From Enchytraeus crypticus (lineage: Eukaryota > Annelida > Clitellata > Enchytraeida > Enchytraeidae): a stretch of DNA of 64,000 nt. Positions 1 to 64,000 of the stretch are shown piece after piece. The position numbers were made by a program, and so were the translations under genes. Every line of letters begins with the position of its first letter. The stretch's first letter is position 1. Below the pieces are notes generated by a model, which did no database searches, was not told the origin of the DNA, and worked only from the letters and a program-made list of their open reading frames with translations. The DNA is taken from the NCBI GenBank assembly GCA_905160935.1, contig CAJHZI010000459.1:580001-644000 (forward strand), in the 5' to 3' direction.

Positions 1-1171
1 TATGCTGATGTATGCTGAAATACTAAGTTCTGTATTTCGTACTGCACTTACAAATGATCGTTCCTGTAATGCAATATCTTATCACAGGACGACTATTAAA
101 TCTTAAATCAGAAGTGACAGAAATTGTATCCAGTTTGATTAATCGAGAAATGAATAAGTGAATTAATAACTACAAATGGCAGATGTCTCTTGGTAGTATA
201 GTTTCATATATATGTTTGCATATGTTCGTATTTTTATTAAAGCAGAAAATTATAGAGACCACTATTTGTACTTGAATTCGATGTTTGAACTACTTCAGTG
301 AGCTTTCATCTCTCTACTTAGTGCATGTTGGTCTAAGACTTCCTCTTTGTAATTATGCACTATCTTTTTTTCACTAAACTCATGCCAGTAAGAAACACAT
401 ACAACAGAAATCAAACACAACACAAATCAACGTAAAGGAAATAAATAAAGTAAACATACATGTTTATAACTAGAGTGTCAAGCGAAATCCCTTCTCAAAC
501 ATCATTGGTATTAGTTACGGGAATAACACTTTAAAATAATTCCACAATTTATACATAGGCCCAATATATTATATGGTAGCAATTTACAAATCTTTCCAAC
601 ATATAGGGCCTACTTATGATGTCACGTAGACTTGTTAGTAGATTGGGTGAAGATATAATATGCGCGATATTAAATGAAGAAAAACTCACCGCACATATTC
701 ATTCAGAACAGAGCGAATCATAATTTAACGATCTATTAGTGTTACATCTAGGCCTAAGTGAGAAACGAGAAATTAAGTATTTTCAAACCTATACAAAACA
801 GCTTTAATTTACTCAATATTGACTTTTTCTATGCTTAGTTTGTATTATTTTGTGCCCTGTGCGTTAACTGCTCGTGTGTAGGCAGTTTTTTTTGGCTGCA
901 GGATTTACTTCAACTTCTTCATCTTCAAACGGGTATACCGGACGCTTAATTCCTATGGCATAATTGCAATAAACTCAAGGCAGGAATTATACAGTTCACA
1001 GCTTTAACAAAAATATTATTGACAGCAACAAAATATGTTCAACAGAGAACTGTAATTATATAAAATATGATTTTACTAAATAGGAAACATTTGTATACTT
1101 ATATTTCGGCCTCAACCAGCGATCCATCGAGTTCCTGACGTTTACACCCCCACATCTTGACTGTGTTATTT
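1..1171. other. AT-rich non-coding stretch
   Basis: I see no open frame, splice-bounded exon, RNA gene or recognisable repeat here. It lies downstream (3') of the minus-strand GTPase gene. Confidence 0.5.
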
Positions 1172-1892
1172 CCTTTCAGCTTTAGTTATATCATCATGAA
1201 ATAATAAACATTAGATAAAACGTTGAAAAAGACAGGAAGGAAATAGTCATTGATACACATACACTTAATCTAGATAAACAATATTTAAGATATTGAAATA
1301 TTTAAATAAACCCATTTGATAGACTCAACCTCAATTTAAAAAGTTACAGCGTGACGGTCAATGTATAAGCAGTTGATAAGCAATAACTGCTACAATAACA
1401 ATGCAATATTGATACAATTATAAAGGTACAAAAAAGTTAAATGAAATTGTGTATGCAAATATTGCAATAGTTGCAATATCTTGCATATTGGAATTGTTTT
1501 AATATGCACATGGTAGCTGCAGTCACTTTCTTTCAGCTTTAGTTTTATCATCATGAAATAGGCCTATATAATATTAGATAAAACGTTGAAAATGTCAGGA
1601 AGGAGATACCCATTGGTAAAACTCACACTTAATCTAGATTAACAATATTTAAGATATTTAGCTAATTTGATATACTCAAACGTAATTTAAAAAGTTACAG
1701 CGCGACGGACAATATACAAGCAGTTGTAGGCCCCATATGCCACAGCTGCTGTAATGATAATGCGATATTTATACAATTCTAAATATATGCATGTAAATAA
1801 AGTAAAATGAAAATCTGTATACAAATATTGCAATAGTTGCAATATCTTGCATATTTCAATAGTTGTAATATGCACATGGTAGCTGCAATTGG
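1172..1892. repeat. Tandem duplication, about 360-bp unit
   Basis: Two adjacent diverged copies, 1172-1527 and 1528-1892. Both begin with TTTCAGCTTTAGTT and share a run through TTAGATAAAACGTTGAA, AAAAAGTTACAGCG and a block of TTGCAATA words, and both end with ATATGCACATGGTAGCTGCA. Copy 2 carries an extra AGGCCTATATA and other small indels. No coding frame is conserved between the copies, so this looks like a local non-coding duplication in the 3' flank of the GTPase gene. Confidence 0.85.
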
Positions 1893-1977
1893 CAGACCTT
1901 TTACAGTTGTAAGTTTTATATTGTTTTCTGGATATCAATATTTAATAATTTCGCACAAATCTTATTATTTAAGTTGT

Positions 1978-4056
1978 TTAAAGGTTCCAGCTCTCTTGAA
2001 TATTCTGGCGAACTCTCCTTAACTTGGAGTTAGAATTATAGAATATTTCGTTTCTTTCATGACGCATTTCTGCTTTACTCACGACTTCCATTATCTGCTT
2101 CAGCTGAGGCCCACTGTGAGGTAAATTCGTGAGTTTATCTCTCAACTCAAACACTTTCTCGTCTTCAGCAAAGTCGTCAGCCTTATTTACAACGTTTGAA
2201 TCATTAGAACTCCTGGATTTCTGACTGATTCCATTACTTGATAAGCTCTCACTTCTATCTGCTTTATTCCTCTTTGCACTTTTCTCCTTTTGAGTGATAT
2301 ATTCCACGTATTGTTCGTGAAATTTTTCTTTATTCAAAATCAGAGAATTTTTCATCATATAAGCTTCAAATGTTTTACAAATATTTGATATTTCTTTTAT
2401 CTCGGCTTTATTTCCTTCCTTTATCGTATTTTGTAAGTTAGGCCGCGTTATTTCTTTTATGTCTTCAATTTCACGCTTAACATCTGCGTCGATTGGTTTT
2501 TCTTCTTTCTCTAATTCGTAGATTACACGAGAATGATTTGTACATGGGCATCCACACGTATCACAGTTTGATTCACTGTTTATCACACCGCACTTGTTCA
2601 ATCCAGAAGATGTAGCCTTGTACGGGCATGCTATGTTGTTGCATAAAGTGTAGGGCAAATCCACATCTCGAGCAACAAGCTTAGTCACTTTTATAGTTAA
2701 TTGTATTATAGAGTTTTCCGTATCATTCACTTCACTTCCAATAGTCTTCATCCGATTTTCGAGAGCATCCATGTTCTTCGCATTGTTGTTTTTAATGTTT
2801 ATCAGAGGTTCATACAACATATTGATTAAATTAATTGCAGCAATTTTAGAAACTGTGTTGTTCATGTCAAGGTGCTCTCGGTTCGACAGAATATCAAGAA
2901 GTCTCTCTATTTCCTCTGCAGAATGCTTCCAGCTTTTCTGACTGTCTTCTAGTGAATAATGCTCAAGACTGGAAGTTTCCTGGTTATGATGCATACATAA
3001 GTAGGGAAAGGCCTCATTGTCAAAGCAAAACATATTGTCCTTAGAAAGTGTCAAATTTATGTTATATTCTGACAGTAGGTTTGGAAGCCGTTCATCAGTA
3101 ATCCCTGGACTGAAATTGTTTGGTCTGCTCGTAGTGAAACAGAAAACGATATTACGGACAACCTCCTTGGGGAAGTAGGTAAAGAAAATTTTCAGACAAA
3201 ATTCAAAGTACGTATTGATCATGATACCTGACTTTAGTAAGATGCAAATTCCCTGCAATTTATCAATGTAGCGCAGATATTTTACAATTTTATTGAATTT
3301 CACAACGTCTACTTCAGTACTGTCTTCATCGCCAATTCCTGGCGTATCAATCAAACGAATGTGTCGACCTCTATGTACAAATCTATATGCCATCGGAATA
3401 ATTTTGGAAGTATGACCTTCGTTAATACAATCCTGGTCTTCACCCTTCCCAACAGAAATTGTATTTCTTCTTTCATACCAGTCCGGCTGATCAACGCGGA
3501 ACGTTAATGGTATAAGATGAACAAGTTTGATCTTTAAAGCATCGTCGAGAGAGCTAAAAGTCGCGTAGTTCGCAATAGCATTAATCAAAGTAGATTTCCC
3601 AACACCATTTTCACCTAGAACAAGTATGTTAGTACAGTTAATAGGTTGCAGATTTGCTAAGCTGTCCTCAAGCACTGTACCAGTGAATTCTGATATCTGT
3701 GTTTTTTGTTCTTTAGAACGGCACTTGAATGTGAAGTCCTGATACGGTGCAGCGCCACATGAGCAGTAGATGGTCTTTCGTTCAATGTCGTATTCTAAAT
3801 CCTCGTGACATTTACCGCAGACCCAGCGCCGAGAAGTGTTAGGTTCTTCATCATTGCAATTGAAACAGGGGACTTCTACATTGGCATATTTTAGCGGCCG
3901 AGTAACTAGATCCTTGAGAACACTGGATCCTGCAACATGGAGAAGTTTCTCAGAGACACCCTGTACAAAATAAACTTTAACTTTGCTAATGCACATCTTC
4001 ACAAAGTCTTGAAATTGTTCATTGTAAGAAGGGAGTGAGAGAGTGAGAGAGTGCAT
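1978..4056 (-). CDS. Large P-loop GTPase with N-terminal and C-terminal Cys clusters
   Basis: Single open frame of 692 codons. Residues 64-112 hold a zinc-ribbon-like cluster (CFNC, CGKC, CSC). The G domain follows: P-loop GENGVGKST at 148-156 and the G3 motif DTPGIGDED at about 237-245. A classical (N/T)KxD G4 is not evident; CFTTSRPNN at about 306-314 occupies the equivalent place. A second Cys/His-rich patch lies near residues 480-520 (CNNIACPYK, CDTCGCPC), followed by a charged, probably coiled-coil tail. The layout resembles the large uncharacterised invertebrate and fungal GTPases distantly related to AIG1/septin-type GTPases, so a cytosolic nucleotide-switch or defence role is inferred. 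The chosen ATG follows an in-frame TAA by four codons. The first ten residues come from a CTCTCACTC-like repeat, so the native start may lie inside, near residue 11, or on an upstream exon. It ends at TAA (1978-1980). A SINE sits immediately upstream. Confidence 0.85.
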   Translation of the reverse strand: MHSLTLSLPSYNEQFQDFVKMCISKVKVYFVQGVSEKLLHVAGSSVLKDLVTRPLKYANVEVPCFNCNDEEPNTSRRWVCGKCHEDLEYDIERKTIYCSCGAAPYQDFTFKCRSKEQKTQISEFTGTVLEDSLANLQPINCTNILVLGENGVGKSTLINAIANYATFSSLDDALKIKLVHLIPLTFRVDQPDWYERRNTISVGKGEDQDCINEGHTSKIIPMAYRFVHRGRHIRLIDTPGIGDEDSTEVDVVKFNKIVKYLRYIDKLQGICILLKSGIMINTYFEFCLKIFFTYFPKEVVRNIVFCFTTSRPNNFSPGITDERLPNLLSEYNINLTLSKDNMFCFDNEAFPYLCMHHNQETSSLEHYSLEDSQKSWKHSAEEIERLLDILSNREHLDMNNTVSKIAAINLINMLYEPLINIKNNNAKNMDALENRMKTIGSEVNDTENSIIQLTIKVTKLVARDVDLPYTLCNNIACPYKATSSGLNKCGVINSESNCDTCGCPCTNHSRVIYELEKEEKPIDADVKREIEDIKEITRPNLQNTIKEGNKAEIKEISNICKTFEAYMMKNSLILNKEKFHEQYVEYITQKEKSAKRNKADRSESLSSNGISQKSRSSNDSNVVNKADDFAEDEKVFELRDKLTNLPHSGPQLKQIMEVVSKAEMRHERNEIFYNSNSKLRRVRQNIQESWNL

Positions 4057-4089
4057 GTGTGCGCTTATGAACTGTTACACTTTGAATTG

Positions 4090-4320
4090 TAACACTTTGA
4101 ATGTCTTAATAGCGTAGGGGTAACGTCATGAAATTTTAAATGACAGATCCTGAGGTGAATTGAACCCTCGTGGGTTCGAATCCCAGCCGCGCAGATCTGA
4201 GAGTAGAATCTCGGACATTCACTGGACTGGTTATACGGAAAATAGTCTAAATTGCCTAACGGTTTAAACATGTGGTATTAAAAAGTGATAGATATCAACG
4301 TAGTTGATCATTTCACTATG
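4090..4320 (+). mobile_element. SINE-B copy, tRNA-derived
   Basis: A box-A-like TAGCGTAGGGG (about 4110) is followed by a strong box B, GGGTTCGAATCCC (about 4172-4184), the internal pol III promoter layout. The 3' body continues to AACGTAGTTGATCATTTCACTATG. The same sequence recurs inverted at 29100-29235 and partially at 32180-32250 and 60405-60465. It begins about 40 bp upstream of the GTPase ATG. Confidence 0.7.
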
Positions 4321-4547
4321 CGTGTTTACTTTTTTACACTGCATAAATGTTACTAATATTACTTTATAAGGTTCATGCATATTTTGTACCTTACTATTAG
4401 TGCATGCTTAAAAAATGAAGCAGAAGAAGAAAAAGCTGAAGAAATGGGCCCAACATTAAATGCAAATCATGACATATCATTAGTAAATTATTTTCTCTGT
4501 CTTTCTCTCTTTGTCTCTCTTTTTTGATATCATATTTTGATTAAAAA

Positions 4548-4650
4548 GAGCAAAAGCGATGTCAGTGTCGGGCGAGCCCAGGATTTGAACCCCGCACATA
4601 CTGATCCGCGGTCGAGTATCCTACCGACATCCCCACTGGCTCCAGTCAGT
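4548..4650 (-). mobile_element. SINE-A copy
   Basis: Minus-strand copy of the commonest SINE in the window. It carries box A (GGCGATGTCGGTA-like) and box B (GGTTCAAATCC) separated by a segment containing ACTCGACCGCGGATCAGTAT. This copy lacks most of the GAGGAAACTGACGTTAAC tail. Confidence 0.8.
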
Positions 4651-4784
4651 CTAAATAGTCTACTAAATCATAATAAATTTTCTCGTCATTTACTCTATAG
4701 AAATTTATGGAAATACTAGGCCTATGCACAAAAGTTATGAAAGTTAAGCACATTGTAAGCCTTTACAGAAATGAATAATAATCA

Positions 4785-5165
4785 TTAATTATGATCAATA
4801 ATGATTAATTGATCATAATGATCAATTATGATCAATAATGATTAATTGATCATAATGATCAATTATGATCATCATAATGATCAATAATGATTAATTGATC
4901 ATAATGATCAATAATGATTAATTGATCATAATGATCAATTATGATCAATAATGATTAATTGATCATAATGATCAATTATGATCAATAATGATTAATTGAT
5001 CATAATGATCAATTATGATCAATAATGATTAATTGATCCTAATGATCAATTATGATCAATAATGATTAATTGATCATAATGATCAATTGTGATCAATAAT
5101 GATTAATTGATCATAATGATCAATTATGATCAATAATGATTAATTGATCATAATGATCAATTATG
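4785..5165. repeat. 37-bp minisatellite
   Basis: About ten head-to-tail copies of a 37-bp unit rich in GATC and TTAATTGATCATAATGATCA. The unit contains several overlapping self-complementary words (TGATCA, TTAATTGATCATAA-like), so each copy can fold on itself. One copy is internally extended. Confidence 0.9.
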
Positions 5166-5198
5166 ATGATATCAATCATTTTCAATGCTGCATGTTTA

Positions 5199-5722
5199 AC
5201 CATTATGTTATTATGTTATTATGTTATTATGTTATTATGTTATTATGTTATTATGTTATTATGTTATTATGTTATTATGTTATTATGTTATTATGTTAGT
5301 ATGTTAGTATGTTATTATGTTATTATGTTATTATGTTATTATGTTATTATGTTATTATGTTATTATGTTATTATGTTATTATGTTATTATGTTATTATGT
5401 TATTATGTTATTATGTTATTATGTTATTATGTTATTATGTTATTATGTTATTATGTTAGTATGTTAGTATGTTATTATGTTATTATGTTATTATGTTATT
5501 ATGTTATTATGTTATTATGTTATGTTATGTTATTATGTTATTATGTTATTATGTTATTATGTTATTATGTTATTATGTTATTATGTTATTATGTTATTAT
5601 GTTATTATGTTATTATGTTATTATGTTATTATGTTATTATGTTATTATGTTATTATGTTATTATGTTATTATGTTATTATGTTATTATGGTATTATGGTA
5701 TTATGTTATTATGTTATTATGT
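5199..5722. repeat. 8-bp microsatellite (TATTATGT)n
   Basis: About 65 copies of an octanucleotide, with scattered GTTAGTATGTTAGTAT variants at two spaced points and a few GG substitutions near the end. Because 8 is not a multiple of 3, all three plus-strand frames read the same eight-residue peptide period. Long open frames here are artefacts of the repeat. It directly abuts the 37-bp minisatellite. Confidence 0.95.
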
Positions 5723-6655
5723 TCATCCAAGTTATTTCCCATATATTTCTCTCAGTTATGACGGGAATATATCACTGGGCGTAATCAACCATTCGAAATG
5801 TCATAACGTTGCCTTACGCATTTACTCTCACAAATATTAATTAGTCAGCGATTGAAACAGTTCGCTTCTAGTTACTTTTCTCTCCTGACGGTTATTCAAG
5901 ACAAATCTGGATTTGGTCAATTTAAGGCTTGTGTTTGTCTAATAACAACACTGATAGGGCCCATTGGTTATTAAAATATTTATCCTTAAGTTGACCTATA
6001 GAGAGTTATCCACTCTTTCTATATCCGCTACAGTCATTTCCAAATTTTTTACTCCATTTTATGACTCAGTCTTATGAAGATATGCATACAACCGCCGGTT
6101 CTAATTTCAGACTGCGTAAATCTTATTCTCTTGCAGTAAATGTATTCTTTACTCTTCTCACTATAATATTCTTTTTTTTTCTTCGTAACTTATATCTTTT
6201 AATAAGATGTCGAGCCAAATGGTCATAAGGTCCCTCAAGAATATCCAACTTATTTCCCTGGTATTTTTATATACTCTAAGCGTAAGTAAGTTTCATTATA
6301 TGCAATGTAATGTGTTCTTTTCTTGTTTTATTGTCTGTATTTTGTCTTTTGTATGCGTGTATGTGCATTTGTGAGATTAAATATTTGGAATGGCATAATA
6401 TTATGCTAATTGCATTAATAAAAATATTAATTAGTAATGGGTAGGAAATATTTAATTTTTAGGTGCTTAAATGTAAAGGGTGGGAGAAATACGAAAAGAG
6501 TAGTCCGAGCTATGTATGTGGGTATTGAACAGTCCAATGTAGGCACAACGCAGCAACAATACTACGTTTATGAAATTCGTCAGAAACGTTTTAACAAGAA
6601 TAACAAAGAGTAATAGGATCACATATCGGCTTCACTGCCTGTAGAATCAAGAAAT
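5723..6655. other. Unassigned non-coding stretch
   Basis: AT-rich with several AAATATTTAATT-like words. I see no gene, splice-bounded exon or clear repeat. Confidence 0.45.
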
Positions 6656-6657
6656 CT

Positions 6658-6845
6658 GCAGTGACGTAGCTAGCACACCCGCGCCCCCCGGCCGGGGGGG
6701 GGGGGCGGGGCAAAAGGGAGCCCCGGATGATCAAACATAGAAAATTTTATTGCGTAAGAAACTAAGTATCTCGCAAAAATAAATTTAGCCTGTATGGCGT
6801 GGTCCAATTTCAGTGAGGGCCTGAAGCCCCTTGGCCTCCTATGCA
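6658..6845 (+). mobile_element. Possible DNA-transposon end with G-rich tract
   Basis: CAGTGACGTAGCTAGCACAC looks like the terminal inverted repeat of a hAT-type element. It is followed by a C6/G13 block (about 6690-6715) that could form a G-quadruplex or a strong hairpin. I found no matching opposite end or target duplication nearby, so this is at best a truncated terminus. Confidence 0.35.
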
Positions 6846-7127
6846 AGGCCTTGAATCAGATGAAAGGAATATATATGTAGTTCAGTGGTAAGTGAAGCCT
6901 CATTAATGACTATAAAGGTGTAGTCTGTCAGGTCGACAGACAAGACTTTTATAACCGTCCTCTCAGGCTGCAGTGATACAGCTGCAACAGCAGGCTGTAG
7001 GCTGTCGCAGTGGTGCATCATTCAATGCGTAATGTATTTACAGGCTTAGTCTAATCAAATGACTTTTTGTATAGCGTTGTGTGTACTCTGTATGCATGGT
7101 TTCCGTATTAAGACTTAATAACATGAT
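6846..7127. other. Unassigned non-coding stretch
   Basis: No gene or repeat recognised. Confidence 0.4.
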
Positions 7128-7500
7128 TATATAGCATATACCCTTGTTTTGCTCGGGTGTGGTTGGACCACTGCAGAATAGGGTAACCGCAAACAATCTG
7201 CTGCTAGTTCGTAAGAGGCGACTATAGCTGGAGCTGAGGATGGCAAAAATGGACCCACTTCACCATGAAATATTTTCCCCAGGATTAAATGGCAATTAAT
7301 CCATAAAACTGAGGAAGGCAACGAGAAACCACCTCAGAAGCCATACTTTTCCCTGGATATAGGCTACATAGTGTATGGATAAGGCATAGACTTTGTGAAG
7401 GGATTAACTTGTTGATTTATTGGTTGCTCCTATGGAGCGAGAAAACAGACTTTGGGTATGAATACATATGTACCTTGAACCTGCCACTTTACAGTGCACC
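7128..7500 (+). repeat. Dispersed repeat family R, copy 1
   Basis: About 370 bp that recurs nearly intact at 50608-50995. Shared landmarks are GGTGTGGTTGGACCACTGCA, GTAAGAGGCGACTA, GGAAGGCAACG-GAAACCACCTC, ACTTTGTGAAGGG and CCTTGAACCTG. Partial or inverted pieces occur at about 21290-21420, 24940-25380, 32780-32880, 45980-46265 and 48700-49010. It has no long open frame. The shape suits a LINE 3' region or a non-autonomous retroelement. Confidence 0.75.
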
Positions 7501-7538
7501 GAAGAGAGAGAGAGAGAGAGACATAGAGATACTGTATA

Positions 7539-8330
7539 CAGGCGCGGATCCAGAACGGGGGCCCATGGGGTTCGAGCTCCCCTTAGCCCCGACGGAAAAA
7601 TTATAAACTATATTTTCATTATTTTCATGGCCATTTCTATGTATATAGGAGCTGTGGTTACAGTGGAGCGGGGAGAATACTAGGGGAAATTCAGTTCTAG
7701 TGTGTTCCCTCGTTAGGGGTTCTTATTTGAAAATTGATACACTATAGGGGCCCTGCATAATTGAAGGAAGAGCGACAACATTTTGACATTTCCACTATAG
7801 CACTTAGCACATTCCAACTATAACCACTCTATAAGAGTGAAAATCGTGTAAGTAAAGAAATTTGAACTCTGTTCGGAGTAGTGACGCAACCAGCCTAGGC
7901 TGGAAGAGGCTTGAGCCACCCTTCAGCCTAAATTAGGTCGTCTTGCTTTTCGTCCACACCTGCTAAGTTCTTTTCAAGGATGGAAAAACCAAAGATGAAT
8001 CCTTACTCTTTATTAGATACATGTATGTAGGCTTTGCTAGGGCTGCAGAGTTTTTCCACTCGAGCAACCTACGAAGCTAGAAACCTGAAATCTATGAAGC
8101 CATAGCGCAAAATGATAAATGTAATGTTAATATAATGCATGACTATAATTTCTCCCATAAGACTATAATTTCTAACACTTTTCATAAGTCAATGCAAAAT
8201 TGTTAGATTTAAAAGTACTAAATTTAAAATAATTCGAATTTCAGTAGTTAAATATTTTTAAGCGAAGAAATGTGGCACTGTCCAAAAATTTCGGCCCCTC
8301 CCCCTTAAGAATTTCCTGGATCCGCCAAAG
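7539..8330. mobile_element. hAT-like non-autonomous DNA transposon remnant
   Basis: The left end reads CAGGCGCGGATCCAG. The right end, reverse-complemented, reads CTTTGGCGGATCCAG, so both share GCGGATCCAG. The flanks ACTGTATA (7531-7538) and AGTGTATA (8331-8338) differ at one base, fitting an aged 8-bp target duplication of hAT type. The interior (792 bp in total) has no transposase frame. Confidence 0.5.
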
Positions 8331-8376
8331 AGTGTATAATCCTATGAATATAGGCCTATACGTAAGTATATAACCT

Positions 8377-8377
<1 letters not shown>

Positions 8378-8420
<43 letters not shown>

Positions 8421-8485
8421 TGTATATATATACATGTATAATTTATATAGGCCTATATAATATTATATATATATATATATATATA
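8378..8485. repeat. (TA)n microsatellites
   Basis: Two TA-rich tracts separated by CATGTATATATACATG-type palindromic sequence and AGGCCTATATAA. Confidence 0.9.
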
Positions 8486-9235
8486 ATTTATTTTTCTTAG
8501 AGCCCCTTCGATAACTTAGGAGGGGCCCCTCAGACTCTGGTATCACTTTGTTCACCTACCATAAGTAAAGGATTACTGCTATCTTCTGCATGTCTGTCCA
8601 AACTTGTATGACCATGTCCCATCCTGTATATGACTGCAGTCATTCAAATATAGGCGACTCTTATACTCTTACAAAAATGTCGAAATTGCTAAGGTAATGT
8701 TATTTATAAAACGTACATTAATTAATAAATCAATATTAAAATATTATATATAGTTTCAGTGTTAATATATGTACCATAGAAAAGTTTAATCCTACTGACT
8801 CGAGACGAAGCCATCAATACAATTTGTCATATACATGTATTTCTTCAAAATTTTTCTTTAACTCCTACCATTACAAAGTTAAATATTTAAATGTTTAATA
8901 TAGGAAGTTAAATGTTTTGCCTTCACAATTCTATACAAAAAGAGTTTCAACAAAGTAAATCTATTGTTTTCCCATAGCCGTTTTCCGCAACAAATTTATT
9001 TATTTTTAATATAGTAAGTTTATTTATTTTCTAAACTTTTTGGTTGAGCTCTATTTAGTAGGTTTAATATCGCTACCTAATATCAAATTATAGTCATTAG
9101 TTTTTTCATTACATTATGTTCATTATTGTAAGTTGTCCATAATTTGTTAATTTTCACGTATAATTCTAAAATGATCAAGATAATTTTTTGGTTACAGGTG
9201 AAAAAATAGGCAACTGAACATTTATGCGCGATATT
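8486..9235. other. Unassigned AT-rich stretch
   Basis: Nothing recognisable. A GAGGGGCCCCTC palindrome near 8520 resembles the GC-rich blocks near the DNA-transposon ends. Confidence 0.4.
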
Positions 9236-9310
9236 TATATTTGCTTTATTGTCTTCTTCCAGTGCACTGCCTAGCGGCAGGTCCATGGCATATACCTCTT
9301 CCAACCAATT
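9236..9310 (-). mobile_element. LINE-Y 3' tail fragment
   Basis: The inverted form of CCATGGACCTGCC-GCAGTGCACT, the hallmark of the 3' end of LINE-Y (compare 16130-16160 and 26280-26315). Confidence 0.6.
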
Positions 9311-9539
9311 CTATCATCAGCAGTTCGTTTCATCTCTAGGCCTATATAAGGATTTGGTATCATAGCCTCCAAAATCCTATGTCTTAATTTGGTCTTACAC
9401 TAACTCTTTCCCTTTTCGTTCCATTCCATGATTCAGCAAACCCTTCCCCTTCGTACTATATCTTATTCAGCTTTTCTTACTATTCTTATCACATCTAATA
9501 ACTATCCTGTAATAATCTGCAATATGCATAATATATCAA

Positions 9540-10111
9540 TCTGCCCATAGAAAACTCCATTCTACTGAAACCGCTCTTCTTCGTATACATAATGATCTTA
9601 GCTTGGCCATGAGTAGTAAACAGGTTTCTGCCTTGGTTCTTCTAGATCTCTCTGCTGCCTTCGATACAATTGACCATGGGATTTCAATAAAAAAAGGCTT
9701 AAATTCTGCTTTGGCGTTTCTGATTCTGCTTTTTCCCTTCTCACATCATATCTCTCATGTCGCACAAAATGGGTTGTTATTGGTCAAAATCGCTCTTCTG
9801 AACTACCCCTCCTACGCGGTGTTCCTCAAGGTTCAGTGTTAGGTCCATTGTTCTTCCCTTTATATATCACTCCTCTTAGCTACTTGCTTGCTCAGTCTTC
9901 CATAAATTTTCATTTCTATGCGGACGACACTCAACTGTATATTTCCTTTTCTAATCACGATTCCGATCAGAAGCTGGCTCATCTCTCATTCATTCTAGAC
10001 AAGGTTTATTCCTGGTTTTGTGCTAACCGTCATGCTGTTGATCCCTACAAAACTAAATACCTTTTAATTGGCACTCCTTTGCAAAGAAGTAAAATTACCA
10101 ATAACTGTTAA
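9540..10111 (+). pseudogene. Non-LTR retrotransposon RT fragment (CR1/L2-like)
   Basis: Reverse-transcriptase core of a LINE, broken across frames. LVLLDLSAAFDTIDH (motif A) is in one frame from 9603. After a frameshift come QGSVLGP (about 9830) and the catalytic box FHFYADDTQLYISF (about 9915). The upstream piece TALLRIHNDL also fits the family. It ends without the C-terminal region and is surely inactive. It could be an older relative of the C-terminal piece at 62580-63300. Confidence 0.85.
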
Positions 10112-10675
10112 TTTTCAGAATCTGAATCTGAATCTGGCTTTCGTTTAGGGTCTTTTCGTGCTCTCCCATACAAAATCCAGGATCCGACCCTTGCTCGATG
10201 TCACGGCAATTACGAGTTGAACATTTATTTTAACCCCGTACCTACTGATCAAAAACAAAAATAAAGATAAATTTTGATTATTTATCACAAGACTCAATTT
10301 GAAAGCTGATTTTACCATTAAGCATAATTGATACTTTTATATAAAATTCGAGAATATAACAAAGCTTTCTTACGAGGTTGTCAGTTAAGCCACATCTGAT
10401 TGTACACGAACACCTTAGTGTCTACAGCGTTAGACCTCCTGATCCTTCGTTAAGTCTAATATTTGTTAATACGTCAGTGTACATAAAAATAGTGGCCTAT
10501 GCAATTAACCAAGTAAATGGCTAATTAATCTTAGTGCTATTCTTTAAAAGTAGGCCTATCTTTTGATGAATTAACAGTTTTATTCATAATGACACTCTGC
10601 TGATTAAGTAGAAATATCGAATTCAGATTTCTTACTTAGGTCAATCTGTAATAAAAATGTTTTGATTTTACTTAC

Positions 10676-10768
10676 ATCTGATATAGATGACACACGCAAC
10701 GATAGCGATGACGAAACACGCTGTTATGATTACTGCCACTAGGATAAAGATATTCTGCGAAACTGAAT
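10676..10768 (-). CDS. Ig gene 1 exon 5: transmembrane helix
   Basis: The acceptor TGATACAG and donor T|GTAAGT give a 93-bp phase 1-1 exon. It encodes NIFILVAVIITACFVIAIVA and continues hydrophobic to VIYIR, a membrane span with a basic stop-transfer residue on the cytoplasmic side. Confidence 0.85.
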
Positions 10769-13700
10769 CTGTATCATACACATAAACAAAGTGCATTAAA
10801 AAGAATTTTATTTTATGACTTTGCTACATCTCTATTAGAAATTATCAGGAATTTCTGACGTGTAATACTCATTTAGAGCTACTGATGGACTATTTTCCAT
10901 TGATATAATTAAATGGTAAAAATGTCCTTATATATATAGTTATAATATTGGGAAATCAGATCCTTGTGAAAGTCTTTCAGATAATCTATAGTAATATTTT
11001 TCGTTTATTATGAGACTTGACATAAGAAAATCGTTAATAAATGGTAACAGGAAATTAAGCAACTATTACTGATTAAAACACACTATTTGAACATAAATAG
11101 CTCATCAAAAAATAAATAAGTAAAAATTCAGTCCTAAGAGGCTCTTGCTAAAATTTCGAACAACTGATAAAGAATATAATGTGAAATTATAAATACATGT
11201 ACACTACATATTGATTATGATGGACATATCAAATGATTTCGAATAGTCTAAAATAATTTCATATAAGTAGTCATTTTAACAAATCAGATGTGCTACAAAA
11301 AGCAATCAGGAGAGTAGTGATGTATCCTGTAGGAATGAATATCAAATGGTTGTGCATGTAGGCTGGATATGGACATGCCGTATGTTTGTTGGTGAGCTAA
11401 ATATCTTCTTAACTAGGCTGGAGCCAGTGGCGATGCCGATAAGTTGCTCGACCTCGGATCTGTACGTGCGGGTTTCAAATCCTTGGCTAGCCCGTCACTG
11501 ACATCGCTTTCGAGTGAAGAAACTGACGTTAACATTAGCTTTTATTAGGCACTTCTTTGTTAAACTTGGAAATATATGAAGATCAGATATGAATAGTTGG
11601 TCACAAGGCACAGAAGGAAGCCTGTTATTAGGAATATGAAGTGTCACAACTGATGTGCATTGAGTGTTTACAGTTCGACTGTTGGTTGTGGATATTCTCC
11701 GTTTTAATTTTCATACAACAACAACAATACGATTAGAGTGTTACTGTTGTTCATGACAACATTGAACACTGTGAGACCAAATCAAAGCCGATGAGCAGAG
11801 TGAGGGGTTCAGAAACGGTGCGAGCAAAAATCCGGGTAATCAGTCCAAGGAAGGGAGGATACTAGCGAAATAGGGGCTTAAGTGTTGGTCTCAGGTAATG
11901 AAATTTTGGTGGATAGGAAAAGTCGAAGATGAAAGCTTTCAAACTTTCAACCGCCTATGAAATGAATGGGATAAAATTTGAGCGTTTTGTGTAGTTTCAT
12001 GTACTATAGCAACCATTCAGCGCTTTAGAGACTTACAGATAAGTCGTTAATAACAGATTTTTATAACAATAATAATAATATAATAATCGAAACATACGCG
12101 ATTTTGGAGAACATGCAAATACAGACAAACAATTTTCGTTTTTCCATCACTATATAAGCTACAATTATTAATTCAACATATCTTTTTACCTTCTTGCACT
12201 CTAGTCTCCGATATCGCTAAGTCCCTGCTACAGTTAGAGTTCAGATCGAGAGGACAATAGGCAGTGCAGGTCACGTTTCCTGTTACATTCATGACGGAAA
12301 TACTGACGTCTGTAAGCTCGTTGTTGTCTGAAACCACGTCACCATCAGAACTTCTCCAAACGAAAGTGCAGTCATTCGTCTCGTTAAAGCAAATCAGAGG
12401 TGAGTAAAATGAGTGAAATATCTTCCTTTCTGGAAAGGCTACAAAATAAATGTGACAATTGGCCTGCACAATAGTTGTGTTCAGCAGTTCATTCATGTAA
12501 AAATCACTTGCAGTTATCGAAAGCTGAACATTCGTCATCCAAAGATACTGGAATAGAAATGCTTCAACCATCTCTATAGATGATATCTTTTAAAATAAAT
12601 GTCTGAGTCATGTGTCCCATAACTTGTATGTAAATATGGGCACAGTTTATTAGACAATTATGTTCTACTTGATTCTGCAGGCTTTGAATACGATAGTATA
12701 TACTCTGTGTAACATGCATACAACAGCTTTAATCTGACACCTTAAAATTGAAAGCCTTGTCGTCAGATATCATAACAATTTCGTTAATTACTACTACTGA
12801 GATGGTTTATACATTCGATTTCAATATCAGCAAATATTTGAAGTCATTTTTGATAATTGAACAGAAATTTAATCAGATATATTTCTTAAAAGAAATCGAA
12901 GTCACAATATACGTACGCTTCACCAAAACTCTAGGAGACGTCCAGTCAACATAAAATTGACCTCTAATTGCTTTAGTAGAGCTCAGCTGAGGTGAAAATA
13001 TGAACAATGATTGATTTAATTTCTCTGACATCTGAATGCTCACAGATGAAATTAGGTTGTTTGAATTTCGAATGTGGGTTGAATCGTTTAATGTAATATT
13101 GCCTCCATCAGATTTACTTTCAAACCAAGTAGGGCTAATAAAAATTTGATTTAATCCAAAGAATCTCAGTGCACACGTTATTGTAATGTTAAAGATATCA
13201 GCACAGTCGTTGTGATAAAACCAGCCCGATTCCTTTATATTGGTTTCACATTCAGGGCCTCCTGCAAAAGATAGTAGAATAATATGAAACTTATTGTGTT
13301 GCCTGTAACTAGCCTATATTTGAGGCGCTGATGAATAATTTACCGGCACTGAATCAAAATGTCACTGAAACGGATTTTAATTAAAATCACCAGGTTTGTA
13401 TAAAATGGTGAGGGCCACATAGACAGGTATTATGTCTGTGAATCTAACACAGAAATAACAGGGAAATTTAGTAGATTCACGCTGAGTATTGCTGCCAACA
13501 GAATGCTTCGCCTTTGCGGCGTGTCTGCTTCAACCTACAACGAACTCATTGTGCTATCGGACTACATCTTTGTTTCTATGTATCTTTGGTAGATAGCAGA
13601 ATTCAAACAAAGAGAAAAGCTTTTAATCTCATATGAAACTGTTCAAAAAGAAAGAATGGCGGATGTGAAGAAGTTAAAGGGTTCACAATGTGGCAGGAAG

Positions 13701-16700
13701 AGAATTTCAGATATGTATAGCTTAGATAGCTTGCTGCGAGATGGAACGTTTGGTCACTAATTATCTCAGAAGACCTACCTTGGATCTAGTTGACGACTGC
13801 TTAGAGGTAGGCTGCCTCACATGTAGTAGGTCTAAATGACACACGTAAAGATTTAACGTTTTATAAGAGAGATAAGTTAGAATACCTCCATTAATTAAGG
13901 TAAGAGCATTACGTTTAATAGGTTTATTTACGTCTTGCCGAAAATAACAGAAAATTTAAATAAAATTAACTCTTTTGCTTTCATAACATTTTGGATTTTA
14001 TTTTATTCATTGACCTAGTTAGTAGATAGAATTAAAGGTTTTACTTTTCAATAGCCATTGAAGAAGCTTTGCTTTTAGAATTATGTAGATATTAGACTGT
14101 TGGATATGAACTGCTAATGATATCTTACCTATAACAGTGAGATAAACACTTTTGTACTGTCCTACGTCGTAACCAAATCCCATCTCATCATAACAAGTGT
14201 ACTCTCCAGCATCTCCATACGTCACGTTCTTAATTACCAGGTTGTAGCGCTCCACTATGAACAGACCACGAAACTGAGGTTGTAGTACACCGCGACCAAT
14301 GTAGACATCCTCTTCTCTGTCAGATCCCACTGTCAGTCTTGACCATTTCACTGCGTCTGAGAGACTTGTGTTACATCTCAGCTCTACTCTAGATCCCACC
14401 ACTGCAAAACCATCTTCTGGCTTCTTAGTAAGTGGCCCGAACACTGTAAAATAGTGCATAGTATGTTTCATGGATGAAAGAAAATGGATGAAAGGAGGAA
14501 ATGGAAAAGTATAGATACCAGTCATGGCCGAAGGAATTATAGAAGCTTAAACAGTGAACTTAGAAGAATTACAGAAAAAGCAAAAGATCATTGGTGGAGT
14601 GAAAAGTGTGATGATTTAGCAGAATATGATAGAAGAGGAAGGTCGGATCTATTATGCCAGGAAGTTAGGATATTAACAAGAACCGATAAGAAAAAGAAAG
14701 GGGATGCAAAGAACATTAGTATAATGGATAAAGATGGAAAAATGAAGTCAGAGCTGGAAGAAATAAAAGAAAGATGGAGAGAATATGTAGAGGAATTGTA
14801 TGATAAGGCTGGGAAAACAGTTCAAGAGGATTTTAAAATAGAAGAAGAAAATATCATAGAAGACGATAAAACGGGACCCGACTTAATGAAGGAAGAAATT
14901 TATTCTGCAATTAACAGTATGAAGAAGGGGAAGGCAGCCGGAATAGATGAAATCCCAGAATAGTAAATAATCGCATTCAGTCGAAAGCAGAGATGATACT
15001 GAGCAAGACACTATTTGGTTTTAGGAAAGGATGCGGCACAAGAGAAGCAATAGGAGTAATGCGGGTTCGTTGCGAAAGAAGCTTAGAATATGGAAATGAT
15101 GTTTTTGCATGCTTTGTATACTTCGAGAAGGCCTTTGACAGGATTGATTGGATAACGATGATGAATATCTTAAAAAGAATAGGAATTGACTGGAGAGATA
15201 TAAGCCTAATTTTGAACTTGTACATGAATCAAAAAGCAGTAAGCAAAATCCAACAAGAATACTCAGAAGAAGGTGAAATAGGACGTAGAGTAAGACAAGG
15301 TTGTAGCATTTCGCCGCAGCTGTTAAACAGTTCCGCTGAGGCAATGATGGATGAAGCCATGGAAGACTTGGAAGAAGGAATAAAAGTAGGAGGGAATTTG
15401 TTACATGATGTATGATTTGCAGATGACTAAGGAATGGTAGCGGGAAGCGAGATTGGATTGCAGAAGATAATGGTACGGCTTTAAGATATGGCTATAAGCT
15501 TAATATAAAAAAGACCAAAGGTTATGAGAGTGTCCACTAATAAAGTTGAAGTTAATATCACAATAAATGGTACGAAATTGGAACAGGTAAGGAGTTTCAA
15601 ATATTTGGGTCATACTATAACCGATGAGGGGAAATGTGAGACGGAAATATGCAGTAGGATTGCACAAGCAAAAGCGGACTTTGGTAGCAGAAAAGAACTA
15701 TTAATAAAAAGTCTAAAAAAGACACAAAGATAAAGACAGTGAAAACTTTGGTTTGGACCACGCTATTGTATGGATGTGACACATGGACCTTAAGGAAGGA
15801 AGATATTAGGAAACTGGAGGCATTGGAAATGTGGATTTGGAGAAGAATGGAGAGGATTAGCCGGACCCAAAAGGCTACAAATGAGGACGTTCTAGAGAGA
15901 GTTGGCACAGATAGAGAGTTGAAAAATGTATAAAGAATTAGGAAGAAGAGTTGGATAGGTCACATACTAAGGCGGGAAGGTCTATTAAAAGAGGTCATAG
16001 AAGGTAGAATGGTAGGAAAATAGGCAGGGCAGGCCGAGATTAGGTATGTTAGATGATTTAAAGACCCACTCATATATGGAAATGAAGAGGAAGGCGGAAG
16101 ACAGAGAAGAGTGGAGGCGTTATGTACCATGGACCTGACAGTAGGCAGTGCACTAAGAGAGAGAGTATGTTTCATAGTATATTTGATATAAAATCATGTC
16201 AATGACGTGGAAATGGACTGTATTCAAAACCAAAATTTATTGTTCCCGAAACTAAATATAACAGGGTATGCTAAACCGATATGGGCGTGGTTGTAAATTC
16301 GACTGCTGTAAATGGACCCGATATCAACTTGATCAAAAAGTTGCCTTAAATTCTATCTTTAGGATTCTGCGTAATTTACTATTTTAGAGATAAGCATATA
16401 GGCCCGCGAGTGTATTTCTTTAAAATTGCAACCTGAGTAAAATGATTTCAATAACAAGGTTCATACAATTGTCAATATACTGTAATTACTACTGACTCTA
16501 TTACCTCGCAGAGCTTAAGCTCTGTTGTGGTAACTCTCTTCCTGATTATTTGTTTTGTTTCTAAATATGCTGTTTACTTTTTTATTATGACATGTAACAT
16601 ATGAAAATGTTGCATAGTTATACATATATAAACCCGATTTTTACGCTATTTGTATTTCTTTTGATTCGTTTCAAAGTACCTTGGCTACTATATATCGAGT

Positions 16701-16897
16701 AAACTGAATGTTACAATGTGAAGCAGTGAGAATTTGATCTACTTGAATAGTGTTTATGAATATGTGTTATTTTATTTAAACGTAGCCTAGATTTGTTATT
16801 GCAAATTCTTGATTTATGTTGTATGTAGCTTACCTTTATCAACTGTCACAATAAGTAATACGGCGAGGAGGAGTGAATTACTTTTACTAATCATCAT
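10676..16897 (-). CDS. Ig receptor gene 1: single-pass membrane protein with V-type Ig domain
   Basis: Five exons, all joining in phase 1: 16834-16897 (signal peptide), 14129-14443 (V-type Ig), 12917-13261 and 12190-12573 (two further ectodomain modules), and 10676-10768 (transmembrane). All introns show GT...AG. The modelled product has about 400 residues with many N-glycosylation sequons in the second and third modules, as expected for a cell-surface receptor. Cytoplasmic exons should lie below 10676 but I did not find them, so the 3' end is open. A LINE-Y copy sits antisense in intron 1, about 40 bp from the V exon acceptor. The V exon is nearly duplicated at 45028-45342, while the other ectodomain exons are not. 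Ligand and function are unknown; an immune or allorecognition-type role is inference from architecture and divergence. Confidence 0.78.
11412..11548 (+). mobile_element. SINE-A copy in Ig gene 1 intron
   Basis: Antisense to the host gene. It has the GGAGCCAGTGGCGATG head, box B GGTTTCAAATCC and the tail GAAACTGACGTTAACATTAG. Confidence 0.85.
12190..12573 (-). CDS. Ig gene 1 exon 4: third ectodomain module
   Basis: The acceptor CATCTATAG and donor G|GTAAAA give a 384-bp phase 1-1 exon. It contains ANCHIYF, ICFNETNDCTFVW and NVTCTAYCPLDLN, so it is Cys-rich with several sequons. An alternative acceptor, TATTCCAG (exon start 12547), would be phase 0. The phase-1 site was preferred because all neighbouring junctions are phase 1. 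Confidence 0.65.
12917..13261 (-). CDS. Ig gene 1 exon 3: second ectodomain module
   Basis: The acceptor CTTTTGCAG and donor C|GTACGT give a 345-bp, phase 1-1 exon fully open in that frame. It contains Cys residues in PECETN, NDCAD and ITCALR, core-like Trp in PTWFES, and several N-x-S/T sequons. It is probably a divergent Ig-like domain. A GTGAAG site six bases earlier is an alternative donor but would break the phase pattern. Confidence 0.65.
14129..14443 (-). CDS. Ig gene 1 exon 2: V-type Ig domain
   Basis: The acceptor TTTACAG precedes 14443 and the donor G|GTAAGA follows 14129. The 315-bp exon is phase 1-1. It encodes a complete Ig fold: B-strand Cys in VELRCNTS, core Trp in VKWSRL, and the F-strand signature DAGEYTCYDE, followed by a YLTV G strand. 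The closest relative is the exon at 45028-45342 (about 14 differences in 104 residues). Confidence 0.9.
14484..16165 (+). pseudogene. LINE-Y, longest copy, internally deleted
   Basis: Non-LTR retrotransposon ORF2 remnant in Ig gene 1 intron 1. A linker region ends at KKGKAAGIDEIPE (about 14925-14960). A deletion of RT sequence then joins to LFGFRKGCGTREA, YFEKAFDRIDW (motif A, about 15120) and EIGRRVRQGCSISPQL. FADD is interrupted by a stop (15411-15430). The C-terminal part includes TLLYGCDTWTL (about 15760) and WIGHILRREGL (about 15950). The 3' end is TACCATGGACCTG-CAGTGCACTAAGAGAGAG. Several stops and frameshifts make it inactive. The clade (RTE-, L2- or Jockey-like) is not resolved. Confidence 0.88.
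16166..16833. other. Remainder of Ig gene 1 intron 1
   Basis: No exon or repeat recognised between the LINE-Y 3' end and the signal-peptide exon. Confidence 0.4.
16834..16897 (-). CDS. Ig gene 1 exon 1: signal peptide
   Basis: ATG ATG start at 16892-16897. It encodes a short polar N-terminus, then a hydrophobic core NSLLLAVLLIVTV, ending DK plus one base at the donor G|GTAAGC (16828-16833). The length and hydrophobic profile fit a secretory signal peptide. Phase 1 matches the V exon. Confidence 0.75.
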
Positions 16898-17455
16898 TCT
16901 TTTTAATATTTTCTTGTCATTTAAAACTTGGCTGTAGATGTGTTTAATTTAACTAGATTGTTTCGATATTTCTTAATACACTTTGAAGCGATGATGAACT
17001 AACATTGGCTTTTTTAACCATCAAATACATCGAATACAGAAATTTTCTGTTTAACATAGATTGTGTAGCTATGTGTGACGCTTAAGAACTTTTGAAAGTA
17101 AAAGTCATCGAGTACTTAAGTATTAGGTTAAATAACAAAAGCCACTCTAAACCACTTATACCTAATCATAATTTTTAGAGATGACAACGGGCGTGTTCCA
17201 TATAGGACTCGCTAGCCTTTTCTTAAATTCTGCAAAATAAAATCAGTTTTTGCGTGATTTAGAAATTTAAACTCATTTTACTCAGATATCGGAAGGCATT
17301 TGTTTTATGAGTAAATCATATGTAATTGGCCAATTCTGTTGTCTGTCTGTAGTAACGCAGTTTAGCATAAAGCCATATTTATAATTCCTTAATCGCGAAA
17401 TTAATTACAGCTGAGTCATTTGACGAGTAAACATTTATGGCTAGTTAATACATGT
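16898..17455. promoter_or_regulatory. Upstream flank of Ig gene 1 (putative promoter region)
   Basis: The sequence 5' of the signal-peptide exon on the minus strand. I see no convincing TATA box or initiator, and no other gene. Called only by position. Confidence 0.25.
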
Positions 17456-17760
17456 ATTTAAATGTCAGGTAAGTCAGGTGTGTCAAGTGAGTCAGGTGTG
17501 TCGAGTGTGTTATTTGCTTCGGGTGTGTCAGGTTTGTCATGCGATTCAGGTGTGTCAGGTGTGAAAGGAATAGTCAGTTGTCAGGTTTCAATTTATGTCA
17601 GATAACTAAGGTTTGTTAGGAATAATCAGATGAGTCAGATAAGTAATCTTTGACAGGTATGTCCAATGATTCAACTGCGTCAGATGAGTCAGGTGAGTCA
17701 GGTGAGTCAGCCGTGTCAGGCTTTTTACGTATACTAGGAATTGTCAGGTATCAGGTCTAT
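17456..17760. repeat. Degenerate GTCAGG(T/G)GT repeat, left block
   Basis: An irregular short repeat built on GTCAGGTGTGTCAGGTAT-like words. The same repeat resumes at 18313 after a LINE-Y fragment. Confidence 0.85.
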
Positions 17761-17869
17761 CCAGTGTTTGGGATATGTTGTGTGATTCTGGTTTAATTGG
17801 AATAGTTATACTAGAATAATAGTAGAATAATAAAATTAGTTAGGAATATTAGCAAAAGTCATTAAGAAA

Positions 17870-18312
17870 ATACCCAAATATTGATATTGTGAAATCATTG
17901 GTGTGGTCGACGCCTCTATATGGATGTGAAACGTGGACATTTAAAGAAAGAATATCTCAGGAAACTAGAGGTATTGAAAATGTGTTTATGGAAAAGAACG
18001 GAAAATATTTGTTGGAGTGACAAAATAACAAATGAAGAAGTTCTTGAAAGAGTCGGTACAGATAGACAGTAACTAAATGTGAAAAGAAATAGAAAGAAAA
18101 GCTGGATAGGATATCATGAGGGGATGGTTTGCTGAAGGATATCATAGAAGGAGGAATGAAAGGGAAAAGAGTTAGGGGAAGATCGATATGGGATGTTGGA
18201 TGATCTGATAACATATTCATATATTGAGATGAAGGCTGAGGATAGAATTGGTTGGTAGAGTTATATGCCTTGGACCTGCCGTTAGACAGTTCACGGGAAG
18301 AATGAATTGTAA
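17870..18312 (+). mobile_element. LINE-Y 3' fragment inside the GTCAGG repeat
   Basis: Corresponds to the YGCETWTF, WIGHI-like and 3' tail region of LINE-Y, with stops. It ends TTGGACCTGCCGTTAGACAG. GTCAGG repeat DNA lies on both sides, so it appears to have inserted into, or been amplified with, the repeat. Confidence 0.75.
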
Positions 18313-18728
18313 GGTAAGTCAACTGAGTAACGTAGGCTACATCAGAAGCGTCAGGTGTTTCAGTAGAGTCAGGTTTGTCTAGCTTTTCAGGTTTGTCAGT
18401 TATGTAAGGTGTGTCAGGTATGTCAGGAATGTAAGGTCTGTCAGATATGTCAGGTATGTAGGGTGTGTCAGGTATGTCTGGTATGTAAGGTGTGTCAGGT
18501 ATGTCAGCTATATAAGGTATGTCAGGTATGTAAGGTGTGTCAGGTATGTCTGGTGATTCGGGGTGCGTTATGAATAATTAGGTGAGTCACGTGAGTAAGG
18601 TATGTCATGTGTGTAGTGTGAGTCAGGCCAGTCAGGTTTGTTGGGGTTTTCAGGTGTGTCAGGATAGTCAGATGTGTCAAGTGAATCAGATATGTCAGTA
18701 AGATGTGTCTGGTGTGGCAGGTAAGTCT
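18313..18728. repeat. Degenerate GTCAGG repeat, right block
   Basis: Continuation of the repeat at 17456-17760. More regular in the middle, with TATGTCAGGTATGTAAGGTG words of about 30-bp higher-order spacing. Confidence 0.85.
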
Positions 18729-18944
18729 ATTTTATGTATATGAATATTCATAAATTGATATTGTGAGAGTTGTTCGGTACATTGGTAGTATGTCCTCCTT
18801 AGGATTGAGAGCTTGGATTTCAAATCCAGGTTCAGTTAAATTTGACCTTTTATTTCAAGATATGTGCAGTTTTGCGCACTGATATATAACGTTTATTTAT
18901 TTTTAGTCATTTTACAATTTGCAGTATATGGTGAAATCTATCTC

Positions 18945-19055
18945 TACCGATATCTTTCTCTTTTTCTATCTCTCTATCTCTCTCATTCTATCTCTTTCTC
19001 ACTCTCTCTCACTCTCTCTCACTTTATCTCTCTCTCTCTCTCTCTCTCTCTATTA
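18945..19055. repeat. (CT)n tract
   Basis: Pyrimidine-rich microsatellite, mainly TCTCTC with TATCTC variants. Confidence 0.9.
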
Positions 19056-19326
19056 ATATTATTTCGATTTCTTAATTAAAATGTAATCTCAATGAGACTT
19101 AATTTCTTTTAAATACATGCTCAAATAATACTTTATGCTCTAATATAGACCTAATTACAAATTTTGCTTACTTCTACAAAAATCTTGAACTAGTAACTTG
19201 TAACTTGTACATGTACTTGTAAATAGAACATTTAGAGTTTTAAGATTTAGGCACTTATCCTAACTAGCTTTCAACAGTTACTGTCAAAAATATCTTCAGG
19301 CATTTACATGATCGTTAAGTATAGAG

Positions 19327-19772
19327 CAGTGATATTTCCGTTAATGGTAATAGAAATTAGAACGGAAATTATTGATCTCCGTTAACGATAACGGAAATTG
19401 AGAGTAGAAATTATTTTAAGAATAGAAATAGAATAGAAATAGAAATTTCAGTGTCCTGAATAAAATAGTAACTTGAAAGGAAATTTTATAAGAACGGAAA
19501 TTGTGATAATAGATTTTTATAAATGATGATTTCAATTAAATGCCTCTTTATCTAATGTCATGAGCAGCAATTATACTGATGCGTTGCTCTTTTGGAAGAC
19601 AATAGAGCAGTGTAAAATAGATTAGCAGATATCAGTTGAAGATCTGATACCGGCATCCCAAACCTATGTAAAAAGAGTTTTCTCTCAATGTGGCTTGTTA
19701 ACAGCTGGTAGTCAGAACAGGCTTCAGAAAAATCTGGAAAAGCGAATTTTATCTGAAACTTAACAGATAGAA

Positions 19773-19805
<33 letters not shown>

Positions 19806-20598
19806 GAGAGAGAACAATGTTTTTCAAAAAACTCAAATATGAAATAACACACACTAGGCAGTCAAAGATGTAATAAAACCCTATGTAGTTGACCACCCAT
19901 CATGCATATAAAAAATACAAACTAAAACAATATGCAAACTAAAAATGAAACAGCAAATCATATAAATATCGACTCAAAGAAATAAACGCAATGTGCACAA
20001 CTTTACATATAAACATGCACATACATACACAATTATACTTGCTCATACATGCATATATATATGTATGTGCATGAATGTGCATAACAGAAATATGCCTTGA
20101 AAAAATTCATTTGAACGTTATGTTGTTTTATGAAATTTCTAATTTCACTTGATATGTAACTTTTATTCTGTTTAAAATCTGAAACCAATCCGACTTGCAT
20201 CCTCCAACAGACTTAGAATTCTGTCATTTCCTGGTTACTGAACTGTATATAACTTGCGAAAAATGTGTAAGAATTAATGGCCCTACATTTTGGAACTAAA
20301 CTTGACAAAATGAACTCTTTAGTTTTGCTACTTACTTTTGAATGGCATATTCGCAATTTCCAATTGAATAATTGGGATGAAAAAGGTAATAGAACTTAAT
20401 ATAAAACATAGAAATAGAAATTATTGTCCATAATAGAATAGTAATAGAAATTGGAAATTATTTTAGAACTGAAATTAGAATAGTAATAGAAATTATAAGT
20501 TATTTTAGAACTGCAATTAGAATAGTAATAGAAATTATGATCCTAGAATAGAATAGTAATAGAAATCCGAAATTAATTTGTGTACTGAAATAACACTG
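19327..20598. mobile_element. hAT-like non-autonomous transposon with perfect 8-bp TSD
   Basis: The termini CAGTGATATTTCCG (left) and CAGTGTTATTTCAG (right, reverse-complemented) match at 12 of 14 positions. They are flanked by identical 8-bp duplications GTATAGAG at 19319-19326 and 20599-20606, the hAT signature. Length is 1272 bp. Both subterminal regions carry many AATAGAAATT/GAAATTATTTTA words. No transposase is present. The centre holds a (GA)n tract, a short exon-like open frame (19558-19760, minus) and a 100-bp block (about 19815-19930) resembling introns of Ig gene 2. Confidence 0.85.
19558..19760 (-). CDS. Exon-like 65-residue open frame inside the hAT element
   Basis: Preceded on the minus strand by a pyrimidine tract and GTTAAGTTTCAG, then open for about 65 codons (contains ACSDYQLLTSHIERKLFLHR) to TGA at 19558-19560. 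I recognise no domain. The position next to intron-like sequence shared with 40860-40980 and 41530-41660 suggests a captured gene fragment, but chance is not excluded. Confidence 0.25.
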
Positions 20599-20606
20599 GT
20601 ATAGAG

Positions 20607-21224
20607 TAATAATATTAATATATTCGTTTATTGGCGTTCAGTCTGACAACCGTAGAAAGTTACAGCACAGACATTCCAACAGACACAGCATAACAAATTA
20701 CAGATATAGCATAAACAGTTAATAGGCTAGATATAAGAGAGATAAGACTAAAAATTGTTTTCGCTAACATTTACCACATGAATATTACAGCAGTGATTGA
20801 ACAGTATTCTTAACTTTAACTCGATTTCCCATAAAAAAAATTATTTGATCTAAAACTTCGTAAAAGTTGCACCTTTATCCTTTTAGACAATATAGAAACC
20901 ATTAAATATTTTCAGAAACTTTAAATTTCCTATGTTATTTATAAATTAATATTCACAGTCATTAAAACTAAATTGCGCCAGTTAGGATGTAAAATTATTC
21001 TCCGAAGATACTTTGCTTATTTAAATTATTTAGTTAGAGAAATTAGTAAAAGCAGCAGGGATTGTTATATTCTTATGTTAATATATGACATTCATTTCAA
21101 GCGTTAATTTAACGATATTAACTAGCGAATCTATTTGAATGCAAAACATATCAAGAATTGAAATATATGATAAAGGTCAACTCTGACATTTACGTGGTCG
21201 TAATTATTATGTTTGAAACATCCA
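20607..21224. other. Unassigned AT-rich stretch
   Basis: A possible inverted LINE 3' tail near 20615-20720 (TTTATTGGCGTTCAG-type). Otherwise nothing recognised. Confidence 0.35.
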
Positions 21225-21599
21225 ATCATTTACTATTATTAGTAGGCCTATTATCACACCATCCCAAGATAAAGGCTACAGAATAAAGAATAGGTAAAGA
21301 ATAGCCTTTGAGAATGGATTGAAAATTGTTGATCTACGGAGTGTGAAAGCAAACTCTGAGTACGAATATTTCCCTTAAACCTTCCACTTTGCGGTGAACT
21401 ATTGGGACAAACATAGGCTACATGTATTATTCAAACCTGTATAGCCGTACACTCGATAACGTCACTCTCGTAATCAGAGCACAGATTTGAAAAACTGCTT
21501 CATTGCAATATGTCGATCGATTGCATACTCAATTTCGTAAGTTCCTTGGTCATCTCTTAATGGTCTTTTAAATCAAAACTTTCATTATACATTTATCAG

Positions 21600-21800
21600 C
21601 TGTCTATCTGTACCAAGTCTCTCCAGAACTTCCTCATTTGTAACCTTTCTAGTCCAGCTACTCCTCTCCATTCGTAGCCAAATCCACGCTTCCAATGCCT
21701 CCAGTTTCATAATATCTTCCTTCCTTAACATGGATATTAAGAAGGAAGATATTAGGAAACTGGAGGCATTGGAATTGTGGATTTGGGGAAGAATGGATTC
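21600..21800. repeat. Inverted pair of LINE-Y fragments (hairpin)
   Basis: A minus-strand LINE-Y piece (21600-21727) meets a plus-strand piece (21739-21796). The arms 21667-21726 and 21739-21796 are complementary with few mismatches around a loop of about 12 bp, including CAATGCCTCCAGTTTC / GAAACTGGAGGCATTG. Confidence 0.85.
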
Positions 21801-22111
21801 TTAGATACCAGTTCGCACTCTGAAATATATATTTTGCTTTATTTTTCGAATCAATATTAATTTGGTTACTTGTTTAAATTATAATTTAAGAATTGTTTTA
21901 TTAAGTTTTAGCATGGTAGTACATGTGTGACTACATATAATTTTTTGTTACTTCTGTAATTAATTAATCACTATCAAGATTATCAAATAAACGATATGAT
22001 AGTGTTAAAAAACATAATATTGAATTAACGCATTTCTGAAACCAATCCTATGATACCGCGGCCAATTGGTCTCTTCGCTATTGAAATGTGCAGGCAGGAT
22101 CCATGAAAAGA
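21801..22111. other. Unassigned stretch
   Basis: No gene or repeat recognised. Confidence 0.35.
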
Positions 22112-22488
22112 AGAACTTAGCGGTCTAGTATTTATAGTGAGCAGTCTAAAAGAAGAACTTAGAGGTCTAGTATTTATAGTGAGCAGTCTAAAAGAAGAAC
22201 TTAGAGGTCTAGTATGTATAGTGACTAGTCTAAAAGAAGTATTTAGCGGTCTAGTATGTATAGTGAGCAGTCTAAAAGAAGTATTTAGCGGTCTAGTATG
22301 TATAGTGAGCAGTCTAAAAGAAGTATTTAGCGGTCTAGTATGTATAGTGAGCAGTCTAAAAGAAGTATTTAGCGGTCTAGTATGTATAGTGAGCAGTCTA
22401 AAAGAAGTATTTAGCGGTCTAGTATGTATAGTGAGCAGTCTAAAAGAAGTATTTAGCGGTCTAGTATGTATAGTGAGCAGTCTAAAAT
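22112..22488. repeat. 42-bp minisatellite
   Basis: About nine tandem units of 42 bp (GTGAGCAGTCTAAAAGAAGT plus TTTAGCGGTCTAGTATGTATA). The first two or three units carry a GAACTTAGAG variant. 42 is a multiple of 3 and the unit lacks stops in one plus frame, giving a 14-residue peptide period (SSLKEVFSGLVCIV). I consider this frame incidental. Confidence 0.95.
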
Positions 22489-22669
22489 AAGAACTTGTCG
22501 GAGTACTTTCCTATCAGCGGACACACGTTGAATCATGTTGATCAGCAGGCTGTAGAGATCTGCAAGGAGTCTGCGTAATTATTTGGATTTTCAAACTGCT
22601 CTATACATTTTTCTCGGTTTCAACCAGCAGGTGGGCTGTGATGCAAAAATTCTTGGCAGTAGGTAACAC

Positions 22670-22797
22670 TGGTAAAGCTAATGTTAACGTCAGTTTTCTC
22701 ACTCGAAGCGATGTCAGTGATGGGAGAGCCCAGGATATGAACCCTGAACATACTGATCCGCGGTCGAATCTTACCGATGTCACCATTGGCTCCAAGT
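22670..22797 (-). mobile_element. SINE-A copy
   Basis: Full-length inverted copy with box B as GTTCATATCC (one change) and the complete GTTAACGTCAG tail. Confidence 0.85.
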
Positions 22798-22914
22798 AAA
22801 GGCGAATATACATGTAAATTGGTTTTAAAGTTGCTTTCTGAAACAGGATGATCGTCACGACACAGAGGCTCAATCTGGTTAGGAGAACCATATGTTTCTC
22901 TGTAATGGGAGTGT

Positions 22915-23545
22915 CTGAGATAATGTGTACCCTGTGCTCCTCCGTTGTCTTGTTAATTTTGAGGAAATATTTTAAGACAAAGGCAGCTAAATTTGACTTT
23001 AAATTTTAATACTAATGCTATCGATAAAATAGCATTTTGAGTTTTCAACAAATTCATAAAAAATGAAATTCGGTTGTCCCCTCAAGATGTTTTGAAATAT
23101 TGTGCACTGTTTGCCCCTCTCTTGCCCGGTTAACTTTGAACGAAATATTTTGGGACAAAGGCATCTAAATTTGACCTAAAACTTTAAAATTTTTGAAAGC
23201 AAGAAATTACCATTTTTTTGTTTTTCTCAAATTCATTAAAACGTTTCAGATTTCCCTCGAGATTTTTTATATATTAATTTACCTTAAACACCTTATAGCT
23301 GTTAATTTTGAAGAAAAAACTTCACCTCAAAGCAGCCAAACATGACCTTAAACTTTCATATTTATAGCATAGAGCCTATTACATCAATACTGAGTTTTTA
23401 TTCTTAAAATATAAAGTGTCGGATATACCCTCGAGATTCTTTGAAAGTGGTCTACCTTGTGCCCCCCTATTGCGCTGTTCATTTTGAAGGAAAATTTTTA
23501 CGAGAAAAATAGTCAAATTGTGCTTTAAATTGTATATACATTATG
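22915..23545. repeat. Divergent tandem repeat, about 175-bp period, four units
   Basis: Landmark GTTAA(T/C)TTTGA(A/G) recurs at about 22952, 23129, 23301 and 23476. Each is preceded by TGTGC(C/T)CCTC-like words and followed by AAATATTTT..GACAAAGGCA..TAAATTTGACCTTAAA and CTCGAGATT. The units are considerably diverged, so this is an old satellite-like array. Confidence 0.7.
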
Positions 23546-24228
23546 AATTAGTAATAATGCTCGATATTGACTGCAACGATAATACCTATTAATAGTTAGT
23601 TATTTTTCTATATTAGCATTAAAAATCTATATATGTTTAAATAATAGCAGATGTAGGTTTGTTTAAACCTATGCACAAATAACTTACATAGCTAGGCCTG
23701 AATAAGTTTTTCTCTAAAAACCTATATGGCTATAGCCTATATGGTTTTAGTGTGCATTATATTTGTATAATGTGTATTCAATGCGTGCATGAAGACTGTT
23801 TTCTGTTTCGCTGTATAGGGAATTTTGATTTCTCTGATATCATCAGTATCTAAGCATAAAACTTCGTCACCATGTCTCTTCTTGCAGTTGCCTAATAAAA
23901 AATATAACGGATGCATTTTACGAAAAAAGTAAACATCACATTACAATAAGGACTACAATATTGAAAAAAATTAATAAAATACGAAACAAGTGCAACAATT
24001 GATTTTTCAGTTGAAAGACAAAACAGAAGTGTCGAATTCCCCCTTCAGTTAAACTGTTAATAAAGGCTATAAGCGGTTTTTGTTAGCAAATCCCTCCACT
24101 ACAAAATATACCTTAATGCCAATTTATTTCAATAAATATTAAATAAATAATTTTGTATAAGAAATCTTTTTGAAATATTATATTTATGTCCATATAATGA
24201 CCTGCAATAACATCTACTTAGCTATTTG
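23546..24228. other. Unassigned AT-rich stretch
   Basis: Nothing recognised. Contains several AGGCCTATA words. Confidence 0.35.
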
Positions 24229-24232
24229 TAAT

Positions 24233-24472
24233 GTTCTATAACACAATCTGTTCTATATAACACAATCTGTTCTATATAACACAATCTGTTCTATATAACA
24301 CAATCTGTTCTATATAACACAATCTGTTCTATATAACACAATCTGTTCTATATAACACAATCTGTTCTATATAACACAATCTGTTCTATATAACACAATC
24401 TGTTCTATATAACACAATCTGTTCTATATAACACAATCTGTTCTATATAACACAATCTGTTCTATATAGACA
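24233..24472. repeat. 19-bp minisatellite
   Basis: About twelve nearly identical tandem copies of ATAACACAATCTGTTCTAT. The very low divergence suggests recent expansion. Confidence 0.95.
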
Positions 24473-24663
24473 ATAATTTGCTATTATTTTTTATTTTTTA
24501 CTACTTACTATTTGCTAGGTTTCCGTGATTTGTCAATTCTCTTTTAAATCTGCGCAGTAATGATTGAAGCGTTGAAGCTTTAGTTAGCCATTCAGGAAGG
24601 ACTAACTATTGTGAGTAGCACCAATTGTTTAAAGACGTAAGTTGGGCTTATAATCGAGTTTTA

Positions 24664-24815
24664 CTTTTTGTTTTCTAACTGGCTAGAGCCAGAGGCGACG
24701 TCGGTAAGATACTCGACCGCTGATCAGTATGTACGGGGTTCAAATTCTGGGCTCGCCCGCCACTGACATCGCTTTCGAGTGAGGAAACTGACGTTAATCT
24801 TAGCTTTACCATCTT
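24664..24815 (+). mobile_element. SINE-A copy
   Basis: Full-length. Box A in GGCGACGTCGGTAAGA, box B GGTTCAAATTC, tail GAGGAAACTGACGTTAATCT. Confidence 0.88.
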
Positions 24816-24899
24816 TTACTTGTTGGAAGCCAATTTGGACTCAAATTGGTGTCTAGCGGATTTGTTAATATTCTTAGTGTTAGAGTACTGAGTTTTTAT

Positions 24900-25380
24900 C
24901 GTTTCTCTCTCTCGCTCTCTCTCTCTCTAGTGTTCTGCCAAGCAGCAGGTCCATTGTATATAGTCATACTCTCGATTCTGCTTTTATCATAGAGAGCAAA
25001 TTCATACAAATTTAATCTCTCCACAGAAGGCAATACCTTGCTCATACTTTATATAACTTATAGTAAATAAAAAACAACGGCTTCTGATGTGCTTCTGCCC
25101 TGTCTCTCTTAGTTTATGCTTTGTCGCCTCTTAGAACACTTTCAATTCAGAGAGTTTTTATACAAAACTTTTGTAAGAAGCAACTAAGAACTGTGGAAGG
25201 CAACGGAAAGCCACTTTATAATCCTTTTTATTAGGCTTAAGGCTAACTAAGCTATGAATAATAAGTCCATTTTTTAGGGATTAACTTTTTGATCTATGGA
25301 ATGCTCATAATGGCGCATGAAAGCAGACTATGGGTGTAGATACGTACCATAGACCAGCAAATTAGCAGAACATTGCAGAG
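24900..25380. repeat. Nested pieces of repeat family R and a LINE tail
   Basis: (CT)n, then an inverted GCAGCAGGTCCATTG tail, an inverted R-type piece (CACAGAAGGCAATACCTT), then a plus-strand R piece with GGAAGGCAACGG-AAAGCCA and GGGATTAACTTTTTGAT. Confidence 0.6.
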
Positions 25381-25404
25381 AGTAAGCCAATTATGACACT
25401 CTGT

Positions 25405-25495
25405 GTCAAGCACTCCGATGTGACTCCTCTCTTGAAGTCTCTGCACTGGCTTAAAGTCAGAGAACGCATTGTTTACAAGGCAGCTTCTGATTGAC
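25405..25495 (+). pseudogene. LINE C-terminal fragment
   Basis: Reads TPLLKSLHWLKVRERIVYKA, the conserved C-terminal signature of CR1/L2/Rex-type LINE ORF2. Only about 30 codons remain. Confidence 0.75.
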
Positions 25496-25859
25496 CCATA
25501 TTATGTTATATATACATCTTTATTTCACCAAAACATATGGTAGCATAATTATATTAAGAACACAATATAAAATACACAATATATAGTGACATCATGTTCA
25601 ACGAAATTGGCAAAGAGATGAAGCGTTCTAAATGAAAAGAACATGAAACATCACACATTTACTCAAAAGCAGTGAAAAAAAACAAATATCTAAATAAATT
25701 AGAGAAATAATCTTTTGATTTTTATATCTTATTGGTTGGGACATCGACTGTCACCTCAAAGCAGGTGGCATCTCCAACAAATATCTAAAACTTCATGAAT
25801 TCAATCAGACTACATATTTATGTATGTACAGTAAAATTAGGAAGGGCGAAAGTCTACTA
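25496..25859. other. LINE-tail-like and unassigned AT-rich DNA
   Basis: TTTATTTCACCAAAACATATGG resembles an inverted LINE 3' end (compare 49870-49900). The rest is unassigned. Confidence 0.35.
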
Positions 25860-26325
25860 AAATAGATTAAAGAAGTCAGAATGGGAAGAATAACAGGCAG
25901 AGGCTGTGCGAGATTAGGAATGTTAGATGATTTTTAACATGGACCTTAAGGAGGAAGATATTAAGAAACTGGAGGCATTGGAAATGAGGATTTAGAGTAG
26001 AATGGAGAGGATTGGCTGGACTCAAAAGGTTACAAATGAGGAAGTTCTGGAGAGAGTTGGAACAGATAGACAGTTGATAATGTATTATGGAATAGGAATA
26101 AGAATTGGATGGGACATATTCTAAGGGGAAACTTTACTAAAAGAGGTCATAGAAGGTAGAATTGGAGGGAAAGGAGGCAGAGCTAGGCCGAGATTAGGTA
26201 TGTTAGATAATTTAAAGAACCAAGCATATGTGGAAAGGACGAAGAATGAGAAAGACAGAGAGGAGTAGAGGCGTTATAGACCATGGACCTGCCAGTAGGC
26301 ACTGCACTAAGAGGGAGCTAGAATG
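25860..26325 (+). mobile_element. LINE-Y 3' fragment, shared with the lectin B locus
   Basis: Two joined pieces of the LINE-Y C-terminal region and the 3' tail ending GCAGTGCACTAAGAGGGAGC-like. The right junction into AGCTAGAATGATATTTC is identical to that at 59345-59370, so the insertion predates the lectin-locus duplication. Confidence 0.85.
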
Positions 26326-26429
26326 ATATTTCCATTGCAGATTTCTGGCTCGCTACAAAATGCAACAGATAATCACAAGTAAACCAAAAACTGAACAATA
26401 CAAAACTAAAGTAGAGATAGGATATTCAA

Positions 26430-26785
26430 CTATATATCTCTATTGTAAATCCAGCAAAACTGAAGGTGCCTGATAGCTTTTGCACCCTGTGTTTTCACTT
26501 CTTTGCCCCTGATGTAAGCGATACATGCAGATGAAGCAGGCCTCTCCAACGCCTTCTTATTGATTCCACCTTTCCCTCCATACGGGCCGTAAGTTCGATC
26601 CAAGTTGGTTGTAAAGGTCAATCTATCAATCATAAAACCATACTGTGCCGTCACTCCAACGATCCATTCGTCAGCTTTCAGTAGGAACTCATCGTCATCG
26701 TATTTATAGGACATTTCTGTCTCGAGCCCATAGTCACTACCTCCATGCAGCCTTATTTTTCCGTTACTGTAGCTCACCTCTATCC
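26430..26785 (-). CDS. Lectin A terminal exon: jacalin-like domain
   Basis: The acceptor TTTTAATTTTAAG gives a phase-1 start with GIEVSYSNG. Domain features are the GGSDYG loop, [21 protein letters not shown] and GPYGGKGG, then a C-terminal strand [12 protein letters not shown] and TAG. It is about 118 codons, shorter than a complete jacalin domain unless the preceding exon supplies the first strands. Confidence 0.8.
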
Positions 26786-28003
26786 CTTAAAATTAAAATA
26801 AATAATGCATTTATTTATCAAATGACAGTGAGACAATTTTCTTGTGAAATCTCTTATGCTAGTATTTACTAAGCACGCCATTATACGCGGATCACTTAAA
26901 ACTCTGAGAAGAGTTTATCTACCAATAGGTAATTTCACTTTTATTCATTACATTAAGGGTGTTACCAGACGGCTGGGCCATATTATATAACTATTTCAGT
27001 AAATTAAATCTTCAGATTACGTTCCGTCTAAGGATTTCATAGGCCTATATATCACTTAATAATATTTCCTTGATCCGCCAATTTATATTTCCATTGCAAT
27101 TTTAAATGACTTACATCATTCAGCAACCAACCCACATCACATATTCCCCACCCAACGCCCATGAAACACCTTCAACAAGATCTTCAAGAGTTTCAAATTG
27201 AAGAATGGTGCAACCAAGATACATGTATATAGACTACAGGCAAAATATAAAAATCTCGAATCCAGACACATAAAATGAAGTCAGATTACAAATTAAACAG
27301 AGTGCACCGGAATAAAATAAAAGTTTTGACGTAGGGCTAATGTTGACGTCAGTTTCCTCACTCGAAAGCGTGTCAGAGACGGGCGAGCAAAGTATTTGAA
27401 CCCCGCACATACTGATCCGCAGTCCAATATCTTACCGACACCGCCACTGGCTCCAGCCAATTGTAAACGTCGAATAAGAATTTATATTAAAAATATTCAG
27501 TAAAGTTCAAAGCATAATCAATTTAGGAACCTATAAAATGTAAAAAGGTAGCAAATCAAAAATGTCGACAAGAATATTGAGCGATGTACAATAATTAAAT
27601 ACCTCCAATAATTTTACGTTCATCAAATTGTCGGTAATGGAATTTCATTCCAGTGACGTAGAGTAAGGACTGATCGTCAAATGATTTGGGTGAATCATCA
27701 AAGATAGCGTAATCAGTGATATCTACATGCACTGGTTGGTTACTCAAATCATCAGCAGCTAACGCCTCTGACCATTTGTAGTTTATTTTAACATCTGTAC
27801 GACATCAAAATATAAAAATTAAGACATTGTTAAACATGGTCTCACAATTATGATAGGCTATATATATACATACATATATATGTACTTATATATATATATT
27901 TATGTATATATATATATGCGATATATATATATATATATATATACATACATATATATGTACTTATATATATATATATATATATATTTATGTATGTATATAT
28001 ATG

Positions 28004-28042
<39 letters not shown>

Positions 28043-28092
28043 TACATATATATGTACTTATATATATATATATTTATGTATATATATATATA

Positions 28093-28163
<71 letters not shown>

Positions 28164-28222
28164 ATACATATATATGTACTGATATATATATATATATATA
28201 TATTTATGTATATATATATATA

Positions 28223-28267
<45 letters not shown>

Positions 28268-31200
28268 ATTATACATAATTGTACATATCATTATATCACC
28301 AAGAGCCGATATGCACATTTACTATATAGACAGGCGTACATGTAAGTCTGATATCATCGTGCTTCTAAGTACATGTATGATGCATACATGTAAGTATTAT
28401 AATATTATATTCGTGTAAGCATGATATACCAATGTGTGTATGATATATTCATGTAATTTGATATCTTCATGCTACTATAATGTCTTATTGTAATTATGGT
28501 ATTTGAAATTAAAAGCAATTTAAATTTAACATATATCAATAATTACAATTTAGGATTTATATCAGACAAAATAATATAGTTAATCAAAATATATTTTAGG
28601 ACAGTTTCTTCATTGTGACAACACAAAATGATGCATAGCCAAAGAAGAAGGATGACCAGTTAATCGATTAAATTGTACAGTAGAAGCTACATCAAAAAAC
28701 GAAAAACTGAGGGGCCGCAATTTTAATAAAACTATATTTACGTTTTTTAACAAATGAAATTTCTTAACAAAATAACATATTATATATCCTATTGGATATT
28801 ATCGCCTCTGAACTAAACTTTACAACGCAATCAACAAAACCAACCTAATGCTGGTTGAATTTTGTGAAGATTTCAGTGGAAAGCTCTGGGTACTTGCGGT
28901 CATTATGTGCGTCTAAATTTCTCAAAATATTGCTTAAGTTTTGTCAATCATATACTAAGTCCTGTCATTTGTTCTAAGTTATTAAATCGCCTCCCAAATA
29001 ATCATTTATTGGTATTATTAATTTTGCTCAGTCACTTTTGACTGCTGATTTCATAGCTTTTCACAAATAATAATAACAATAATAGTCATTGTAATAACAC
29101 ACATTACAGTGAAATGATCAACTACGTTGATATCTATCCGGGATTCGAACCCACGAGGGTTCAATTCACCTCAGGATCTGTCATTTAAAACTTCGTGACG
29201 TTATGTACATCTCTAACCACTGCAGTGACTGCACCATTGAGACAGTAAGATACTCGACCGCGGATCAGTATGTGCGTGTTCAAATCCTGGGCTCGCCCGT
29301 CACTGACATCGCTTTCGAGTGAGGAAATTGACGTTAACCTTAGCTTTACCAGCTTTGCTTTTGCTTTGCAGTCTAATTTAAAATGTATTTATGTCAGTAT
29401 TTAAATTAAATTTAAATACTGACGTTACAATTATACTGAAAGAAACACTAGATCAATCATTTAATTGTAAATAGTAATCCCTAATTCAGGAAATAAAACT
29501 CAATAACTAAAGAATAAAATCAGTCTGTCATCAGATGTCAGTCCTTCAGTCAACAACAACAACAACAGAAACAGCAATACGATTAAGGTGCTAGAGTTGT
29601 CCATGACAACTACTAGTAACTATTGATTCCAATATACAACAGTTACAACGACAATACGTTTAGAGTGTTACTATAGTCACTTAATTGATCAATCAATCAA
29701 CTAGACAGTAAATCCTCAATCAGTGACTAGGCAACTGAAGAGATCTATAGCAAAAAGACTCTTATAATTAGAATCTGATAGAAGTCGTCCTACTTGCATT
29801 TATGCCTAAATGGCACTTCAACAATTAGGGAGACGAAGTCACTAGTCAAAATCTAAATATGATATTATGTGACCGCCTATGCGTATGTTGATGTAAAGAG
29901 AAAAGGAGAGAAGGGAATAAGTGAAGAAATTGTATGCCATGGATCTGCCAATAGGCTATACAATGAGAAAACTAGTAGATTTAAGGAAGCTCCATCAGGA
30001 GTCCAATAAAAATTGTTATTAAATGCTATACTTACCAGCATCAAGAATAATCCCGTCAGATTTTCTCAATAACTCTTCCTGAAATAAATGAAAACAGTTC
30101 AAAATAAAGCTGAAAATATTTTACAAAGGCTTCTGTAATAATATTTAAGTTAGTGATTTTTGTTTTATTTGTTGTTACCGTTAAAATTATTAGGCCTGCT
30201 AGGTTTTATCATGGCTTTAGATACTGCGTGAAGGGTTTTTTGGGAGTTCGCTAGTGGTACATTGTTCTAAGATAAACTATTGTGCACTACGCAGTATGCT
30301 TTAATTTTTTAATCCCCTAACGAGGGAATTATTTGTATTTTATATTTTTTAAAAGCTTGCTTCTACTCCGAGAAATACCGTGGTACCAAAAGTACCCGGG
30401 AAACAACTGTATTGTAATGCTGGAGACTCATTGACAAACGTTGTCACAGGAAAGATTTCACACATAGATGAAGATCTCCAGTAACGGCAGTAGTCATCTT
30501 GCCAATCACATCAATGAAGTCTGAGCCTGCAGAAGTTATGGATCCCAGGGTCTCAAAGGCTATGGGTGAAAAAATGTACTTACAAGATAATTCGATGTAC
30601 TTAACGAGTTTCCTGCTGGCAGCTGCTTCAGCCGCAGAACCAGCAGCGCAGCTTGAAATACAAATGTTACTAGCGGCAAGAGTGTCAGTGACAGTGATGT
30701 ACCGTGTAAGACATTTGCCCTCCGACCACGGAATTTATGTTACTCCATCAGGTCGCTTCCCATCAGATCTGAGCAGGCCCAGAGGTTCTTCGAGAGCGGG
30801 AATATTAGCTGTATTGAGAGGGAGCCAAGTTATGTTATAGAGTAATTGATAACATCCAATCCACTCGCACTATGTTTGCAAGATGAGCCGTGAGTTCCAA
30901 ACGCGTTACCTGCTGCGTTATCCTGTAGTTCCAAACGCGTTACCTGCTGCACCACTGACACATGTATGGGGTTCGCACAGTGCCCATATGGAGTCCGACT
31001 GCCACTCTAACTTCCTCATAGTTAAAACGAAGACTGTATGAAGCTGTCGGCAAGGCTTCAAAAAGTAGACACTGTGAGGAGATGAAACTGTGACTAATAA
31101 TCGCCTTATCCTGTAGGTCCAGCGAGTTACTGAGAAGATCGAAGTGCATTGAATGTGTTATGGGAGCGTCCTACCTCTTCTGTTGATGAGCAAATGAACC

Positions 31201-32089
31201 TATAGGAGAGGACCACCCCATATTTCCTTAATCCAGATATCCTCCGAACCACGACAAAGAGCTAAAGAAGAGAGAATTGATTCCGGGAGCACGTAATTCC
31301 CTGTGGCGGAAGCCACCAAGGCGAATGGTACAAACGAAGAGACCGAGCGAATCCCTAGACCTCCTATTGTAAAAGGTAGTCTTGCTTGAAGCAATTGAAT
31401 ATCCGAGAGATGGACGTTAACAGTGCTGAAAAAGCCTACCGTAAGATGGCGTCGAAATCTTCATGTTGTACGTGACCCGTAGAACATAGCTAAGTTTTGG
31501 TGCTCTGAAGCAATTGCGCAGAACTAGAACAGGTGTTCTGATTTCCTGTCTAGTACAAGTTATTATGTAAATATGTTTAATATGCTATGATATGCCAGAT
31601 GTGTAGATAAATTTAACTTTATTTTGTGTGGGTCTCCAACAAGCAGTTGTGCTTTCTGAGTTGTGCTAACATAACAACCAGTGTTGTTATGTTATGTTAT
31701 TACCGAAGGCCTCTTTTTCTTGTACAATCCGACGGCATATTTCAGTCTCACGTTTCCCATCATCGGTTAAATGATGACCTATAAATTTGAAATCCTTACC
31801 TTTCCCAATTTCGCACCATTTATTGTAATATTGGCTTCACCTCTATTCCGGGACCCACTCAGAATATAACTAGACTTATTTTGGATACATATAATACAAT
31901 AATAATAATAATAATAACAAAGATTTAACGTCCGTTTCCTCATCCAGGGATGATGTCAGGGGCGTAAGTATATATGTTTATTACCAAATGCTGATTTTCT
32001 TTCAATTTTATCTCTGTGCCAGCTGCATCAATATATAAAAATATATACATGCATATATATTTACATGTATAATATATATATATATATAC

Positions 32090-32153
<64 letters not shown>

Positions 32154-33158
32154 TAGCTAAAAAATGTTACATGTTTACTTGGATTCTAGCCTATGAGAGT
32201 TCAATTTGCCTCAAGATATGTCGCTTAAAACTTCAAAACGTTACCACTATGGAATATAAACATACTATATTCAATTCATTTATTTTCTATATTTTCTGTT
32301 ACTATAGAATTATTTAACATAATAACAGAAGAAATTGAAATATTTAACTACATAAAAATATGCAAATATTCTTTCTTAAATTAACAATTATTTTTCGAGA
32401 AGAAATCAATTTTTATCACCAAGCATTTATGACTACTAGTAAGAATAATTACCTTAGTTCTTTCATTTAGCCGAACAAAAGAGAGCGTTGATATATAGCC
32501 TACTGTACTTAAGTAGAGTATATTCAATTCTCTATATTAACTATACTAACACATAAGCAAACATGATCATGTCCCAAAGAAATTTGTGAATAAATTCATT
32601 TAACAACCTGATTAGTTATTTTTTAGAACTCGTACTAATTTTGTTACGCAGACCAACCGCCTTCCGCTCGTATCGTAAATGGTTATTAAACATGAAATGC
32701 AATGTCGTAATGCTATCATCACCAATTGATGGATCAAGATAAATGCCACATTATCATTTTAAAATACACGCAAATAGAGATAGGGTGACGTTGGTTGAGG
32801 TAGTGCTTGTGAATGAGCATTCGAAAGCAGACATTGGCTGTAGTATCTGAATTTAACTTAAAACCTTCGTTTGAATATAAAAATGTTAATTAAATAACAG
32901 AAATAAAGTGTGCGAAAAGAGGAAAGAAGAAAAGTGAAGTAGTACACAAAAATAAGCAGAAAATAGAGCTAATATTTAATAGAGTAGTACGTCCACAGTT
33001 TTTAGGATATAATTCATATAGACAAATGTTTCAAACACAGTTCAGGCTCACAATGACATCAAGCACCGTTCATGTAAACAATAGCAAAAGAATAAGAAGT
33101 AAAACCATAATTATGCTAACATAATTATACAGAAAATAATATACACGGGAATTGTAAA

Positions 33159-33198
<40 letters not shown>

Positions 33199-35204
33199 TG
33201 AAACAGATATCAACGAGAACTGCTGAGGCACAGGTAGGCCTACGTTTGATTAAACAAACCGGAAGGGAATCTCATATCACTCCACACAATGAGGGAAACA
33301 AAATTATAAAGTGTCCTTTCAAACTCGACCAGGAAATGACTGTAATGACGCGACTGTTCACAACAAGTATTCAAGTATTTGGTACACCCTTAACAACCTG
33401 TAGGCTACCGATGGCTATAACAGCTCACCTGTACCGTTAAACATAGGTATGTTAAATTATCTTTTAAAAGATACTTTCTAGAGCCTCAGGTAGTCCTTTC
33501 CAACACGAGGAAGTCCTTACCCCTGTACACGAGCACTCTATGAAACTTCAAATACTTAAACACATCAGTAAATAGTTACCCTCTCTGGTTCGAGGTTTAC
33601 AAACATTGTCATAATTTAACTTTTAATATTTTATAATACCTGTGTCCTCAGTAAACCTAATTAAATGACTTGCAACCTCTGAAGTCTAGGGCCAAACTCC
33701 AGTTTTTAACACAACCCTAAAATAAAAGGCTTATACATAAAATGGTAAGTTAAACTTAAATAAAAGTCCGTTCCATACTTAGTTAATGCTTAAATATTAA
33801 ATTGCAAAACATTACACTTTAAATAACGTAGGTCTTCCCATCAACAACTCCAGAGGGCAAGTGAAGGGAAATATAAATTTCAACTAACTTAGGATTAGAC
33901 CCCATGGCAAAATGAAATATAAATACTAGGCAATATCGACCTAACTGTATCAGCTGAGGAATTTCGCTATCATTAAAATTCAGCCAGGCGTATCTGGCCA
34001 GTCTAAAGTACACGGTCATTATCGCCCTAGCAACATCTAGCTTTCTGACAGTTGTAAAACACAATTCGAGATATACCAATTTTAAATAATTACGATAAAG
34101 TACTAAATGCAAAATGTTTATATACCATACTCTTAAATGCCTATTAACTTAAACTAATCGCATTAATATCCTGCCATATTCAATAAAAATTTCATGAATA
34201 TTTCTTTAAAAAAAATAACAGGATGACAAATACCCATAGCCTACAAGTAGAAGTTCCCTGAAGATCAATTAGATGCGATTGTTCCTGACTACCTTCGAAT
34301 GGCCATCGATTATCGGAATATAGGACATGTCTTCATAGATGAGGAAAAATAAACCTAATAGCACATACGTCTTAAATCTTATTAAAATATTAAATAATTG
34401 CATTCAGTAAAAATCAGATGCAACACTGAGTAACTCACAGTTTGGCTCTCCAAAAGGATGTGGTGTTAGAGAAGCAATAGTAGTTATGAGAGTTTTATAT
34501 GAACGCAGCTTGAAACATAGAAATGATGTCTTCACTTGTTTTGTAGATTTTTAAAAGGCTTTTTATAGAATAGACTGGATAAATATCTTGAGGATGACTG
34601 GAGTTGACTGGAGAGATAGAAAATTGTACATGAATCAGAAAGCAATACTCAAAATCCCGCAAGAGTTCTCTGATGAGGGTGAAATAGAACGGGGAGTAAG
34701 ACAGGGATGTTATATTTCACCACTACTATTTAATCTCTTTGCAGAGGTGGTAATAGTTGAGGCGATGGAAGATATTGAAGAAGGAATAGTTATTGGAGGT
34801 AAATTCTAAAAGATATGAGGTTTGCAGGTGATCATGTTATGCTTGTTAGTAGTGAAGGAGGATCTTTCAAATCGTAAAAATTCTGCTTCACTACATTTAC
34901 GATTAACTGACAGAGAAACCCAAATGTTTCTTCAAACGCTTGCTACAATAGTAATCAGATATGACATATGGGTTGAAATAATGGGTTGAAAGAAACAAAC
35001 TTTGAAATAGCACATCTTTCAGGAATTTACCTCCAATAATTATTCCTTTCTCAATACCTTCCAACATGTCAATCATTACCTCCTCGTCATAGGAGATAGC
35101 GCGAAAATTTCAAGAGATTCCAAATGTGATTTTGACTTACCATTAGTCTCTCCAGAGTCCATTGAATGTTCTCTACTTGAATAAATGCTTGTGCATGAAA
35201 TACC
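26430..35204 (-). CDS. Lectin-like gene A: helical segment plus jacalin-like domain
   Basis: Four exons join in compatible phases: 35141-35204 (ends phase 0), 30036-30078 (0 to 1), 27603-27794 (1 to 1) and 26430-26785 (stop TAG at 26430-26432). The joined product starts with a probable amphipathic helix (IQWTLERLM then EELLRKSD). It continues with a charged, beta-rich segment ([19 protein letters not shown]) and ends in a jacalin-like lectin fold: [34 protein letters not shown]. No signal peptide or start codon was found upstream, so the 5' end is missing. The near absence of Cys fits a cytosolic or non-disulphide protein. Carbohydrate binding is inferred from the fold only. A paralogue with lesions lies at 59445-63901. 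Confidence 0.75.
27340..27462 (-). mobile_element. SINE-A copy in lectin A intron
   Basis: Full-length, same strand as the gene. The homologous intron of copy B (about 61050-61090) lacks it, so it inserted after the duplication. Confidence 0.88.
27603..27794 (-). CDS. Lectin A exon 3
   Basis: 192 bp, phase 1-1, acceptor GTCGTACAG, donor G|GTATTT. It encodes [17 protein letters not shown] and [19 protein letters not shown] and is highly conserved in copy B, consistent with coding constraint. I do not recognise a named domain apart from its likely contribution to the jacalin-like fold. Confidence 0.78.
27850..28262. repeat. (TA)n with higher-order units
   Basis: TA tracts punctuated by CATACATATATATGTACTTA, TTTATGTATA and ATGCGATA or ATACGATA islands that recur about every 100 bp, four times. 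It lies in the lectin A intron between exons 2 and 3. All long frames are repeat artefacts. Confidence 0.92.
28290..28500. repeat. CATGTAAGTATGATAT-type imperfect repeat
   Basis: Loosely repeated ATTCATGTAAGTATGATAT words in the lectin A intron. The homologous intron of copy B has its own version at 61740-61930, with different copy number. Confidence 0.65.
29100..29235 (-). mobile_element. SINE-B copy
   Basis: Inverted relative to 4090-4320: GGGATTCGAACCC (box B complement), GGATCTGTCATTTAAAA and ACGTCA-like A-box side. It abuts a SINE-A copy. Confidence 0.75.
29240..29362 (+). mobile_element. SINE-A copy, 5'-truncated at its junction with SINE-B
   Basis: Starts inside the box A region at CAGTAAGATACTCGACCGCG, with intact box B (GTTCAAATCC) and tail. 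The head-to-head junction with SINE-B makes a composite unit. Confidence 0.82.
29900..29970 (+). mobile_element. LINE-Y 3' tail remnant in lectin A intron
   Basis: GCCATGGATCTGCCAATAGG is a LINE-Y tail. It sits next to conserved intronic sequence CTCCATCAGGAGTCCAATA, which is shared with 63800-63830. Confidence 0.5.
30036..30078 (-). CDS. Lectin A exon 2 (43 bp)
   Basis: Acceptor TTATTTCAG and donor G|GTAAGT bracket [14 protein letters not shown]. Phase 0 to 1 fits both neighbours. A homologous exon, with conserved flanking intron, is at 63844-63901. Confidence 0.65.
30300..31440 (-). pseudogene. LINE-X ORF2 3' fragment (restriction-like endonuclease type?)
   Basis: Minus-strand decayed LINE. 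The 5' part reads [20 protein letters not shown] (about 31330-31385), a thumb/C-terminal motif. [12 protein letters not shown] follows at about 31000. A degraded SGRRPDG..WDVT-like region lies around 30700-30780, then the end piece FPGTFGTT (about 30400). The 3' UTR has TAAAAAATATAAAATAC and CCCTCGTTAGGGG. Many stops. The Arg-Pro-Asp-Gly region suggests an REL-endonuclease clade element, by comparison with the copy at 56570-57345. It lies inside the large lectin A intron. Confidence 0.75.
31690..31865 (-). mobile_element. LINE-Y fragment
   Basis: Inverted match to 15520-15720 (motif around GTHITDE / EICSRIA): GTACAATCCGACGGCATATT and TTTATTGTAATATTGGCTTC. Confidence 0.7.
32040..32152. repeat. 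(TA)n microsatellite
   Basis: TA repeat with ATACATATATATACAT interruptions on its left side. Confidence 0.92.
32180..32250 (-). mobile_element. SINE-B fragment
   Basis: GATTCTAGCCTATGAGAGTT and CAAGATATGTCGCTTAAAAC match the inverted SINE-B with substitutions in box B. Confidence 0.5.
32251..33160. other. Unassigned intronic AT-rich DNA
   Basis: A small repeat-R piece near 32780-32880 (GAGCATTCGAAAGCAGACATT). Otherwise nothing recognised. Confidence 0.35.
33160..34390. other. (TA)n then unassigned sequence with two short open frames
   Basis: 33160-33196 is (TA)n. The 80-codon plus frame at 33198 and the 97-codon minus frame at 33819-34112 have no motif I recognise and no good splice context. 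I treat them as non-coding or as parts of an unidentified repeat. Confidence 0.3.
34395..34880 (+). pseudogene. LINE-Y RT fragment
   Basis: Contains [11 protein letters not shown]-like sequence, a degraded motif A region, [39 protein letters not shown] and a damaged FADD region (RFAGDHVML). It has stops and indels. Plus strand, inside the lectin A 5' intron. Confidence 0.82.
35141..35204 (-). CDS. Lectin A upstream exon (64 bp)
   Basis: Acceptor TTGCTTTCAG and donor G|GTAAGT. The frame ending in phase 0 reads [21 protein letters not shown] and joins exon 2 in frame to make a continuous helix. A second frame is also open, so the assignment rests on phase match and on protein-like composition. 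Confidence 0.5.
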
Positions 35205-35339
35205 CTGAAAGCAATACCAACTGTTTAAAGTACAGTTTATCACACTTAATTAAAAATTAAAAGCTAATAATAGTCGTTCTTTTAGTCGTTGCTATTATTA
35301 TCAATAAGTTTTAAGCTTAAGCAAGACAATTCTTTCATT

Positions 35340-35735
35340 ATTCTTCTATAGAACTTCGGAATTTCATGCAATTAAAAAATAGCGCGGAAACAAGCCGCGT
35401 CTTTTCGCTGCTGATTGCAGACCCATTGACAAATGTTGCAACAAAAAAATATCTCACTCAGGTTTCCATCACATATCAATGATGTGTGCGCTTGCAGAAT
35501 TAATAAGGCCCGAAGTGTACAATGCATAGTTACAAGATAGTTCAAAAGTTTACTGCTAGCGGCTTCTTCGGACGCAGAACCAGCAGCACAGATTGAAATG
35601 CAGTTGTTACTTGCAGCAAGATTTACAATGACTGTGACGATGGGACATCAGAGTCACTGTCACTCTTGTTGCAAGTAACAACTGCTCACTCTTGATGTCT
35701 CTTGCATTGTGAGGCATTTGCCATCTGACTAGGCA
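35340..35735 (-). mobile_element. LINE-X fragment
   Basis: Matches the 30400-30700 part of LINE-X (GCTGCTTCAGCCGCAGAACC versus GGCTTCTTCGGACGCAGAAC; TTGAAATGCAGTTGTTACTT). Heavily mutated, with a local inverted piece near 35640-35700. Confidence 0.65.
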
Positions 35736-35744
35736 ATTTGATTA

Positions 35745-35805
35745 CTATTATTATTATTATTTATTATTATTATTTTTTTAAAATTGCCATGGGCTAAAAT
35801 ATAAG

Positions 35806-35840
<35 letters not shown>

Positions 35841-36120
35841 GAAGATTATGATTATGATTATTATCATGATTGTGGCTGGAGCCAGTGGCGAAGTCGGTAA
35901 GATGCTCGACCGCGTATCAGTTGATGAGGGTTCAAATCCTGGGCTCGCCCGTCACTGACATCGCTTTCGAGTGAGGAAACTGACGTTAACCTTTGCTTTT
36001 AGCTTTTTGATGATGATGATTATGATGATGATTATTATTATTATTATTATTAATATTACTATTATTATTATTTATTATTATTCTTATTCTTATTATTATT
36101 ACTATTATTTTATTAACCCC
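35745..36120. repeat. (ATT)n arrays around a SINE-A
   Basis: ATT/GATTAT tracts at 35745-35765, 35805-35870 and 36010-36110, on both sides of the SINE-A at 35872-36003. Confidence 0.88.
35872..36003 (+). mobile_element. SINE-A copy inserted in ATT repeats
   Basis: Full-length with GGAGCCAGTGGCGAAGTCGG head, box B GGTTCAAATCC and GTTAACCTTTGC tail, followed directly by (GAT)n/(ATT)n. Confidence 0.9.
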
Positions 36121-36235
36121 CTAAGTAGGGGATTCTCTTTTTATATTTTTTAATTTTTTTAATCATGCTCTCCACTCCGAAATGCCGTGTCACCAAAAGT
36201 ACCACGGAAACAAACTGCATTGTATCGCTGCATTA
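36100..36235 (-). mobile_element. LINE-X 3' end
   Basis: Encodes the family-terminal peptide QRYNAVCFRGTFGDTAF, then a stop and the 3' UTR with CCCCTACTTAGGGGG. It is colinear with 30300-30440. Upstream of it (higher coordinates) the LINE sequence is replaced by an ATT array. Confidence 0.75.
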
Positions 36236-37080
36236 TTATTATTATTGTTATTATTATTATTATTATTACAATTATTATAATAATTATACCAAAGAGAGGT
36301 GCCTGCTCAAAAGTTGGAATCGGAGTGTCTCTCCCCACCTTAACTTCAGAGGAGTCATCGATGAACAGGGATATGCAATCACTACTAGACTGGCTGACAC
36401 GGATAGAACCGGCAAATCCGGACTTTCTCTTGTCGGACTCAGATTCCTGTAGGATCAGTTGATTGAACTGATGTTCTGAAGACCGACTAGGGGAGTCAAT
36501 CTCCAGGTCAGCTTTAGAAACGAACATAAGTACTGCGTTGACTACCAAAGAAGCCTGGACGACGTAGAATATTTCAGAGTCCTTTACAAATACTTTTTTG
36601 GAATAATCTTCCTGGTAGGATTCAGTTTTCGGTATGTTTGTGGAATCACCAGCGGACCCATTTGAGGATTCTCTGGACCAACCAGAGGTTCTGCTGTCAG
36701 GTGTTGTCTGTTTCTGCACTATCTCCCGACTTGGGGACTTTTCTGTATCAACAAGCTGAACTTCAAGGTGAAGCTTCTTCCTCGACTCTGCATCCTCCTC
36801 ATTCAGAGCTTTCCTCAGCCCCTCCATCACCCTAGAGCTGTCCCCTACAACCTGCAGTCCTTCTGATCCATCCTTCTCGTTCTGAGCTTTCCTCAGTCCC
36901 TCCATCACCCTTGAGTTGTCCCCTACAACCTGCAGTCCTTCAGATCCAGACTCCTCGGAAGTGACGTGTTTTGGAGGTGGATTTGAGGAACCGCTAGGAG
37001 CTGTCGGACCCGGAAATGGAAGGCCAGACTTTGTATTAAAGATTTCCGAATTTAATAGTGCCTGCTCAGCATCGATAATT
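36236..37080 (-). CDS. Open segment of a repeat-punctuated element (module 1)
   Basis: A continuous minus-strand frame of about 260 codons between two ATT arrays, which read as poly-Ile at both edges. It contains a 24-residue duplication (EGLQVVGD-S/N-SRVMEGLRKA twice), a hydrophilic Ser-rich centre and one hydrophobic run (FYVVQASLVVNAVLMFV) that could cross a membrane. No family recognised. The context (LINE-X end at its 3' side, modules 2-4 upstream) suggests part of a mobile element. Confidence 0.45.
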
Positions 37081-37228
37081 ATTATTAGAATTATTATTAT
37101 TATGATTATTATTATTATTATTATAATTTTTTTTTCTTTTTTTCTTTTTTGTTTATTATTAAAAATAATGATTTATTAATTAATCGATATTATTATCACC
37201 ATTATTATTATTATTATTCTTGCGAAAG
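37081..37228. repeat. (ATT)n array
   Basis: ATT tracts with an interposed T-rich stretch (TTTTTTTTCTTTTTTTC) separating modules 1 and 2. Confidence 0.9.
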
Positions 37229-38600
37229 TTAAACGTTGCTGATCGCAGCAGCGGGCGACATTGCCCTGAATCCACTGCCTTTGGCTCCAGCATCGCCCGT
37301 CCCCACTTCATCTGTTATCAATCCCCTACGACGGTGACTCCCCTGAACAGGCGTTGATGAGGCAGTTGTGAGAACTCTGTTGGGAGAACCGTTTTTAGAA
37401 GTCAACGACCCTGAAATATGGATAGCTGCTCCTAGAGAATTCTGGGAACGAGTATCCGCTTGATTAGGGCTCTGATTTGTAAAATCCGATGAGCTCTGCC
37501 TCTGTGCCTCAGCCTGCCCTGAGGCCATCATCTGGTTCAGCCTTTGATCCTGGTGCTGTGACCCTGGTGAGAGGGACCCTTGGGAGACAGAGGCCATTCT
37601 AGCCTCGAGTATCTTCTTTTTCTCGCTGATGGTCAGCGCAGAAAACTCTTGTGGACCTATCTCAGGCTCTATGGACGCACTCGAAGAGGAGAAGGGGGGT
37701 ATTGAGAGGCCGGGACGTAGGACGCATCTCTTCTCTTTCAGACGGGCTGTGTTCAACCCGTTGACGATCACCCTCGTGCTCACGTGCTGCCCCAGTGCCC
37801 GCTTTTCACCAGTCCGCACCTGAGGCTGAGGCTGCGTGGACTGAACCCCAGGTTTGATTTGAGTTTTTGTGGGTACAGGTCGGGCAATTGTTTGGATTAG
37901 GCTTTTATTTTGGGTTGAAGCCACAGGTGGGATGGGTCTTAGATTTTGCATAGGTGCTGAAATGGCAGGTCTAAGGTTAATTCTGGGTAGACTAATAGAG
38001 GTGTTTTCCATGTTTCTTTTATTATAATTATTATTATTTGTATTATTATTATTATTATCATTATTCCTATTTTTATTCTTATTCTTATTTTTATTAATAT
38101 TATTATTATTATTATTATTCAACTCTTCCAATTCAGTGTCCGGCAACTCAACGGGCCCGCTTTCCGCAACGCTATAAATCCTTTCAGCAATTCCATTAGC
38201 GGATTCTGCATGTTCAGATATAAGCCCCAGCGCCCCTCTCCCTGCCTCTCCTGACGTATTCCGTGATAAACTCTGCAGGGAATGTCGAGGGGAAGCGTGA
38301 CTGGGATTGGACGAGGCATGCCGCTGATTGCAAGGAGATCTGGACATATGGCTGGGTGAGGAGGGGTAGCCAGCCTTTGTTCCTGAAGAGCCACCGCATT
38401 CGTCAGGTCTCTGTTCCATTGTCCTCTAGTGAGTCCTGTCGTTCTTAGCCTTCACTGTTTTAACGCGCCTTTGGTCGTTGTGATTTGTAGCGATCCACAT
38501 TCGGTTCGTGAAAATTTCATTCATTCTTTCTATCACTCTCTCTGACTCCTCAAACCGATAGACAGGTTGACTGCGTAAATTGTTCCGAGGATCGATCAAT
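37229..38600 (-). CDS. Module 2: poly-Asn-containing low-complexity ORF, likely mobile-element encoded
   Basis: Open from an ATG at 38417-38419 to TAA at 37229-37231 (396 codons). In the same frame it extends further upstream across a single TAG (38426-38428) to about 38600, where it meets module 3 through a frameshift. The product is Ser/Gln/Pro-rich with an Asn tract encoded by an AAT/ATT array (38021-38120), a motif FSALTISEKKKILEARMASV, and a C-terminus GFRAMSPAAAISNV. No domain recognised. The C-terminal 170 codons recur, mutated, at 58148-58675. That repeat status and the internal breaks argue for a decayed retroelement protein over a host gene. Confidence 0.5.
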
Positions 38601-39225
38601 GTATGCCTCGATACCTGTCTCTTCTCGAAGGGAATTTATTCCAACCATCCCTGGAGGCACCCATGAGGTTCCCGGCCTTCGAGCATCTAGGGGATACGGC
38701 GTTGGTGCGCCATGGAGGACAGGGCTGAGAGGCGGCGGAGAAACTCTCCCTGAGGCGGTAGCCCCTGCCCAGGACTCCCTCTTCAAGGCGGCCCAGTGAG
38801 AGGGACTTAACACCTCGGCGCACTGGCTGAATAGCCTCTGAGTCACTCTCCAACAAGCCTGAAGAACTCTCTTTGTAGATGGCAGTCACAGCTGGGATGG
38901 AAGTGATGTCAGAGGGCTTATAAATTCGGGCGGAGTTTGGGTAAGGGTTGTGGACGTCATATTTGAATAGCGCATATTGAGGAGAAGCGTCTGTAGACAG
39001 ACTAGTAGACACAACTCTCTTAATCAGCTCACTTTCTTCCGTTGCATCAGCCTTGGCAAGACCTATCGCAGGTGCCATAAGTCCGGGTGGTTGATGTTCA
39101 TGAAGATCTTCAGAAATTAGTTGATCTACATGAAGAACTTCATTACTAGGCTGACCATGATGATGATTTTCTGAACGGAACTGTGCATGTGAGTAGACTG
39201 TTGAAGGATTATTAGGCCTATTATT
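38596..39225 (-). CDS. Module 3: upstream part of the same decayed ORF
   Basis: Open minus-strand frame from about 39225 (edge of an AAT array reading Asn) to TGA at 38596. It includes EDLHEHQPPGL before the Met at 39078 and YALFKYDVHNPYPNSARIYK after it. The frame shifts into module 2 near 38600. No family recognised. Base composition is clearly GC-richer than the surroundings, as in modules 1, 2 and 4. Confidence 0.45.
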   Translation of the reverse strand, partial: NNRPNNPSTVYSHAQFRSENHHHGQPSNEVLHVDQLISEDLHEHQPPGLMAPAIGLAKADATEESELIKRVVSTSLSTDASPQYALFKYDVHNPYPNSARIYKPSDITSIPAVTAIYKESSSGLLESDSEAIQPVRRGVKSLSLGRLEEGVLGRGYRLRESFSAASQPCPPWRTNAVSPRCSKAGNLMGASRDGWNKFPSRRDRYRGIH

Positions 39226-39380
39226 ATTATTATTATTAGCCTATTATTATTATTATTATATATAAAAAAATATTTAAAAAATAATAATAATAATTATTAT
39301 TATTATACATTAATAAATATAAATCAATGGAGAATAAATAATATTTAAAGTAATAAAATAGTATTATTATGCAATCTATA
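39205..39380. repeat. (ATT)n/(AAT)n array
   Basis: ATT tracts with two AGGCCTATT/TAGCCTATT interruptions, between modules 3 and 4. Confidence 0.9.
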
Positions 39381-39409
39381 GTCCACGAGGTTTTCTACAG
39401 CGGTTTACT

Positions 39410-39960
39410 TGCTCGCCGTTAAATGTGAATCCGTGGAGGTAGAAGTGCGCCCAGATTCCCCTCCCATCTCGCTCATCTCTAACTCCGACATCATAGAAAA
39501 TTGCTCCCCGCCAGTCAGCTGACTTATACGCTCCTGCCTCATTCCCACAGCACCAAGCTGCTGTTGATGTAGCAGTGGCGGACCAAACTACTGCTGATCA
39601 AATCTCATGGGAGCAGACTGAGCTCTATCGAGAGGCTGTATCAGAGCGTTGATCTTTAGACTGGACGGACGGTTGACGTGGAACAGTGAGAGCAAGTCAA
39701 CCGTGGGTTGAACGAAGCCATCCTGCGGCGGCTGAGAGGTGGCGGTGACAGGGCGCAGATGAACCTGAGGGGTCAACCCAGCCGGTGAACCGATCGGGTT
39801 TTGCGGCAAGCGATCCATGAACATCCACGTGGATCGCCTCACTGCGGAGTCACCCCTCGCAGTGGCCAGGCTTGAGAGCTGAGACCCTGCCCTTCGCAGA
39901 GGTATGTGAGTCGAGGAGTGCGGTGGGGGCAGGGAGCCAAAAGAACCTGGTGGGTTCACG
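39410..39960 (-). CDS. Module 4: most upstream open segment
   Basis: Minus-strand frame from MNPPGSFGSLPPPHSST at 39959, through one in-frame TAG (39588-39590), to TAA at about 39410. It is open otherwise and ends EMGGESGRTSTSTDSHLTAS. Pro/Ser/Gln-rich, no recognised domain. It is bounded by ATT arrays on both sides. Confidence 0.42.
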
Positions 39961-40110
39961 GTATTATTATTATTATTATTATTTTTATTTTTATTTTTAT
40001 TTTTACTATTTTTATTTTTATTATTATTATTATTATTAGCAATAGTATTATTAGTATTAGTATTAGTATCAGTATTTTATAGAGCTATATTATCATCACC
40101 ATCATCATCC
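39961..40110. repeat. (ATT)n/(TTTTTA)n array
   Basis: ATT, ATTTTT and AGTATT tracts ending in a CATCATCATC run, marking the left edge of Ig gene 2 territory. Confidence 0.9.
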
Positions 40111-40451
40111 TCTCTTGAATCCCAGTTTTACCTGGGTCGGGATACAAATTAACTGTCTCAAATCCTCTCTGTCCTACACCAAACCATCAGCCAATCCCCT
40201 GACAGAGACCTTTCCATTCGTTTAAATTATTGTAGCAATTTTGTAGAGCTATAATATAATAATTATTATATTTTCGGCCATTATAATTATTACTATAGTT
40301 TCGGACATTATTAATACTAAAATAGTATATCATATAATATTATTAACTAATAATAGTAAAAATATATGTTAAAATACTATTGTTAAATTTTAGGGCACTT
40401 TGAGGCGGAAAAGACAAAATCCATAATTAAGTGTATTAATTCGGTCTTAAA

Positions 40452-42730
40452 TCATTTGTTATTGTCAAGACGGCGCGAAATGTAGTGTTGTACGTATCTG
40501 AACTTGACGTTAAGCAGAAAACTACTTGTCAGCCTTCCTACCTCATCTGGTTCAACATTTGTTGTAGGATTAGCCTCAGTGGATGATGATGCAGTATTTT
40601 GTGTTAATTGGACAGAATTCCCATCTTGATCTAAGTTCTCATGTTCGTTGGCAGTCTTATCAACATGATGTTCTTGGATTAAAGGACAGCACTCACCGTT
40701 GTCACGAACTTCCACAGTCCGATATTTATCAGGGCTCTCTGGTTTACTATTGAAATTATTCGATATAGCTATACCTGAAAAAATGAATTTGCGAAATTAG
40801 CCAATTAAATAGTAAATCGGATTATCTTGCTCAGGAAGTAAATGGAGAGAGAACTATGTTCATTTCAAAAAGCATTTAAATACGCAATAACGCACACTAA
40901 GCCGTCAAAGACGCTATAAAAACCTATTTACGTGTAGTTGACCATCATGCATTCCTAAACAATGCAAACAAAAAATAAAGGAGTGAGTCAGTCTGTACGG
41001 AAGGCAGAGAAGAGTGGAGGCGTTATGTACCATGGACCTACCAGAAGGCTGTGCACTAAGAGAGAGAATAATAATAATATTATTATTATTAGTAAATTTT
41101 GCTCTGCACAGCGTTTAGTAAAAGTTTTAGTCTTTAATTAAGTTTTTTTAAAGTCGTAATTTGCCTTCGTCGAGACCTCGCGATATGTAGTGTTGAACGC
41201 ATCAGAACTTGACGTAAAATGAAAAGTACTTGTCTGTCAACCTACCTGAATCAACATTTGTTTCGAGAACGGCCACATGGCAGGGCGATGTAGTATTTTG
41301 TATGTCAGGATCTAAGTTCTGAGATTCACTGAGAGTCCCACCTGTTCGACCAGCAGAGAGTAAAGGAGAGCTCATACCGCAGTCATGAACTTTTACTTTC
41401 GGATTTTCATCAGCACTCTTCGTTCTAGTCTTGATATTGCATAGTGATTTTACTGAAAAAAAATTGAGAAATCAGTCAATTAAATAGTAAATCGGACAAT
41501 AAAACTCAGTAAGTAAATGAAAGAGAAAACACTCTTTATATCAAGACAACTCAAATATACAATAACACCCACTGGGCGGTCAAAGAGGTTATAATACCTT
41601 ATCCAGTTGACCACTCATCATGCATGCATAAAAATACAAACTAAAAGTAAAGTAGTGAGGCAGTCTGTTTGCTGGTGTTAATCATTTAAGCAATCAATAA
41701 TTTATGAATAAAAAAACCAAGCAATAATTCAGCATTCAAAACTAGGCAACTGAACAATAGTAAAACTGGAATGATAGTTATAATGTGATAGTGATATTCC
41801 TACTTACCAATAAAAAATATTACAACTGCAGCAAATATGACGACCAATGAACCAATAGCAATCCAAATCCATGTTTTATAACTTCTAGTATCTGTCACAA
41901 AATAAATAATATTTAAATTCATATACTTCATAATGGCTCATTTTAAGCATATTGCAACGGAAATTTAATTAACCATATATTAGGGCGTATTCCTTCTAGG
42001 ATCATAAAACCGATAATAGAACTCTTCCGGCCTCGATAGGACTCAGTAGTCGAACCCCGAACTAGATGATCTAACGCTTGGCATCTACACCACTAAGCCA
42101 CCGAGGCTTGTAACACTCTAATGGTTCAGTTTTGTTGAATTAAATTTCATACGTACGTACGTATATACAAACATACATACATTTACATACATACATACAT
42201 ATACAAATATATATATACATATACATACATACAAAAAGTCATATATACATGTGCGTATATGTATGTATGTGTTTATGTATGTATGTAGGTATGTACGTAT
42301 GTATGTATGTATGTATGCATGTATGTATGTATGTATGTATGTATGTATGCATGTAAGTATGTATGTATGTATGTATGTATGTATGTATGTATGTATGTAT
42401 GTATGTATGTATGTATGTATGTATGTATGTATGTATGTATGTATGTATGTATGTATGTATGCATGTGTGTGTATGTATGTATGTATGTATGTATGTATGT
42501 ATGTATGTATGTATGTATGTATGTATGTATGTATGTATAGGTATGCATGTATAGGTATGTATGTACCTACGTAGGTACGTACGCACATACATATATAGGT
42601 ACGTACGTGCGTACGTATGCATGTATGTATGTATGTATGTATGTATGTTGCAAGTATGTATGTATGTATGTATGTATGTATGTATGTATGTATGTATGTA
42701 TGTATGTATGTATGTATGTATGTATGTATG

Positions 42731-42761
<31 letters not shown>

Positions 42762-45342
42762 TGTATGTATGTATGTATGTATGTATGTATGTATGTATGT
42801 ATGTATGTATGTATGTATGTATGTATGTATGTATGTATGTATAGGTATGTATGTACCTACGTAGGTACGTACGCACATACATATATAGGTACGTACGTGC
42901 GTACGTATGTATGTATGTATGTATGTATGCATGTATGAGAGTGTGTATATGTGTGTGCTATATGTTACTTCTTAATATCATATATACCCCCAAATAAATT
43001 AGTGTAATTTAGCTTCAGTTTTCATTACTTCGTATTCAAGCATAAAGTTAGGATTTTTGAAGTTAAACATATTTTAATATAGTATTTTATGAAATTGCTA
43101 CCTTTTTATACAAAGTGAAAATTATCATTACACAATATCCTTGCATTGATAAGGTTTTCGTTATCTTGTGTAATCATTGTTAAAATCAAGAAATTAATTC
43201 TAAATTTGACTCTAATTTCATGTACATGAACAGTGAACATGTATACGAACATGTTCATGGTAACTGAGGTGAACGTTATTCCAGGATTTCTATAATTGTA
43301 CTTATATGTATGATCAACTTACTCTGTTTAGGTTTTACTATTTCATCAGACGTCCAACTTGACAAACCCATTGCATCACAAGTAATGTATGACTGATCTT
43401 GCATAATCGATGCGTTTAAAATTATGTCAGAATTCAATTTAGAAACTTTTCCCGCTCTTGATGTATAACTAGTAGAATATGGCTGAAGAAATAACTCGCT
43501 CACATCTTTCTCGCCGTGTCGTAGAGACCAGTTAAGCTCAGGTGACGTGAAGCCTCTGTAGGTCAGACTGCAGTTAATTGTTATCAGACCTGTAACTGCG
43601 CTCTCTGGTGACTCTTGAGTGAAGTTACTTTCTTGATGGCAAAATATCTCATTCGCTGATTAAAAGAAACAACATTTACTATTATTATGGGTGTACACTT
43701 AGAATTTTCAATAATGAAATAATGATGAAGTGAATGGAGACCTTTGGAAAATTAAGAAACAAGTTGAATTATTGAAAAAATTGAGACAAACTGCTGAAGA
43801 AAATAAGTTATCCTATTTATTATGCAGACACAAATTCGTACAATTAAATTATTATCGCAATTTTTTCTTTGACTTTTTGTTCCTTGTCAACTACTGCTTT
43901 TGAACTTACAAAATCTACATCATTCGTAGAATGCCTACAAATATCTACTCAACGTAGGCAAGGCACTTAAGGAATATAGGGCCTTTCCAATTAGCAGCAA
44001 GACGCCGTTAGCAACCTAGTAAGCGGCACTAATGACTTCTAGAACTTCATTTAATCACAGCTTGAATCATGTTATATCTCTTGGTCTTGGTCTCGAGGGG
44101 TCATAACCTGGTCTTGCCTTTGTCTCAGAGTGTTGGTCTTGAATACAAATCTGGATAAATTATGAGAGATAATTTGAATTCAAAATCAAAAAGAGCATCC
44201 ATTTTTTGTAAATTCCATTCAGTATAGAACCGTGAAAAATACATTATGATAGTGTATGAGCAGCATAAGTATCAGACATCAAAATATCTCCTTTCTTAAA
44301 TCAGTTATATATATTCTAAACTAAGTCAAATTAAATCATTTAACTATTCACAACTCTTGGCTTAAAATGCATTGTTAGTATTTGCGTTACTGTGTCTTTA
44401 TCATCTCGTATAAATGTAATGTAGTGTAATCATTATCGTATGAAACCAACCTGCGGCTGTTAGATTTTTTAAATAAACACAAGATTTAGTATATGTTTAC
44501 ATCAAGCTCAGTGGGAGGGCTCAATCATTTTAATTACCATTTAAACGCACTTCTTTCGTGGATAAGATTTTATCAGTAAAATATCGTATGACTGTTATGA
44601 TATAGTACCTTGCACTTAATGATATTATTGAACTTTTAATTTGCTTTTTGTTCCATTTATGTTTGCACGTTTTCATCGGCATGTCAGATTTCAAGTAATA
44701 AACGATTATATTAAACAAAGTTTGCCCTATAAAGTTTAATGCGCCATATTTCTAATATTTGATTATACTAGATTTATATAATTTTTGCATTTAAAATTAA
44801 GCCATAATATGGCGCTTTCTAAATTTGAATTTGTATGACGTAAGGAAGCAAATGACCTCTCTACGTACATGTAGATCATCTATGAATTCTAGTAGGGAAC
44901 GCCCACATTTAGCGCAAGCCGACATACATATAGATTAAATTAAATTTAAATCGGCTTCAAAGAATCTTTGCTCTTCAATATTTTTGTAAAACTTGTTGTT
45001 GTATATGAATCAGTACAAATATCTTACCTAGAACAGTGAGATAAACACTCTTGTACTGTTCTACGTCGTAACCAAATCCCATCTCATCATAACACGTGTA
45101 CTCTCCAGCGTCTTCATACGTCACGTTCTTAATTATCAGGTTGTAGCGCTCCACTGTGAACAGACCACGAAACTGAGGTTGTAGTACACCGCTACCAATG
45201 TAGACATCCTCTTCTCTGTCAGACCCTACTGTCAGTCTCGACCATTTCACAGGGTCTGGTAGATCTGTGCTGCACTTCAACTCTACTCGAGATCCCACCA
45301 CTGCAAAACCGTCTTCTGGTTTTTCAATAAGTGACCCAAAAG
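40452..45342 (-). CDS. Ig receptor gene 2: V-type Ig membrane protein with duplicated tail exons
   Basis: Exons on the minus strand: 45028-45342 (V-type Ig), 43323-43655 (second Ig), 41808-41891 (transmembrane), 41246-41452 (tail 1), and 40542-40774 or 40452-40774 (tail 2, spliced or terminal). All junctions up to tail 2 are phase 1. The signal-peptide exon was not found upstream of 45342. The V exon is about 87% identical in protein to that of Ig gene 1, whereas the second Ig exon is unrelated to gene 1 exons 3-4. The tails are Ser/Thr/Asp-rich, without an obvious ITIM or ITAM. A single-pass surface receptor is well supported; its ligand is unknown. Tail 2 may splice on towards exons at 35.2 kb. 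Confidence 0.78.
40542..40774 (-). CDS. Ig gene 2 cytoplasmic tail exon 2
   Basis: Acceptor ACCTGAAA complement (TTTCAG) at 40775-40780, phase-1 start. It encodes NSKPESPDKYRTVEVRDNGE and ends NVEPDE at the donor GAG|GTAGGA in phase 0. If not spliced, it reads on to a stop at 40452-40454 (about 30 further codons) and would be terminal. Confidence 0.7.
40985..41072 (+). mobile_element. LINE-Y 3' tail fragment in Ig gene 2 intron
   Basis: GGCAGAGAAGAGTGGAGGCG, TATGTACCATGGACCTACC and GTGCACTAAGAGAGAG, then (AAT)n. Confidence 0.8.
41246..41452 (-). CDS. Ig gene 2 cytoplasmic tail exon 1
   Basis: 207 bp, phase 1-1, acceptor TTTTTTTCAG, donor G|GTAGGT. Begins KSLCNIKTRTKSADENPKVK and ends HVAVLETNVDS. 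It is homologous to tail exon 2 with shared flanking introns. Confidence 0.78.
41808..41891 (-). CDS. Ig gene 2 transmembrane exon
   Basis: 84 bp, phase 1-1, acceptor TTGTGACAG, donor G|GTAAGT. It encodes WIWIAIGSLVVIFAAVVIFF, a single membrane span. Confidence 0.88.
42015..42112 (-). ncRNA. tRNA-like sequence (SINE head or tRNA pseudogene)
   Basis: On the minus strand, GCCTCGGTGGCTTAGTGGTG holds a box A (TGGCTTAGTGG), with box B GGTTCGACTA about 35 nt on, and 3' sequence CGAGGC that can pair with GCCTCG as an acceptor stem. I cannot assign an anticodon confidently. It lies in a Ig gene 2 intron and is single-copy here. Confidence 0.4.
42155..42935. repeat. (GTAT)n tetranucleotide array with higher-order duplication
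   Basis: Nearly 800 bp of ATGT/GTAT repeats in an Ig gene 2 intron. The non-repetitive island GTACCTACGTAGGTACGTAC with ATACATATATAGGTACGTAC occurs twice, at about 42555-42615 and 42850-42905, so a unit of about 295 bp was itself duplicated. The islands contain the perfect palindrome TACCTACGTAGGTA. Confidence 0.95.
42936..43322. other. Ig gene 2 intron, unassigned
   Basis: Nothing recognised apart from TTCATGTACATGAA-like palindromic words near 43220-43255. Confidence 0.4.
43323..43655 (-). CDS. Ig gene 2 second Ig-like exon
   Basis: Acceptor TTTTAATCAG, donor A|GTAAGT, 333 bp, phase 1-1. INCSLTYRG (B strand), LNWSLRHG (core Trp) and SYITCDAMG (F strand) outline a C2-like Ig domain. It has sequons and no similarity to Ig gene 1 exons 3 and 4 that I can see. 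Confidence 0.82.
43656..45027. other. Ig gene 2 intron between V and second Ig exons
   Basis: About 1.4 kb. I see no additional exon with Ig signatures and no clear repeat, so the extra ectodomain module of Ig gene 1 seems to have no counterpart here. Confidence 0.4.
45028..45342 (-). CDS. Ig gene 2 V-type Ig exon
   Basis: Acceptor CTGCTTTCAG, donor G|GTAAGA, 315 bp, phase 1-1. B-strand Cys in VELKCSTD, Trp in VKWSRL, and DAGEYTCYDE. Same length and splice sites as 14129-14443. Confidence 0.9.
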
Positions 45343-45979
45343 CTGAAAGCAGAAAATATTAATCGATAGATATATATTTATAGATAGATATGGCATATAT
45401 TTATATGTGTAAAAATTAAGCTTTATCCAATATCTACCATCAGGCTGTGTGACAAATGCACTAAGAACCTACATTTTTCAAAGGTTTTTATTAATTTTTA
45501 TAAATTATTCTATATAAAAAATTATTTTATTTTACTTATTTTTATTTTCATAAGCCTACCGATGATATTATCTTAATTTACTCTCGAGTGTTTTCCGTTC
45601 GTATCTTTTAACGAATGCACGCCTGCATTTAAAATAATTTCAAACCTATATTGCTGTTTTGATTAAGTTTGAAATTGATAATTGTATATTATTGAAACAT
45701 ACATTTATTGAAACACCAATGACGATCATCATCAACATTTGCGTAAAATATCTAACATATCGTAACATGCTTTAGGTATGTTGTAAATAGCATTTTGGCA
45801 TAGATATGAATTCATTTTTGACGTACTAGCTGTAATAGTGCAATAATGTTCATGGCAAACAAGTTAGAATAGTAAATATATCGTTAATAGAGATGGCAGC
45901 AAAAAACATAGTATTTAAATGCAAGTTCTTAATTATCGCAATATCTCTCTCTCGCCCTCTAGTGTTGGAGCTTCATTAG

Positions 45980-46265
45980 AACCTAGCCAAGTGGCAGGTT
46001 CCAATTAAACGACATAGTCATACTCAAAGTCTGCTTTCACTTTCTTTCCAGAGAACTCTTTAGTTCAAAATTTAATTACTTCACAGAAGGTAATGCTTTG
46101 AGAATATATTATATAGATTACTGCTTGGAAAATATGACTTTTGTGGTTATTTTCTTTTGCATTTCTCGGTTTTTGCTTATTCGCTTCTTATGACACGTGC
46201 AGATAACGGTTGGTTTAATTATCAGTGTCCCTGACACCACAACACGGGAAGCCATATTACATACT
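45980..46265 (-). repeat. Repeat family R, inverted copy
   Basis: GTGGCAGGTTCCAATTAAAC, AGTCTGCTTTCACTTTC, CACAGAAGGTAATGCTTTG and CGGGAAGCCATAT match the inverted R consensus. Confidence 0.6.
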
Positions 46266-46611
46266 TTATCAATACTACATAACGTTTAATGTAGATTTGA
46301 AAAATTAGAAAGTGTTAACAGATGTCACATAATCAGGATAAGTATTAATTACAAGTTCAAAGTTTCTTGCTGAATTTTCTTCTAGAATTTAAATTTTAGA
46401 ATCTGATTGAAAACAGAAAAACCTTTAAGAGCTACGATTAAATATAAGTAGCAGTCTCCAATTAGATCATTAAATATAAAAACTATGATGACACTTTTGA
46501 CAAGGCTAACATAGCACACTTTCCTAGTTTAAAGTTTTCCGGATCAGCCATTATTTCTATAGTGTTTTAGTACGGAATTTATATTCCCTGGTAGTACTGT
46601 AAAAGCCATAA

Positions 46612-46737
46612 AGTCGATGTTAACGTCAGTTGCATATCCTGAAAGTGATATTTTTGTCGGATGATGCCCGGATTTGAACCAACATATACTGATTCGCGAT
46701 CGGATATCATACCGAAATCGTCACTAGCTCCAGTCTA
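46612..46737 (-). mobile_element. SINE-A copy, diverged
   Basis: GTTAACGTCAGTT tail, box B complement GGATTTGAACC and GCTCCAG head, with many substitutions. Confidence 0.75.
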
Positions 46738-47435
46738 GTCCGATAATATTTTTATTGTCTCCGAAAAGATATATTGCTTTCTTATCAAATTATATTAGCC
46801 AACTAAGGTGTAGTACAAAATAGCACTCTGAGGTTGATTAACCAGTGCTTTTCAGTCTTCTGATATGACACGCGCTTTAAGGTCAAAAGTTGCTAACAGT
46901 TGTTCCATTACGCGTTTGTCGAGTCAAACGTAATCCCTCTTTCAGTAATTGTGCATTAAACGTATGTGTAACTTACAATTAGAAGAAGTAGGTTTAAAAG
47001 TATTATTTTACTTTGTGAGAAATTTTTTTTTTCTTTTCTGTAGAGTAATTAAACAGATGATCAAAAAAATTGAAAAATTACGAGGTTTCAGAAATCCCAT
47101 GTTGCTAAAGCCTTCTCTAATTACGCCCTAGCACCAAATATCCCATTAAAACTTCAAGCGTCGCTATTGTAGAAGTAACTTAGGAGAATGAGTCACCGTG
47201 TTTAGAAAGTTAAAACCAAATGAAGACAGTTCATGAAATACGTAAGTGCTTGATACTGAACCAACAAAAATTCTGAACAAAAGACAAACAAAATTTATTA
47301 CTTTATTTATGCTAATAGCATTGTGCTGACCCCACACTTGCTGCAGATTTGCCCCTTCTGCGCAGTACTAACTGTGTCAATTAATTATATTAATTATGCT
47401 TATTGTATCTAATTGACTACAGAGATACAGAATTA
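46738..47435. other. Unassigned stretch
   Basis: No exon, signal-peptide candidate or repeat that I could support, although the missing exon 1 of Ig gene 2 should lie somewhere between 45.4 and about 50 kb. Confidence 0.35.
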
Positions 47436-47439
47436 AGCG

Positions 47440-47570
47440 GATGGCTTGTTGGTAAGTTGACAGGCAATGGATCAGTAGGTGAGTGATTCAACTACAGTGC
47501 TCTCACCCAGTTACTGACAACTGGAGCAGAAATCTGGCGTAAAGCTTGTCTTTAACTATTTTAATGTTGA
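47440..47570 (+). mobile_element. SINE-C copy
   Basis: GGCAATGGATCAGTAGGTGA, GTGATTCAACTAC (box-B-like) and GTGCTCTCACC match 61480-61600. Probably another tRNA-derived SINE. Confidence 0.55.
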
Positions 47571-48690
47571 TGTCGACGAAGCGTTTGGTGAAGGAACGCC
47601 TTGTGTCGATGAGTGCACACAGGAGTACCGTGTTACATCAAAAACGACTTGGTGTCAAAAGAAGGCGTAAGAGAAGTAGACAAGAGAGACAAAGAAGAAA
47701 TGGAATAGTTTGGCGTTGAAGGTCATCATGAACGGTTGCTGTAGATGATCATAGACAGCTTGGTGCTGAGAATAGTCTTAGAGAGATCCAGGCAGGAGAG
47801 AGACAAAGAGAACCATGATCATTTATTTTGTTACTGAATGAAAATATACTCAAAGTGCATACAACTAGACAGATCTTCATCCACTTCAGATCAGTGTTAA
47901 AGATCGACAATCACCTTTAGGTACCAAAGTAGGACAAGCAGCTGGGATTACAAGATTGTATTGGACAGTATGGAAAATGGAAAACATGTTGGAAAACACG
48001 GTGCTGCAGATCATCAAGGACAACCTGATTCTGAAGATCTTCATAGGCCTCACAATGCTGACTACTTATTAATTATTACACTACATAATTCCAAATAGCA
48101 TCATTAACAAAGCATTCTTATTGTTATCACGAATGGCAGGGTGCTAGTGATCAAATTGAGCGTCTCGGTGCTCAAGCACATCATGGACAGTGCAATACAG
48201 TAGAGCATCAAGGAAGAATTTATGCTATCACTGTACTTTTGATGATCAAGAAATATGGAGTGTTCTGAAGGTTCTGAAGAGAATAACAATAGTAACAGGC
48301 AGAGTGTTGCAAGCAGTTGGAAAATAAACAGTGAATCCTCTGGCGAACATCTTCATTCTTGTTCGTGGTATATGAAGAATTACAGCATCTACAGTTAGGA
48401 GTGCGTTACGACCTGATAGAGTAGAGACAGATACGCAAGCGTAATTAAATATTTTTGAGCCTGATGATTATGTAAACGATAGACAAACGTTTGTTTCTAA
48501 TGTTTGTGGAATGAGTACACAATATAGTTCACATAAAACTGGAGTGTTATGAGCTTGTCCCCAGATGAAGTAAGCCGTACTGCAGCATTCTGAACTTTTA
48601 GTGATCTATTCAATTGACCTTGCCCAAATTTAGAAAAACTTTTACAGTAATCTAATCCAGTCTACTGCTTAAAAATGCTTTCATTTGAAT
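47571..48690. other. Unassigned, with weak periodic GAAGATCATCA words
   Basis: Words such as GGTGCTGCAGATCATCAAGG and CTGAAGATCTTCATAGG recur irregularly. They faintly resemble the HEHQ-encoding stretch at 39085-39160. No sustained open frame. Confidence 0.3.
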
Positions 48691-48699
48691 ATAGACCGT

Positions 48700-49010
48700 T
48701 GGTTGAAAGAGAAACAACTTGTGCTCTGCGAAGTGGCAGGTCCAAGATATTCGTACTCATATGCTACTTTCACTCTCCGCAAAGAGCACTCCATCGATTA
48801 ATTAGTTATTCCTTTCACAAATGGCTATGCCTTATCAATACCTTAATGTATCCTACAACTGGAGAAAAGTATGGTTTCAGAGGTTGCTTCTAATTGCTTT
48901 CCTCAGAGCTTGCTCAGTTGCCTCTAACTGCAAGTGCTCTTTTACTGTTGTTCTATCATTCAGTGTCCCGGACGCAACAAGGGAAATACGAAACAGTCTA
49001 GACTTCCTAT
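48700..49010 (-). repeat. Repeat family R, inverted copy
   Basis: GAAGTGGCAGGTCCAAGATA, CTACTTTCACTCTCCG, ATGCCTTATC and AGTGTCCCGGACGC match inverted R or its LINE-tail part. Confidence 0.55.
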
Positions 49011-49735
49011 AGTGCTTATGATATTATCGTTTGTCAATTTAGTCCTTTTTACAATGCTATTAATCCAATTTATCCATCCTATCTAGCATTTGTGTTCCTA
49101 AGCTTTTCGGTTCTTTTGATTTTTAGATACTAAACTGATTTGAGAGCAACTCTCCTTCCACTCCTCGTTTTCTCATCCAATTTAATGAATCTTCATCTTA
49201 TTACTCTCCATTCCTTCTTTACTCTAAAATTGACCGTTTTTGCTAATATAAAATGTCTGCAGTTCAAAATTTTGACTAGCGATGACATTAATTAACGATT
49301 CTTCTTTCGCGGGTGGCGCTGCCCATTAAAAAGAGAAGTAAAACAGTTCCAGATGTTCCATATCTACTAAAAACTATGGCTCTATTTGGGCACAGTTCTT
49401 GACCCCACTAACTAACTATTCAAAATTTTAAATAACGACCTATTAAAAGTTATTGAATTATAGATAATTAACTAAGTTTTCCGATCAGTAAAGTCCATTA
49501 GAAAGTTTTTAGCCTGGACCTAACGTAAATCAGTCCTAAATACAAAATAACTAACATAAAATTTAATACTCAAATTTTCATGATTCGCATACAGGCTTAG
49601 GTTTGGTCTATTGTGTAGTGCTGTGCTTGAGCGAGCAACTACACATTCGGTCTTTGTAGCCTACATTAATGATGACTAATGCAACTATAATGATGCCTTG
49701 TATCTCTTTTATTTGAGCTATTATATTTTCACTTC
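49011..49735. other. Unassigned stretch
   Basis: Nothing recognised. Confidence 0.35.
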
Positions 49736-49737
49736 AA

Positions 49738-49808
<71 letters not shown>

Positions 49809-49835
49809 GGAGAAAGAAAGAGAGAAAGAGGGAGG
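49738..49835. repeat. (TA)n followed by (GA)n
   Basis: Compound microsatellite: about 48 bp of TA, then GAGAGAGA with GAAA variants. Confidence 0.93.
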
Positions 49836-50296
49836 GCAGATATAGAAACCTGTTAGCCTATATATGTAGGCTATATATAGACTTTATTTCACAAATACAT
49901 GGTAGATTCAAACAAATATAAAAAGAAAAGTAAACGAAAAGATATAAGACTTAGCATACGTACAGATTTTCACTGAACTGCTTATACGGTAAATGTACTA
50001 CAGTATATTAACCCTATTGTACCCAATTTATTTTTCGTCATCGAATTTATCTAATAGAGTGAACTATACTGCATATAAGTCGCATGGGTCATAGCTTTAT
50101 TTTAGACGGAAACAGTTGAAACAATTATAAAACAATTATTTGTATAATTTTGAATTATTACATATTGTAGATTTTAATATATGCAGATAATTACACTTTT
50201 ACCCTCCCTTAGATGCCGCTCCATCAAGTAAAGCTTCATCATTAGTCATCGTCATTAGTTACATTATCATTACATCATTATAACATCCTCATTAGT
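49836..50296. other. LINE-tail-like and unassigned DNA
   Basis: GACTTTATTTCACAAATACA near 49880 resembles an inverted LINE 3' end. The rest is unassigned. Confidence 0.35.
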
Positions 50297-50297
50297 C

Positions 50298-50352
<55 letters not shown>
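50297..50352. repeat. (TA)n microsatellite
   Basis: Uninterrupted TA tract. Confidence 0.95.
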
Positions 50353-50355
<3 letters not shown>

Positions 50356-50607
50356 ATCCCCATTTGACTCAGCGTTCTGACAGACTGACTCAGTGACTGA
50401 CTGGCTGCTGGGTGAACTGACAGTTCTGTTGCACGATTGTTGATGTTTTTGATTAATTTACTTTGGCTCAGATTCTCTTTTAACAAAATTTTATTGCAGT
50501 GGAGTGTAGAAAATTCCACTCCGAGCCTTCCACCCTCCTGTAAAATTATCTCTAAATTGACTGCTACCAAATCATTAAAACTACTATATAAAACATTAGA
50601 TTTCCCC

Positions 50608-50995
50608 GTGTTGTGATCGGGTGTGGTTGGACCACTGCAGAATTGGTCAACCGCAAACAATCTGCCGCGTGTACGTAAGAGGCGACTAAAGGCAGGAGCT
50701 GAGGATGGCAAGAGGGGGCCCACCTCACCATTAAATATTTTCCCCCAGGATTAAATGGCAATTAAACCACCTAACTGAGGAAGGCAACGGGAAACCACCT
50801 CAGAAGCCATATTTTTCCCAAGCTATAGGCTACATAAGGTATGGATAAGACATAGACTTTGTGAAGGGTCTTGTTAGGGACTTGTTGACTTAAGGGACTT
50901 GTTGATTTAAGGAGTGCTATTATGGAGTGAGAAAGCAGACTTTGAGTATGAATATGTGCCTTGAACCTGTCACTTGGCAGTGCACTGATGAAGAT
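50608..50995 (+). repeat. Repeat family R, copy 2 (nearly full)
   Basis: Aligns with 7128-7500 along its whole length. It carries a small internal duplication (GGGACTTGTTGACTTAAGG then GACTTGTTGATTTAAGG) not present in copy 1. Confidence 0.8.
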
Positions 50996-51440
50996 TGCAG
51001 TGTAAGCCTTGGCAGGTTCTAAAAGATTTATGCAATTCGGGCTTTAAGGGGATTATGCTCACATATAATTTCAAGAGTTTCGGTGGAGAGGCAGCGCCTC
51101 TAACACATGTTCCTTCGCCTCTTAGCAGATACAAACATCGCTTAATCATATGGGTTATATAAAATAAAAGCTCTATTGTAGTAAATGTTATATCGAGTTG
51201 CCTCAGACTCCATACATGTATAGTATATGACAGTACACTATACTATAGTACCTACTACAGCATAGCATATTTTCATTCAGTATACATACTGTATATGTCC
51301 TCAAGTGAAACTTCTCATGTTGTTAATCACTAAGTAGCTTGAGAAAGTTTGAATTCATTTCAAATTTAAACCAGAGAAACTACTGAAGAGGTTTTAAGAC
51401 CGTTGACAATAGAACCTTTTTCAATAGAATGGCTTTAAAA
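50996..51440. other. Unassigned stretch
   Basis: Contains TAGTATATGACAGTACACTATACTA-like partial palindromes (about 51220-51250). No gene seen. Confidence 0.35.
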
Positions 51441-52329
51441 TAAACCCATTAATGCCTACGATCCCATATATGAGACGCTAGCAAAACCCATGCGAAGAGT
51501 AACCAATTCAATTGCTTTTGTCAAAGCAATTATACAGCAATGTTGTAGGATATTATTAAAGACACTTAATCAATAAAAGACGAAATTATATGTTTCCTCG
51601 CTCCAGGTCTAAGACATAAATTCTCCATCTTGTTCTCATTTTGCAAACAATGATATTAGTAAAATAAAATAGCTAAGATTTATTATTTGGAAACCTAATC
51701 CTAAAATAGTTTTTGCTGATAGTTATACTCCTATATGTCCTTAGAAATGTGTGAATTATGAAAATATCGTAGGCTTAAATTTTCCATAAAAATTTGTTAC
51801 ACTTTCGTGCGTCCCATTTATGGGATCGTAGGCACGAATACACACGGTTTGACATATCATTATAAATCTTTTGCTATCTTCTAGATTTCGAAACGTTTTC
51901 AGTATATGCTACTATATCACACAGAAATAGTATTTTTTTGCTTCACTATGAATTATTATCAAGCGACAATATGTCTGTTCAATAAGATATTATAGTCTGT
52001 CGTGTATAAGTGTATTACAGCACGGATGCATACAGTGTATATGTGATAGCAGAAATTCCACAACTGATGGTATAATTACTCTACTATGACAACCTGCTTA
52101 CCTCTCTAGAGCTTATAGTTGAACTCTCTACAACAGGTATTGATATTATAGTGGAATTCGTGCAACAGGAACCATTCGCGTAAACCACGATTCCAAATGT
52201 CCCCTGACCAAACTCAAAAATATGAAAGAACTGAGCGTGGGTATTTTGAAAGTCTTTGGGATGAGAAGTCAAAAATTTTATTTTTTGTTGGATTGATAGT
52301 TCTGCTTTCATAAATTTTCACCTTGAATT

Positions 52330-53100
52330 TCCATTGCGCAGGCTACTTGCTAATCGACTTGGAAATATCAAGCGTTGATCTACATGTAGCGTGAAAGAGC
52401 GCGTGTTTGAGGTGCAGCAAACATACTTGTGCTTGGCGTACTGGCATGGAATGAGAGGCAATGACCAAATTTATCAAAATATATCAGCCTATACACATCA
52501 GCATACCATGTAATAAATGATGATGGTCACTCTTCACATAAATGTTGATCGGATGTCGCTATGCAGAATGCACGACTCTCCAAAACAAGTCACCAGAAAT
52601 ACTAGATAAACAATTGAATTTGCTGCAATTTTGGTGAAATGTGTATCAAATGTATTTGCTACGGTACACATTTCGATGAAGCTTGGGCAGACCACTGTGT
52701 ATTAAGTCTCTCTGGATCGCCGTGTTCTTGCCGATGTATATTTTGATCATCAAGATCATTACACAGACCACAGCAAAACATGACTGCATAGTGAAGCTGT
52801 AGAGGAAAGTCTAAATACAAATGCTAGAAATGCAACGTAGGCCTGTGTATTGCAAACTAATGTAGTGTATGGTCTAACAAATGACTTTGATGGACAAATG
52901 TAGGTTTGTACTCAAGGCCATTGTCATTTATAAGATTCCTGGCATAGGAAGTGGCAATTAATATATCAGACAGGCAATCTCTACATCTGGCAGTCACGAC
53001 TAAGACTGATTACTACTAATAACTCTCTACAAGAACGGATGTAACAAAACTGGTATTCTCAAAGCTGAACCTGTCAATCACTAGGCCGGTTTATGATGTA
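52330..53100. other. Interior of the piggyBac-like interval, unassigned
   Basis: A 75-codon minus frame at 52084-52311 ends near a possible donor GTAAGC but has no recognisable motif. The rest shows nothing. Confidence 0.3.
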
Positions 53101-53102
53101 GT

Positions 53103-53330
53103 CGTTTATCATAAGGAAAGATTTATAGTTAATCGTTTATCATAAGGAAAGATTTATAGTTAATCGTTTATCATAAGGAAAGATTTATAGTTAATCATTT
53201 ATCATAAGGAAAGATTTATAGTTAATCATTTATCATAAGGAAAGATTTATAGTTAAACATTTATCATAAGGAAAGATTTATAGTTAAACATTTATCATAA
53301 GGAAAGATTTATAGTTAATCATTTATCATG
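53103..53330. repeat. 31-bp minisatellite
   Basis: Seven full units of ATCATTTATCATAAGGAAAG plus ATTTATAGTTA, with ATCG/ATCA/AACA variants at the first positions. The variants are ordered along the array. Confidence 0.95.
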
Positions 53331-53369
53331 AAGCAGAACTCTAATATCTCAAGTATGAAGAAATATTAC

Positions 53370-53990
53370 TGATATGTTGATATATTAATATAAGAGAGTT
53401 GTGAAATCAGTTCGGTATAAGTCTTCATTAATCTTGTAGCAACCGAGTTTGCTTACCAATTAATCTTAGGAAGTAATTTCTGTTTTATGGCCGAGTTCAT
53501 GTAACGAACTTTAGTTATGAATTATAGCCAAGTTTGTGAAATATTACTGATATTTATTATGTCATAATGGGACTTCACTACATGATTTGGTTAATGAGCT
53601 TATAGTAATGATTAATCTTATGAATGCGATTAGCTTACTATATAAAGAGCTGGATTAAAGACCGGAAAAGTTAGTTAAGTAAAAGTCAGAAATTAGTTAG
53701 CCCAGACTCCGTCCAGTTGGCCCAGCTATAGTCCGAGGTGGGAATCCACTACGACCGGGTATTGTAAAGCTTAGCTAATAATCTTTAACTATCTTTAACT
53801 AAAGTGAAGTAAGTCATTACTAAGCCAGTTTCGTTGGTTTCGGTTTACTGTTTAATTATAGTAACATTTTAACCGCGTCTATGCTTAATATTATATGCTT
53901 AAACGGTGTGGTTTGTTTAGTCTTAGTTGTTCTAAATGATTCATATGTACGGATTGTTCAATTGTTAAATAAAGCATCCTGCATATTTTA
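53370..53990 (+). mobile_element. LTR-like segment with TATA box and poly(A) signal
   Basis: TATATAAAG at 53639-53647 is followed about 320 bp later by AATAAA (53968-53973). In between lie a short GC-richer leader (CAGACTCCGTCCAG, GGTGGGAATCC) and no open frame. The spacing matches a U3-R-U5 organisation and suggests a solitary LTR. I could not define terminal TG..CA or a target duplication. Confidence 0.35.
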
Positions 53991-54029
53991 GAAACAGTAT
54001 AAAGATATAACGAGTGTTAGCGACAGTTC

Positions 54030-54138
54030 TTCATGTAGGATCTTTTATCAGTAACGGCCGAGCATGGGATTTGAATTCCGCGTATGCTGATCTGAAACCA
54101 AGTGCTCTACCGACATAGCTATCGGCACTAGCCGAGAG
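54030..54138 (-). mobile_element. tRNA-like sequence / divergent SINE-A
   Basis: On the minus strand, GCCGATAGCTATGTCGGTAG and AGCACTTGGTTTCAGATC, then box B GAATTCAAATCCC. It is closer to a canonical tRNA 5' half than other SINE-A copies, and the SINE body is shared (GATCAGCATACGCGG). Confidence 0.6.
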
Positions 54139-54700
54139 AACCAATCAGTCAATCAACAAGTAAACAGTTGTCATCGACAGTTGAGTTATTATTTCAATAC
54201 AATCGAGATAGAGCTAGTAATTTATCAATTAGAGTTACCTCTCGCATAGGCCAACCGAGTAGCTTAAAGTAAACAACATTGAGCAAATAAGATCTATGTC
54301 ATAGGTGATTAAGCTATATATCTTCTCGCTTCCATGGACTATCTGTCTTCCAAAGTACGATCCCTGCGATTTAATTCATGGTTAAATCGACTCTGTTTCA
54401 CTAATACACGTTATACACTGTAAAAATTGATACTAGTAGCAAGTTACAACAAATCTGAGATATTTTGGACTGATAGGACTAAGCTAAAAATAGTGTGAAA
54501 AATAGTGCATGTGATTTTTGTCGTGATGAGCAGAGCCAGACACCTTACCGGATTGTTGGAGCACATATTACCCATAACAATTATTTAAATATGTTCCAGA
54601 TTCTTAATTCTTAGTTGCCTGTATTGATTTGATGTCTTAGACATAATCATATGGTGTCTAATGAACAATTAGCACATCAGAAGCGATGCTTGAAAATACG
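54139..54700. other. Unassigned stretch
   Basis: Nothing recognised inside the piggyBac-like interval. Confidence 0.3.
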
Positions 54701-54925
54701 CGTGTATTCGTGCCTACGATCCCATATATGGGACGCATATATTTTTGAATATATTTTTAACAAAATTGAAAAAATTCTGAAAAAACCATCTGATTCCCTT
54801 ATTGTGACCCTAAATACATGCTGTCAACAAAAATCATGATGAAAAAAAAGTTGGGCATTAATGGGTTAACTTAAAATATTTTAAATACACTCGAGCAATA
54901 TACAACGAACATATACAATCAAAGT

Positions 54926-55275
54926 ATGCCTGGTTAATATTCTATATGCCTGGTTAATATTCTATATGCCTGGTTAATATTCTATATGCCTGGTTGATAT
55001 TTTATATGCCTGGTTGATATTCTATATGCTTGGTTGATATTATGTATGTAAAGTTGATATTCTATATGCCTAGTTGATATTCTGCATGAATGATTGATAT
55101 TCTAAATGCCTGGTTGTTATTCTAAATGCCTGGTTGTTATTCTATATGCCTGGTTGATATTCTATATATAGAATATCAACCAGGCATATAGGATAACAAC
55201 CAGGCATATATGCCTGGTTGATATTCTATCTTCCTGGTTGATATTCTGCATGTATGCTTGATATTTTATGTCTGG
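54926..55275. repeat. 20-bp minisatellite with an internal inversion
   Basis: Units of TATGCCTGGTTGATATTCTA, about 15 copies and increasingly diverged. At 55163-55205 two to three units are inverted (AGAATATCAACCAGGCATAT), producing strong hairpins with both flanks. Confidence 0.93.
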
Positions 55276-55397
55276 CTGTGACTCTTTCTCTCTGGTTGTT
55301 AGCAACGTCCTCCGTAATTTTCTTTAAACATTCACAATACTCTCATGTAGCTACATAGATGATTCAATAGGAAATACCTGTATAAATTGGTGAATAC

Positions 55398-55398
55398 A

Positions 55399-55471
<73 letters not shown>
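55398..55471. repeat. (TA)n microsatellite
   Basis: Uninterrupted TA tract of about 70 bp. Confidence 0.95.
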
Positions 55472-55476
<5 letters not shown>

Positions 55477-56395
55477 CAAAATTTGGTCTATTTCTACATA
55501 GATTAGGCCTACATGTGCATATTCTTATCGTAAGAAGTTATCAAGTTTCGCTATGGAAAGTTAAAGTAGTCAGTTGTGGCTTAAGTGATTTCACGGTATG
55601 CTTTTCAAATACATTAAGTCCTTTTATAAAACCCATTATGTTATGAAATTCCCATCATTTAATTTTGGTGACTATGAGATATTTCATGACTGAATTGCTG
55701 ATGAAAAACTCCTTGAAGCGCAAATGCGATCTACTATACACCTATGTTCGATACTTATTTTCGTTTCGCATCGAGGGCTACAATATAGGCCTACTCTGTT
55801 TCCTTGATGCCTACCTGGCCTGTAGTAAATTATATTAAACTACATCTAATTAAAATTTTTTAAAGGCATTTAGAATTTGGAGCAGTTTCAGTTGGAATTA
55901 AAGTACTATGATACAGAAAGTATCACAGCCCTTAATTCCAACTGAAATATTCTCTAGTGCTACATGTATGATAAAGAATCTAGTTCACCGAGGACATCTG
56001 GTCCATGAGGACACATGGTCCATCAACTTTTTTATTAACTGCTATAGAGCAGCATGGATTTAGTAAAGGCCTAGAAAATGATCTTGAAAACTTGGAAAGA
56101 CGTATAAATAGAATTAATTATAAATTTGCTTAAATTCTTTGAATTCTAAAACAACACTTCTGTCCGTCATAATATTATTTAATAATTTTCACTCTACCTT
56201 CTCTTTCAACTTTCTATGTCAGGCTTATTTCATATTGGCTTATCTTCAAGCCAGAAATTACCAATCTTCTTTTGATTTTCATATCGACGTCCTTTATAAA
56301 TTTATTTATCTTGAGCACATTTCTTTTGCAGATTGGTCAGGATGAATTATCCCCAGTGATGTGTGTTGTGGGGACGTCCCAGACTTATAGGAAGA
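55472..56395. other. Unassigned stretch
   Basis: Near 55875-55950 the pair TTTCAGTTGGAATTAA / TTAATTCCAACTGAAA forms an inverted repeat around a loop of about 35 bp. No gene seen. Confidence 0.4.
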
Positions 56396-57345
56396 AATGA
56401 AATTTAAACCATTGTTTTGTACTAAATTTTTATTGCCCTGGGCTTTATAGGCCCCTGGGCTAAAACATAAAATAAAGACTTTATTAAATTAAAAGAAAGA
56501 TGAAAATGAAATATTTAAAATAATTTCTCTACGCTCTGGGAGGCCGAATTCGCCAATGTGCCACGAACGCAGACAGCATTAAGGCGCTGGAATGCGATAG
56601 TCAGGCGTTGCATAGAAAGTTTCGCGTTGGTTGCATCTAGTAGTAGCGCTGCTTCTCCTGCCTAATTCGTTTATGAAGTCAGACGCGGCAGAGTTGATGG
56701 GGCCCAATGTCTCAAAAGCAACTGGCAGGAAGATGTAGCTGCTAGAGACTGCTGCATATTTAAGTAACTTCCTATTGGCAGCGGCTTCAGCAGCTGAGCC
56801 AGCAGCAGCGCATGAAAGGCCGAGATTGCTTGCTGAGAATGTGTCCGTCACAGTGACATACCAGCTGATACACTAGCCTTCTGGCCAAGGAATTTGAGAT
56901 ACACCGTCCGGTCGTTTCCCATTCGAACGGCTCAATCCCTGGGGCTCTTTTACAGCCGAAATATTTGAGCGAGTTAGAGCACGCCATACCAGATCATTCA
57001 GATACTGGTGTCTGCTGATTCTGCCAGTGCTCCGCATGCAAGAATGGCCGTGAGTGCCCAGAGCATTGACCGATGCTCCGCAGACACAGTTGTGTGGTTC
57101 ACAAAGAGTAGAGCCCAGACGAAAAGACCAACCGCTACTCTGACTGCCTCGTCATCCAGGCGGAAGCCACAGGAAGATAAAGGCAAGGCTTTTAACCAGT
57201 CACCACTATGAAGAATAGAAGCAGCAAGCAGCCGGGCCTTTTCTTGTGGGATTAACGTCTCCGCGATGAGTTCCGAGTGCGCCATGACAGCGATTTTTGA
57301 GTCGCAAGCCCTCATGGACTTGGACACTCTCAGGGATTTATGCAT
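56396..57345 (-). pseudogene. LINE-X ORF2 3' fragment, best-preserved copy
   Basis: Minus-strand coding remnant. ARLLAASILHSGDWLKALPL, then LDDEAVRVAVGLF, a degraded zinc-binding-like segment, then GLSRSNGKRPDG-type sequence followed by WYVTVTDTFSAS, and [16 protein letters not shown] plus FETLGPINSAASDFINELG. The K-RPDG...DVT arrangement resembles the restriction-like endonuclease of R2/NeSL/HERO-type LINEs. It has frameshifts and stops. The 3' UTR ends near CCCTGGGCTAAAACATAAAA. Confidence 0.8.
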
Positions 57346-58147
57346 TGATATTTTGTATGGTAAGGTTAATTATATAATTTATATATATATTAACAGTTAT
57401 GAAGTATTATTTAACTTAGTATTTTTTATTATAAAGGAGTTTAAAGGATATTTAAGCCTATGATTGGCTTGACGTCACTAGAGTGAACGGAGCTAAGAGT
57501 GTTTGTTTAGAGAAGATGAAGGTGAAGGTCACGGAGGGAAGGGGTAGACTAAATTTCACGAGATATTTTGGATTGGGAAAGGTTTAGAAAGAAGGAAAGA
57601 AGTAGTATAGACTGTTACAGAACAGTGACGGATTTTCATTAGATGATATCCAAAGTTGAGTGAGATCAATAGTAGATCAGAGGAAAGAGCTTCCAAAGGG
57701 TAATTTATGGTGTTCTAGTGCAGTTGCTGAGGAAGTAATTAGTTAATAATCTTATAGTGGAATTTGTGTTTGGATAAATTAATCGAGTAGAGCAACGGAT
57801 TGTATTTTCACTGGTCTGATATAGTATATGATTGTAGTTCTACGCGTTATAGGATCGAATTTATTACAAAGACATTTAATTTTAATTTAATTAATTTTTC
57901 TTCGACATATAACATTAGGATCTTTCTTTATTTTCTTGATCTATATGTATCCATCTTTCATTCGCGTTTTATTTTAAATTAAAATAATTAAATATTAAAT
58001 ACCTTAGTTAGTTAGTAAATCCGAAAAAGGTCGGGTCTTTAGATTAGTCAGTATAGTTTACGAGGTCAGATACAAATCCATTGAATTGGTTAGTAAATTC
58101 GAGGATTTCGAATCTGTTTCGGGTGTCGTCAGCCTATTGAGGTAAGG
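57346..58147. other. Unassigned stretch upstream of the module-2 copy
   Basis: Purine-rich (GAGAAGATGAAGGTGAAGG) then AT-rich. No open frame of note. CTATTGAG|GTAAGG at its end looks like a splice donor but may be chance. Confidence 0.35.
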
Positions 58148-58675
58148 TTGAACACAGGCCGTCTAAACGAGAAGAGAAGCGTCTTACGTCCCGGCCTCTC
58201 AATACCTCCCTCCTCCTCCTCGAGTGCGTCCATAGAGCCTGAGATAGATCCACAAGAGTTTTCTCGACTGATCTATAGCGTGTAGAAGAAGATACTCGAG
58301 GCTAGAATGGCCTCTGTGTCCCAGGGGCCTTTCTCACCAGGGCCACAACACCAGGGTCATAGACTGAACCAGATGTTGGCCTCAGTGTAAGCTGAGGCGG
58401 AGAGGAAGAGCTCACTAGGCTTTACAAATCAGAGCCCCGATCAAGCGGATACTCGCTCCCAGAATTCTCTTGGAACAGCAATCCAGATTTCAGGGACGTT
58501 GACTTCTCAAAGCTGTCCTCCCAACAGAGACACAACTGCCTCATCAACGCCTGTTTAGGGGAGTCACCGTCGTGGTGAATCGATAACAGATGAAGTGGGG
58601 ACGGGCGCTGCTGGAGCCAAAGGCAGTGGATTCAGGGCAATGTCACCCGCTGCTGCGATCAGCAACGTTTAACTT
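58148..58675 (+). pseudogene. 5'-truncated, mutated second copy of module 2
   Basis: Plus-strand counterpart of 37229-37755 inverted: GTTGAACACAGGCCGTCTAA to GCAATGTCACCCGCTGCTGC and AACGTTTAA. It has several stops (for example the TAA in GCCTCAGTGTAAGCTGAGG near 58390 and the TAG in GCCTGTTTAGGGGAG near 58557). The shared end just after AACGTTTAACTTTC, followed by AAT/ATT repeats in both copies, marks an element boundary. Confidence 0.85.
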
Positions 58676-58689
58676 TCAGCGGACAAAAG

Positions 58690-58732
58690 ATAATTGATAT
58701 ATTGAGAATAATGATAATAATAATAATAACAA

Positions 58733-58768
<36 letters not shown>

Positions 58769-58925
58769 TATTATTATTATTATCGCTATTGTTATTAATA
58801 TTGATAAAAAATAATAATAATAAATAATATTACTATACTACTACTATTATTCTTATTCTTATTCTTATTATTATTATTAATAAAATTTATTAAACTACTA
58901 CTAATAATGAGGTTTAAATAAAATT
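58690..58925. repeat. (AAT)n/(ATT)n array
   Basis: AAT turning into ATT at about 58735, so the array is partly self-complementary. Confidence 0.93.
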
Positions 58926-58934
58926 ATTAATAAA

Positions 58935-59360
58935 AATGAGGAAGTTCTAGAAGGAGTTGACCCAGATGGACAGTTGATAAATGTATTAAGAAATAGGAAG
59001 AAGAGTTAGATAGGACATATTATAAGGGGGGAAGGTCTATTAATAGAGATCATAGAAGGTAGAATTGAAGGAAAAAGAGGCAGTTGCAAACCGAGATTAG
59101 GTATGTTAGAGAACTCTGGTAAAGCTAAGGCTAACGTCAGTTTCCTCACTCGAAAGCGATTTCAGTGACGGGCGATCCCAGGATTTGAACCCCGCACTTA
59201 CTGATGATAAAAAGACCCACCTAGACCCAGATGATTTAATGACCCACGCATACATGTAAATGGAAATAAAGAGGAAAGCGAACGACAGAGAAGCGTGGAG
59301 GCGTTATATAGCATGGACCTGCCATTAGGCAGTGCTTTAGAGGTAGCTAGAATGATATTT
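58935..59360 (+). mobile_element. LINE-Y 3' fragment at the lectin B locus
   Basis: Orthologous in position to 25980-26325, with the same 3' junction into AGCTAGAATGATATTTC. It is split by a SINE-A at 59110-59207. Confidence 0.85.
59110..59207 (-). mobile_element. SINE-A nested in LINE-Y, truncated
   Basis: Interrupts GTATGTTAGA|...|AAAGACCCA of LINE-Y. The lectin A copy of the same LINE is uninterrupted here. The SINE lacks its head beyond CTTACTGATGAT. Confidence 0.85.
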
Positions 59361-59444
59361 CAATTGCAGATTTACGGCTCGCTGCAACAAGTAACAGATC
59401 ATCACATGAAACCAAAAGTGAAAAATAATACACTAACGTAATGC

Positions 59445-59812
59445 TTACGGACTTTCACACTTAGTGTCTTTCTTGTAAATCCAGCAAAACTGAAGGTTTC
59501 TGACAGCTAATGCGCCTTGAGTTGTCACTTCCTTGCCCTTGATGTAGGCCAAATATGCAGATTCAGCAGGTCACTCCAATACCCTCTGATTTCCACCTTT
59601 CCCTCCAAACGGTTTGGGAGTTCGTTCCTTGTTGGTTGTAAAGGTCAAGCTATCGATCATAAAACCAGAATGAGCTGTCACTCTAACGATCCGCTCGTCA
59701 GCATCCAGTACAAACTCTTGTGGTTCCAATGTGTAGGGCATATCTGTCACGGGCTCATAATCACTACCTCCATGCAGCTTTCTCGTTCCGTTGTTGTAGC
59801 TTACCTCTATCC
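59445..59812 (-). pseudogene. Lectin B jacalin-like exon with premature stop
   Basis: GIEVSYNNG, HGGSDYEPVTDMPYTLE, FMIDSLTFTTNKERTP and FGGKGG match copy A. TGA at 59571-59573, then the old frame continues to FCWIYKKD and TAA. Confidence 0.8.
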
Positions 59813-60230
59813 CTTAAAATTAAAATAAATAATGCATTTATTTATCAAATGACAATAAGTAGATTTATTTGTTAAGTCTTGTATTTACGTCGTAATCTGC
59901 AGATCACTTATGCCTCGGTGTAGAGTTTATCTGCCGATGGGGAATTGAGGTATTTTTATTTTTATTTTCGTTTTTTGCCAAACGGCTTGCACATAATAAA
60001 TAACTATTTCAGTAAATTCAATCTTCAGCTTACGTTCCGTGTAAGGATTTACTAGGCCTATATATCACTTAATAGTCTTTACCTCGATCCGACAATATAT
60101 CTTTCCATTGTATTTTTCCATCATTTACATCATTCAGCAACCAACCCACATCATCCCCAATGAAATATCCTATTCAGCTCTTCAAAAGTCTCAAACTAAA
60201 TTATGGTACAACTCAGAGATATAGATTACA
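59813..60230. other. Lectin B intron, colinear with lectin A
   Basis: Aligns with 26786-27235 (AATAATGCATTTATTTATCA, AACCAACCCACATCA). No further features. Confidence 0.6.
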
Positions 60231-60360
60231 ACTCGCTCTCTTAGTGCACTGCCTACTGGCAGGTCCATGGTATATAACGCCTCCTCTCTTCTCTACCTTC
60301 CGCTTTCTTCTTCATTTTCACATATGTGTGGGTATTTGAATCATCTAATATACCTAATCT
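60231..60360 (-). mobile_element. LINE-Y 3' tail in lectin B intron
   Basis: CTCTTAGTGCACTGCC, GGCAGGTCCATGGTATATAA and ACATATGTGTGGGTA-type sequence. Absent from the lectin A intron at the matching point (about 27235). Confidence 0.82.
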
Positions 60361-60404
60361 AATCTAATACTATATACATGTATGGTACATACTTACCATA
60401 TAAA

Positions 60405-60468
60405 ATATAGAATGTCTTAATATCGTAGGGATAACGTCATGAAGTTCAAAATGAAGATAAATTGAAGT
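60405..60468 (+). mobile_element. SINE-B fragment
   Basis: GAATGTCTTAATATCGTAGG then ACGTCATGAAGTTC, the 5' part of SINE-B only. Confidence 0.6.
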
Positions 60469-60469
60469 T

Positions 60470-60895
60470 CAACTGTCCATCTGTGTCAACTCTCTCCAGA
60501 ACTTCCTCATTTGTAACCTTTGAGTTCAGCTAATCCTCTCCATTCTTCTTCAAATCCACATTTCCAATGCCTTCAGTTTCCTAATATCTTCCTTCCTTTA
60601 GGTCCACGTTTCACATCCATACAATAGCGTGGTAAAAATAAAATTTTCACTATTTTTATCTTTGTGATTTTCTTCAGACTTTTTGTTAAAGTTCTTTCCT
60701 ATTCCCGAGGCCGCTTTTGCTTGTGCAATCCTACTGCATATTACAGTCTCACAATTCCCTTTCTATAACTGAAGTCAACCAATTTCTGTCCTCTCTCATT
60801 TTTTCCCTAGACGATATTCCCCAATTTCATTTCCTTCTCTCCCTTCACCCACCACCGCCTTCCAATCACCCATAACTATCACTTTATCTGTGGCT
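60470..60895 (-). mobile_element. LINE-Y C-terminal fragment in lectin B intron
   Basis: Inverted match to 15690-15930 (AACTTCCTCATTTGTAACCT, CCACGTTTCACATCCATACA, TATCTTTGTGATTTTCTTCAG) and further 5' RT-linked sequence to 60895. Confidence 0.82.
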
Positions 60896-61184
60896 TTTTT
60901 TTTTTTTTTCAGTCCTTATATTTTTCAACCAAAATACAAAAAATTTTACAACCAGAATATAAAAATATCCCACCTAGACACATCAAGTGACGACAGCATA
61001 CAAATAAAGCAAAGTGCAATGGAAAAAAATATAAATTATGACATCGCGCAAGAATTAAAAGTCCAAAATTCAGTAAGGAACCTAGCATATTCAATTTAAG
61101 AACATATAAAATGTAAAAAATAAGTAAGTAAGACATCTGTAAACAAGTTTAAAAATCGATGTACATTGTACAATAAATACATAG

Positions 61185-61376
61185 CTCCAATAATTTTACG
61201 TCCATCAAATTGACGGTAATGGAATTTCATTCCAGTGACGTAAAGTTCGGGCTGTACATCAAATGATTTGGGTGAATCATCAAAGTTAGCGTAATCAGTG
61301 ATATTTACATGCACTGGTTGGTTACTCAAATCATCAGCAGCTAACGCCTCTGACCATTTGTAGTTCATAGGATCTT
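61185..61376 (-). pseudogene. Lectin B exon 3 with displaced donor
   Basis: 192-bp homologue of 27603-27794, acceptor TTCGTACAG, protein nearly identical ([20 protein letters not shown]). The donor junction reads GGAG-CTAT-GTATTT instead of GGAG-GTATTT. Confidence 0.8.
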
Positions 61377-61479
61377 CTGTACGAACACAAAGAATAAATA
61401 CAAAGTATCTTCATACATGGTATCACAACATCCACGATGACATCTCATAAGACGATGATTATCCAATGCATTAAGAGCT

Positions 61480-61600
61480 GAACCGGTTACTCATTGACAC
61501 GTTGTTAGGCAACGGATCAGTAGGTGCGTGATTCAAATACAGTGCTCTCACGGTCACTGACCTCTAGTCGAGCAGAAAACTGACGTTAATATTGTTTTTT
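61480..61600 (+). mobile_element. SINE-C copy in lectin B intron
   Basis: GGCAACGGATCAGTAGGTGC, GTGATTCAAATAC, GTGCTCTCACGGTCACTGAC, then AAACTGACGTTAATATTG, so it shares its tail with SINE-A. Confidence 0.6.
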
Positions 61601-61739
61601 TAGATGTTTACATATTTAATTCTGATTTACTTTACCCCCGCACTATTTTATCATTTTGATATATTGTTGTTGCTCGTCCAGTGACAATGATAAATTCAGT
61701 AGACTAGATAATGACTATGATCCGAGATGCACATTTATT

Positions 61740-61930
61740 ATACAGACTTTCATGTAAGTATGATATCTTCATGTTAGTATGATATATTCATGTAAGTATG
61801 AAATATTCATTTATGTATGATATATTCATGTATGATAATATTCATGTAAGTGTTATATCTTATGTATGTATGATATATTCATGTAAGTACATGATGTATC
61901 CATGTAAGTATGTATGAAATATTCATGTCT
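61740..61930. repeat. ATTCATGTAAGTATGATAT imperfect repeat
   Basis: Copy-B counterpart of 28290-28500, about nine loose units. Confidence 0.75.
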
Positions 61931-62283
61931 TGTCACGTCATGCGATCATCCTGTGGATGGTTACAGTCCCAGGATACTCACATCGAAATTTCTCTAAAGA
62001 TGTTTCTCATAAGATTTCTCTGTTATGTCTTTGTTATTTCTCTGAAAGAAAAATATACTAGTTGATTGATTCATTGATGATTGATTGATTCATTCATTGC
62101 AATCATATAAATAATAGGGCCTAATGTAGATAATCATATTTAGTTACTAAAGGATTGAGTCAGTCCGTCGTATGATGTCAGTCAATCAAAAATCACCTAC
62201 AATATTTTATTTTAATTAGCGACAATAGTCTCTTAATTGATTAATCCCCAAACTACTAAATAGCTAATCATCGATCAGTATCA

Positions 62284-62412
62284 GCTGGTAAAGCTAAGGT
62301 TAACGTCAGTTTCCTCACTCGAAAGCGAAGTCAATGACGGGCGTGACCATGATTTTAACTCCGCACTATTGATCTGCGGTCGAACCCGATATCGCCACTG
62401 GCTTCAGCCGGT
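62284..62412 (-). mobile_element. SINE-A copy in lectin B intron
   Basis: Inserted at a point where lectin A reads CAGTGACTAGGCAACTG uninterrupted (about 29730). Box B complement is mutated (GATTTTAACTCC). Confidence 0.82.
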
Positions 62413-62579
62413 GACTTGGCAACTGACGAAATAAAAGGCAAAAAGACTGTTATAATTATTATCTGATACATGTTATCATAATTAAGTTTACAGCGTAATA
62501 ACACTGCAACAGATATGAAGACGAAGTCACTAATCAAAATCTAAATATGCTACGATATGAACACCTATACGTGTATTGT

Positions 62580-63300
62580 TTGAATATTTCGTCAGGTAAG
62601 TCGAAATCCCGTGAACTTCTTTTCCATCCTCCGCGATCTAGATTTCTAGCAAGTTCTGTGCCACCGCTCCTATATTGAATTGTCAGAGTCAACACCTTTA
62701 AGTGCTTAGGTGTTACACTGCACTCCAACTTTTCTTTTTCTGTCCACATGGATGATATAATTAGCAGTTGCTCTTCTAATCTTTTTGCCATTCGCACTCT
62801 AAAATCAAAAGGTCTTAATTCTGACCTAATCGTCACTGTCTTTAAATCTATTGTACTCTCCAAGTTAACATATGCATCGCAATTTTGGTGGGGTTATGTT
62901 GGTTCCTCCGAGATGAACGCCTTGAAGCCTTCCTCAGGAAGGCTACAAGATGTAACTTCTATGATAGAGTACGATCTTTTGCAGATATCGCTGCCGATGC
63001 AGATGAGAAATTGTTTAACGCTATCATCAGTAACAAACAGCATGTCCTGCACCGGCTTCTTCCGCCGCTTAAAGATAATGTTAACTTTAAGCTCAGGGAG
63101 AGGGCTCACCCTTTCTCTCTACCATCTAAGCGCTCACCTTTGATGGATAAGAACTTTATAATTAGAATGCTATATGAAGACTCTTATTAAGTTTATTTTA
63201 AACAATGTCTGCTTATGTTTATTACTTTCTATATTGCCATTTGTGTGCGTGTACGTTTTCTGTGGTATGTCAGCTTGCATGTAATAAACGAATATAATAA
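62580..63300 (+). pseudogene. LINE ORF2 C-terminal fragment with 3' end
   Basis: KCLGVTLHSNFSFSVHMDDI leads through SKLTYASQFWWG in one frame. After a frameshift near 62930 it continues LEAFLRKATRCNFYD, DEKLFNAIISNKQHVLH and ends SPLMDKNFIIRMLYEDSY, the conserved terminus of a CR1/Jockey-type LINE. Its 3' UTR holds AATAAACGAATATAATAA. It is inserted in the lectin B intron and absent from the lectin A intron. Confidence 0.85.
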
Positions 63301-63843
63301 TTTAATTTGAAGAGAAACAAAGAGGGGAGAAATATGTGAAGAAATATTATGCCTATTCAATTTTTGGAAATGGCAATCCTGAGTAAAAGTCATTAAGTAA
63401 CTGTTCACGTGACGACGCTACATCTGACAGTCGTTTGTTTATAAACAATGCATTAAACACAATGATAAATACAGGAAAAATTATAAAATGTTCCTTAAAT
63501 TGATACTTATATTGGTATTTACCCCATAGAAGCTGATAATTACATACGTCTTCATAACATTTTACCATTTCCTATCTTCTAATAGGAAAGAAACACATTG
63601 AAAACGATTGTTTTGGGCATTTAAGATCAAACTGCTAGGATCGACAATACAATAAACATCATTTGTGTCAACAAGCTGCGTCCGGGCTTCACCTTCTATT
63701 GCCTGTTTACTTATTTCCTGTTGGGTATATCGTTCAACCTTGACAATTAATCGTCACACTTTTACGAGGAATAAGCTATACAAAGAGAAAACTATTAGAT
63801 TTAAGGAAGCTCCATCAGGAGTCCAATAGTAGTTGTTACTAAC
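63301..63843. other. Lectin B intron remainder
   Basis: Mostly unassigned. 63775-63830 is conserved with lectin A 29965-30020 (GAAAACTA.TAGATTTAAGG). Confidence 0.45.
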
Positions 63844-63901
63844 CGCCATTCTCATAAGCAACCAGAACACTCCCCTCCTCAGATATTCTTTCTAAATCTC
63901 C
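63844..63901 (-). CDS. Lectin B exon 2 homologue (58 bp)
   Basis: Acceptor TTTATTTCAG, donor G|GTTAGT, phase 0 to 1. It encodes GDLERISEEGSVLVAYENG. It is homologous to 30036-30078 by flanks (CTCCATCAGGAGTCCAATA in the following intron), but with a longer and different peptide. Confidence 0.6.
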
Positions 63902-64000
63902 CTGAAATAAATATGAATCTTTATTACACTATCAAAACGTGGTAGCAAATTACAATAAACAAACATACAAAAAATACCACAGTGCATTACAACAAATACT

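Follow-up and report, generated by a model that had tools for sequence, protein, structure and literature searches.

A probable germline array of V-set immunoglobulin receptors with exchanged V exons and interleaved jacalin-like lectins in a probable annelid genome

Main finding

The window, a stretch of 64,000 nucleotides (C366:580001-644000), is probably part of a germline surface-recognition array of immunoglobulin (Ig) receptors diversified by gene conversion, with lectins arrayed among them. Each receptor would consist of a signal peptide, a V-set domain, one or two membrane-proximal domains, a transmembrane helix, and a cytoplasmic tail. Receptor copies would have arisen by tandem and block duplication, and ectopic gene conversion or unequal crossing-over would swap the V exon, and V segments of tens of bases, among the copies and also from one array to another. 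The V framework would be held constant while a C''-D block on the CDR2 side takes alternative forms, and the lectins would be most variable in loops, one of which adjoins the predicted sugar site. The receptors are presumably expressed; at the surface they would likely recognise self, microbes, or neighbours, and the lectins would serve that recognition in soluble or linked form. The genome is probably that of an annelid. On its mitochondrial contig, TGA in cox1 encodes Trp, and under the invertebrate code the 4.3 kb read contains, on one strand, nad3, nad2, cox1, cox2, and cox3 in succession (names other than cox1 assigned by eye); annelids have this gene order, and the predicted cox1 protein resembles theirs.

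Receptor gene anatomy

We read 264 kb of contig C366 (560001-824000), which holds eight receptor units, including unit 594 (Ig1 of the window) and unit 625 (Ig2 of the window); a ninth minus-strand unit on this contig, 930, is known from two 3.3 kb loci alone. Table 1 lists the features of the window. Window position 10676 is the final base ahead of the donor of the Ig1 transmembrane exon.

Table 1. Features of the window, with positions counted from its first base.
Feature	Position	Strand	Remark
Large GTPase ORF, 698 codons	1978..4074	-	Matches residues 378-1058 of the 1058-residue open copy
Ig1 transmembrane exon	10676..10768	-	Phase-1 donor GTAAGT
Ig1 third ectodomain exon	12190..12547	-	No significant Pfam match; common to unit 720
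Ig1 second ectodomain exon	12924..13261	-	No Pfam match; common to unit 720
Ig1 V-set exon, phase 1-1	14129..14443	-	Pfam V-set 28.3 bits; family; acceptor and donor
Ig1 signal-peptide exon candidate	16834..16897	-	MMISKSNSLLLAVLLIVTVDK; phase-1 donor GTAAGC
LecA jacalin exon 2 with stop codon	26430..26785	-	Pfam Jacalin 36.2 bits
LecA jacalin exon 1	27603..27794	-	Phase 1 in and out
Ig2 cytoplasmic exon 2	40542..40774	-	Phase 1 in, phase 0 out at conserved donor
Ig2 cytoplasmic exon 1	41246..41452	-	Phase 1 in, phase 1 out
Ig2 transmembrane exon	41808..41891	-	Phase-1 donor
Ig2 membrane-proximal ectodomain exon, phase 1-1	43323..43655	-	Ig-like C-W-C spacing; no Pfam match
Ig2 V-set exon, phase 1-1	45028..45342	-	Pfam V-set 31.9 bits; V-set fold of model; boundaries
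Ig2 signal-peptide remnant	47041..47100	-	Without the GTAAGC donor present in the unit-791 homologue
LecB jacalin exon 2	59445..59812	-	In-frame TGA inside
LecB jacalin exon 1	61185..61376	-	GT of LecA donor is CT here

Both V exons exceed the curated Pfam V-set cut-off of 26 bits (28.3 and 31.9 bits). A predicted model of moderate confidence (mean pLDDT 72.6) was matched by Foldseek to CD244, TIGIT, and antibody VL domains, with TM of 0.54-0.74 among the 50 matches listed. The profile and this predicted fold together assign the V exons of the window to the V-set immunoglobulin superfamily. The exon anatomy, as it appears in the DNA, is that of predicted single-pass receptors of this superfamily: all eight units read have a V exon and a transmembrane exon with a phase-1 donor, and the transmembrane exon is in phase with the ectodomain exons in each of them.

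Candidate signal-peptide exons with a phase-1 GTAAGC donor were identified in six of the eight units (594, 650, 690, 759, 791, and 814). Unit 625 has a homologous peptide with the donor missing, so that Ig2 of the window is possibly broken, and no signal-peptide exon was found in unit 720. Units 625, 650, 690, 759, 791, and 814 have one membrane-proximal exon, with a phase-1 donor in all six; units 594 and 720 have two different exons in its place. The membrane-proximal domain looks Ig-like by its C-W-C spacing, and we call it only Ig-like because its best model had a mean pLDDT of 63.8 and no PDB match at E<=0.001. Among the cytoplasmic exons of units 625, 791, 650, and 814, the donor is kept in six of six copies (GTAGG in five, GTAAG in one), and the frames past it run to differing stops. 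By eye, these exons, which may be followed by further 3' exons, contain no conserved ITIM- or ITAM-type tyrosine motif; the sole YxxV, in the tail of unit 625, is missing from unit 791.

Array layout

Using the Ig2 V exon as the query, we searched the whole genome (524 Mb, 802 contigs) with tblastn and obtained 38 V-exon matches at E<=1e-3. Close copies, with >=77% identity, number 23, and all but one (22/23) are stop-free. They are found on C366 (11 copies), on C789 (seven), and once each on C242, C324, C457, C159, and C421. Nine of the 11 copies on C366 lie on the minus strand, between 594124 and 930592, and all seven on C789 lie on the plus strand. More distant matches include six at 50-56% identity on C338. 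A single V-set match on C132 lies ~515 kb from the lectins there (150 of 397 candidates scored).

An earlier note on this DNA had described, starting at window position 10676, alternating Ig and lectin modules on one strand and a duplicated block of 31-33 kb. The order LecB, Ig2, LecA, Ig1 from high to low coordinate, all on the minus strand, is as described, and so are the spacings: 30,899 bp between V exons (C366 594124 and 625023) and 33,582 bp between first lectin exons (C366 607604 and 641186). The third Ig module to the right, which the note proposed to look for, is also present (C366:650615, or 70,615 on the scale of the window), although it lies 25.6 kb from Ig2 instead of 31 kb, and further V exons continue beyond 64 kb to C366:930592. 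Each of the nine minus-strand C366 receptors has either a jacalin-like lectin or a GTPase gene downstream of it. A repeating cluster on one strand, with further units and with GTPases inside it, is therefore borne out, but its unit size is not fixed at 31-33 kb: the V-V steps along the minus strand of C366 are 30.9, 25.6, 40.2, 29.2, 39.8, 31.5, 23.2, and 116 kb, with no fixed period.

Simple duplication of one 31-33 kb block finds no support in the self-alignment of the window or in the nearest-unit pairs. Of 89 self-alignment pairs at E<=1e-8, those in register are limited to the V exon, aligned over 391 columns at 86%, and to patches of the lectin surroundings (26205-30089 vs 59229-63912, 69-81%). 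Nor are Ig1/LecA and Ig2/LecB sister copies: outside the V exon, the closest of the units read is unit 720 for Ig1 and unit 791 for Ig2, and the pairs are 594-720, 625-791, and 650-814. The remaining self-alignment pairs, judged as a group, resemble dispersed repeats. ARAGORN found no tRNA in the window, and Rfam gave no match there at gathering score.

Exchange and divergence of the V exon

Among 14 V exons from five contigs, mean identity per 40 bp bin is 78-95% inside the exon; outside it, the same sequences have means of 36-45% in three bins and 62% in the boundary bin. The V framework is kept, and 54 of 106 columns are invariant across the 14 sequences. The main alternative block is GSGVLQPQFRGLFTVERYNL vs GNGFFTRQFIDRFTIDQNSL, and by its position in the model of moderate confidence it would fall in the C''-D region. 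Over 28 pairs of eight genes, V Ka/Ks is 0.10-0.60; this range, by which we judged constraint in preference to a list restricted to pN/pS <0.6, speaks for purifying selection on V.

Divergence of the V exon is decoupled from that of the neighbouring exon. Units 814 and 930 have a Ks of 0.01 in the second exon vs 0.37 in V. In the opposite direction, C789_159 compared with seven C366 units has a V Ks of 0.25-0.51 and a second-exon Ks of 0.96-1.53; likewise, the V exon of unit 759 and a V exon of C789 differ by a Ks of 0.25 and a Ka of 0.02, and their second exons by a Ks of 1.27. Based on six units, Ks of V, second exon, and lectin are uncorrelated: r is 0.12 for V vs second exon (236/720 permutations reach the value), 0.19 for V vs lectin (75/720), and 0.21 for second exon vs lectin (110/720).

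The comparison of units 930 and 814 shows a mosaic V exon. These two units are 90-100% alike in the stretch that starts ~290 bp beyond V and includes the second exon, and their alignable 5' intron is 75-95% alike. The first 120 bp of V are at 93-95% and V block 1 is at 96%, whereas identity directly after V is 50-65%. V block 5 of unit 930 is 52% identical to that of 814, 100% identical to that of C242, and 97% identical to that of 625. In our own version of a site-compatibility test for recombination, the neighbour compatibility of V (49 sites) was reached by 0 of 1000 shuffles. The same result was obtained for the second exon (42 sites); the second exon carries a recombination signal, and exchange is therefore not confined to V.

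The sharing of V sequences may stem from selection on the V domain; however, the low synonymous divergence argues for exchange. To judge from its sequence, the V exon acts as a cassette that is passed between genes and has a history separate from that of its own gene, and gene conversion may be the agent of the exchange. With exchange acting on the V exon apart from its own gene, the role of gene conversion would become directly measurable.

Lectin genes

Both second exons of the lectins in the window score above the Pfam Jacalin (PF01419) cut-off of 22 bits: LecA with 36.2 bits and LecB, which has one internal TGA, with 36.7 bits. The Pfam results, V-set for both V exons and Jacalin for both lectins, agree with the variable Ig and jacalin-like modules of the earlier note. 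The Jacalin profile was applied to six genome matches, LecB included, and all were above the cut-off.

LecA exon 2 has ten matches in the genome: six on C366 (606442, 639475, 678002, 773499, 805108, and 924295) and two on C132, with single matches on C628 and C701. All six C366 lectins are on the same strand as the Ig unit and downstream of it, 6.3-18.6 kb from the V exon, and each lies between consecutive V exons. The pairing of Ig and lectin genes is not obligate. No match to LecA exon 2 was found on C789, with its seven V exons, and no V-set match was found near the four lectins of C132, C628, and C701 (150 of 397 candidates scored). At least one of these stand-alone lectins, on C132, has a two-exon arrangement identical to that of the array lectins.

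Among nine exon-2 copies read, the G-x-M-[IV]-D motif is present in nine and the GGxGG loop, which aligns to griffithsin, in eight; motif and loop we take to be the sugar site of jacalin-related lectins. Lectins and receptors alike would presumably bind ligands. No start codon in lectin exon 1 is kept across all five copies. Upstream (5') of the lectins of units 650 and 814, four ATG-to-donor frames occur in common, and none is clearly a signal peptide. A signal-like frame above LecA (window 29503-29604) was rejected: it lacks a donor, and in its relative above the unit-690 lectin the ATG is missing and the frame is broken. LecB of the window looks broken, with the exon-1 donor lost and an internal TGA. 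Given LecB and the missing signal-peptide donor of Ig2, some units may be dead.

GTPase genes

The large GTPase placed in the neighbourhood by the earlier note was recovered (Table 1). An open copy of 1058 codons lies at C366:747317-750490; the GTPases of the window and of unit 720 match its residues 378-1058 at ~41%. With the MMR_HSR1 profile, the open copy scores 31.2 over a cut-off of 21.9, and with the AIG1 profile it scores 27.1 bits against a cut-off of 27, where no stretch passes alone. The GTPase has a long ORF of its own, and we rejected it as part of the Ig gene for that reason. The lectin-less units 594, 720, and 759, and only these three within the 264 kb read, are each followed by a large GTPase gene. 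The GTPases of units 594 and 720 are 88% alike, and these two units are sister copies; therefore, the link between lack of a lectin and presence of a GTPase represents at most two independent events.

Selection on the lectins

We compared four younger array lectins (606, 639, 805, and 924, where 639 is LecB, with its stop) with three stand-alone lectins. In exon 2, pN is 0.19 and pS is 0.21 for the array lectins (pN/pS 0.90; four copies), whereas pN/pS is 0.37 for the stand-alone lectins (three copies). In exon 1 of the array lectins, pN is 0.14 and pS is 0.10 (pN/pS 1.37; four copies). For three pairs we measured the alignable part of the intron that separates the two exons, and it differs by 0.15-0.20. 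The array lectins are thus without net constraint, unlike the stand-alone lectins. With pN about equal to pS and a stop in one of four, they could partly be decaying genes.

Variation is unevenly distributed along exon 2 of the array lectins. In pooled values for regions picked post hoc, columns 12-36 and 60-72 have pN ~0.31 and pS ~0.18, and columns 84-116 have pN ~0.09 and pS ~0.17. The loops thus exceed the C-terminal part ~3-fold in pN, while pS is equal in the two. Columns 60-72 sit ahead of the GGxGG loop aligned to griffithsin. Single-bin pS ranges from 0 to 0.40. Diversifying selection on the lectin loops is suggested by this contrast, with the regions picked post hoc and one loop stretch having a high pS of 0.35.

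Relation of the lectins to the receptors

We slightly favour lectins and receptors as separate genes over a fusion of the two. The strongest rival to a recognition array with co-arrayed lectins has, in our judgement, a little less than an even chance: the lectins would form an independent gene family, secreted or cytosolic, that was caught up in the expansion of the Ig array. They would have no functional link to the receptors, and the pairing would be a by-product of duplication. Such a family would account for the lectins without a nearby V-set match, the lack of any lectin match in the Ig array of C789, the uncorrelated divergences of receptors and lectins, and the stop and lost splice donor in one of the six C366 lectins (LecB). 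It sits less well with the same-strand placement of all six, with the loss of net constraint in the array lectins relative to the stand-alone ones, and with the 3-fold pN contrast at equal pS in the post hoc regions.

In a second reading, which we regard as possible but doubtful, the Ig gene would use the jacalin exons as alternative 3' exons: its membrane-proximal exon, if joined to the transmembrane exon, would give a membrane receptor, and if joined to the lectin exons, a secreted V-Ig-jacalin protein, similar to a snail FREP with jacalin in place of fibrinogen. The membrane-proximal donors are phase 1 (6/6), as are the acceptors of the transmembrane exon and of lectin exon 1, so a V-Ig-jacalin transcript is possible; moreover, the LecA acceptor and the Ig2 transmembrane acceptor both read ACAG|AT. 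The downstream, same-strand position of all six C366 lectins, the lack of a clear signal peptide among the four receptor-to-lectin frames common to units 650 and 814, and the lack of a lectin exon-1 start codon kept in all five copies point the same way. However, phase 1 is usual for signal-peptide exons too, which counts against a fusion. Cytoplasmic exon 2 ends in phase 0, and a lectin spliced directly after it would be out of phase. The distances of ~4-16 kb, the absence of co-variation between lectin and second-exon divergence, and the existence of at least one stand-alone lectin (C132) with the same pair of exons and no V-set match nearby also argue against alternative 3' exons. It seems unlikely that the genes form a modular recognition class in which an exchangeable germline V cassette would be combined with a 3' end chosen by splicing, either a membrane tail or a diversifying jacalin domain, yielding matched surface and secreted forms.

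That the region is largely a decaying, repeat-rich duplication, with most of its Ig and lectin exons left over from pseudogenes, is highly improbable: the LecB lesions, the missing donor of the Ig2 signal-peptide exon, and the two of three units whose GTPase copies match only residues 378-1058 of the third are outweighed by 22 of 23 close V exons being open, V Ka/Ks of 0.10-0.60, transmembrane exons with donors in eight of eight units, and one GTPase copy open over 1058 codons.

Comparison with known systems

A recognition array with co-arrayed lectins would belong to a generally familiar kind of inherited recognition cluster, and we found no report of an Ig/jacalin pairing or of an annelid V-set array in the open-access PMC papers searched. 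The suggestion in the earlier note of a recognition cluster is plausible, and the array may have an immune or allorecognition role. To our knowledge, germline-diversified Ig recognition in invertebrates is understood chiefly from hydroids and snails; an annelid array with V exchange between contigs and linked unconstrained lectins would add an independent case.

The Alr genes of the Hydractinia allorecognition complex lie in an array of variable copies and encode single-pass IgSF receptors whose membrane-distal domain is V-set-like, and the present array is similar in each of these features. Hydractinia-type allorecognition is defined by allele-specific homophilic binding, which governs fusion or rejection. 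The present array differs in its probable annelid host, in the greater similarity between arrays of the V exon than of the exon that follows it, and in the interleaved jacalin and GTPase genes.

Sp185/333 proteins are not Ig proteins, unlike those predicted for the present array, and we know of no lectin partner for them. Sea urchin Sp185/333 (SpTransformer) genes are a family of immune genes that lie in clusters and show repeats and segmental duplications (PMC5103432, PMC8634487), and the present array is alike in being a clustered family with both.

The snail FREPs, CREPs, GREPs, and QREPs are described in PMC8878817, and PMC7588048 presents FREP variants as germline sequences diversified through gene conversion and point mutation. 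The present array resembles these families (PMC7588048, PMC8878817) in the association of Ig domains with a lectin-type recognition domain, but here the lectin is a jacalin in separate downstream exons, and a transmembrane exon is present in eight of eight Ig units. The C-terminal fibrinogen domain that defines FREPs is absent, the neighbouring domain being Jacalin, and the array falls outside the FREP definition because of this jacalin partner.

ZG16 is a jacalin-related lectin. The lectins described here are like griffithsin and ZG16 in the Jacalin profile, the G-x-M-[IV]-D motif, and the GGxGG loop; unlike them, six lectins are interleaved with Ig receptors, and the array members are without net constraint.

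Other genes and repeats in the array and the genome

On contig C617, seven V-set matches form a row of their own with a step of ~20 kb. The genome search with the window's V exon (the V-set exon of Ig2) did not include this row in its match set, and the row is another Ig array.

Within the C366 array of tandem V-set Ig receptor genes, duplicated RING/B-box (TRIM-like) genes occur on the strand opposite to the array. The unit-805 lectin, a two-exon jacalin-like gene of the array, has a second copy of exon 1 in tandem.

One open stretch of the window is GC-rich and in part rich in Asn repeats; parts of it have relatives on C366 in both orientations. Scanning three frames of this stretch yielded no Pfam match above the cut-off, and it is perhaps a mobile element. 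Two further open frames appear reverse-transcriptase-like by eye, the second of which lies directly upstream of the V exon of Ig1 (the lower-coordinate receptor unit) on the opposite strand.

Window self-alignment identified a dispersed repeat of ~130 bp at ~ten places; a tandem repeat comprises 65 copies of ATTATGTT. Partial cox1 matches on nuclear contigs are probably mitochondrial insertions.

Coordinates of features (window scale or contig)
Feature	Location	Strand or orientation
V-set row	C617:1861323-1981053	minus
TRIM-like genes	C366:658865-660022; ~702287-704299	plus
Second copy of lectin exon 1	C366:806270-806600	minus
Open stretch	window 36159-40076	minus
Relatives of its parts	C366:638146-638743; 646371-647009; 808900-809801	both
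Reverse-transcriptase-like frames	window 9516-10111; 14478-15415	plus
Dispersed repeat	window 4553-4650; 11416-11544; 24676-24807; 35873-36001; 62277-62412; others	both
Tandem repeat	window 5202-5723	
Partial cox1 matches	C361:258458; C424:1323530; C796:266917; C373:1509293
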